DNA from: Opitutaceae bacterium
Lineage (GTDB): Bacteria > Verrucomicrobiota > Verrucomicrobiia > Opitutales > Opitutaceae
Reading direction: 5' to 3'
Length of the DNA: 37,246 nucleotides
Assembly (NCBI GenBank): GCA_025360455.1
Contig: JANYCF010000103.1
Location: forward strand, 1 to 37,246
A program made the position numbers and the translations under genes. Shown here piece after piece: positions 1 through 37,246 of this stretch (position 1 is its first letter; each line of letters starts with the position of its first letter). The notes beneath the pieces were generated by a model. The model searched no databases and had not been told where the DNA came from. It was given only the letters and a program-made list of their open reading frames with translations.

Positions 1-1117
1 CGCCGGGCACCACCGCCTGACCACCGAGCTTGCCCTCGGTGCCGACCTCGCGCGCCACGCGGCTCACTTCGGAGGCGAAAGCATTAAGCCGGTCCACCAT
101 GGTGTTGATCGTTTCCTTTAGCTCGAGAATTTCGCCCTTCACGTCGACCGTGATCTTGCGCGACAAATCGCCGCGGGCCACTGCCGTGGTAACGCCCGCA
201 ATATTACGGACCTGCGCCGTGAGATTGGACGCCATGGCATTCACAGAATCCGTCAAATCCTTCCACGTGCCGGACACGCCGGGCACGACCGCCTGGCCAC
301 CGAGCTTGCCTTCCGTGCCGACGTCGCGCGCCACGCGCGTCACTTCCGCAGCGAAGGAACGCAGCTGGTCCACCATGACATTGATGGCCTCCTTCAGCTG
401 TAGAATTTCGCCACGCACGTCCACGGTGATCTTGCGGGACAAGTCGCCCTTCGCCACCGCGATGGTCACGTCGGCGATGTTGCGCACCTGCGCCGTGAGA
501 TTGCCCGCCATCTGGTTGACGGATTCGGTCAGTTCCTTCCACACGCCTGACACGCCCTTGACCTTCGCCTGGCCGCCGAGTTTGCCTTCGGTGCCGACTT
601 CGCGTGCCACGCGGATCACCTCGACAGAAAACGCACCGAGCTGGCCGACCATGCCGTTTACCAGTTTGGCGGTGCGGAGGTATTCACCTTTGAGCGGCCG
701 GCCATTCAACTCCAAGGGCATGGATTGGGTCAGGTCACCTTTTGCCACGGCACCGATGACGCGGCCGACTTCCACCGTCGGCTGGGATAATTCATCGACC
801 AGCGCGTTGATCGCCTCGATGCGTTCCGCCCAATTGCCAATGGAATCGCCCATGGGGAGACGAACATTGATCTTTCCCTCTTCGCCCACCTGATGCCGCA
901 GACGCAACAGGCTCGTGTTGAAACGCTCCATCCGGGCGGAGATACCGTTTAAGCTTTGAGCTACCCGGCCTTCCAATCCCGTCCAGTCGGAGGGCAGTCG
1001 CACGCTGAAATCGCCTTCGTCGAGCGAGTCCAACGTCGCAATCAATAGTTTCATGAAAACAGCACTGTCCAATGAGTCGCTTGGCATGCGCTTGATCGCG
1101 ATATTTTTTACTTTCAT
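1..1117 (-). CDS. HAMP-repeat sensor histidine kinase, N-terminal part (partial)
   Basis: The minus-strand frame is open from an ATG at 1117 to the window edge (372 codons). After about 90 residues without membrane segments it enters 92-residue units of the type [22 protein letters not shown]...NVMVDQL...[19 protein letters not shown]...[17 protein letters not shown]. These are the poly-HAMP modules of group III (Nik1-like) hybrid histidine kinases, which are usually cytoplasmic and sense osmotic or other stress. Unit boundaries fall at about 553, 277 and 1, a period of exactly 276 bases. The kinase core and any receiver domains would lie beyond the left edge. The sequence AAAGGA directly precedes the ATG, supporting this start; an internal ATG at 1054 is an alternative. 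Family identification is secure; the signal sensed and the output are unknown. A perfect 20-bp palindrome lies about 200 bases upstream. Confidence 0.9.
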
Positions 1118-1322
1118 TTCCTTTGGGGTTTGGGACGGTGAAATCTCACCGTTGGGTTGGTGTGGGAAATTTTCCGATGCCGCATCACAAGCACTTCATC
1201 AAAAGCGATGAGGTGAGGATGCTTGAAAGCATAAGCGGTGGGGAATTTTTATTGGCGCTGGGTGATTTCAACATCCGAAGACCCCATGCAGAAAAATTGC
1301 CCGCCAGAGGTCAAAGAAGGTG

Positions 1323-1342
1323 TTTGGTGTTTAAACACCAAA
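1323..1342. promoter_or_regulatory. perfect 20-bp palindrome, copy 1 (candidate operator)
   Basis: TTTGGTGTTTAAACACCAAA is a perfect inverted repeat; here the symmetry extends one more base on each side (1322-1343). The same 20 bases recur at 35161-35180 in front of the TonB receptor gene. Two identical perfect palindromes, both intergenic, suggest a dimeric regulator site. This copy lies about 205 bases upstream of the HAMP kinase start. No T-run follows, so a terminator is less likely. Confidence 0.6.
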
Positions 1343-1570
1343 CGGAGTGACCCAACAATGGTGTCGCGCGCCGTTGCCGGCCAAAACTCCAAGCATACCA
1401 ATGGTCTACTATTGGATCCGCCATGCTTTGCCTAACTGCAATACCGGCATGGTTTTGAGAAAAGGTTCATCATTAGCGCAGGATTGTTCATTTTTAGAGG
1501 GGCGTTGATCTGGCTAGAGTAGCCACCGTGCCGCCGTGCCTGTGGGCTCGGATGTGAGGGCGACCCTCTC

Positions 1571-1590
1571 GGCAGGCAGGGACGCCTGCC
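1571..1590. repeat. short hairpin, GGCAGGC/GCCTGCC
   Basis: A 7-bp perfect stem (GGCAGGC 1571-1577, GCCTGCC 1584-1590) with a 6-base loop sits in non-coding DNA and is followed by GCTACTCC. It resembles a dispersed intergenic repeat rather than a terminator, because no T-run follows. Only one copy is present here, so its repeat nature is inferred. Confidence 0.35.
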
Positions 1591-1735
1591 GCTACTCCGG
1601 AGCGCAACAAGAGATGTTCTCCCTGTATTTGGGCGACCAAGTAATACTAAATTAGCGCTTATGGTGGTGCGCCCCTGAAATGAACCTACTCAACCTTGAT
1701 TCGTCTCAGGTGGGATCTGCTCGCGAGGGTAGGGA

Positions 1736-1775
1736 AACGCCCCATGGCAGGCAATTTGTCGAAAGTATACTATTC
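1736..1775 (+). promoter_or_regulatory. stress-type promoter element, site A
   Basis: AACGCCCCATGG (1736-1747), an 18-base spacer and TATACTATTC (1766-1775) match the two-block element found before dps, the YXWGXW lipoprotein and others. It points at the small DUF1328-like gene at 1864, giving a leader of about 85 bases if transcription starts just after the second block. Confidence 0.55.
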
Positions 1776-1863
1776 GCTTTTCACAACTGAAAGCAATTTC
1801 CCCACACCCGATTGAATCGGAGAGACCCGACAATCCCATACAACTTCATCACCATTTTTATTT

Positions 1864-2037
1864 ATGTTAAAATACATTGTTAGTTATTTCGTGCTTACCG
1901 CCTTCTTTGCTGTACTTGGTTTTAGTCTATTGGCTGATACTGGTGCGACCATCGCCAAGGTTGGGTTTGCCTTTTTTCTGGTGATGTTTCTTGGCTCGTT
2001 ACTCTACAGGCCAGAGCGCAGACGTTCCGAAATTTAA
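1864..2037 (+). CDS. small DUF1328-like two-helix membrane protein
   Basis: This 57-codon frame starts MLKYIVSYFVLTAFFAVLGFS. It has two hydrophobic segments (about residues 4-23 and 31-47) separated by a short loop with DTGATIAKVG, and ends in a basic tail (RPERRRSEI). Length and layout (MLKY start, small helix, IAK, second helix FFLVMFLGSLL) match the DUF1328/YtjA family of small inner-membrane proteins, whose function is unknown but which often sit with stress genes. No clear Shine-Dalgarno precedes the ATG. A promoter-like element (1736-1775) lies about 90 bases upstream, shared with dps and other small stress genes. The gene converges on the sigma factor gene to its right. Confidence 0.75.
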   Translation: MLKYIVSYFVLTAFFAVLGFSLLADTGATIAKVGFAFFLVMFLGSLLYRPERRRSEI

Positions 2038-2200
2038 CAGACTTACGCTGACACTAGGTTGGTGCTGAAGCCTCACGGTGTGGTGCGCTTAGGGGAATTT
2101 CTTGGCGCATAGGGTCAAGCTCGGTCGCGCAGTTTTAGGCTAGGTGGTTGCTCACCGTACCGAACTGGCAACTTACTTTTGGTATGCCGGTTCTCCGGAC

Positions 2201-2959
2201 TCAGGCGCAGATACTTTCCTGACCATTGGTCGCAGGGACCATATCCAGCCATTGGTAAGGCGACATATTGGGATCAAAATCGGGATAGGTCTTGCTGAGC
2301 ATTTTCTGCAATTCCCGTCGAGCCCGGCCAATTCTGCTTTTTACTGTGCCGACCTTGATCTTAAGTGCACGGCCAATCTCCTCGTAGGAATGTTCGCATA
2401 CGTTGCGTAAGATCAGGATTTCGCGCTGATCGGCGTTCAGCTTGTCCATGCACTCTGCGACCAAGAGTGAAAACTCCTGGGTTGCCGTTTCCCGTACCGG
2501 ACCAGGGTTTTTGCAGGGAATCAGATCGGCATATGTCGCCTCGGTATCCGCACTGAGAGTGGAGTCGAATGATTGCGTCGCGTGGCGGCGGCGGCGGTGA
2601 AAATACCAATAGCGGTTGCGGGCAAGATTGAGGGTGATGCTCTGCAACCAGACGGCGAGTGATGATTCCCCGCGAAAAAAGGCGAGACTGCGGTGCGCGC
2701 GGATGAAAGTGTCCTGGGCGATCTCTTCAGCATCAGCGTGGTTGCGCAGGAGGCGATACGCGGCCTGCAGTATTTTTTCACGGTAGCGCATGACAATCTC
2801 GACAAAAGCTTCCTGGTCCCCGCGATTGAACCTGCGCACCAGTTCTGCATCCCGCTTCGCTTCGTGTTGAGCAGCGGCGAGGTGAGCGGCACGAGCAGAC
2901 GTGACGCGGCCGGATTTGGCAGAGCTGACAGAGCGAGAAAGAGGAATTTGTGCGACCAT
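2201..2959 (-). CDS. ECF-family RNA polymerase sigma factor
   Basis: The protein has 252 residues. Region 2 is seen around residues 38-105 (RRFNRGDQEAFVEIVMRYREKILQAAYRLLRNHADAEEIAQDTFIRAHRSL, then FRGESSLAVWLQSITLNLARNRYW). Region 4 lies around 165-222 (CMDKLNADQREILILRNVCEHSYEEIGRALKIKVGTVKSRIGRARRELQK), with a helix-turn-helix. It is longer than most ECF factors because of about 37 extra N-terminal residues and a C-terminal tail (DFDPNMSPYQWLDMV). No anti-sigma gene is adjacent. The ATG at 2959 is preceded by a very AT-rich stretch without a clear ribosome site, so an internal start is possible. It is divergent from dps, and CCATGGGGTATT (3006-3017) upstream is the reverse complement of the regulon's first block, suggesting autoregulation. 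Its target promoters are inferred, not shown. Confidence 0.92.
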   Translation of the reverse strand: MVAQIPLSRSVSSAKSGRVTSARAAHLAAAQHEAKRDAELVRRFNRGDQEAFVEIVMRYREKILQAAYRLLRNHADAEEIAQDTFIRAHRSLAFFRGESSLAVWLQSITLNLARNRYWYFHRRRRHATQSFDSTLSADTEATYADLIPCKNPGPVRETATQEFSLLVAECMDKLNADQREILILRNVCEHSYEEIGRALKIKVGTVKSRIGRARRELQKMLSKTYPDFDPNMSPYQWLDMVPATNGQESICA

Positions 2960-2977
2960 ATTATAAAAAATGCTGAT

Positions 2978-3017
2978 CTAAGTTACCGGAGAAATGCACC
3001 GGGTACCATGGGGTATT
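2978..3017 (-). promoter_or_regulatory. candidate autoregulatory promoter element, site I
   Basis: Read on the minus strand, AATACCCCATGG (3017-3006) matches the first block of the shared element at 11 of 12 positions against site B. The expected second block 18 bases on is only GGTAACTTAG, a poor match to CTATNNT. It would place transcription just ahead of the sigma factor ATG. The second block is weak, so confidence is limited. Confidence 0.35.
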
Positions 3018-3178
3018 GTGCTACAGGTCTTGCTGCCCGGTGGAATCGGTTAGCTTCCGGCCTGGTTTGAGGTGAGTGAGAAATGACCGGAGGCGTTGTG
3101 GTCCCGGATGGTTTGCGTGGGTTTTCCGGCACTCGCTCGATAAACGCATGAAGGGAGGACCTTGGCTCCTATGCCCTG

Positions 3179-3219
3179 AACACCCCATGGTGACCCGAGA
3201 GGGCCTCTGCTATCGTGAG
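3179..3219 (+). promoter_or_regulatory. stress-type promoter element, site B
   Basis: AACACCCCATGG (3179-3190), a 19-base spacer and CTATCGTGAG (3210-3219) form the same arrangement as sites C and D. It lies about 75 bases ahead of the dps ATG at 3293. An upstream ATG at 3215 in the dps frame falls inside the second block, which argues for the downstream start. Confidence 0.6.
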
Positions 3220-3292
3220 TGTAGGCTATTGCGAACTCTTGAAAAACTTCTCCGAACGAGTCTTCCGACTGCCACCTAATCCCACCTCAAAT

Positions 3293-3805
3293 ATGAAAAC
3301 AAACCTCACATCGGGTAATGATGGCCGCCAGGAAATGGGGCGGAAGCTTCAGCTGCTGCTTGCGGACGAGTACAGGCTCTACAAGATCACACATGACTAC
3401 CATTGGAATGTCACCGGGCCGGATGATCATGCTTTGCGGTTGCTGTTTCAGCTCCAACATGAGGAAGCTGCGGGTGGGGTTGATGATATTGCGGAATGGA
3501 TCCGCGTCCTTCATCTTGGTGCGCCCATCAACTGGACCGAATTAAGAGAATCCGCGCGCTGCTCAACCGTTTCTGGCGTTGGGCTGCCGGCCCAAAGTAT
3601 GCTCGCTGAACTGCTGCGCTCGCATGAAGAAATTATCGCGCAGCTCCACGCCGACAGTACTGTCTGTCTGCATGAGCTGGGCGATGCCTCCATGGCTGCT
3701 CACCTGACCGAGCTGAGAGAGCGGCAAGAAAGTGCTGCTTGGATGGTCCGGGCCCAGCTCGGAGCCACGTGGGAAAAAAACTGGCCTATCCCACTCTCGG
3801 CTTGA
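3293..3805 (+). CDS. Dps/ferritin-like DNA-protection protein
   Basis: The protein has 170 residues from the chosen ATG, the usual Dps length. It contains the hallmark DEYRLYKITHDYHWNVTGPDDHAL followed by LLFQLQHEEAAGGVDDIAEWIR, with the paired histidines and acidic residues of the intersubunit ferroxidase centre. Dps proteins form 12-mers in the cytoplasm, oxidise and store Fe(II) using peroxide, and often bind DNA in stationary phase or oxidative stress. The frame is open 26 codons further upstream, but that start would fall within the promoter-like element at 3179-3219. It is divergent from the ECF sigma gene, and both have the same first promoter block. Confidence 0.9.
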   Translation: MKTNLTSGNDGRQEMGRKLQLLLADEYRLYKITHDYHWNVTGPDDHALRLLFQLQHEEAAGGVDDIAEWIRVLHLGAPINWTELRESARCSTVSGVGLPAQSMLAELLRSHEEIIAQLHADSTVCLHELGDASMAAHLTELRERQESAAWMVRAQLGATWEKNWPIPLSA

Positions 3806-4048
3806 TCAGGGAAAATAATTCCTCCCGTTTTTTCCGTGATGATTTTATCCGACGGCGAGACGGCGGTGCGGCGAATTGGCTCGAGACATTGACCACGGTT
3901 CTTTGGTCCACGCTTGGACTCTCCTGTCGCAGGCGGCGCAGCCTATTCGGCTACGTTGTAGGGGAAGGCCACAATGCCTTTTTGTACGTCTTGGGATTAC
4001 CTGTGAAATGGAAAACTAAACACTGCCGTCTGCGGTAGTTCAGTCCCT

Positions 4049-6316
4049 ATGTTGCTCAATTCCAGACCCGCCCGTTTTTTGATCACCCGCCTCGCCCGGG
4101 CCTACGGATTTCTTGACCCGGTCAGTCTCGTCGCGCGAATGCGGGGCTTTGCCCAGCCTTCGGAAGTGGCGGAGCCGATCGAGTTGCTGCGCGCCGGCAT
4201 GCTTTTTCACGCGCGGGGGCTGGTGAACACGAAGGCCATCCAGAACAATCTCGACTGGATATGGCCTTACTGGGTGGAGAAACAATTTAATCCGGCCGAC
4301 GAATCGTTCATTCCCCGGGCGTTTTCCTTCAGTCATATCAATCTCACCCATCGCAACTGGACGGCGGTCGGATGGCCCGGTGTGCCGTGGTATCCGATTG
4401 TCGATCCGCGCGGGCTGGTGACGCCGCTCTACGACGGCTGGTCGCTCGATTTTTGGTTCGTGCCGGAGAACGGCCCGTTGCTGGCACCGTCGAAAAGCGG
4501 CGAATTCCAACAGTCTCTTGCGCTCACGGATAATCTCGTTGTCAGTTCCATCGCCACCTGGTCGGCGGCCTGCATTGCCACTAAGGTCAGGCTTTGTCTC
4601 ACGGGAGGTGAGCCGCATTGCCGCGTGAGCGTGCTCGCGCCTGCGGGAGAACGGGGGTTTGTTGCCGTGGTGCTCCGGCCTTACAATCCCGAGGGGATCA
4701 GCTTTGTGCACAATATCGCCCTTGCCTCGGATCGCCGGGGTTGGGTGGTAAACAAACGTCACACCGTGGAGTTTGACCGCGCGCCTGTGCGCCACGTCTT
4801 GTCGGTGTACAAAGAAGGAGACGTGGCCCAGCGCCTGGAGGAAACGGCGGATTTTTCCGAGCTGTCCGAGGTCGAGTGCCCTGTTGGACTCGCCACCGCG
4901 GCCGCCTTGTTCCCGATCGCGGAATTACAGGACGAGCCGCTGGAGCTGAGCATTCCCCTCTATGACGAACTCCATCCGGGGCGGCGTCCACGCTGTCCGG
5001 CGATACCCGGCTGGCGTGAAGCAATGGCGCCGCTGGCGAAACTCCAGGTGGGCGACCGGCGCACGCAGTCACTCTTCGACCTTGCAGCCAGCACACTGGT
5101 GCTGCTCACGCCGGAGGATGCCTATCCCGGTCCTTACACTTACAAGCGCTTCTGGTTTCGCGATGCGGCCTTGATGCTCAATGCGCTGCTGACTCTCGGT
5201 GGCGTCGAACGCACCCGCCGCGCCTTGGCTGGATTCGCTCCGCGCCAGCGCCGCGACGGTTATTTCCTTTCCCAGGAGGGCGAGTGGGATTCCAATGGCG
5301 AAGCGATCTGGATCTACCACCGCTTTGCCCTGCTGACGGGCGAGGAACTCCCGGCGAAGTGGCTCGAAGCCGTGAAGAAAGGCGTGCGGTGGATTCAGCG
5401 GAAACGTTTGCCGCTGAATGCGCACAGTCCCGGAGCCGGGCTTTTCCCCGCCGGTTTCAGTGCGGAACATCTCGGACCCAATGATTTTTATTACTGGGAT
5501 GATTTCTGGGGCGTCGCGGGATTACGCTGCGCCGCGGACCTGCTGGCGGCGACGAATGCTCAGCTAGCCGACGGGTATCGCCGTGAGGCTGCTGATTTTT
5601 TGGCGACGATTGAGCGCTCCGTGCCGGCCGGTCTGGAGCGACGTTTCCCCGGTGCGATGCCGGCGGCACCGACGCGCCGGATGGATTCGGGGGCGATCGG
5701 TTCGCTGGTGGCGGATTATCCGCTGCAAATTTTTCCGGCAGGGGATACGCGCATGCTTCGCACCGCCGACTATCTGCGGGAGCACAGCAGTTATGCCGGG
5801 GGATTTTTTCAGCACATGATTCACTCCGGCATCAACGCCTACCTGACGCTGCATCTGGCGCAGGTTTGGTTGCGGGCGGGTGAGGTGCCGAGAGTGTGGG
5901 CCATGATGGATTGCGTGGCCCGGCTGGCTTCGCCCACGGGCCAGTGGCCGGAAGCGATCCATCCGCGCACGCGCGGAGGTTGCATGGGTGATGGCCAGCA
6001 TGGTTGGGCGGCGGCGGAATGGGTGATGATCATCCGCAATTGCTTCGTCCGGGAGGAGGGTGATGTGCTTGTCGTTGCTTCCGGCGTCCGGCCCGAGTGG
6101 TGGCAGGACGCGCCAGCCAGTCTCGGGCCGGTGCTGACGCCGTTCGGACCGGTGACAGTAAACATAACCGGTGCGCCGGAGGGCGTTGCCGTACGGGTGG
6201 AAGGCGAGTGGCGGAACGCTGCGCCCCCTCTCCAAATCCGTTTGCCAGGCTTTACTTCGCTCGAATGCGTTCCTTCGGGAACGACGACCACGTTTCAGCT
6301 GACATCTCTTTTATGA
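4049..6316 (+). CDS. six-hairpin glycosidase-like protein (glycogen debranching/amylo-glucosidase type)
   Basis: This 755-residue protein has an N-terminal beta-rich half with many Trp/Tyr residues (NWTAVGWPGVPWYP, DGWSLDFWF). An (alpha/alpha)6-type C-terminal half follows from about residue 350 (TYKRFWFRDAALMLNALLTLGG, GEWDSNGEAIWIYHRFALLTG, NDFYYWDDFWGVAGLR, GQWPEAIHPRTRGGCMGDGQHGWAAAEWVMIIRN). The RFWFRDA and GQHGWAAAEW features are typical of six-hairpin glycosidases such as bacterial debranching or glucoamylase-like enzymes. No signal peptide is obvious. The stop overlaps the next gene's start (ATGA at 6313-6316), so it is coupled to the glycosyltransferase. Substrate is unknown; a role in glucan or glycolipid-linked sugar handling is inferred from its neighbours. 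Confidence 0.75.
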   Translation: MLLNSRPARFLITRLARAYGFLDPVSLVARMRGFAQPSEVAEPIELLRAGMLFHARGLVNTKAIQNNLDWIWPYWVEKQFNPADESFIPRAFSFSHINLTHRNWTAVGWPGVPWYPIVDPRGLVTPLYDGWSLDFWFVPENGPLLAPSKSGEFQQSLALTDNLVVSSIATWSAACIATKVRLCLTGGEPHCRVSVLAPAGERGFVAVVLRPYNPEGISFVHNIALASDRRGWVVNKRHTVEFDRAPVRHVLSVYKEGDVAQRLEETADFSELSEVECPVGLATAAALFPIAELQDEPLELSIPLYDELHPGRRPRCPAIPGWREAMAPLAKLQVGDRRTQSLFDLAASTLVLLTPEDAYPGPYTYKRFWFRDAALMLNALLTLGGVERTRRALAGFAPRQRRDGYFLSQEGEWDSNGEAIWIYHRFALLTGEELPAKWLEAVKKGVRWIQRKRLPLNAHSPGAGLFPAGFSAEHLGPNDFYYWDDFWGVAGLRCAADLLAATNAQLADGYRREAADFLATIERSVPAGLERRFPGAMPAAPTRRMDSGAIGSLVADYPLQIFPAGDTRMLRTADYLREHSSYAGGFFQHMIHSGINAYLTLHLAQVWLRAGEVPRVWAMMDCVARLASPTGQWPEAIHPRTRGGCMGDGQHGWAAAEWVMIIRNCFVREEGDVLVVASGVRPEWWQDAPASLGPVLTPFGPVTVNITGAPEGVAVRVEGEWRNAAPPLQIRLPGFTSLECVPSGTTTTFQLTSLL

Positions 6317-7608
6317 AAATCTGCATGATGACCAATACCTATCTGCCCCATGTGGGCGGTGTGGCCCGTTCTGTGAGCACCTTTGCCGAGGAATACCGCA
6401 AACTTGGCCATCAACTTCTCGTGGTCGCGCCCGAGTTTGACGGTCCGCCCCTGCCTGCGCGGCAGGCGCGGATGGTGGAACGCGTGGCCGCGATTCAGAA
6501 TTTCAATGGCAGTGATTTTTCCGTGCGGTTGCCGCTGGCCGCGACGCTGTCGACCAGGCTCGACGATTTCCAAGCGAATATCATCCATGCCCATCACCCG
6601 TTTTTGCTCGGCGATACCGCGTTGCGAGTCGGTGCGACAAAAAATGTGCCGGTGATTTTCACCCATCATACCCGTTATGAGGATTACACCCATTACGTGC
6701 CGTTTGATTCGCTGACGTTGAAGGAAGTGGCGATCAACCTTTCCACCCAGTTTGCCAATCTCTGCGACGGTGTCATCGCGCCCAGCGAGAGCATCGCCAA
6801 GCTCATCCGGAAACGCGGTGTCACGACGCCCATCGCAGTGGTGCCCACGGGGGTCGATGTGGCGGGCTTTGCGGCCGGGGACGGGGCGAAGGCCCGGCGC
6901 CGGTTCAAGATTCCCGCGAAGGCATTCGTGGTTGGGCATACGGGGCGGCTGGCCCCGGAAAAAAATCTTGGTTACCTGACCAAAGCAGTCGCACTGTTCC
7001 TGAAAAAAACTCCGCATGCCCGTTTTCTCGTGATTGGTGGCGGGCCGTCCGAGGAGGAAATCCGCCGTATTTGCACGGAGCAGGGCGTCGGAGCCCAGCT
7101 GATTCTCGCCGGCAAGCACACTGGCCGCGCCCTGCATGATGCATTCAAAGCCATGGATGTTTTCGCGTTTGCCTCGTTCAGCGAAACGCAGGGCATGGTG
7201 ATCGCCGAGGCCATGGCCGCAGGCATCCCCGTGGTTGCCTTGAAGGCCAATGGCGTGGTCGAGGTGGTGCGCGATGGCCTGAACGGTTTCTTGCTGCCCG
7301 CCCGCACGCCGCCCGCGAAATTTGCGGCGCGAATGGGGGAATTGCACGCGGCCCCGGCCCGGCGGCGGCAGTTCAGCCGCGCGGCGCTGGCGACGGCCAA
7401 AGAATTTTCGCGCGAGCATTGTGCCGCGTTGGCGTTGGAATTCTATGATAAAATCCGGAAGGTGACCCGCCGTGAGCGGTTGATGACCGAAATGAGCGTG
7501 TGGGGATCGCTCGGGCAGCGTCTCGCCATGGAGTGGGAGTTGCTCTCGCAAAAAACCCAGACTCTTGTCGCCGCTTTTAAAGGCGAACCGGAGAAGAAGG
7601 CTTCATAA
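6313..7608 (+). CDS. GT4-family glycosyltransferase, diacylglycerol-glucosyltransferase-like
   Basis: The start ATG overlaps the preceding stop as ATGA; a longer in-frame extension back to 6097 lies inside the upstream gene and was rejected. The 431-residue protein begins MKICMMTNTYLPHVGGVARSV and includes IIHAHHPFLLGDTALR, HHTRYEDYTHYVP, VVPTGVDV, GHTGRLAPEKNLGYL and the donor-site EX7E motif in FSETQGMVIAEAMAAGIPVV. This is a retaining GT-B fold of family GT4. The N-terminus and the YEDY motif resemble bacterial 1,2-diacylglycerol glucosyltransferases and SqdX-like lipid transferases, although sugar acceptor specificity cannot be read from sequence. The next gene encodes a membrane-anchored phosphodiesterase-EEP fusion, which makes a lipid-linked role plausible. 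Confidence 0.85.
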   Translation: MKICMMTNTYLPHVGGVARSVSTFAEEYRKLGHQLLVVAPEFDGPPLPARQARMVERVAAIQNFNGSDFSVRLPLAATLSTRLDDFQANIIHAHHPFLLGDTALRVGATKNVPVIFTHHTRYEDYTHYVPFDSLTLKEVAINLSTQFANLCDGVIAPSESIAKLIRKRGVTTPIAVVPTGVDVAGFAAGDGAKARRRFKIPAKAFVVGHTGRLAPEKNLGYLTKAVALFLKKTPHARFLVIGGGPSEEEIRRICTEQGVGAQLILAGKHTGRALHDAFKAMDVFAFASFSETQGMVIAEAMAAGIPVVALKANGVVEVVRDGLNGFLLPARTPPAKFAARMGELHAAPARRRQFSRAALATAKEFSREHCAALALEFYDKIRKVTRRERLMTEMSVWGSLGQRLAMEWELLSQKTQTLVAAFKGEPEKKAS

Positions 7609-7614
7609 TTCGTC

Positions 7615-10098
7615 ATGCTCGCCCGTCTTGAATCCCAATTTCACCGCCTGCGCCGCCGACTGAGTCGCAGCGAATGGGCCATCCGTCACCTTGGCCTGAC
7701 ACCATCGGAAGGAACCAGCGAGGAGCCGGGCCTGTTGATCATCCAAATCGACGGTCTCGCACGCTCACAACTTGAGCAGGCCATCGCGAAAGGGCGCATG
7801 CCCTTTCTGCGCCGTCTCCTGAAAAGCAAAATCTACGACAAGCACACCTTCTATCCTGGCATTCCCACGACTACGGCAGCCGTGCAGGCCGAATTATTCT
7901 ATGGCCTGCGCAGCGCGGTGCCGGCTTTCAGTTTTTTCCGCCGCGACAAACAGGAGCTGGGGCGGATGCTTTATCCCAGCTGGGCCAAGGATTTCGAGGC
8001 CGGCTATGCGGCGCAAGCGGACGGATTGCTCAAGGGCGGCAGTTCCTGGTCCAATATCTACACCGGCGGGGCGGAACAGAAGGAGGCGCATTTTTGCGCG
8101 GCGAGCAACGGGTTGGTCGACATGTGGCAGACGGGAAAAATCAGGAACATCCTGTTGTTTTTCCTGCTGCACTTCACTGCCGTGCTGCGCATCGCGGCAT
8201 TATTGGTCATGGAAACCGGCATCGCGCTGTGGGACGCGATTGCGGGCATCCGGCGGGGTCAGCCGGCCGGACACGAACTGCTGGTCGCCGCCTCGCGGAT
8301 TTTTGTCAGCGTCGGGTTACGCGAACTGGTGACCATGGGCGTCACGGTTGACGTGGCGCGCGGCCTTCCAGTCATCCACGTGAATTTTCTCGGTTATGAT
8401 GAACAGTCGCACGGCCGGGGCCCGGGTTCGGTCTTCGCCCACTGGTGTCTTCGCGGCATCGACCGATCCATCAAGGTGCTTTACCGCGCGGCTCACCGTT
8501 CGTCTCGGCGGGATTACGCGGTTTGGATTATTTCCGACCACGGCCAGGAACGGACGCGTTCGTTCGCCTCGGAATATCCGGGCGGCATCGAGGAGGTGGT
8601 GCGCAATTGCTACGACACCGCACGTAAACGTGATCCTGCGTGGAAGGCGCGTTCGCAGCGTCGTGATTACTCGGTGTGGTTGGGGCGTGCGACGCGGTCG
8701 GCGCGACGATTGGAGCGGATCCGTGCAGCCGACGCCCTGACCGAGGAGGAGAAGGCGACGTTCACCGTCGTCGCCGTCGGGCCGGTGGGACATGTTTATT
8801 TTGCGAAACCGCTGGACGATGAGCAGCGAGCCGCGCTTGCGAGGCGATTGGTTGATCAAGGCAAGGTGCCAGGCGTGCTGTTGAAACGGACGGATGGAAC
8901 GATCACTTGGTTTCACGCTCAAGGCACTACGGCGGTGCCGGAGGAAGTGCCGGCGATGTTGACACATCCGGAAGCGATGCGGGCGGAAATAGCGAAGGAC
9001 ATCGTGGAGTTTTGCAGCAATCGCGATTCAGGAGATTTGATTTTGCTGGGCTGGTCACCGGGCGAGGGGACATGGACGTTTGCACCCGAGCGGGGTGCTC
9101 ATGGCGGTCTGGGCACGGAGGAGACGCAGGGCTTTGCGCTGCTGCCGGGACGCACGCTGTTGCCGGCGGGCACGAAAGATTTCATCCGGCCCTCGGCGCT
9201 GCGCCAAGCCGCGCTGTATCACCTGGGTCGGGAAACCTTGACGCGTGCGCCCCGTACCCGGGCTGAACACCCCGAACCGTCGGTGCGCATCATGACTTAT
9301 AATGTCCATGGCTGTTATGGCACGGACGGACGAATTTCCCCGCGGCGGATCGCGCGCATAATTGAGGCCGAGACACCCGATCCCGATATTGTGGCGTTGC
9401 AGGAGATTGATCACGGCCGGCGGCGCTCGCGGGCCGAAGATCAGGCTGGGCTTATCGCGCAGCTCACCGGGATGAACTATGAGTTCTGCCCGACCGTGAC
9501 AGTTGACGGCGAACACTACGGGCACGCCCTCTTCAGCCCGTGGCCGATGGAGGTGGTCAAGCGCGCCCGTTTGCCGGCCGCACCGGGACGTGGCAAAAGC
9601 GAACCGCGCGCGGCGCTCTGGGTGCGCATCGCTGTGGCCGGCCGGATGATCAATGTCGTGACCACTCATCTCGGGCTCGGCTGGAACGAGGGCTTGGTGC
9701 AGGTCCGGGCCTTGCTCGGAGAGGACTGGTTGGGCGGCATCCCGGCGGATGAGCCGGTGGTGTTGTGCGGGGATTTTAATTTGTCGCCCGGCGGGGCGGC
9801 GTACCGGCACCTGACCTCCCGCTTGCGTGATGCACAACTGGCACTGCGGGGCCACACGCCGCTACGAACTTTCAGCTCGATCCGTCCGATCCTGCGGATT
9901 GATCACGTCATGCTTTCGCCGCACTTCGAGGTCAAAGGCGTGAGCGTGCCACGCAATCATCTTACGCGGGTTGCTTCCGACCACTTCCCGCTCGTCGTTG
10001 ATCTCCAAGTGTTGTCTGCAGCCGGCGCAGCGCCCACCACGACGCGGTCAGAATCACCGCACCATAAGCCACCATTAGCAGCACCCGTCCCAAGGTGA
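7615..10098 (+). CDS. fusion of alkaline-phosphatase-type phosphodiesterase and EEP phosphatase domain
   Basis: The protein has 827 residues. The N-terminal part (about 35-540) belongs to the type I phosphodiesterase/nucleotide pyrophosphatase branch of the alkaline phosphatase superfamily: metal Asp in LLIIQIDGL (D46), a Thr nucleophile candidate in PGIPTTTAA (T85-87), D262/H266 in GYDEQSHG, D308/H309 in IISDHGQE, and GAHGG. A hydrophobic stretch at about 179-210 suggests membrane association. From about residue 557 an endonuclease/exonuclease/phosphatase domain follows (TYNVHG, VALQEID, TTHLGLGW, LCGDFNL, RIDHVM, SDHFPLVVDL). The last ~28 residues are low-complexity and antisense to the convergent VTT gene. 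It begins 6 bases after the glycosyltransferase stop. A phospholipid or lipid-linked phosphoester substrate is inferred from context. Confidence 0.85.
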   Translation: MLARLESQFHRLRRRLSRSEWAIRHLGLTPSEGTSEEPGLLIIQIDGLARSQLEQAIAKGRMPFLRRLLKSKIYDKHTFYPGIPTTTAAVQAELFYGLRSAVPAFSFFRRDKQELGRMLYPSWAKDFEAGYAAQADGLLKGGSSWSNIYTGGAEQKEAHFCAASNGLVDMWQTGKIRNILLFFLLHFTAVLRIAALLVMETGIALWDAIAGIRRGQPAGHELLVAASRIFVSVGLRELVTMGVTVDVARGLPVIHVNFLGYDEQSHGRGPGSVFAHWCLRGIDRSIKVLYRAAHRSSRRDYAVWIISDHGQERTRSFASEYPGGIEEVVRNCYDTARKRDPAWKARSQRRDYSVWLGRATRSARRLERIRAADALTEEEKATFTVVAVGPVGHVYFAKPLDDEQRAALARRLVDQGKVPGVLLKRTDGTITWFHAQGTTAVPEEVPAMLTHPEAMRAEIAKDIVEFCSNRDSGDLILLGWSPGEGTWTFAPERGAHGGLGTEETQGFALLPGRTLLPAGTKDFIRPSALRQAALYHLGRETLTRAPRTRAEHPEPSVRIMTYNVHGCYGTDGRISPRRIARIIEAETPDPDIVALQEIDHGRRRSRAEDQAGLIAQLTGMNYEFCPTVTVDGEHYGHALFSPWPMEVVKRARLPAAPGRGKSEPRAALWVRIAVAGRMINVVTTHLGLGWNEGLVQVRALLGEDWLGGIPADEPVVLCGDFNLSPGGAAYRHLTSRLRDAQLALRGHTPLRTFSSIRPILRIDHVMLSPHFEVKGVSVPRNHLTRVASDHFPLVVDLQVLSAAGAAPTTTRSESPHHKPPLAAPVPR

Positions 10099-10669
10099 GC
10101 TGGTGGCTCTGACCGCCGAAAATAACCGCGATGGATGAACGGGCGCCGTGCATGGGCAGGCAGATGCCGAGGTAAAGGCGCAGCGGCACGCCGATCAGCG
10201 GCAGCGTATAGTTCTGGGCAAAGTAAGGCGCGCCCGGGATGAGCATGGTGAACACGGTCACCGGTGCATGGGCCCCGGGCGGGATTTTATCCCGGACTGA
10301 TTTGAACTGCCGTGCAAAAAAACTGCGCCGCCAATGAACCAGCGCGTAACTGGCGAGCAGCTGCAGCAAAATGGAGAGCCACACCAGCGCCAGTCCCAGC
10401 GGAATGCCAAAGCGCATGCCGGCGACGACGTGGAGGACGCTGGCAGGAAAGCCCACCAGCGGCAGGACGGTGAGGAGAAAAAATGCCAGTCCTCCGTTCA
10501 ACTCGGCTGCTTTGGAACGGACGACCTCCAGATCGAATTTCTGATGAAGCAGGACCAGGCCCGCGATAACGAGTACAGCAATCACCCAAAAACGGGTGGA
10601 ACGAAAAAAGGCCGGCCACTGTTTTGGACGAAATAGTTTCTGACGAAAATTGGCGATGAAGGCGTGCAT
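9962..10669 (-). CDS. VTT-domain (TVP38/TMEM64, DedA-like) membrane protein
   Basis: The 235-residue integral membrane protein has a helix at about 27-45, then FFLLTVLPLVGFPASVLHVVAGMRFGIPLGLALVWLS. The second half includes FTMLIPGAPYFAQNYTLPLIGVPLRLYLGI. The GxxxG-rich re-entrant loops and the PGxPYxxQNY motif are typical of VTT/DedA proteins, some of which act as phospholipid scramblases. It lies 78 bases downstream of the cardiolipin synthase-like gene on the same strand, so co-transcription is likely. Its last ~45 codons overlap the end of the fusion gene on the other strand by 137 bases. A second VTT protein is encoded at 12288. Confidence 0.85.
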   Translation of the reverse strand: MHAFIANFRQKLFRPKQWPAFFRSTRFWVIAVLVIAGLVLLHQKFDLEVVRSKAAELNGGLAFFLLTVLPLVGFPASVLHVVAGMRFGIPLGLALVWLSILLQLLASYALVHWRRSFFARQFKSVRDKIPPGAHAPVTVFTMLIPGAPYFAQNYTLPLIGVPLRLYLGICLPMHGARSSIAVIFGGQSHQLTLGRVLLMVAYGAVILTASWWALRRLQTTLGDQRRAGSGRKQPA

Positions 10670-10747
10670 CTAAATTAAATTATGGAGTCCGCGTGAACCG
10701 GTAGATTGGGCTCATCTAGGCCGGCGAAAGGGTGCCGGGTTGAAGGA

Positions 10748-12109
10748 TCAAAAAAGTGCACGGAATGTCCCGCAAAATTGATCCACCAGCTTAATGTAGA
10801 AGGGTCGGTGGCGGAATTCGTCGAGAGTGAGGCGGGTGGACTTCGCCAGATCGTCCGCAAATGATTTTTGAAATGCCTCGGCGGTGGGCCGGTCGATGAC
10901 GTTGATATTCACCTCGTCGTTGATGCTGAAGGAGCGGTTGTCGAAATTGACCGAGCCGAGCGTTACGAACACATCATCGACGATCATCACCTTGCAGTGG
11001 TAGAGCGAAGGCATGTAGCGATGGAATTCGACCCCGGCCTTAAGTAGTTCGCCCCAGCGGGAGCGGGCGGCGGCCCGGCCGAAACGCGAGTCGTTTTTGA
11101 ACGGCACCACCACCTCGATCCGCACACCGCGCTGGCGGGCGGCGAGCAGCATTTCGATGGCGAGATCATCCGGCACAAAATAGGCGTGGGAAAGTTGGAT
11201 GGATTTTCGCGCGGAAGCGATGGCCAGCAGGTAGGAAAGCCGGGCATTCTCGGGATGTTCACCCGGTCCGCTCATGAAACAATTGGCTGCCGCGCGGCCC
11301 GCCGACGGAGTTTCAGGAAAATAATCGGGACCGGTGAGCAAGCGGGAGGTGGTTTGCAGCCAATTGGTCGCGAATACCGCCTGCATTTGACGGACGGCGG
11401 GGCCGGTAATGCGCGCCTGGGTCTCGCGCCAGAAACCTTCCTGGTCGCCATCCCCTAACCAAGTGTCGTCGATGCAGACCCCGCCGGTGAAACCCACCTT
11501 GCCATCCACGATGAGCAGTTTGCGATGGCTGCGGTGATTGAGATTAAGTTTTAGATTGTAGAAATGCTCGCGCCCGTAGACCACGAATTCCACTCCGGCC
11601 GCCTTCATGCGGTCGATGTCGGCCAGCTTGAGTTTTAAATTGCCGGCCCCATCGACGAGGGCGTGGACCTTGACGCCATGCCGGGCCCGTTCGATGAGGA
11701 CAGCGCAGAACTGGTCGCTGACTTCCCCCGAAGCCCAGATGTAGGATTCCAGCGTGATGGATTTTTCAGCGGTGCGGATGGCCGCGAGCATGGCCGGAAA
11801 GATTTCCCGGCCGTTGATCAGGGGTTCGACCTTGTTGCCTTTCATGAATTCGGCCCCGAGAAGCGGACCCGCGAAATCGCGGAAGAGCGGATCGTCCACG
11901 CTCACTGCAGAGACGATGGGATTCCGCAGCATGCGGGCGGAACTGGCGTAGAGGAGCAGCCCGAAGAAACCGGCCAGCCCTGCCAGCAGAATCCATTGCA
12001 GCCCGATTTGCAGTTTCGCGGCCCGCTGTTTCCGGCGGGGAGCCGAGGCAGCGCATTTCTCGCGAAATTTTTCTAGGCTTCGGGTGAGTCTGGGCAGGAG
12101 ATGAGGCAT
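10748..12109 (-). CDS. cardiolipin synthase-like phospholipase D family protein
   Basis: The 453-residue protein has an N-terminal transmembrane segment (about 33-55) and two PLD catalytic motifs. HKD-1 is NHRSHRKLLIVDGKVGFTGG; HKD-2 is LYHCKVMIVDDVFVTLGSVNFDNRS. Bacterial Cls enzymes use the two His residues to join two phosphatidylglycerols into cardiolipin at the inner membrane. Typical Cls proteins have two N-terminal helices and about 480 residues; this one has a single helix and fits the ClsB/ClsC-like group. It is probably the first gene of a two-gene minus-strand operon with the VTT gene. The exact lipid product cannot be deduced. Confidence 0.9.
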   Translation of the reverse strand: MPHLLPRLTRSLEKFREKCAASAPRRKQRAAKLQIGLQWILLAGLAGFFGLLLYASSARMLRNPIVSAVSVDDPLFRDFAGPLLGAEFMKGNKVEPLINGREIFPAMLAAIRTAEKSITLESYIWASGEVSDQFCAVLIERARHGVKVHALVDGAGNLKLKLADIDRMKAAGVEFVVYGREHFYNLKLNLNHRSHRKLLIVDGKVGFTGGVCIDDTWLGDGDQEGFWRETQARITGPAVRQMQAVFATNWLQTTSRLLTGPDYFPETPSAGRAAANCFMSGPGEHPENARLSYLLAIASARKSIQLSHAYFVPDDLAIEMLLAARQRGVRIEVVVPFKNDSRFGRAAARSRWGELLKAGVEFHRYMPSLYHCKVMIVDDVFVTLGSVNFDNRSFSINDEVNINVIDRPTAEAFQKSFADDLAKSTRLTLDEFRHRPFYIKLVDQFCGTFRALF

Positions 12110-12287
12110 GGCTGCATCCCACCGACAGGGCCGGAAATCGATCCGGACGATGCCAAGGAGGATATAACCTTAACCGATGATTGCCTGAGAGGTTCCCCCA
12201 TTTTTAGAAAACCATCCGGTTCGGTGCATTAATCCTTGGTAACATCATTTCTCCATAGCGGTCATAGGCGTAGCATTTCTTTCTAAA

Positions 12288-12965
12288 ATGATTCCAAAAA
12301 CCAAATGGAGCCTGCTGGCTCTCGCCTCGCTCCTGGCCATCGCGATTGTGGCGGGATTATGCGAAGAGGTCGATTGGCACGCCCTGCGGCAGTCACTCGA
12401 GACGATGGACCGGGTTCCGTTACTGACGCTGGTGGCCGTTTTGCCGATCATCGGGTTTTCCATCGCCTTAATCTATCTGGTGGTCGGAGCGGTGTTTGGT
12501 GGCTGGATGGGACTGATCGTAATTGCCGGTGCCACTGCGGTGCACTTGCTCGGCAGTCATTGGATTGCCCGGAGTTTTTTGCGGGCACCCGTCCAGCGGT
12601 TTCTAAAACAGCGGAAATACCGGATGCCTGAATTGCCAGAAGGGGAAAAGTGGGCGGTCGTGCTGATGACAGCGCTGGTGCCGGGTCTGCCTTACTTTGT
12701 CCGGAACTACCTGCTGGCCCTGTCGGATATTCCATTGCGAACCTACTTCTGGATTTGCTGGCCGGTCTTTGTCATTCGCTCGGCCGTGGTGATTTTTCTG
12801 GGAGATTTCAGCGGGGACATCAGCGGGCGGCGGGTGGCCGTGTTGGGGACGGTGCTGGCAGTGAAAGTAGTCATCTGCGCCTATCTCATCCATCGGTTGC
12901 GGGCACGCCGCAAGGCCAAGGCGGGCGTGTCTGCCGGCGCCACCGCACCGGCCACTGCGCGCTGA
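12288..12965 (+). CDS. VTT-domain (TVP38/TMEM64) membrane protein, second copy
   Basis: The 225-residue protein has an N-terminal helix (WSLLALASLLAIAIVAGL), a hydrophobic core LIYLVVGAVFGGWMGLIVIAGATAVHLLGS, and VLMTALVPGLPYFVRNYLLALSDIPLRTYFWI, equivalent to the motif in the 9962-10669 protein. Both are diverged members of one family, not recent duplicates. It is divergent from the cardiolipin synthase-like gene. The basic, Ala-rich tail (RARRKAKAG) is presumably cytoplasmic. A lipid transport or scrambling role is inferred from family knowledge. Confidence 0.85.
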   Translation: MIPKTKWSLLALASLLAIAIVAGLCEEVDWHALRQSLETMDRVPLLTLVAVLPIIGFSIALIYLVVGAVFGGWMGLIVIAGATAVHLLGSHWIARSFLRAPVQRFLKQRKYRMPELPEGEKWAVVLMTALVPGLPYFVRNYLLALSDIPLRTYFWICWPVFVIRSAVVIFLGDFSGDISGRRVAVLGTVLAVKVVICAYLIHRLRARRKAKAGVSAGATAPATAR

Positions 12966-13034
12966 CCGGTGGCCGGATGATAATGTTTGGTAACCGGGAC
13001 GCCAGTTACGGGTCAAAGTGAAAAACCATTTCCT

Positions 13035-13763
13035 ATGCGCGTCTTGTTTGTATTTTTTTCACTCACATTTCTCAGCCCCGTCTTCGCCGACACTCCGCCC
13101 CTTCTGCAACAGGCGGCGGAAAAATGGTTGGGGGAACGCGACAACTGGGCGTTTACCATGCTGGTCCGCGAATTTGATGGAGGCCGGATCAAGGAGGAAC
13201 GTACGGAACGCTATGATCCTTCACAACCGGGCGTCGCCCGTTGGGCTTTGCTTTCCGTCAATGGAAAGCCGCCGGCCGAAGAACGCCGGGCCGAATGGCA
13301 GAAGCACAAAACGAAGAAGAGGAAAAATCCGGGCAAGCCGCTCAACGAATATCTGGAATTTGACCGAGCCACCGTGGTGAAGCAGGATGCGGAGATGGTC
13401 TGCTATAACCTGCCACTCCGCGCCAACCATGCTTGGCTCTTCCCACTGGACAAAGTTTCCCTGCGCGTGACCGTCAATAAATCCACTCTGGCCATCGAGG
13501 ATGTCGCCGCTGGCATCGATGAGCCCTTCAAGGTGGCGCTGGGGTTGGCCCAGGTCATGAACGTCGATATTGACGTGCAAATGAATCCGCCTGAGCAAGG
13601 CGGCGACAAAGCCGATCCGGCGGCCGCGAAACCTGAGGGCACGGCTCGCGCCGTGGTGAGCAAGTTCGGGGAGCGGATTGAATATGGCTGGAGTGATTTT
13701 AAACGTGTCACGCCTCATCCCGACAACGTGATCGCCCGTTCACCCCAGGATGAAAAGAAGTAA
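13035..13763 (+). CDS. secreted protein of unknown function
   Basis: The protein has 242 residues from the ATG at 13035, which is chosen because it gives a signal peptide at once (MRVLFVFFSLTFLSPVFADT, likely cleavage after VFA). The frame is open further upstream to 12987. The mature part has no recognised motif. It is charged and contains a Lys-rich stretch (KHKTKKRKNPGK) and a central segment (VVKQDAEMVCYNLPLRANHAWLFPLDKVSLRVTVNKSTLAIEDV) that looks like a beta-sandwich typical of periplasmic lipoprotein-carrier-like folds. It lies 69 bases after the VTT gene on the same strand and may be co-transcribed. Confidence 0.75.
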   Translation: MRVLFVFFSLTFLSPVFADTPPLLQQAAEKWLGERDNWAFTMLVREFDGGRIKEERTERYDPSQPGVARWALLSVNGKPPAEERRAEWQKHKTKKRKNPGKPLNEYLEFDRATVVKQDAEMVCYNLPLRANHAWLFPLDKVSLRVTVNKSTLAIEDVAAGIDEPFKVALGLAQVMNVDIDVQMNPPEQGGDKADPAAAKPEGTARAVVSKFGERIEYGWSDFKRVTPHPDNVIARSPQDEKK

Positions 13764-13814
13764 CGCTTCAAATGTTGGCGGGTCGCGGGGTTTTCGCGGA
13801 CGGGAACGGCCAGC

Positions 13815-14336
13815 TCAAAGAATCGTCGTGCTGGCTTTGACTTTTCCGTAAGCATCTTGGGTTCGCATCCATGCCCGACCGACTTTATCCTTCCGCTGAT
13901 TCCAGGTTTCAGGATCGGCTTTGCGCAATTCTTCGCCGGTGGATTTCAGATAAACCCGGGCATCGCCCATTTCCTTCATGGCGAAATCCCAATCCTTGGT
14001 GTCCACGGTGCTGTTCAAGGTGGCGCGTTTGGCGTTTAGTTCTTGGATCTGTTCATCCACTTGGGCTTCCAATTTTTCCAAGCCCGCAAAAAATTGGGCG
14101 CGGTTGTCGTAGGTGTAGTCCTTAAGGTCGATCCAGCGGGTGGAGGCAACGTTAGCCTCAGCTGTGGCTACAGGTTGAAACGTGGCTTGAGTGGCAACAG
14201 CGGGCAACGTGTTGTCCGCCGAGATCCGGCCCGCCATCACGACTGGCGGTGTTTTCTTAGGGCAGCCAGCGGCGAAAAATGCAGCTAGGCTGAGAATGGC
14301 AAAGGTCATTATATGAAGAAAGGGTTTTGTTTTCAT
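13815..14336 (-). CDS. lipoprotein of unknown function
   Basis: The protein has 173 residues with an N-terminal lipoprotein signal (MKTKPFLHIMTFAILSLAAF, then FAAGC, Cys at residue 25). The mature part has a Thr/Ala-rich linker and a helical region (about 70-165; LEKLEAQVDEQIQELNAKRATLN...EEL) probably forming a coiled coil. It lies 53 bases downstream of the YXWGXW lipoprotein gene on the same strand, so both are probably transcribed from site C. Confidence 0.8.
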   Translation of the reverse strand: MKTKPFLHIMTFAILSLAAFFAAGCPKKTPPVVMAGRISADNTLPAVATQATFQPVATAEANVASTRWIDLKDYTYDNRAQFFAGLEKLEAQVDEQIQELNAKRATLNSTVDTKDWDFAMKEMGDARVYLKSTGEELRKADPETWNQRKDKVGRAWMRTQDAYGKVKASTTIL

Positions 14337-14389
14337 GTCGGTGCTTTAATCGCCGGACGGTGGTTGTTTTGATACCGTTCCTCTTTTGG

Positions 14390-14827
14390 TTAGTTCCAAT
14401 AGCCTTCGTAAAACTTATAGGCATTGCCGTGCTGCTCCCAACGCGGTGCGACCCAGACCGCGCCCGTATTTGGCGGCAGTTCCCAATGGCCAGCCATCCA
14501 CTCATAGCGGTTGTTGCGCCAGGTCCAGTAGCCGGCGATCCATACATGCTGCGACGAGGGTTGAGCCAGCACGACCTCTTGTTGCACGGCGGGAGGGGCC
14601 TGAGTGACGACAATGGTGTTCGGGACGGACGTTGTCGGTGTGGCCGTAATGATTGTTTGGGTCGGGGCAGGAGGAGGCAGGGCGGAAACAAGGTGCGAAT
14701 CCGGTTCGCTGGCACAACCGGTGAGCAAAACAATAACGCCGCAGCAGGCAAGCAGTGCGGTCATAGGCCGGGCCGGGTGACCGGCGGCCGAGGCTGAAAG
14801 AGGACGATCAATCATGGTAGGTTTCAT
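14390..14827 (-). CDS. YXWGXW-type repeat lipoprotein
   Basis: The C-terminal part carries the aromatic repeats VWIAGYWTWRNNRYEWMAGHWELPPN...WVAPRWEQHGNAYKFYEGYW, matching the YXWGXW/WXXGXW repeat family of surface lipoproteins. A lipobox is seen in CGVIVLLTGC followed by a Pro/Thr-rich linker. The start is uncertain: ATGs at 14827, 14815 and 14764 are all in frame, and the promoter-like element at 14831-14870 would start transcription near 14827. That favours 14815 or 14764, or a leaderless message. Function is unknown, with an envelope location. It probably forms an operon with the lipoprotein gene that follows it. Confidence 0.8.
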   Translation of the reverse strand: MKPTMIDRPLSASAAGHPARPMTALLACCGVIVLLTGCASEPDSHLVSALPPPAPTQTIITATPTTSVPNTIVVTQAPPAVQQEVVLAQPSSQHVWIAGYWTWRNNRYEWMAGHWELPPNTGAVWVAPRWEQHGNAYKFYEGYWN

Positions 14828-14830
14828 GAC

Positions 14831-14870
14831 GAAAATATAGCGCACTCATTTTTTGGCGCTATGGGGCGTT
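14831..14870 (-). promoter_or_regulatory. stress-type promoter element, site C
   Basis: On the minus strand AACGCCCCATAG (14870-14859), an 18-base spacer and CTATATTTTC (14840-14831) match site D at 20 of 22 block positions. It drives the YXWGXW lipoprotein gene. ATAGCGC and GCGCTAT inside it also form an inverted repeat. Confidence 0.6.
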
Positions 14871-14976
14871 CTGCCACCATGCACGCTGCGGTAATTTTAT
14901 TATCATTCGAACGCGTTACGGTAAACACCCACTGTTTCTCAACAGAAGAGCCGGGTATAGTCGGGCACGTTAATTT

Positions 14977-16032
14977 ATGACAAATTCAACCGGTGCCCGC
15001 GTATCACTCTTGTTGGGAAAGAAAACGACCGTGGCTGAAAAAACAAAAATGTGCGGGCACGTGTCCGAGGAAGATTGCGCCCGCTACGGCCATTATTTCG
15101 TGGGCGCATTATTTGCCTTCAGCCTATTTCCGTTGGTGGTCAGCCGCAGCACGGCCGCTCCGGTTGAAAATACTCCTGTGCCGGCGACGCACGGAGAGGG
15201 GATTTTCCCGCCCGCCGTCCCGTTTGTCCACGGCGACGATGAGTTTCTCATCCCCGAGATCTTTCAGGGGCACCTGCCCACGACATTGGAAAAATCCGCG
15301 CTGCGGTTTTCGATGAATCCACGCGTCGATGATTTGCAAAACAAGGATCACATGCGCCTGAGCACGGGCTTGCGCTACGGCGTGTCGGAGAACTTTGAAG
15401 TGAGCGCGAGTAGCGAGCTGTATTTCAGTCATGGTCGCGGAAACATCCGCTCTTTTGAGGATTATGGGGCGGCTGATTTGAAACTCGCCACTAAGATCAA
15501 CCTCGGGGAACCATTTTTACCCGGCTGGAAAGTCGGCACCGGGTTTGCGTATCAGTTTCCGACCGGGCGGCCGCCGGCCGAGCTGACCGATGGGCTGCGC
15601 CATTTCATGCCTTACGTCACGTTCTCCCACCGGCTTGAGTCGCATCCCGCCATGCGGATATTCTTTGGCTTTCGATTCGATGTCCTGGACCACACTGGCA
15701 TTCAGGGAGAATTTGGAAAAAATTCACTCCATGATAATTCATCGGGTATCACGGGTGGGTGGGTAATCGATCGCAAGAACTGGCACTATACGTTCGAGGC
15801 CTCATACGATACGACGCGATGGATGAGCCACTCCGTCGCGGATGTGTATGAGATACGCCCCGGAGTGATGTGGGAAATTCCCAAGCGAAACTATCCCCAG
15901 CTGAAGAGCAACTGGCTTGTCGGCGTCGCCCTAAAAAGCACTTTCGGCCCCGGTGGGACCAGCTTGGGCGCCTCGTTCCGGCTTCGCTACAGTCGCGATT
16001 TCAAGCATCTGTTTCGTCGTGCTCCACGATAG
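14977..16032 (+). CDS. probable outer-membrane beta-barrel protein
   Basis: The protein has 351 residues. A signal-like hydrophobic segment lies at about 41-62 (YFVGALFAFSLFPLVVSRSTAA), which means either an unusually long N-region or a later start. The rest alternates short hydrophobic strands with polar turns (LRLSTGLRYGVSENFEVSASSELYFSH, KVGTGFAYQFPTGRPP, MRIFFGFRFDVLD, NWHYTFEASYDTTRW), ending in FRLRYSRDFKHLFRRAPR. This is the pattern of outer-membrane barrels of the phenol-degradation/MetA-like type. Specificity is unknown. It is divergent from the YXWGXW lipoprotein gene. Confidence 0.7.
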   Translation: MTNSTGARVSLLLGKKTTVAEKTKMCGHVSEEDCARYGHYFVGALFAFSLFPLVVSRSTAAPVENTPVPATHGEGIFPPAVPFVHGDDEFLIPEIFQGHLPTTLEKSALRFSMNPRVDDLQNKDHMRLSTGLRYGVSENFEVSASSELYFSHGRGNIRSFEDYGAADLKLATKINLGEPFLPGWKVGTGFAYQFPTGRPPAELTDGLRHFMPYVTFSHRLESHPAMRIFFGFRFDVLDHTGIQGEFGKNSLHDNSSGITGGWVIDRKNWHYTFEASYDTTRWMSHSVADVYEIRPGVMWEIPKRNYPQLKSNWLVGVALKSTFGPGGTSLGASFRLRYSRDFKHLFRRAPR

Positions 16033-16073
16033 AATGAATCGGGTGGTCCTATACTGGACCCGAACAGGGGGGA

Positions 16074-16352
16074 TCAGCGGGTGGAGGCAGCTGATCGCTT
16101 CTTGCGCCGGGGAAGCATGGCCCTTGCTTTTTTCAACCCACGTTTCGCCCAATTAAATTCTGAGGCCAGAATCGCCAGTCCCAGCGGAATGACAATAAAA
16201 GCCGGGCCGGGCAACACCAGCATGGCGATACCGACGACCATGACACCTCCGCCCGCGATCGCGATTCCGACCTTGCGCACAGCAGGCAAGTTCATTTTGC
16301 CCCGATACTGGCGGTATCGGGTGATGAAATATTTTATCATGAAGCGTATCAT
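16074..16352 (-). CDS. PGPGW-family small transmembrane protein
   Basis: The protein has 92 residues with two helices joined at the family motif. GIAIAGGGVMVVGIAMLVLPGPAFIVIPLGLAILASEFNWAKR shows the VLPGP...LGLAILA(S/T)EF pattern of the PGPGW family, with PGPAF replacing PGPGW. Both ends are basic (RQYRGK, RRKKRS). Its function is unknown in the family. It is the only gene between the convergent barrel gene and the terminator-like hairpin at 16522-16553. Confidence 0.8.
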   Translation of the reverse strand: MIRFMIKYFITRYRQYRGKMNLPAVRKVGIAIAGGGVMVVGIAMLVLPGPAFIVIPLGLAILASEFNWAKRGLKKARAMLPRRKKRSAASTR

Positions 16353-16521
16353 TTAAGTTGGCTGGAGGGGGAAGGTTGCTCAAAGCGGCAGCCACAGTGA
16401 ACGCAGGGCCGGGGCGGTTTCTCGCTTCCCGGTTAATTTCTCGGCCAATTACCACAGGTTTGGTTTTCGGTTGGCGCAGGGAGAATGCTTCAATGGCACT
16501 CGCAGAATTGGGATCGGATCG

Positions 16522-16553
16522 AAAGCAGGAGCGGGTAATTCCGCTCCTGCTTT
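16522..16553. terminator. strong intergenic hairpin downstream of csbD copy 1
   Basis: AAAGCAGGAGCGG (16522-16534) pairs perfectly with CCGCTCCTGCTTT (16541-16553), a 13-bp stem with a 6-base loop. It lies just after the stop of the minus-strand csbD gene and fits a rho-independent terminator, with the T-run forming part of the stem. Confidence 0.7.
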
Positions 16554-16563
16554 AAGTCTTTCC

Positions 16564-16770
16564 TTAATTGCAGTCGCAGTCGGCGTTGCATTCCTTGATG
16601 GCTTTTTCGATCGCCTCCCGGGTTTCTCCGGTGCGTTTTTGTATGCGGCCGATCAGCTCGTTGTCTCGGCCTTCAGAATATTGTAGGTCGTTATCGGTGA
16701 GCTTGGCCCACTTCTGTTTCAGTTTTCCTTTGGTGATGTTCCAGTCGCCTTTGATTTCTAGGGTGGTCAT
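16564..16770 (-). CDS. CsbD-family stress protein, copy 1
   Basis: The protein has 68 residues. It carries the CsbD core: IKGDWNITKGKLKQKWAKLTDNDL followed by EGRDNELIGRIQKRTGETREAIEKAI. Its C-terminus is Cys-rich (ECNADCDCN). CsbD proteins are small, hydrophilic and strongly induced by general stress in many bacteria; their biochemical role is unknown. A second copy is at 20740. A version of the shared promoter element (site E) lies about 80 bases upstream. Confidence 0.92.
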   Translation of the reverse strand: MTTLEIKGDWNITKGKLKQKWAKLTDNDLQYSEGRDNELIGRIQKRTGETREAIEKAIKECNADCDCN

Positions 16771-17155
16771 GATATTTTGATTTGTTTTTTGTGTTTATTA
16801 TTCGTCGCCGGAGTGGCGGCAAAAGTGAGGTCTTGGCCCGGGATGGACGAATATTACTATCGGACAGCGCTTTTTTCTATGGGGCAAAAACCGGCAGTAA
16901 ATTTATCCGGTCTGTCGGCTCCGGCTATAACCGGTGGACCCAGAATCCTCGCTCCTTTTTCAGGCCGAGGCCAAGAGGAGTGATCTGGCTCAGGCGGTTG
17001 AAGCGATTTGTTTTCATATTATTATTTAAACAGCCGGAAGGATTGCGGGTTTCTCAGCTTGCTGAGGGCGATGTCAGCACGGAGAAAGTTTTGCGTGGTG
17101 CGTGCATGGTGCGGAGGAGCGGAGCTTGCTTTTGTTTAGGCGGGGATGAAGTCGA
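16771..17155. other. intergenic region upstream of csbD copy 1
   Basis: No convincing gene is present. The stretch contains promoter-like site E and, at its right end, the alternative-frame tail discussed with the orphan ORF at 17156-17365. Confidence 0.5.
16850..16888 (-). promoter_or_regulatory. weaker stress-type promoter element, site E
   Basis: On the minus strand TTTGCCCCATAG (16888-16877) is followed 16 bases later by ATAGTAATATT (16860-16850). The CCCCATAG core is exact, but the flank and the second block deviate. It is placed correctly for csbD copy 1. Confidence 0.4.
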
Positions 17156-17365
17156 TCAGACGGACGATGCGGGCGAAGACGTGGGGCGCGTCCTCCGGCT
17201 GTATTGGGCAGGTTCCAGCGCATCAGCGGAGTCGAGACCGCGGCGGAGAAGAGCTTCATCCTCTGAAATATTCTTCGGTTCAATCAAGTCGGACCGGAGC
17301 ATGCCGGCGGCAAGATGTTGGTGGCGAGTGGGGAGCTGGTCTTCGTCAATGCTGGAAGTTTTCAT
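17156..17365 (-). CDS. orphan small ORF behind promoter site D (possibly frameshifted)
   Basis: A 69-codon frame starts MKTSSIDEDQLPTRHQHLAA and continues LRSDLIEPKNISEDEALLRRGLDSADALE before becoming Ser/Arg/Pro-rich. I recognise no family. It lies about 90 bases downstream of an excellent promoter-like element (17460-17500), the main reason to believe it. Near 17210 another frame reads PIQPEDAPHVFARIVRLIDFIPA to a stop at 17136-17138, which looks more protein-like than the end of this frame. One frameshift would join the two into a gene ending at 17136. It could be a sequencing error, a decayed gene or coincidence. Confidence 0.35.
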   Translation of the reverse strand: MKTSSIDEDQLPTRHQHLAAGMLRSDLIEPKNISEDEALLRRGLDSADALEPAQYSRRTRPTSSPASSV

Positions 17366-17459
17366 CGTGCAGGCGGGTGAGGCGGACCGATGTTTTGGGA
17401 ACATCTAATGAAGCCTCGCATTCCCCCCGCAGGACAGGGAATTGAACTGAGGCTACAGT

Positions 17460-17500
17460 GAGAATATAGTCTGCAATCCCAATGGCCGCTATGGGGTGTT
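17460..17500 (-). promoter_or_regulatory. stress-type promoter element, site D
   Basis: On the minus strand AACACCCCATAG (17500-17489), a 19-base spacer and CTATATTCTC (17469-17460) give one of the best matches to the shared element. It points at the orphan ORF at 17365. Confidence 0.55.
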
Positions 17501-17633
17501 TAGATTATATAGACGTCCCACAGTTGTGCGGCCAGCTTTTGTACCGGTGGTGACAGCCGGTGCCGCAGACGGAGAAATCTTTCATGCCCAACGTATGTCT
17601 GGGCGGCGTTGTTCGTTGGCGGCCTGCGGTGCT

Positions 17634-19340
17634 TCAGCGGGAATTTTTCTTTCGGCTCTTGTAATCAGAAACAAAAATACTGATGACCAGCCAGAAACCA
17701 CCGGTGGCGGCTGCGAAAAAACAAAGAATGGCCAGTCCGGGATAGCCGAAGAGTTGAAAGGTGGTCGCCACACGCATCAGCAGGGCCGCGCCCACAATCA
17801 GGCCGGCCAGCACTACGCCCATGGTAATGCGGTTCGCGATTTTCTGCATACCGTCGAGCACCATCTTCGCGTCGGTGGCCTTCACTTTCACCTCCAGCTC
17901 GGAGTTGGTGACCGCATCCATGATGCGGTTGAGCCGCGCCGGGAGTCCCGACGTGAAATCCTTCACTTCAAGCAGCGAGCTGTAAATGTTGCCTTGGGTG
18001 AGATCTTGGCGGATGCGCCGGGACATCAGCTCCGCGACATTGCGGCGGATGGAGGCATTGGGATCAAACTCCGGATCCAAAATCCGGCCAACTTCATCCA
18101 ATTGGAGCATGGTTTTCCCGAGCAGCACGAGTTCACTGGGCACGATGAGGCCGTTCGCCTGAGCGATGCTGCTCACTTCGAGCAGGGAGCGCCCGACATT
18201 AAGCTGCTCCAATCCCTGGTCCCGTCGCAGCGCCACCAACTGCGTGATGCGCCGGCGAAATTCGGCCATGGCAAATTCCTCGAGTTTCTCGCTCATGCAG
18301 ATGGCGGTTTCTGCGGCCGCTTCGCCGTTTCCCTCGCTGACGGCCAGCAGTATCTTCAGCAGATTTTCCTGCATGGCCGGTGCGGTATGCCCCACCATAC
18401 CGAGATCGATCAGGGCAATGCGCCCGTCGTCGGTAATGAAGACATTCCCGGGGTGAGGGTCCGCATGAAACAATCCATCCACGAGCACCTGTTTCAGATA
18501 GGCTTGGAACAGTTCCTCCGCCAGCGGCGCGCCTTTCAGTTCGAGCCGGGCGACGGGGCCGAGCGTGGTGATTTTCTGCCCTTGCACCTCCTCCATCGTC
18601 AGGATCGACCGCGTATAATAATCGGGCACCGGTTGCGGCACCTGGAGGAGTTTAAATTCCTGGAGATTTTTTCCGAGCGCGATCAGATTGTGCGCCTCGC
18701 GTTCGTAGTTGAGCTCCTGCTGGATCGTCAGACGAAATTCCTGCAGGATGACCAGAAAACGATGGCGGCGACCTACGGCGGTGTGGCCGTCGAGGAACGT
18801 GGCAATTTGTTCCAGCACCTCGAAGTCCTCGGCAATTTGCTGGCGGATGTTGGGACGTTGTACCTTCACGACGACCGCCCGGCCATCGCGCAACGCAGCG
18901 CGATGTACCTGGCCGAGCGAGGCTGCGGCCACCGGCTCGCTCTCGAACCGGGAAAACGCTTTGGAAATCCTGACGCCCAGTTCGGTCATCACGATCTGCT
19001 CCACCTCAGCGTAGGGGAAGGGCTTTACCTTGTCCTGCAGCCGGGCGAGCGCTTTCAAATAAGCGTCCGGGAGCAGATCCGGTCGTCCGGCGAGCACCTG
19101 TCCCAGTTTGACGTAGGTCGGTCCCATTGCTTCCAGATCATCCGCCAGTTGTTCGGGTGAAACCGGGTCAGCTCTCGAAGCGGCGGCGTCTTGTTTCGGC
19201 CGACCGTCGGCGGGCGGATTTTTGTCGAGGCCGAAACCCTCTTCAGTGCTCAGGTGTTGGGCGAGGTCGGAGCGGCCGTACTTCCAGAGAAGAGCGGCAA
19301 TTTGACGGTAACGTTTAAAATGGGTGGCGGAAAATTTCAT
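17634..19340 (-). CDS. ABC1/UbiB-family atypical kinase (AarF-like)
   Basis: The protein has 568 residues from the ATG at 19340 (MKFSATHFKRYRQIAALLWKYG), preferred over an in-frame extension to 19403 because it gives the usual family N-terminus. Family motifs are the KxGQ motif in GPTYVKLGQVLAGRPDLLP, the Ala-rich nucleotide loop VAAASLGQVHRA, the invariant Lys in VVVKVQRP, DGLFHADPHPGNVF and ALIDLGMVG. Two C-terminal transmembrane helices follow (about 505-528 and 533-555). UbiB/ADCK proteins are membrane-associated ATPases that support quinone biosynthesis and lipid homeostasis. No ubiquinone or menaquinone gene is nearby, so pathway assignment stays open. Confidence 0.93.
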   Translation of the reverse strand: MKFSATHFKRYRQIAALLWKYGRSDLAQHLSTEEGFGLDKNPPADGRPKQDAAASRADPVSPEQLADDLEAMGPTYVKLGQVLAGRPDLLPDAYLKALARLQDKVKPFPYAEVEQIVMTELGVRISKAFSRFESEPVAAASLGQVHRAALRDGRAVVVKVQRPNIRQQIAEDFEVLEQIATFLDGHTAVGRRHRFLVILQEFRLTIQQELNYEREAHNLIALGKNLQEFKLLQVPQPVPDYYTRSILTMEEVQGQKITTLGPVARLELKGAPLAEELFQAYLKQVLVDGLFHADPHPGNVFITDDGRIALIDLGMVGHTAPAMQENLLKILLAVSEGNGEAAAETAICMSEKLEEFAMAEFRRRITQLVALRRDQGLEQLNVGRSLLEVSSIAQANGLIVPSELVLLGKTMLQLDEVGRILDPEFDPNASIRRNVAELMSRRIRQDLTQGNIYSSLLEVKDFTSGLPARLNRIMDAVTNSELEVKVKATDAKMVLDGMQKIANRITMGVVLAGLIVGAALLMRVATTFQLFGYPGLAILCFFAAATGGFWLVISIFVSDYKSRKKNSR

Positions 19341-19537
19341 GAGCAGGATGCCGCTGCGGCTTGTGTAAGACACAAGGCAGACAGTCGGCATGCTTAATGA
19401 CACTTAATTTGATCCGTGGTCCCCCGCGAGCAGCTGATTTTAAAATAAGAGCACGAAGTTACCCTTTAACAAGGAACCCTCTATCCTGTTTGCCTTTCCT
19501 ATCCACCGGGTGCGTTCACTGTGCCCATCCAACCTAT

Positions 19538-19858
19538 ATGTTCAAAGCCGCCAAAGATGTTCTCGCCAGCCGGGGTGCTCAGACCTGGGCCAATAATCTT
19601 ATCGCCCGCTACGGCAGGGTGGAGGATTTGAAGATCGATTCCCGTCTGAAAACGATGGAAGCCACCTGTTTTCTCGAGGGGGAAGCCACGCCCATCACGA
19701 TCAAGGTGGAAAACTATGTGGTGGAAACGGAGAGCGCTAAAACATACATCCGTGCGACCAACTTCACCTGCACGCGGCCTTGGTTGCAAAAAGTGCTGAC
19801 GGACTTTGGTCCGCAGAAAAAGATCGAGCTGCCACCTTGGGCCGCCCCCCTATTGTGA
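19538..19858 (+). CDS. hypothetical cytoplasmic protein
   Basis: The protein has 106 residues from the ATG at 19538, which starts at a natural helix (MFKAAKDVLASRGAQTWANNLIARYGRVEDLKID). A beta-rich body follows (LKTMEATCFLEGEATPITIKVENYVVETESAKTYIRATNFTCTRPW). No family is recognised. The frame is open upstream to 19361 in unremarkable sequence. It has no signal peptide or membrane helix, and is divergent from the UbiB-like gene. Confidence 0.6.
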   Translation: MFKAAKDVLASRGAQTWANNLIARYGRVEDLKIDSRLKTMEATCFLEGEATPITIKVENYVVETESAKTYIRATNFTCTRPWLQKVLTDFGPQKKIELPPWAAPLL

Positions 19859-19900
19859 GCGTGCTGGCAGCGGAGATTTGTTAATCATCCGCAGCTTGGG

Positions 19901-20056
19901 TCAGGCTGCTTCGCGAAGGTCAGCCCGCGCATCATCCGGATTTTTCTGATCAAAGCCGGGACCTTCTTCCAGCCAGGCATGCTCATAGTCGCAGGCTTCG
20001 CACAGGACGCTGAGTTCTTCCCACAATCTGTCTTTAATCTGACGGAGGGCGTTCAT
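19901..20056 (-). CDS. small acidic orphan protein
   Basis: This 51-residue frame starts MNALRQIKDRLWEELSVLCE. It is acidic and helix-prone and contains CEACDYEH, a possible metal-binding or redox pair. The frame extends back to 20182, but that upstream part includes promoter-like site F, so the start at 20056 is preferred, giving a leader of about 90 bases. No family is recognised. Confidence 0.45.
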   Translation of the reverse strand: MNALRQIKDRLWEELSVLCEACDYEHAWLEEGPGFDQKNPDDARADLREAA

Positions 20057-20150
20057 GGAATCGTAGGGTTGAAGTTGAACCGATGGCACAAACCGGCCGA
20101 CGGGCCAGCTGCTCCATGGAGAATACGAATGGTTTTCATCGGAAGAGAAG

Positions 20151-20191
20151 GGGAGGATAGTCGATTCCGATTTTGGCTGCAATGGGGCAGG
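20151..20191 (-). promoter_or_regulatory. stress-type promoter element, site F
   Basis: On the minus strand the block CCCCATTG (20187-20180) is followed after 19 bases by CTATCCTCCC (20160-20151). The core deviates by one base from CCCCATRG and the AAC flank is missing. It faces the 51-aa ORF ending at 19901. Confidence 0.4.
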
Positions 20192-20224
20192 GACCTACCG
20201 GTCGATCGGTCGGATCGGTCGGGT

Positions 20225-20263
20225 TTTGCCCTATGGCGGAGACCGGACTTTGCCTGTATTTTG
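20225..20263 (+). promoter_or_regulatory. weaker stress-type promoter element, site G
   Basis: CCCTATGG (20229-20236) differs from CCCCATGG at one position. It is followed after 17 bases by CTGTATTTTG (20254-20263). It lies about 45 bases before the 42-aa peptide gene and back-to-back with site F. Confidence 0.35.
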
Positions 20264-20306
20264 AGCACGTTCCTACTCATCATAAACCTTCCCTCTCTTA
20301 ATTCCC

Positions 20307-20435
20307 ATGAATGATCTCGCTCTCCTTGCCCTCCCCCTTGCCGCTGCCGGCTATTCGCTGGTTTACATGATTTTTGGCGGCGGCCTCTTTGGGGCCGTCG
20401 TTATTTTCATCGTCGCCAAGCTGCTGGGAAAATAA
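20307..20435 (+). CDS. 42-aa hydrophobic peptide, paralogue 1
   Basis: The frame reads MNDLALLALPLAAAGYSLVY, then a Gly-rich turn (FGGGLFGA) and VVIFIVAKLLGK. One long or two short membrane helices with a basic C-terminus are likely. It is clearly homologous to the 41-aa peptide encoded at 25173-25298 on the other strand: the same ALLALPLAAAGYS start, FGGG turn and IFIVAKLLGK end. Conservation between two diverged DNA copies argues strongly that both are translated. No named family is recognised. A promoter-like element (site G) precedes it. Confidence 0.75.
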   Translation: MNDLALLALPLAAAGYSLVYMIFGGGLFGAVVIFIVAKLLGK

Positions 20436-20739
20436 AAAATAAGCGGCGCGAATCCACGCGCGGATGCTGCTGCGCCACGTCCAGCAGGCTGATCTGCCCG
20501 GGTAACGATTGCTGGCAGATTGTACCGCCGGCTTCCGCTATTCGGGCAAATTGCGCCGCCCAGAAGTCTTTGTTTGCAGCGCAGTTATTTTTAAGGCCAA
20601 GGCCATCAATCGCGGCTGTGACCGGCATGGAATTGGCGTGAACGTTGCGTCCTCCCGGGCCAAGACGCGGCCCATTTTGATGAACTGTCTGGTCTGTTAT
20701 TCCTCTTAACCGCTGTGCTCATCAAACCACAAAAATAAC
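20436..20739. other. intergenic stretch with possible decayed coding remnants
   Basis: On the minus strand two frames look partly protein-like: MGRVLAREDATFTPIP near 20670-20625, and a frame reading DFWAAQFARIAEAGGTICQQ near 20570-20510, separated by a frame change. No family is recognised. Promoter-like site H lies at the right end. Confidence 0.25.
20666..20705 (+). promoter_or_regulatory. weak stress-type promoter element, site H
   Basis: GCCCATTT (20670-20677) followed after 18 bases by GTTATTCCTC (20696-20705) is a degenerate version of the shared element. It is placed about 35 bases before csbD copy 2. On its own it would not be called. Confidence 0.25.
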
Positions 20740-21012
20740 ATGAACATGAATACCATCAAAGGAAGCTGGAACTTGGCCAAAGGAAAATTGAAACAGAAAT
20801 ATGCGCAGCTCACGGATAACGATCTCATCTATCGAGAAGGCAAGGAAGACGAGCTGTTGGGCGGCATTCAGAAAAAAACGGGCCGTAGTCGCGCTGAAAT
20901 TGAAACATTTCTGGAAGAGGAATGCGGCTGCTATTCTGCCGATCCTGAAGAATTCAGCGCCGAGCAATTCGAACTGAGTGATGAACGGCGGGCCCGCCAC
21001 CGCGAAGATTGA
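20740..21012 (+). CDS. CsbD-family stress protein, copy 2
   Basis: The protein has 90 residues. The core IKGSWNLAKGKLKQKYAQLTDNDLIYREGKEDELLGGIQKKTGRSRAEIE is very close to copy 1 (16564-16770). An extra acidic C-terminal tail of about 25 residues follows (FSAEQFELSDERRARHRED) after a CGCYS motif. An alternative start is the ATG at 20746. Two CsbD genes within 5 kb, separated by other stress-linked small genes, support a stress cluster. Confidence 0.9.
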   Translation: MNMNTIKGSWNLAKGKLKQKYAQLTDNDLIYREGKEDELLGGIQKKTGRSRAEIETFLEEECGCYSADPEEFSAEQFELSDERRARHRED

Positions 21013-21170
21013 AAATTAATTCACCACGGCGTGCGTGGCGAAAACTTATCCACCAACACCATCAGTCTCTGGCGGAGAGAGGAGATTGAAATTGGGGGAC
21101 GTCAGCCGCAGAATTGTCAGCTATGGCAGGCAAATACTGTGATGGGAGAACCCGCCGGATTGTCCGGTAT

Positions 21171-21833
21171 TCAGGTTTTGGGCAAACCCTGCGGCCAGGC
21201 GGAACGCGGCCGGGTGAATCCTTTTTCCAGAGCATAACGGATCAACTCCGGCGAGGTGCGCAAATCCAGCTTGGCCATGAGCCGGCAGCGGTGATTACGA
21301 ACGGTCAGCTCGCTCAAGCCCACTTCGGCGGCAACTTCGCCGTTGGTGAGTCCGCGGCCAAAGAGGCCGAGCAGGCCCTGTTCGCGGGTGGACAGAATCT
21401 TGTCGAATGACGCGGGATTGTTGCGCAAGGAAAGATTCATTTCATGGACGGCGGGGGAAAGATAACGCTGACCTTTCAGCACCGTGTGGATCGCCTCGGC
21501 CAAGGCCTCCACGGTCTGTTCATTCTTGTCCACAAAGCCATGCAGCTTCGAGTGCATAGCCCGATGCAAGGTGTATTCATCGGTATAGCCGGAAATACCG
21601 ATGACTTTGCTGCTCCGTGCAGCGGCCATCAGATCATCCAGCACATCAAGCCCGTCGCGGTCCGGCAGCGCCAGATCAAGGATGATGATATCAGGTTGCC
21701 GGGCGCGGCATAATTCCAAGCCTGATCCGGCATTCCGAGCCCCCGAAACCATTGAGCCGGGTATGGCTTCGCCACAGGCTTTCACGAGCAGATCCCGCAT
21801 GAGCGCATGATCCTCAATGACGATAATTATCAC
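21171..21833 (-). CDS. NarL/FixJ-type response regulator
   Basis: The protein has 220 residues with a GTG start (GTGATAATTATC). The receiver domain (1-120) has the acidic pair in VIEDH, phospho-acceptor Asp in IIILDLALPDRDGLD, and Lys in GFVDKNEQ. The LuxR-type helix-turn-helix (about 145-205) reads LSTREQGLLGLFGRGLTNGEVAAEVGLSELTVRNHRCRLMAKLDLRTSPELIRYAL. It is a phosphorylation-dependent DNA-binding regulator; no cognate kinase is adjacent. It lies between csbD copy 2 and the GH13 operon and is transcribed alone. Confidence 0.92.
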   Translation of the reverse strand: MIIIVIEDHALMRDLLVKACGEAIPGSMVSGARNAGSGLELCRARQPDIIILDLALPDRDGLDVLDDLMAAARSSKVIGISGYTDEYTLHRAMHSKLHGFVDKNEQTVEALAEAIHTVLKGQRYLSPAVHEMNLSLRNNPASFDKILSTREQGLLGLFGRGLTNGEVAAEVGLSELTVRNHRCRLMAKLDLRTSPELIRYALEKGFTRPRSAWPQGLPKT

Positions 21834-21939
21834 AGTGACGCCACCCTAGGGCGCGCCAAAGGGATCGAGCAAGCACAGAGCCGGAGGCGAAATGATATTA
21901 ATGTCCGCTTCCGTCTGCCGTGGATGGTTGAGCTTAATT

Positions 21940-23856
21940 TCAGCACCGATTTTGTGAGAGGATCAGCGCTGAATAGGGGGCGAGGGCGACGGTAATAATG
22001 CGATGGGTGTAGCCATCATGCGGGTCGGGTTGGGCGTCGGTTGTGGCCGGTCCCTGATCCGCAAAATCGCCGGAATAAGCTGTGCTGTCAGTATTCAGTC
22101 GGACGCACCAAGTACCTCCCGTTGGTACACCGATGGTGTAATTATCCACGGGTTGGGCGGAAAAATTGATCACAATCATGACATCATCGCCCGCGCCGCC
22201 TTCACTCCACCGGCGGTAACCAAGAATTTTCTGAGCATGATTAACGTGGTTAATTTCCAAGTGCTGACCGCAAAGGCCGGCACTGTATCGGTTTCGATCG
22301 AGCCGCAGGTGGACGAGGTCACGATATAAGGCGTGTATGCCCGCATGTTCGCCCAGCTTGGCCCAATCAACGGGCACTTCGTCACGGAACCACCCGTCCT
22401 CAAGAAATTCCTGACCCTGAAATAGCATGGGGACACCGGGCGCGGTGAAGGTGAGCACGGCGCCGAGCACGGAACGTTTTCGGGCGGGATAACTGTCAGT
22501 GGTGCTTGGGTCGATTTCACTCGGCAGGCGGGCCTTGCCATTGGCGACTTCATCATGGGATTCCGAGTAGATGACCCGGCGGAACGCATCGTCCTCATAC
22601 CGGCAACGCAAGGCGGAGATCACCTGGTTGAGATCGCGCTGCTGGTCCTCGGCAGCCAGGAGACTGGCTCGAACAGGATGCACGAATGCACCGTCCCATT
22701 GCGCGCTGAAGCCGGCCCCGCCGCCGCCAGTATCCTTGACGATCCAGGTATCGTCCCGCAGATCCTCGGCGATCGTGATGAAGCCGGGCCGGGCCCGACG
22801 GAGTTCATTGTTGAGCCACTGACAGAGAGACCAGCCATCGTGGAGCGCGTCACCCGGATCGTGGGGCTTTCCGCTGCAACTGCGCACATAAACCGTCGCA
22901 TCCCAACGCAGGCCGTCGACGCCATAAAGGTTGAGCCACATCAGCGCATTGTCGCGGATATAGGAGCGGACCTCGCCGCGTCCATAGTCGGGCCGGCTCT
23001 CTCCCCACGGAGTGGAAGCACGCCAGTCATTATAGAAATAAATTCCACCGAGATTGTTTTCACTCCAGCCGTCAAATTGCCACAAGCTCAGATCACCGGG
23101 GCCGAAATGGTTATAAACCACATCAAGAATGACGGCGATTCCCTCGCGGTGGGCGGCATCAACGAAGGCCTTGAAACCTTCAGGGCCGCCATACGCAGTC
23201 TCGACGGCCCAGGGATGCGCAGGGTTGTAGCCCCATGAACGATCCCCGGCGAACTCAGCAATCGGCATGACTTCAATCGCATTGATTCCCAGGTCGCGCA
23301 GATAGGGGAGTTTGGCAATGGCCGACGCGAATGTGCCCGGTCCCTCGCCGGCGACGGCGTTGAAAGTGCCGATGTGCAGTTCATAGACTATCAGGCGATC
23401 AAGTGTCGGCGCCTTGAAGGGCGCGGCGGTTCTGGGCTGGGGTGCCCAGACGACACCGTTTCCGATGGAATTTGTGACTTTGATCGCCCGTGGGTCGACG
23501 CGCGTAAACTTTGCTTCTCCTCGCTGCAGCGCATAGCGGTATTCTTGACCTTCACGGGCGCTTGAAACGATTCCGGACCAAGTGCCATTTTCATTGCGCT
23601 CCAGCGGGTGGGCGCCGGCTTTCCAGGAATTGAACTCGCCGACCACACTCACTGTTTCGGCATTGGGCGCCCAAACACTGAAGGCCACTCCTTTGCCGCC
23701 GGCCAGGAGTGTCGCTCCGAGCGGATGTTCTTTTGTCGACGCCCGTGGCTTTTGCGCAACGGGCGCTGCGGTGCTTTCTTCGCGAGGTTGCTTGGGCGAA
23801 GTCAGGGGCGAAAGGACAGTCAAAGATGATTCCATAAAAGTGGCGTGGTTTGGCAT
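21940..23856 (-). CDS. GH13 alpha-glucan enzyme, branching-enzyme/trehalohydrolase-like
   Basis: The protein has 638 residues from the ATG at 23856, which overlaps the stop of the upstream mini-gene as TGATG; an ATG at 23835 is an alternative. A CBM48-type N-terminal domain (VAFSVWAPNAETVSVVGEFNSW) precedes a TIM-barrel with VILDVVYNHFGPG, the nucleophile in GLRWDATVYVR, the acid in ITIAEDLRDDTW and the third Asp in YSESHDEVANG. All three GH13 catalytic residues are present. The layout matches GlgB-like branching enzymes and, in part, malto-oligosyltrehalose trehalohydrolase; sequence alone does not separate them. It is the last gene of the YciE operon. Confidence 0.88.
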   Translation of the reverse strand: MPNHATFMESSLTVLSPLTSPKQPREESTAAPVAQKPRASTKEHPLGATLLAGGKGVAFSVWAPNAETVSVVGEFNSWKAGAHPLERNENGTWSGIVSSAREGQEYRYALQRGEAKFTRVDPRAIKVTNSIGNGVVWAPQPRTAAPFKAPTLDRLIVYELHIGTFNAVAGEGPGTFASAIAKLPYLRDLGINAIEVMPIAEFAGDRSWGYNPAHPWAVETAYGGPEGFKAFVDAAHREGIAVILDVVYNHFGPGDLSLWQFDGWSENNLGGIYFYNDWRASTPWGESRPDYGRGEVRSYIRDNALMWLNLYGVDGLRWDATVYVRSCSGKPHDPGDALHDGWSLCQWLNNELRRARPGFITIAEDLRDDTWIVKDTGGGGAGFSAQWDGAFVHPVRASLLAAEDQQRDLNQVISALRCRYEDDAFRRVIYSESHDEVANGKARLPSEIDPSTTDSYPARKRSVLGAVLTFTAPGVPMLFQGQEFLEDGWFRDEVPVDWAKLGEHAGIHALYRDLVHLRLDRNRYSAGLCGQHLEINHVNHAQKILGYRRWSEGGAGDDVMIVINFSAQPVDNYTIGVPTGGTWCVRLNTDSTAYSGDFADQGPATTDAQPDPHDGYTHRIITVALAPYSALILSQNRC

Positions 23857-24104
23857 CAGGCAACATGCCGGTAGTCGCCCAAATCGTTTTCTGTATGGAA
23901 GCGCGCGCGACAAGCGGGGCAAATCGAATGGGTCGCGACAAAACCTTGTTTCAGACACCACGCATCCGCTTCTTTTTTATCAGAGCACCACGCACAGACT
24001 CCGGCGAACGCCTCATCATTGATGAAAAGAATGGCGCGGGGTCGGTGGGCCGTGGGTGCAGGGCGAATGTGAGTGAGATTTCGCTTTTGCGTTATGGTTT
24101 TCAT
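23856..24104 (-). CDS. Cys-rich mini-protein with CxxC...CPxC motifs
   Basis: The protein has 82 residues. After a basic N-terminus it reads GVCAWCSDKKEADAWCLKQG, then THSICPACRARFH. Two CxxC pairs spaced about 22 residues apart suggest a zinc-ribbon-like site. The C-W-C plus (T)H-x-ICPxC pattern occurs as a C-terminal tag on various bacterial signalling proteins, here as a stand-alone protein. Its stop overlaps the GH13 start as TGATG, indicating translational coupling. The function is unknown. Confidence 0.65.
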   Translation of the reverse strand: MKTITQKRNLTHIRPAPTAHRPRAILFINDEAFAGVCAWCSDKKEADAWCLKQGFVATHSICPACRARFHTENDLGDYRHVA

Positions 24105-24136
24105 AAAAAGGCAAGGTGATGAGCGGGCTGAGCAGT

Positions 24137-25114
24137 TTAGCCGACCAAGGGATCCAGCCGATTCTCATATCGGATGGCGGTCGCTGCGCCATGGGCACCA
24201 CCGTGGCTCGCGGCGATAGCACCGAGAAGAAAGCCCACGAATGCGGCCAGGGAAAAGAGGGCCAGCGCGTTTGATGCTTTTTCGGCGGCTTCCCGGGCCT
24301 GCATCTCCGCCTCATTTTTTGCGGCATTCAAGTCAGCCTTGAGGCGCTCGTAGGTTGCAGTCCATTCGGTAACCGTGCGCTCGGCGTCAGCCGGGCTCAT
24401 CCCGGCAGTATCAACCAGTGCCTTGACCACCGCGGCGCGATTGTCCGCTGTGTTGGCCGGTTGCGTGGGATTGAAAAGCCGGGCCACAGCCATGCCCACC
24501 TCACGCTTCGCGCGGATCGCACCGGCTTTGGCCGCATCAGCGGGACGGCTGTCCACCGCTTCATCCGTGAAGCTCGCCAAAGCATCGGTGGATTGTTTGA
24601 GCGCGTCTTTTGCCAGGTCAGCAGCGCCGCCGGCCACGACAGCAGCCGGTTTGCCTGCGAGCGAGAGACCGCCACCGACCAGCTTCGACAAATCTCCCAG
24701 CGCCCAGCCGGCGCCCAGTGAAACAAACAACACACCGGCAACGGTGGCTACGCACCACACGGAGAAACCATGGAGCCAGCCAGTGGAACGCGCCCCGACC
24801 GGTGAAAAGCGACCAGCGACCCAACCACCAAACCAGAGGGAAAAGACAGCGCTCACGCCTTGAATGAGAATTGCACCTGTGCCGAGGTCGGCAATGGGAT
24901 TGGTGTCCGTCAACGGACTATAAATGGCAAAGCCCAAGCCCGCACCGAGCATCATGAACAATACCTGCAGGGCGACAGCCGCAGACGTGCCGGCGAAGAT
25001 TGCCCCCCAGGAAACAGTCCGGCGGGAAACCGGGATGGGATTGTCAGACAAGGGTGATAATTCGGAGGCGTAGACGGAGGAGACCTTAGGATTTAAAGTG
25101 ACTTGAGGATTCAT
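24137..25114 (-). CDS. multi-pass membrane protein of unknown function
   Basis: The protein has 325 residues from the ATG at 25114 (MNPQVTLNPKVSSVY); the frame is open to 25219, but that part overlaps the 41-aa peptide gene. N-terminal helices are VSWGAIFAGTSAAVALQVLFMMLGAGLGFAIY and AILIQGVSAVFSLWFGGWVAG, then WCVATVAGVLFVSLGAGWALG. An Ala/Lys/Glu-rich soluble middle (about 170-285) follows, ending in a last helix LFSLAAFVGFLLGAIAAS. The first segment resembles the YrzE/TIGR04086-like and CAP-associated membrane proteins seen with stress genes. A coiled-coil or amphipathic middle is likely. No function can be assigned. Confidence 0.7.
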   Translation of the reverse strand: MNPQVTLNPKVSSVYASELSPLSDNPIPVSRRTVSWGAIFAGTSAAVALQVLFMMLGAGLGFAIYSPLTDTNPIADLGTGAILIQGVSAVFSLWFGGWVAGRFSPVGARSTGWLHGFSVWCVATVAGVLFVSLGAGWALGDLSKLVGGGLSLAGKPAAVVAGGAADLAKDALKQSTDALASFTDEAVDSRPADAAKAGAIRAKREVGMAVARLFNPTQPANTADNRAAVVKALVDTAGMSPADAERTVTEWTATYERLKADLNAAKNEAEMQAREAAEKASNALALFSLAAFVGFLLGAIAASHGGAHGAATAIRYENRLDPLVG

Positions 25115-25172
25115 GGAAATGAAGGAGTGGATTGATGAAGGATGAAGGAATGGTTGGCGGGCGGTGGCGGGC

Positions 25173-25298
25173 TTATTTGCCCAGAAGTTTTGCGACGATG
25201 AAAATGAGGACGGCGCCACCGAGGCCGCCGCCGAAAAGGAGATAGATCATGGAATAGCCAGCGGCGGCGAGGGGGAGGGCGAGGAGAGCGAGGTTCAT
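25173..25298 (-). CDS. 41-aa hydrophobic peptide, paralogue 2
   Basis: The frame reads MNLALLALPLAAAGYSMIYL, FGGGLGGAVL, IFIVAKLLGK. It matches paralogue 1 (20307-20435) along its whole length with mostly conservative changes. It sits 17 bases downstream of the YciE gene and about 58 bases upstream of the membrane protein start, so it is part of that operon. A small inner-membrane peptide is likely; no named family is recognised. Confidence 0.75.
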   Translation of the reverse strand: MNLALLALPLAAAGYSMIYLLFGGGLGGAVLIFIVAKLLGK

Positions 25299-25315
25299 AA
25301 TTTTAGGAATGTTGA

Positions 25316-25846
25316 TTAACGTTTGGATTTCTTTGTGACAGAATTGGGAACGTCGGATGACAGGGCGTTCGCGTTGACGCTCACGGAAATTTTCGTGAGC
25401 GCCTGATTGGTGTCGCCTTCTTCGGAGAGGGTGGTCTGCAGCAGCTTGGCCACTTCGTTTTCCTTGAGAGCGAGGGCGAAGGCCCGGGCGGTTCCATATC
25501 CGGCCATCTCGTAGTGCTCCACGCGCTGGGCTGCGCCAATCAGGGCCGCATCACGCACCGCCGCCGGTCCCTTGGTCTCGATGGCTTCAGCGCCTTCCTT
25601 GACCAAGCCAAGCATGGCGTGGCACGTCTTGCCCCGGGGAGGGCAGCCGAGGATTCTCAGCGCCTTCGCCAATCTCTTCACATGCTCGCGGGTTTGACCG
25701 AGATGACGGCTGAAGCCCGCTTTCAATTCCGGATGATTCGCGGCCTTGGCCATTTTTGGCAGCGCTTTCACCAGCTGATTTTCGGCAAAGAACAGATCTT
25801 TGATTTCATTGATGAGCAGATCGTGGAGGGTGGGAATGGCGGACAT
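25316..25846 (-). CDS. YciE/DUF892 ferritin-like protein
   Basis: The protein has 176 residues from the ATG at 25846 (MSAIPTLHDLLINEIKDLFFAENQLVKALPKMAKAANHPELKAGFSRHLGQTREHV). The E...H-rich four-helix pattern is that of DUF892/YciE proteins: DLFFAENQL, HLGQTREHVKRL, AALIGAAQRVEHYEMAGYGTARAFA, LSEEGDTNQALTKI. These fold like ferritins and bind a di-metal site; they are induced by osmotic or desiccation stress. The tail is basic (SVTKKSKR). It is the first gene of a minus-strand operon with the 41-aa peptide, membrane protein, Cys-rich mini-protein and GH13 enzyme. Confidence 0.92.
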   Translation of the reverse strand: MSAIPTLHDLLINEIKDLFFAENQLVKALPKMAKAANHPELKAGFSRHLGQTREHVKRLAKALRILGCPPRGKTCHAMLGLVKEGAEAIETKGPAAVRDAALIGAAQRVEHYEMAGYGTARAFALALKENEVAKLLQTTLSEEGDTNQALTKISVSVNANALSSDVPNSVTKKSKR

Positions 25847-26048
25847 TGTGAGGATGGGATTCAGGGTTGTTGGGTGATGAAGGGGGAACCGGAATGGCTC
25901 CTCCCAATCTTGAGAGACCACTATGAACTAAAAATCCCGCGCACGATATAGGGTGAAAAGCGTAACACCGATCGACCAGGTGTTGTGCGCACGGCGCTAC
26001 AGCAACCGCTCACCTTGTATAATGGTGCAGAATCGATAGGCTGAAGGT

Positions 26049-26561
26049 GTGAGCAAAGCTTTCACCAAAGAAGACGATCGAGGCCAACCGCCGGCCTTGG
26101 CGCGCCTGCAATCGCCCTTGCGATCAGGCGAGAAAAATTATGTGACTCCGGCGGGCGCACGAAAACTGCGTGAGGAGTGGGATCAATTATTCTTGGTGAA
26201 GCGCCCGTCTCTCCTGGCGGTTGCGCAAAAGGATGATGAGGCCAAGCGTCAGCTTGCGCTGCTGGATCAGCGCCTCGCGTATCTGGAAGAAAGTTTGCGG
26301 ACTGCCGAAGTTCTGGCGTTGCCGGTGGGGGAGGAGAACCGCGTACGTTTTGGCGCCAGTGTAACCGTTAGGGAGAATACCGGTGGGACGACCACCTATC
26401 GCTTGGTGGGAGTCGACGAAACAGATCTCGCTCGCAACTGGGTAAGTTGGCAATCGCCAGTAGCGCGCGCACTGCTTAACCGGCAGCTGGGCGAACGTGT
26501 GACGTTTACGTTTCCTGCCGGAAAGACGGAGCTGGAAATTACGAAGATCGAATACGCGTAA
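26049..26561 (+). CDS. GreA/GreB-family transcription elongation factor-like protein
   Basis: The protein has 170 residues with a GTG start (GTGAGCAAAGC). The N-terminal coiled-coil part reads YVTPAGARKLREEWDQLFLVKRPSLLAVAQKDDEAKRQLALLDQRLAYLEESLRTAEVL. The FKBP-like C-domain reads VRFGASVTVRENTGGTTTYRLVGVDETD...WVSWQSPVARALLNRQLGERVTFTFPAGKTELEITKIEY. This is the Gre layout and length. The canonical acidic tip is only partly preserved (AQKDDEAKR), so RNA-cleavage stimulation is uncertain. A TATAAT (26018-26023) lies about 25 bases upstream. It is co-oriented with the ligase gene. Confidence 0.85.
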   Translation: MSKAFTKEDDRGQPPALARLQSPLRSGEKNYVTPAGARKLREEWDQLFLVKRPSLLAVAQKDDEAKRQLALLDQRLAYLEESLRTAEVLALPVGEENRVRFGASVTVRENTGGTTTYRLVGVDETDLARNWVSWQSPVARALLNRQLGERVTFTFPAGKTELEITKIEYA

Positions 26562-26677
26562 GCCGGTGGCAGAGGACATGTGTGAACCACAACCTGTGCG
26601 AGGTGTCTTCAGTTAATGCGGTCCTTTCTGGCGATTTTCCCGGATTTCCGCAACGCGGTCCTTCTTCAATCAGCAAC

Positions 26678-27685
26678 ATGAAACTCTCCCGCCTCAAGCG
26701 TACGCCCGCCGACTACATCGAACCGATGAAGGCATTGGGCATGACGCAGGTTCCGACCGGCCAGTGGCATTGCGAAATAAAATTCGACGGTTATCGCGCC
26801 GTTGCCGTTCTGAACGGTGGGCGCGTGGAGCTGTGGTCCCGCACGCACAAGCCGATGGGTCCGGATTATCCGGAAATTGTGCGGGCGTTGGCGGCGGTCA
26901 AATGCCGGAGCGCGGTGCTGGATGGTGAAGTGGTCGCACTCGATGCCCAGGGCCGCTCCCGGTTTCAACTTTTGCAGGGCCGTGATCTCGAGGAGGGCGA
27001 ACGCCCGGTGATCGCGTATTATGTTTTTGACCTGATGCAGCACAACGGACGCGACGTGACGGGGTGGCCGATCGAGGAACGGAAAAAACTGCTGGCATCC
27101 CTCTTGGGCAAACCCAAACGACCCGTGCAGTTGTCCGCCACGTTCGACGTTGAACCGGCCGACCTGATGCAGGCCGTGTGTCAACAGGGGCTGGAAGGCA
27201 TCATCGCCAAACGCCCGCAGTCAATCTACGAGACCGGTCGCCGGAGCGGAGCATGGGTGAAATGCAAATGGCTGGGTGAGCAGGAATTCGTCATCGGGGG
27301 ATTTACTCCTCCGCAAAACAGCCGCCAGCATTTCGGTGCCCTGCTGATCGGATATTTTCAGGCCAAGAAATTCATGTATGCGGGCAAGGTGGGAACCGGT
27401 TTCAATCGGGCGCTGCTGGAATCATTACACGCGATATTTCTGAAGCGGGTCAGGACGAGTTGTCCCTTCGCGAATCTTCCGATGGTGGCGCGCCGGCGTT
27501 TTGGCACGGGCATGAACGCGGCCGAAATGAAGAAAGTTACGTGGCTCCGCCCCGATCTTGTCGCCCAAATTCGCTTTGCGGAATGGACCCGCGACGGCCT
27601 GCTGCGGCAACCGGTTTTCCTGGGCCTCAGAGAGGATAAACGCGCGGCGGACGTGCGGCGTGAAGCCAGCCCCGCGACGGCTTAA
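26678..27685 (+). CDS. ATP-dependent DNA ligase, LigD-ligase type (NHEJ)
   Basis: The protein has 335 residues from MKLSRLKRTPADYIEPMKAL. The nucleotidyltransferase motifs are complete: motif I EIKFDGYRAVAV (adenylated Lys), motif III LDGEVVALD, motif IV GLEGIIAKR, motif V WVKCK. An OB-fold follows (FVIGGFTPPQNSRQHFGALLIGYF). This is the ligase module that is usually the C-terminal part of LigD, here a stand-alone gene. Its stop overlaps the stop of the convergent POL-PE gene by 4 bases. It acts with Ku in non-homologous end joining. An in-frame extension to 26582 lacks resemblance and was dropped. Confidence 0.93.
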   Translation: MKLSRLKRTPADYIEPMKALGMTQVPTGQWHCEIKFDGYRAVAVLNGGRVELWSRTHKPMGPDYPEIVRALAAVKCRSAVLDGEVVALDAQGRSRFQLLQGRDLEEGERPVIAYYVFDLMQHNGRDVTGWPIEERKKLLASLLGKPKRPVQLSATFDVEPADLMQAVCQQGLEGIIAKRPQSIYETGRRSGAWVKCKWLGEQEFVIGGFTPPQNSRQHFGALLIGYFQAKKFMYAGKVGTGFNRALLESLHAIFLKRVRTSCPFANLPMVARRRFGTGMNAAEMKKVTWLRPDLVAQIRFAEWTRDGLLRQPVFLGLREDKRAADVRREASPATA

Positions 27686-29175
27686 TGCGATCGCCAGACC
27701 TTCTTGCTGCCTTTCCCTGCGGCTATTTGCGCCATGGTCCGTTTTGTCAGCGCGGATTGATCATCCCGTCTGACCGAAATTGGTTTGGCCGCCTGGCCCG
27801 ATTTGACGATCAGCCACATCGGTTTGCTTTCGTCGGTCTTGATGCGGAAAAGATGCCATTCTCCTGTGATTTTCGAACCATGAAGCATCAGTTTCAGATC
27901 ACCTTTGGCATGGTCGCCGCCGAGTAATTCATACGTGCCGATATCCCAAACCATAACCGTCCCGCCGCCGTACTGGCCTTTCGGAATGGTGCCTTCGAAC
28001 TTCAGATAATTGATCGGATGATCTTCCACTTCGAAAGCAGCGCGCTTCACGCCTGGGTCGGGTGAAAGGCCTTTGGGCACCGCCCACGATTTCAAGGTTC
28101 CTTCCATCTCCAGCCGGAAATCGTAGTGCAGCCTTGTCGCCGCATGCTTCTGGATGACGAATCGTCCTGTGCTCTGATTCGCGCGTCCCCGCCCGAGCTT
28201 TGGCTGGGGCTCAGCCGTCCGGGTGAAATCCCGTTTCGCTGCGTAGGCCTTGAGTGGCGGTGCCGGCGGCGCACTCTGCGCGGCAAAGGCCTGGGGCAAT
28301 TTTTGCTTCAGGCTGAGCACAGGTGCAAAGAGGTCGCCCTTTTTTTTCAACCGCTGGATGGCTTCGTCCGGCGAGAAGGAGAGATCTTTGGCGTGTTTGG
28401 CTTTCTTCAGTTCCGGCCAAGTCACGGGCAGCGAGATGAAAGGTTCCTCCCGTTTGGCCCGCATGGAATAGACTGACGCCGTGGTCTTCGAGGGATTGTT
28501 TTGGCTCCAATCAATCAACACCCGGTTGCGACGCCGGGATTTTTCCATGTGACTGACGACGAGATTGCCGTGCTTCTGCTCCAGAAGTTCGGCCACCGCC
28601 TTGGCGAATGACGCGGTCGCGGCATAGGTTGTCGGCGTATTCAGCGGGACATAAAGTTGAAGGCCCTTGGAGCCGGACACCTTCGGGAAAATCTGCAGCC
28701 CGAGGTCATCGGTGATATCTTTTACCAGAAAGGCCACCTGCACACAGGTGAGAATGTCGGCACCGTCGCCCGGATCCAAATCGAACACGATGTGGGTCGG
28801 TGTATCCACCTTCGGCACGCAGTGGAGAAAGGGATGGATCTCAATGCCGGCAATATTGGCGCACCACGCGAGGGCCGAGGCGTCGTTGATCAGGATGTAA
28901 TTGATCTTTCCCGGTTTGTGCCGCCGGCCGACCGCGAAAGTTTTCAACCACGGCGGCGCAAAGCGTGGCGCGTTTTTCTCATAAAAACTTTCACCGGTTA
29001 TGCCGTCTGGAAAACGAATGAGGGTCACCGGTCGGTCGCGCAAATGCGGGAGGATAAAGGGGGCTGCCGCCAAGTAATACTGGATCATCTGACCCTTGGT
29101 GAAACCCGGTTTGGGAAAGAAGACCTTGTCCACATTGGTGAAGGTCACCATCTCCCCTGATTTCTGACGGGCCAT
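27682..29175 (-). CDS. ligD: LigD polymerase plus 3'-phosphoesterase domains (NHEJ)
   Basis: The protein has 497 residues. The primase-polymerase domain (about 8-285) has VDKVFFP, the catalytic acidic residues in THIVFDLDPGDG, KVSGSKGLQLYVPL and VLIDWSQNNPSKTTASVYSMR. A linker leads to the phosphoesterase domain (about 340-465) with FVIQKHAATRLHYDFRLEM, SWAVPKG, VEDHPINYLKFEGTIPKGQYGGG and WLIVK. The order POL-PE matches the first two thirds of mycobacterial LigD (POL-PE-LIG), with the ligase module as a separate convergent gene. It probably forms an operon with the upstream ku gene (27-base gap). Confidence 0.93.
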   Translation of the reverse strand: MARQKSGEMVTFTNVDKVFFPKPGFTKGQMIQYYLAAAPFILPHLRDRPVTLIRFPDGITGESFYEKNAPRFAPPWLKTFAVGRRHKPGKINYILINDASALAWCANIAGIEIHPFLHCVPKVDTPTHIVFDLDPGDGADILTCVQVAFLVKDITDDLGLQIFPKVSGSKGLQLYVPLNTPTTYAATASFAKAVAELLEQKHGNLVVSHMEKSRRRNRVLIDWSQNNPSKTTASVYSMRAKREEPFISLPVTWPELKKAKHAKDLSFSPDEAIQRLKKKGDLFAPVLSLKQKLPQAFAAQSAPPAPPLKAYAAKRDFTRTAEPQPKLGRGRANQSTGRFVIQKHAATRLHYDFRLEMEGTLKSWAVPKGLSPDPGVKRAAFEVEDHPINYLKFEGTIPKGQYGGGTVMVWDIGTYELLGGDHAKGDLKLMLHGSKITGEWHLFRIKTDESKPMWLIVKSGQAAKPISVRRDDQSALTKRTMAQIAAGKGSKKVWRSH

Positions 29176-29202
29176 GGACGGATTGGTTGGGAAACCTCGG
29201 GA

Positions 29203-30030
29203 CTAAGCAGCTTTGGCGCGACGCTTGGCGTTCTTTGGGCGTTTGGTTTTCGGGCCCGTGGCTTCCTTCAGGCTCTGTTGCAAAACCGCGGCCAGATCGA
29301 TCACGTTGGTGGCACTTTTCGGGGCATGCTTGGTGCCGGGCAGTTCCTTTCCACCACTCTTCACCTTTTTATCGATCAGCTTCATCAGGGCGGAGCGGTA
29401 GTCGTCATTATACCGCTCCGGGTCCCACTCTTCGGTCATCTGGTTCACCAAGGTAGTGGCCATTTCGAGTTCGCGCTTACCGGTTTTCTTTTCGGCTGGT
29501 ACCGTGATGGCCGAGGGCGAGACCAATTCGTCGGCGAAGCGCATAAGTTCCAGGACCAGCAAATTGCCGTTGGCTTTCACGGCGGCGAGATGCTGGCGCG
29601 TCCGGATAATAACTTTGGAAATGCCCGCTTTGTTCGTGTCGGCCAGGACCTGACGGAGCAGACTGTAAACCCCGGCGCCCCCTTTCAGCGGTTCGAGATA
29701 GTAGGGTCGGTGAAAATAAATGGGATTGATCTGGGCCAGATCGACGAAGTCGACGATATCAATGGTGTCCGTGGCCTCGAGGTCCACGCGTTTGAAATCC
29801 TCATCCTTCAGCACGACAAATTTTTCTTTTTCATATTCATACCCCTTCACGATTTCGTTCCACGGAACCTCCTTGCCATCCACCTGTGCGACCCGCTTGT
29901 AGTTGACGGGGCTGAGGTCGCCTTTCCGCAGCAGGCGGAATTTAAGCTCCTCGGTCCGGCTGGCGTTTTGCAAGGCGACCGGAATGCTCACGAGACCGAA
30001 GGTAATGGATCCTTTCCAGATGGCGCGCAT
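29203..30030 (-). CDS. ku: Ku DNA end-binding protein (NHEJ)
   Basis: The protein has 275 residues from MRAIWKGSITFGLVSIPVALQNA, the usual bacterial Ku start; an in-frame ATG at 30054 would add 8 residues. The core beta-barrel and bridge follow (VNYKRVAQVDGKEVPWNEIVKGYEYEKEKFVVLKDEDF, IYFHRPYYLEPLKGGAGVYSLLRQVL, LMRFADELVSP). A Lys/Arg-rich tail (KRPKNAKRRAKAA) closes the protein, as in Ku proteins that bind DNA and recruit LigD. Ku homodimers load onto double-strand ends. It is the first gene of the ku-ligD pair. Confidence 0.95.
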   Translation of the reverse strand: MRAIWKGSITFGLVSIPVALQNASRTEELKFRLLRKGDLSPVNYKRVAQVDGKEVPWNEIVKGYEYEKEKFVVLKDEDFKRVDLEATDTIDIVDFVDLAQINPIYFHRPYYLEPLKGGAGVYSLLRQVLADTNKAGISKVIIRTRQHLAAVKANGNLLVLELMRFADELVSPSAITVPAEKKTGKRELEMATTLVNQMTEEWDPERYNDDYRSALMKLIDKKVKSGGKELPGTKHAPKSATNVIDLAAVLQQSLKEATGPKTKRPKNAKRRAKAA

Positions 30031-30502
30031 AGATAATAGGAAGTTATTCGGCATTGATGGCTTTAACCAGCTGAAGGCACGAGCACCTCGTGGTCAGGCT
30101 GCCTCGGGGGAAAAATGGAAAAATGGAAATGGAATAATACAAGCGCCCGACGGACGCGGATCATTGCCTGACTGACTTGAAGACGGGGAGGGGAGGTTCT
30201 GGGCCGTCTTTCTCCAGATGGGAGAGCGATACCCGTGAGGCCGCTCACCTCTTAGCCAGACAATGTTAGTCCGCGAGGAAGTTTCATCATAACTCGGTTC
30301 AGTCGCAGCTGCAGGATGAGGGAAACGCAGTAAACTCATGATGGCATCACTATAGCCTAACGGTTCCTGGCTGCCATCGGGTAAAGTACTACCGCCTCAC
30401 CCCCCGTCCAAGGATGCCGTGAACACTTCCACGTCAGAGCTGTCACGGGTACGCTTGGCACGTCAGCAATTAACAAAAATAACAACTGCTGCATCATTTA
30501 AC
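30031..30502. other. intergenic region between divergent ku and DUF72 genes
   Basis: No convincing coding frame or motif is seen. A minus-strand frame reading LRFPHPAAATEPSYDET has no family resemblance. Promoters for both divergent genes must lie here but no clear -35/-10 pair stands out. Confidence 0.5.
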
Positions 30503-31516
30503 ATGGCTGTCCGCATTGGCATCTCCGGATGGACTTATGCGCCTTGGCGCGGCACTTTCTTCCCACGCGAAATTCGCCAGCGGGAAGCACTTTCTTACGC
30601 CGCCACTCAGGTTGCCTCCATCGAGATCAACGGCACGTTCTATTCTCTGCACAAAGCTTCAAGCTGGGCGTCATGGTACGAGCGCACGCCGAAGGACTTT
30701 GTCTTTTCGGTCAAGGCGCCGCGTTTTGTCACGCATATTTGCCGTCTGAAGAATGCCACGGTGCCGGTGGCGAATTTCTTTGCCTCAGGTGTGCTGCGCC
30801 TGCGGGAAAAACTTGGCCCGATCCTCTGGCAGATTCCGCCCAGCCTGGCCTATGACGCCCAGGTGCTCGAAGAATTCCTCGGAACGTTGCCACATGACAC
30901 TACCCAGGCACTCGCCCTCGCCCGGCAGCATGACGGCAATGTTCCCGAACCATGGCTAAAGTCAGATCGGACGCGACGGCTGCGTCATGCATTGGAAGTT
31001 CGCCACCTTTCGTTCGCCAACCCGGAATTCATCGCCCTGTTGCGTCGTCACGGGGTGGCGCTGGTGGTGGCTGATACCGCGGGCAAATGGCCGTTCATGG
31101 AAGATCTCACGGCGGATTTTGTCTATGTGCGCCTGCACGGCGACGAGGTGCTGTATGCCAGCGGTTACTCCGACACTGCCCTGCATCATTGGGCGGCAAA
31201 GATCCGCTCCTGGCGAACCGGAGCTAATCCCGACGGGGCGAAGCTGACGGCTAAAGCCGGACCACCTCGAAAATCCGGCCGCGATGTATTTGTTTATTTC
31301 GACAATGACGTGAAAGTCCGCGCCCCCTACGATGCTATGATGCTCGCCTACCTGCTGGGCGAGGGGCCGAAACCGGACGAACCGCCGTCGCCGGCGTTCA
31401 TCAAGGAACAACCGCGCCTTAAGTGGCCGGCCTTACCGCCGCGCCGCCCCCGGAAACAAAAGCAGAATACAACGGCCCAGCTGCCAACAACGGATCAGTC
31501 GGATCGTCCTTCGTGA
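30503..31516 (+). CDS. DUF72 family protein
   Basis: The protein has 337 residues from MAVRIGISGWTYAPWRGTFFP, the typical DUF72 (YecE-like) start. Family features are SIEINGTFYSLHKASSWASWYERTPKDFVFSVKAPRFVTH, LGPILWQIPPSL, ALEVRHLSF, and the C-terminal VYVRLHGDEVLYASGYSD, VFVYFDNDVKVRAPYDAMML. DUF72 adopts a TIM-barrel fold; its role is unknown. The C-terminal ~45 residues are Pro/Lys-rich and extend beyond the usual domain. Confidence 0.92.
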   Translation: MAVRIGISGWTYAPWRGTFFPREIRQREALSYAATQVASIEINGTFYSLHKASSWASWYERTPKDFVFSVKAPRFVTHICRLKNATVPVANFFASGVLRLREKLGPILWQIPPSLAYDAQVLEEFLGTLPHDTTQALALARQHDGNVPEPWLKSDRTRRLRHALEVRHLSFANPEFIALLRRHGVALVVADTAGKWPFMEDLTADFVYVRLHGDEVLYASGYSDTALHHWAAKIRSWRTGANPDGAKLTAKAGPPRKSGRDVFVYFDNDVKVRAPYDAMMLAYLLGEGPKPDEPPSPAFIKEQPRLKWPALPPRRPRKQKQNTTAQLPTTDQSDRPS

Positions 31517-31631
31517 ATAGCGGCACCATTCCTTTTTCCGGCTATAATCATCGAATAATCCCCCTTGCGCAATTGTCCGAATGAATGAACTTCCAGCACT
31601 TTTAGCCCCACCATTTTCCTACCTCCATACT

Positions 31632-31802
31632 ATGAAACTACTGCTTGTTGAAGATCACGACAGGATGGCAAAAATTTTATGTGATTTATTGCAGATGAAA
31701 TATGGCCATGAGGTCGAACATGCTCCCACCGGACAAGCGGCGCTGGAGGCACTGCAGAAAAACTGGCAGGAATTAAACGCATTAAATTGGTCCAGCTTTT
31801 AA
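31632..31802 (+). pseudogene. truncated response-regulator receiver domain
   Basis: The frame starts MKLLLVEDHDRMAKILCDLLQMKYGHEVEHAPTGQAALEAL, a normal receiver beginning with the acidic pair in VEDHD. After about 44 residues it becomes KNWQELNALNWSSF and stops, before the phospho-acceptor Asp that would be expected near residue 52-55. The following 200 bases contain no continuation in any frame. This looks like a gene broken by deletion or insertion; a functional 56-aa protein is unlikely. Confidence 0.7.
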
Positions 31803-32053
31803 GGGGGTAGAAACTGAGGTCTGAACGCTTGCGTGGGGCACTCACCCGCGTGTTGAAGGGATCTGCTCCCGTGTAATATTTGTCGCCGACCGGTGCAGGC
31901 TGGACGAACTCCGGCACCTGTTCTGTCGCTCACTGGCTCCTGCATTTTGTCCCTCTGAATAATCATGCGGGATGAGCGGATTCGCTATTCTCGTGATGGA
32001 GGGGAACCCCGACCGTTTTTATGGGTTATTCATTTGAGCAATTGTTTGGGCTC

Positions 32054-33112
32054 ATGAAAACTCTTCTCAAAATCCTGGGGGTAACCGCCCTGATCGTCTT
32101 GGTCCTGCTGCTGGGCGTGCGCCTGGCGGTTTCGCCTTGGGCGACGTCGATCGTCAACCGGAAGCTGGCCGCCTTGCCTCAGTACACCGGCCGGGTGGGA
32201 TCGGTGCAGATTGCGCTGTGGCGGGGCACGATTTCGGCCACGGACTTTCAGCTCTTCAGCAGGGGAAAGGAATCCGACGGTCCGGTCGTCAAGGTGCGCC
32301 ATGCCACGCTCACGATTGCCTGGCTGCCTTTGTTCAAGGGCAAACTGGGCGGCCATGGCGGAGTGGATGGAATCGAGGTGATGATCGTCAACGAATCCGG
32401 GGTGGACGATGCCGACAAGAAAAAGCCGCCGGTCCGCCAATGGCAGAATGTTCTGCGGGACGCCTTTCCCCTCGAGATCACCCGTTTTGAAATCAAGGAC
32501 GCGCGCATCGCGTTTGACGACCGTTCGACTCATCCGGCGGCCAAAATGGAGGTGGATCAGTTTCACCTGGTTGCCACCGATTTCAGCAACCGCCCGGAAG
32601 CGGGTGAGGCGTTGCCAGCGCACATCACCGTCGAAGCCCGCGTAGGCGGAACCGGCCGCCTCAAAGTGAATGTGCGCGCCGACCCCGGCGATGTGCAGCC
32701 TCATTTTGCGGTGACCATGGAATTGAAGGATCTGCAACTGGTCCCGATCCACGACTTCCTGGCCAAAAATGCGTTGATCGATGTCAGCCGGGGAACCTTC
32801 GAGGTTTATACGGAAATCAACGCCGCTGACGGCCATTATGAAGGTTATATCAAACCGTTTTTCAAAGACCTTGAGTTCAAGGCGGTCTCTGATCCTTCCA
32901 AAAATATTATCCAGCGCGCTGCGACCAAGGTCTTGAGCGCAGTCCAGGATCTCCTGAAAAACGCGAATGATCAGGTCGCCACGAAGGCACCGTTCAAGGG
33001 CGATTTTCAGAACAACCAGGTGGATCTCTGGACGACCATCGAGAACCTGCTCCGCAATGCGTTTGTGCAATCCTTGCGCGAAGGTTTGGAAGGCCATTCT
33101 CCCGCCCGCTAA
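32054..33112 (+). CDS. DUF748/AsmA-like envelope protein
   Basis: The protein has 352 residues. An N-terminal membrane anchor (MKTLLKILGVTALIVLVLLL) is followed by a periplasmic part with beta-rich repeats of the AsmA/DUF748 type: SIVNRKLAALPQYTGRVGSVQIALWRGTISATDFQLF, HATLTIAWLPLFKGKLGGHGGVDGIEVMIVNESG, FEIKDARIAFDDRSTHPAAKMEVDQFHLVATDFSN. Such proteins resemble bridge-like lipid transporters of the envelope. It is shorter than classic AsmA/TamB members. An in-frame ATG at 32021 would add 11 residues. The SDR gene follows after 17 bases and is probably co-transcribed. Confidence 0.8.
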   Translation: MKTLLKILGVTALIVLVLLLGVRLAVSPWATSIVNRKLAALPQYTGRVGSVQIALWRGTISATDFQLFSRGKESDGPVVKVRHATLTIAWLPLFKGKLGGHGGVDGIEVMIVNESGVDDADKKKPPVRQWQNVLRDAFPLEITRFEIKDARIAFDDRSTHPAAKMEVDQFHLVATDFSNRPEAGEALPAHITVEARVGGTGRLKVNVRADPGDVQPHFAVTMELKDLQLVPIHDFLAKNALIDVSRGTFEVYTEINAADGHYEGYIKPFFKDLEFKAVSDPSKNIIQRAATKVLSAVQDLLKNANDQVATKAPFKGDFQNNQVDLWTTIENLLRNAFVQSLREGLEGHSPAR

Positions 33113-33129
33113 CTTCAACCGTTCACCCA

Positions 33130-34035
33130 ATGAGAAAACCATCATCCGCCCGCAAGCCGCAGATATCCGCCGAACCCAAGCCGCCTTTTCCGGTGCAGCA
33201 CCAATCGGCTCCCGGTTTGGAATCAAAACTCAAGCCTGCGCCCCAGTGGCATGGGAAACGTTATCGCGCCGCCGGCAAGCTGACGGACAAGGTGGCGCTG
33301 ATCACCGGTGGTGATTCCGGGATTGGCCGGGCTGTGGCTTTTTTCTATGCGCGCGAAGGGGCAGACATCGCGATCTCCTACCTGCCAGTCGAACAATCTG
33401 ATGCCGTGGTCACCAAGCAGTCGGTTGAGGCGCTTGGTCGCGCCTGCATTTTGCTGCCCGCCAATCTCACCCGCCCCGAAGCGGCTGACCATCTCGTGAA
33501 GGAAACGATCAAGGCCTACGGGAAATTGGACATTCTCGTTTCCAACGCCGCCCATCAGTCACACAAGCCGAGCATTGAAAAACTTACCGATGCCGAACTC
33601 GCGCTCACTTTCGAAACTAATGTTTACGCGTATGCCAGGCTCGTTCGCGCGGCCCTGCCACATTTGAAACCGGGGGCGGCGATCATCGCGACCAGCTCTG
33701 TGACCGGAATTCTCGGCACCGAAGGCCTGCCCGATTACTCTTCCACCAAAGGAGCGATTAACGCCCTGACCAAAACCCTGGCGATGGACCTCGTCGCGCG
33801 GGGCATCCGCGTCAATGCCGTTGCTCCCGGTCCGGTCTGGACGCCGCTCAATCCGTCTGATGCCGGCAAGACCGCCAAGGAGGTCGCCCAGTTCGGCAAA
33901 AGCGTTCCCATGAAACGGCCGGCCCAGCCTGAGGAACTTGCCCCCGCGTATGTGTTTCTCGCCTCCGACGGTGATGCCTCCTACATTACGGGCACCGTCC
34001 TGCAAGTGATGGGCGGGGAAACCGCTGGCGGTTGA
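33130..34035 (+). CDS. short-chain dehydrogenase/reductase, YghA-like
   Basis: The protein has 301 residues. A 45-residue Pro-rich N-terminal extension ends in GKRYRAAGKLTDKVALITGGDSGIGRAVAFFYAREGADIAI. The GxxxGIG cofactor motif, NAAH, catalytic Ser in ATSSVTG, and YSSTKGAINALTK (YxxxK) are intact, followed by RGIRVNAVAPGPVWTPL and ASYITGTVLQVMGGE. The extension and the KLTDKVALITGGDSGIGRAVA segment are typical of the YghA/GsiB-neighbour general-stress SDR subgroup. The substrate is unknown. It lies between DUF748 and YihY genes, all co-oriented. Confidence 0.92.
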   Translation: MRKPSSARKPQISAEPKPPFPVQHQSAPGLESKLKPAPQWHGKRYRAAGKLTDKVALITGGDSGIGRAVAFFYAREGADIAISYLPVEQSDAVVTKQSVEALGRACILLPANLTRPEAADHLVKETIKAYGKLDILVSNAAHQSHKPSIEKLTDAELALTFETNVYAYARLVRAALPHLKPGAAIIATSSVTGILGTEGLPDYSSTKGAINALTKTLAMDLVARGIRVNAVAPGPVWTPLNPSDAGKTAKEVAQFGKSVPMKRPAQPEELAPAYVFLASDGDASYITGTVLQVMGGETAGG

Positions 34036-34075
34036 ACGAAGTCCGATCTGAGGTGATCGGGCTGCTTCTTCACTC

Positions 34076-34975
34076 ATGACCAAAGGGCTGAAAATTTTTC
34101 TGCAAGCGGCCAAAGCTTGGAATGCCGACAATGTATTCAAACATTCCGCGGCGGTCAGCTTTTGCACGCTCTTCTCACTGGCGCCGATAACCATTATCGC
34201 CATGAGCGTGGCCGGCATTTTTTTAGGCCGGGAAATGGCTGACCGGCAACTGGAGTTGCAACTGACGCAATTGGTCGGAGCCGCCAGCGCCGAGATGATC
34301 CTCGGGGCGGCCAAGGCCAGTCACAGCGTGAGGGAAAACGGGTGGGCCACGGGCTTGGGGATTGTCCTGACGTTGTTTGGCGCCACCACCGTATTTGGCC
34401 AGTTGCAGGGCTCGTTCAATGATATCTGGGGAGTGCGCACCCGTCCCAACAAGAGTGGATGGATCGTATTGGTGCTTCATCGTCTGCTTTCCCTGGCGAT
34501 GGTACTCACCCTTGGCTTCTTGCTGCTGGTTTCACTCGTCTTGACCACTCTGCTGACGAGTGCGTTGAAGCGGTTCGACGTTTCCTGGGGGCTGCAGGTG
34601 GCTGACATCGCAGTGAGCCTCATCGTCGTCAGCGTTATGTTTGCACTGCTGTTCAAAATCATGCCCGACGTCCGCCTGCGCTGGAAGGAGGTCTGGCTGG
34701 GAGCGGTCGTCACCTCCGGACTGTTCACCATCGGTCGCTACGCCATCGCGTTCTATCTCGGGCATTCCACCATCGCTTCAATCTATGGCACCGCCGGTTC
34801 GTTGGTGGCCCTCCTTGTCTGGGTTTATTATTCCTGTGCGATTCTGTTTTTCGGTGTCGAATTCATGCGCGCTTACCGGGCGCTCCACAATCTCCCGGTA
34901 CAGCCCAAGGAAACCGCGGTTTTGATTAACGAAGAGATGCTGGCGCAACAGACCCGGGAAAAGCACCGGGGTTGA
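34076..34975 (+). CDS. YihY/BrkB-family inner-membrane protein
   Basis: The protein has 299 residues with about six helices. Family features are FKHSAAVSFCTLFSLAPITIIAMSV near the N-terminus, GLGIVLTLFGATTVFGQLQGSFNDIWGVRTRPNKSG, LLFKIMPDVRLRWKEVWLGAVVTSGLFTIGRYAIAFYLG, and SIYGTAGSLVALLVWVYYSCAILFFGVEFMRAYRAL. YihY/BrkB proteins are integral membrane proteins of unsettled function, once wrongly taken for RNase BN. A short inverted repeat (CCGATC/GATCGG, 34043-34060) separates it from the SDR gene. Confidence 0.92.
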   Translation: MTKGLKIFLQAAKAWNADNVFKHSAAVSFCTLFSLAPITIIAMSVAGIFLGREMADRQLELQLTQLVGAASAEMILGAAKASHSVRENGWATGLGIVLTLFGATTVFGQLQGSFNDIWGVRTRPNKSGWIVLVLHRLLSLAMVLTLGFLLLVSLVLTTLLTSALKRFDVSWGLQVADIAVSLIVVSVMFALLFKIMPDVRLRWKEVWLGAVVTSGLFTIGRYAIAFYLGHSTIASIYGTAGSLVALLVWVYYSCAILFFGVEFMRAYRALHNLPVQPKETAVLINEEMLAQQTREKHRG

Positions 34976-35160
34976 TTCGACAGGACCGGTTTATCAGTCT
35001 GATGCGGTCAAACTGCGCGATAAAGGAAAGTCGTGCCCAATTTTAACAGCCTGGCTCGATCCAAACGGTACGTCCAGGAAGTAAGCTCACAGTGACTGGC
35101 CGCCCCGGCAAGACGACCGTAACTATGACTGAATTTCTAGTTCTGATCGGTCGCTCCGCC
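34976..35160. other. intergenic region between YihY gene and palindrome
   Basis: I see nothing recognisable here: no open frame with a family match and no clear terminator. Confidence 0.5.
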
Positions 35161-35180
35161 TTTGGTGTTTAAACACCAAA
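35161..35180. promoter_or_regulatory. perfect 20-bp palindrome, copy 2 (candidate operator)
   Basis: TTTGGTGTTTAAACACCAAA is identical to the palindrome at 1323-1342. CTATTCCTCC (35203-35212), resembling the second block of the stress-type element, follows 22 bases later. The palindrome centre thus lies about 35 bases upstream of a possible -10, where an activator or repressor would act on the TonB receptor gene starting at 35277. Confidence 0.6.
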
Positions 35181-35276
35181 AGGCCCCTTTGACCAACATT
35201 GGCTATTCCTCCTGCCTCACATTCACACCCGTCCACCTTGGTTTGATTCAACGAAATGGAACTGCCCCCTTATTAT

Positions 35277-36878
35277 ATGTCCGTACGATTTGTTTTTTTG
35301 ACGGCGTTGTTATGGGTGAACGGAATCATCTCGAAGGCCAGTGAACCAAGCAGGCCAGTGCCAATTACGGATGCACAGACTGACCCCGCGTCACGCCCCG
35401 TAGGTTTGTCGTCCTTCGGAGTCGGTGTGGATGCTGGCAGAGACGGTTTAGCCACTTCCACTACGACTGATCTTAAAAAGCTGAGTTTGGAAGAACTGCT
35501 GGCGATCCAGGTTACTTCGGTCTCGCGTTCACTGGTGGCGCTGTCGGATACGCCGTCTGCCTTGCAAGTGATGACCGACCGCGATGTCCGTCGTTCAGGC
35601 GCCACCAGCATCCCGGAGGCCTTGCGTCTGGCGAACAATCTGAACGTGGCGCAAAAGAACGGACACGACTGGGGCATCAGCGCCCGGGGCTTCAATACCG
35701 ATCTCGCCAACAAGCTTTTGGTGATGATTGACGGGCGGTCGGTTTACACGCCGCTGTTCTCGGGCGTGCGTTGGGATGCGCAGGACATTTTGTTGGAAGA
35801 CCTGCACCGCATCGAGGTGGTCAGCGGTCCGGGTGGCTCGGTCTGGGGAGCAAATGCCGTGAACGGCGTGATCGCCATCACGACCAAGAGCGCTAAGGAC
35901 ACCCAAGGATTTTATGGCGAATTTGGCGGGGGCGATCAGGTGAAGTTGCTGTCGGGCGTGCGCTACGGCGGTGAGTTGGGCCCTCAGGCCTATTTCCGGA
36001 TTTATGGAAAATACACCGAACGGGCTGGCGAGCATCTCGCTTCGGGTGAGACTGTGACGGACGGATCACGCATGAAACAGGGAGGATTTCGTGTCGATGG
36101 CGAGACCCGGGCCGGAGGAAAACTGACTTTCCAAGGCGACTATTATGACGGCATCCAAGGCACACCCGGGACGAGGGATTCCCGGATCGGCGGAGGCAAT
36201 CTGCAAGGACGTTGGTCACAAGTGTTGTCCAATGGCTCGGACGTCAGCCTGCAGGTCTACTACGACCGCACGTTTTTGCGGAAAGCATTTCCGGCGGGAA
36301 TATTTGGTGCTGCAACGGGGTCTTTCACCGAGGATCTCGATACCTATGATGTGGATTTTCAACAGAAGTTCAGCCATGGCGAAAACCAGACCTTGGTCTG
36401 GGGCCTTGGCTATCGTCTGACTGACGACGACACCAAGGATGCGCCGCCGCTTGGCTTTGATCCTCGTTCGCTCCGGCAAAACCTGTTCAGCGGGTTTGTG
36501 CAGAACCAATTTTTGCTCGCGCACCGTACGCTCCTGACCGTGGGAACCAAACTCGAACACAATGACTATACCGGATTTGAGATCGAGCCGAGCATCCGGC
36601 TGCAAAAAGAATTCGAAAACAATCAAATGGTATGGAGTGCCGTTTCGAGAGCCGTCCGCACGCCTTCCCGGATTGACCGCGACATCCTGCAGCCGAGCCA
36701 AGGGCAGACAATCCTGGGCGGGAACAAGAACTTTCACTTGGAGAATGTTGTCGCCTATGAGGCGGGATACCGGGGGCAACTCGGATCGCGTCTGATCGGA
36801 TCGGTCTCGGTGTTCTATAATACCTTAGCGCCAGTGCCAGCACCAGTGCGGGTGGTAATCACAACAGTCAATCGGTGA
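35277..36878 (+). CDS. TonB-dependent outer-membrane receptor, broken at its 3' part
   Basis: The ATG at 35277 gives a signal peptide (MSVRFVFLTALLWVNGIISKAS). After a Ser/Thr-rich linker comes LSLEELLAIQVTSVSR and the plug domain (DTPSALQVMTDRDVRRSGATSIPEALRLANNLNVAQ, RGFNTDLANKLLVMIDGRSVYTPLFSGVRWD, IEVVSGPGGSVWGANAVNGVIAITTKSA). Barrel strands follow to GSVSVFYNT near 36824. There the sequence stops resembling a receptor (LAPVPAPVRVVITTVNR and stop), so roughly the last quarter of the barrel is missing. The break coincides with the composition change at the contig end, so it is probably an assembly join rather than a real truncation. Confidence 0.85.
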   Translation: MSVRFVFLTALLWVNGIISKASEPSRPVPITDAQTDPASRPVGLSSFGVGVDAGRDGLATSTTTDLKKLSLEELLAIQVTSVSRSLVALSDTPSALQVMTDRDVRRSGATSIPEALRLANNLNVAQKNGHDWGISARGFNTDLANKLLVMIDGRSVYTPLFSGVRWDAQDILLEDLHRIEVVSGPGGSVWGANAVNGVIAITTKSAKDTQGFYGEFGGGDQVKLLSGVRYGGELGPQAYFRIYGKYTERAGEHLASGETVTDGSRMKQGGFRVDGETRAGGKLTFQGDYYDGIQGTPGTRDSRIGGGNLQGRWSQVLSNGSDVSLQVYYDRTFLRKAFPAGIFGAATGSFTEDLDTYDVDFQQKFSHGENQTLVWGLGYRLTDDDTKDAPPLGFDPRSLRQNLFSGFVQNQFLLAHRTLLTVGTKLEHNDYTGFEIEPSIRLQKEFENNQMVWSAVSRAVRTPSRIDRDILQPSQGQTILGGNKNFHLENVVAYEAGYRGQLGSRLIGSVSVFYNTLAPVPAPVRVVITTVNR

Positions 36879-37246
36879 GTGATTATTTAAACCAGCAGAA
36901 GGCTCACGCAGAAAGTTCAGCAGCGCAGGCGGTCAGTTCTACGCGTAAAGCACATTCCATTTCTATTGGAGAAGTAAGCAGCCGTACCCATATTGAAGGC
37001 ACATCGGAAGAACATTTTGAAGCTTCTTCACGTGAGTTCAGCAATCCCAATAAATGCCATGCGGTTACATTCATGTTCTACAGGCTCAATAAAAAGCAAA
37101 CCGTGAAGTTTGAGCTGGTAGCTATTGAAAGAAGGGTACTGGATGATAATGCGCCCATCGGCGGTGTATTGCAACCCGGCGCTGCCAAACTGCCCATTGC
37201 ACTTGTACCACAGGATATACCGGCAACGGCTGTACTAAAAAGACAG
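36821..37246 (+). CDS. unidentified open frame in foreign-looking sequence (partial at both ends)
   Basis: This frame is open for 142 codons from just after a stop at 36818-36820 to the window end. It begins in low-complexity Ser/Ala sequence (SASASTSAGGNHNSQSVSDY), then reads HAESSAAQAVSSTRKAHSIS and FMFYRLNKKQTVKFELVAIERRVL. Codon use and base composition (about 47% GC by eye, many AAA/GAA codons) differ from all other genes in the window and are closer to Bacteroidota. No ATG starts it near the join and no family is recognised. The real gene probably continues on both sides in another genome. Confidence 0.5.

Follow-up and report, generated by a model that had tools for sequence, protein, structure and literature searches.

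The window, a 37,246-nt stretch of an Opitutaceae contig, carries a bipartite element with the consensus GGTAGGGY-WACRCCCCATRG-N20-TANNNT ahead of several genes. On the plus strand, site A (1726-1773) consists of a GGTAGGG half, AACGCCCCATGG at 1736-1747 and a second block that reads either TATACT (1766-1771, N18) or TACTAT (1768-1773, N20). Downstream lies a gene for a DUF1328-like small membrane protein (1864-2037, +), its Pfam match (DUF1328, E=0.002) falling under the curated cut-off. On the minus strand, AATACCCCATGG-N20-TAACTT (2980-3017) stands 20 nt ahead of the ATG of a gene (2201-2959, -) encoding an RpoE/SigW/SigM-like ECF sigma factor, of a clade whose sampled genes bear the element. 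Site B, AACACCCCATGG-N20-TATCGT (3169-3216, +), precedes the gene of a Dps-like ferritin (3293-3805, +; Pfam Ferritin, 7.5e-16), which probably starts at ATG 3293, because the alternative GTG at 3215 would overlap the -10.

Further along the minus strand, site C (AACGCCCCATAG-N19-TATATT, 14834-14880) fronts a WXXGXW lipoprotein gene (14390-14827; Pfam WXXGXW) whose ATG coincides with the predicted +1, making its mRNA putatively leaderless. The same strand carries TTTGCCCCATAG-N20-TAATAT (16851-16888) ahead of csbD copy 1 (16564-16770; Pfam CsbD, 5.7e-15), and site D, AACACCCCATAG-N20-TATATT (17463-17510), upstream of an 82-aa orphan ORF without a Pfam match (17156-17404). Two divergent sites follow; one with a GGTAGG half, CTGCCCCATTG-N20-TATCCT (20154-20201, -), faces a 51-aa ORF (19901-20056, -), and the other with a GGTCGGG half, TTTGCCCTATGG-N20-TATTTT (20215-20262, +), faces a 42-aa hydrophobic peptide for which no family was found (20307-20435, +). 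At the window sites 6 to 97 nt separate the -10 from the first ATG of an ORF of at least 40 codons. Ahead of csbD copy 2 (20740-21012, +; Pfam CsbD, 3.9e-12) there is a weak candidate, GCCCAT-N22-TATTCC (20670-20703, +), in which the final base of the second block is wrong; it was left uncounted.

The element is not a product of chance

The original prediction held that four strict 12-mers, at 1736 (+), 3179 (+), 14870 (-) and 17500 (-), would be expected about 0.02 times by chance and are followed after 18-19 bases by a CTATNNT-like block, with four weaker sites elsewhere. All four strict copies are found in the 37-kb window, and dinucleotide shuffles (n=500) yield a mean of 0.022, none reaching four. 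The second block is better described as TANNNT starting 20 bases past the 12-mer, as at 3179 and 17500 (19 bases at 14870). The weaker sites fared less evenly: those at 16888 (-), 20191 (-) and 20225 (+, predicted at 20229) have the exact N20 spacing, the one before csbD copy 2 is weak, and the site at 3017 (-) ahead of the sigma gene had been omitted.

Could chance or base composition account for these sites? In favor of this view, the 12-mer alone, with up to two mismatches allowed, turns up 9 times in the window where 10.7 would be expected, no more than by chance; the weaker sites therefore depend on the second block. When both blocks are required, CCCYAT-N22-TANNNT occurs seven times against a shuffle mean of 0.16 (maximum 2 in 500), and CCCCAT by itself is scarcer in the window than in shuffles (17 vs 27). 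The genome of origin (4.85 Mb) holds 12 exact copies of the 12-mer, four of them within the 37-kb contig, and none of a reversed control pattern. Together with the control regulator loci and the species-wide pattern described below, and above all with the spacing peak, these data all but exclude chance. The element is confirmed, and it extends beyond what was first described.

Rigid spacing and promoter geometry

In loci picked through protein searches, 82 of 284 CCCCAT occurrences have TANNNT downstream at a spacing of exactly N22. After removal of overlapping stretches, 72 of 261 distinct cases remain at N22, and every other spacing from 8 to 35 accounts for only 0-4. The protein queries (BON, RR1, sigma) had themselves first been noticed near sites, yielding a site-rich set of loci; nevertheless, the spacing peak is independent of the motif, and at N22 the control words TACCCC, ATGGGG and CCACCT occur 1, 0 and 0 times. 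Two control peaks at other spacings are unexplained, six cases at N24 for TACCCC, which overlaps the element, and ten at N8 for ATGGGG.

We collected 208 nonredundant sites with CCCCAT and TANNNT fixed, and hence only the remaining columns count as evidence. Among these, G-48 (91%), G-47 (84%), W-44 (98%), A-43 (84%), C-42 (72%), R-41 (99%) and G-33 (74%) are conserved, and the inner left letters of the repeat, G-46 (51%) and T-45 (45%), are weak. Start codons are most frequent at the predicted +1, where 32 of the 208 sites have one; the control stretch averages 0.6 per offset. The upstream block forms an imperfect 15-bp inverted repeat, TAGGGT-N3-ACCCCA, centered near -43, and a 17-bp spacer leads to a sigma70-like -10 (T-12, A-11, T-7). 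With such a -10, such a spacer and an imperfect dyad near -42, the element has what a class II sigma70 promoter requires; this geometry, inferred from sequence alone, is that of a class II activator position and not of an ECF -35. Promoters of sigma32 have CCCCAT as their -10 with CTTGAA upstream. We dropped a sigma32 reading, as a conserved second block lies downstream of CCCCAT; CTTGAA is absent from the 10 bases upstream of 18 aligned sites.

An alternative is that the ECF sigma factor encoded in the window recognizes the element, as an extended -35 with its -10, and regulates its own gene. In its favor, the element lies upstream in 10 of 10 rows of the sigma clade and in 0 of 23 other sigma rows (some starts being only roughly located), a relaxed site occurs in 7 of 30 sigma search loci, all seven in the clade, and in many cases the sigma gene and the BON promoter point away from each other. 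Against it, at the peak spacing the AAC (-44) begins 32 bp upstream of the T of the -10, and the arrangement does not qualify as an ECF promoter. ECF promoters have a GAAC-like -35 about 16 bp before the -10, and the AAC of the element is about 9 bp too far. In addition, the -10 is TANNNT, and 20 conserved bp with an inverted repeat exceed what region 4 would read. Moreover, sites occur in genomes that have only a core-like sigma of 48-50% identity and in which RR1 (see below) was not found either, namely genus g2 (G013, G108-G112), G036 and G255, and eight stretches of 19.9 kb around the core sigma and core regulator hold no sites. These two core genes had been considered as readers, given that the core sigma is near-ubiquitous in the family sample, and were rejected on the same count. 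We consider the ECF sigma factor unlikely as reader of the element; its gene looks more like a target of the regulon. The original prediction had left the first block to either a sigma factor or an activator. Geometry and inverted repeat favor an activator acting with a sigma70-type polymerase, although the binding protein has not been shown.

A phylum-wide set of stress genes

Element matches at E<=0.05 are present in 80 of 252 family genomes. A search with the strict pattern over 84,980 species returned 28 records, 24 of them labelled Verrucomicrobiota, and in 16 of the 28 the two unspecified positions complete the left repeat half as GGGT. The element is thus found across the phylum. Downstream genes are of the general-stress type, including BON/OsmY, Dps, CsbD and DUF892/YciF by Pfam, as well as OsmC-like and ElaB-like genes assigned by eye. 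With many stress genes behind a common promoter, the set qualifies by its gene content as a probable general stress regulon, its induction by several stresses being inferred; the predicted general-stress regulon is in this respect supported by the wider data, to which rigid spacing and phylum-wide range are added. Genes of this kind belong to known general stress regulons, and in its targets (BON/OsmY, Dps, CsbD, DUF892/YciF) the set resembles the E. coli RpoS, Bacillus SigB and alphaproteobacterial EcfG/PhyR regulons. In contrast to those regulons, no alternative-sigma promoter signature is needed here, and the upstream block has the form of an inverted repeat such as activators bind.

RR1 as candidate reader

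The best candidate reader is RR1, a NarL-type response regulator (REC 95.2 bits, GerE 68.8 bits, both above cut-off). RR1 shares the REC and LuxR HTH domains of NarL, DevR(DosR) and VraR, matches the structures of VraR, NarL and DevR by sequence, and stays under the threshold in all 25 NCBIfam models shown. The GGG...CCC inverted repeat resembles DevR boxes; to our knowledge, the site sequence of the element is not described for regulators of the NarL, DevR(DosR) or VraR type. RR1 usually adjoins a PAS kinase, and in the genome of origin the kinase preceding it is PAS-HisKA_3.

Linkage between RR1 and the sites is shown. Loci from RR1 searches contain a relaxed site in 27 of 52 cases (26 of 46 where RR1 identity is at least 50%), whereas loci of an unrelated regulator contain one in 1 of 30, that one being the window; this comparison is the unbiased count. 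Twelve RR1 neighborhoods, 11 of them with sites (33 in total), were mostly picked for linkage seen previously and do not provide such a count. Of the 252 family genomes, 85 have RR1, 80 have sites and 51 have both (p=1e-11, uncorrected for descent). Of the 26 stretches from outside cyanobacteria that were selected solely by the DNA pattern, three contain RR1, and one of these three (L394) belongs to a genome already in the sample (G076). The response regulator of the window itself (21171-21833, -) was dropped as a reader, as among its 30 loci only the window has a site.

A question remains, is RR1 indeed the reader? At E<=1e-60, RR1 was not found in 29 of the 80 site-bearing family genomes; that search, which evaluated only a few candidates in each genome, is known to have overlooked one copy or more (G222). 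A lenient search with full scoring in 17 of the 29 found best regulators of only 36-41% identity. Given these 17 site-bearing genomes without RR1, its role as reader stays inferred. Conversely, 34 genomes with RR1 lack an element match at E<=0.05, although some of them, e.g. G052, G055 and G057, do have relaxed sites. A rival explanation keeps the promoter class and assigns its reading to a different dimeric transcription factor that is conserved among Verrucomicrobiota, with RR1, the kinases, kaiC and sigma as regulon members or island neighbors. Genomes that lack RR1 and have no sigma beyond a core-like one still carry sites, and the BON gene and the sites travel together, so that gene content alone could account for the RR1 linkage. 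Against this, by eye no other DNA-binding family recurs beside the sites in the clustered neighborhoods, a weak argument given the short stretches and that for most ORFs Pfam was not run. We hold this rival to be a serious one, though less likely than RR1.

The Kai link

In several genomes RR1 lies next to kaiC-kaiB, and in L408 kaiC, two KaiB-like ORFs, a PAS kinase and RR1 are consecutive on one strand. The kaiC product exceeds the PRK09302 cut-off (408) with a score of 721.5, and as two KaiB domains follow this double-domain KaiC, the genes qualify as KaiBC, a phosphorylation cycle or timing being inferred. A site heads kaiC in the genome of origin (C306) and in G135; upstream of kaiC in G004 there is only a CANNNT form, which was not counted. 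With their kaiC (PRK09302), two KaiB domains and a kinase in the operon, the genes described here resemble the proteobacterial KaiC2/KaiB systems (Rhodobacter, Rhodopseudomonas, Legionella); unlike those, they have a NarL-type regulator and a stress promoter attached.

Discussion

We favor, as about as likely as not, an activated bipartite promoter of a general stress regulon with RR1 as the likely activator. In this model the downstream block would serve as a sigma70-type -10 and the inner edge of the inverted repeat would extend into the -35 position, which would bring a dimeric activator at this position into contact with polymerase (class II). An active kinase would act on RR1 to turn on small envelope, DNA-protection and osmotic genes, and RR1 may also turn on the kaiC operon and, as a second tier, the ECF sigma factor; the putative circuit would include the second PAS kinase, kaiC and two kaiB genes that adjoin RR1 in several genomes. 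The sites before sigma and kaiC genes are shown; RR1 binding is inferred from linkage, with no binding, expression or start-site data, and activation, the signal and any Kai input are likewise inferred.

A bolder reading is possible, though less likely than not, in which Verrucomicrobiota have in common a sigma70-based general stress response: a KaiC-KaiB-kinase module feeds a regulator of the NarL type, and this regulator binds TAGGGT-N3-ACCCCA at -43. Outside cyanobacteria, RpaA-type output is almost entirely missing, and the factor that reads Kai timers there is a stated open question (PMC5520375). If true, the bolder reading would supply the missing transcriptional output of the KaiBC timer outside cyanobacteria, the kai operon would lie within its own regulon, and many target mRNAs would be leaderless. 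The question of Kai output becomes testable through the link of kaiC and kaiB with a kinase and a DNA-binding regulator.

No general stress regulon of Verrucomicrobiota was seen in the literature searched. In a phylum whose members are difficult to culture, the sharp promoter signature allows the regulon to be catalogued purely from sequence, and the element points to a general stress response that has not been described, with a possible connection to clock-like Kai proteins.

A rigid two-block element in the window and its genome

Four strict copies of the 12-mer AACRCCCCATRG had been predicted from the window, at 1736 (+), 3179 (+), 14870 (-) and 17500 (-), and all four held in position and strand. 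Dinucleotide shuffling of the window, repeated 500 times, yields 0.022 copies on average and never four. Relaxing the two-block pattern to CCC[CT]AT-N22-TANNNT gives seven matches (1736+, 3017-, 3179+, 16888-, 17500-, 20191- and 20225+) versus a shuffle mean of 0.16 and a maximum of 2 (500 dinucleotide shuffles), while CCCCAT alone is scarcer in the window than in shuffles (17 versus 27); at 14870- the spacer is one base shorter. Of the four weaker sites in the original prediction, three held as good sites by their two-block spacing and the one before csbD copy 2 is doubtful; the site at 3017-, upstream of the sigma gene, had been overlooked.

The draft genome to which the window belongs, as contig C283, comprises 4.85 Mb in 405 contigs; in it the exact 12-mer has 12 copies versus none for a reversed control pattern; allowing at most one mismatch, the counts are 87 versus 37. 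TANNNT follows the 12-mer at N20, equivalent to N22 after CCCCAT, in eight of the 12 and at N19 in 14870-, and no convincing second block is seen at two of them, on C7 and one on C382. Exact sites outside the window accompany a KaiC operon (C306), a BON-domain OsmY-like protein (C249), a DUF3309-like 50-aa protein named by eye (C90), a second WXXGXW-like lipoprotein resembling that of the window (C89) and a dps-like gene divergent from the second sigma gene copy (C360).

The strongest evidence on architecture is the rigid N22 spacing. Over 613 kb of loci chosen through protein queries, 82 of the 284 CCCCAT copies have TANNNT at N22 (72 of 261 without repeats), and each other spacing from 8 to 35 has 0-4. 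Among 30 exact 12-mers in relatives, chosen by the 12-mer alone, TANNNT lies at N20 in eight and at other spacings in 0-2; therefore the remaining copies are probably chance occurrences. ATGGGG followed by TANNNT at N8 (10/284 in the protein-picked loci) also exceeds other spacings, for which we have no explanation.

An alignment of 18 sites reads mostly GGTAGGNN-AACGCCCCATAG, four of them carrying a YTATGCYCTG-like upstream sequence with AACACCCCATRG. Among the sites of the cross-species strict-pattern search described below, an imperfect inverted repeat (TAGGGT-N3-ACCCCA) is visible in the commonest forms, GGTAGGGT-TAC-ACCCCATRG. With TANNNT read as the -10 box (T at -12), the 12-mer would occupy -44 to -33 and 'TRG' -35 to -33, with a 17-bp spacer, an assignment inferred from sequence alone; the free columns in 208 nonredundant sites are G-48, G-47, W-44, A-43, C-42, R-41, R-34 and G-33. 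Start codons, counted for ORFs of 40 codons or more, peak 6 nt past the -10, the predicted +1, at 32 of the 208 sites versus 0.6 per offset in a control stretch 150 nt upstream, and a second group lies 12-14 nt past it (35/208). Therefore a good share of the target mRNAs are predicted, and likely, to be leaderless or nearly so.

Two further features of this stress-rich contig are a split NHEJ cluster at 26582-30054, in which an ATP-dependent ligase (+), a LigD primase-phosphoesterase (-) and Ku (-) are encoded separately, and a 73-aa ORF (31581-31802) that matches, below cut-off, only the start of a response-regulator receiver domain and is possibly a fragment or a short single-domain protein.

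Conservation across the phylum

A relaxed site is present in 18 of 30 loci of the BON search, and many closer BON orthologues, in several genera, have it at the same position ahead of the gene. No such block stands directly ahead of the script-placed start in four BON loci of 59-71% identity (G029, G035 C70, G028 and G006), and the G009 C43 copy lacks upstream sequence. Of 252 family genomes, 80 have a match to our sequence model R1 at E<=0.05. A strict pattern (~39 bits), for which we estimate about one chance match among 84,980 species, gives 28 records there: 24 labelled Verrucomicrobiota, one 'PVC group', one 'uncultured bacterium' and two cyanobacteria. The 24 represent 20 assemblies by accession prefix, some overlapping genomes already sampled, and span Opitutaceae, subdivision 3, Verrucomicrobiales, one Methylacidimicrobium label and one Akkermansia label. 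The two cyanobacteria (L397, L418) carry the pattern at homologous loci with a homologous ORF in common, probably through chance plus common descent. Genes downstream of strict-pattern sites encode BON, OsmC-like, DUF892-like, PRC-barrel-like and small membrane proteins, named by eye, relatives' proteins also being put through family searches. Both this class of promoter and the stress character of its gene set are, in our view, very likely real. Nothing on the element was seen in the top-ranked literature, subscription papers excluded, on Verrucomicrobia ECF/promoter mapping, Opitutaceae/Opitutales stress, or Kai and Verrucomicrobia.

The ECF sigma gene: target or reader?

Both sigma copies of the own genome group within a 10-row clade (support 86/93) when 33 sigma proteins are placed in a tree. 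The element lies upstream of all 10 clade genes versus 0 of 23 others (one of these shows only an isolated CCCCAT), the true start being unlocated in some rows. Independently of start placement, relaxed sites occur in seven of 30 sigma-search loci, all within the clade. Therefore this stress sigma gene is, by inference from sequence alone, likely a regular target. Between the BON gene and the sigma gene, L421, L422, L424 and L426 carry back-to-back sites 46-71 bp apart (match coordinates); in G139 a second, different sigma factor (L323:4342-5004) lies directly upstream of the BON promoter.

That the ECF sigma itself reads the element is unlikely given the geometry, the TANNNT box and the length (20 bp) and symmetry of the upstream block; sites in genomes whose sole match is a core-like sigma also count against it. 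The likely mechanism is an activator plus sigma70 polymerase, for which we have no binding or expression data.

In L083, L085, L088 and L089 the genes for the core sigma and the core response regulator lie side by side in divergent orientation, with an apparent tRNA gene between them (by eye); the stress sigma and RR1 may descend from this pair.

RR1 as a candidate activator

RR1, a NarL/LuxR-type response regulator with REC and GerE domains, is encoded upstream of the own BON promoter (L004:1972-2655, -). A same-strand kinase immediately precedes it in 37 of 46 loci with RR1 of >=50% identity, two of the other nine being too short to judge. Relaxed sites occur in 27 of 52 RR1-search loci versus one of 30 loci of the window's own unrelated regulator, that one being the window. 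At E<=1e-60, 85 of 252 family genomes have RR1, and 51 of these belong to the 80 site-bearing ones (p=1.3e-11, uncorrected for descent). RR1 is absent at this threshold in 29 of the 80; G222, one of these, does have a copy that the search overlooked, and in 17 searched with all candidates scored the best matches are only regulators of 36-41% identity. RR1 (58-78% identity) is present in three of the 26 non-cyanobacterial stretches found by DNA pattern only, and the stress sigma in two; L394 among the former and both of the latter match genomes already sampled.

Twelve RR1 neighbourhoods (12 to 20 kb), mostly picked for known linkage and so describing the island rather than testing linkage, hold 33 sites, in 11 of the 12, and a sigma gene of 55-66% identity in seven; G060 is the exception, having RR1 without any site. 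No site occurs in eight neighbourhoods of the core sigma and the core regulator. Near sites, long proteins whose start looks CheB-like by eye are a recurring feature (L207:7485-10658, L126, L259); in G004 they sit between the KaiC-linked kinase and the RR1 kinase. With binding only inferred, that RR1 is the activator remains a reasoned guess, as easily wrong as right.

Does a Kai module feed the system?

The exact site on C306 heads [97-aa ORF]-kaiC-kaiB-kaiB-kinase, its -10 lying ~326 nt ahead of the kaiC ATG; in G135 a site stands 94 nt ahead of the kaiC start. The own KaiC scores 721.5 against PRK09302 (cut-off 408), its best solved relatives being 8dba, 8fwi and 8db3, and both own KaiB proteins exceed the Pfam cut-off. 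kaiC occurs in five of 46 short RR1 loci. RR1 shares a stretch with kaiC in G004, G038, G159, G215, G251, G266, G198 and L408, and with kaiB in G194 and G166; in L408 one strand carries, in succession, kaiC, two ORFs that look KaiB-like by eye, a PAS kinase and RR1. In a bolder, inferred reading, which we hold only as a possibility, Kai proteins would provide input to this promoter system.
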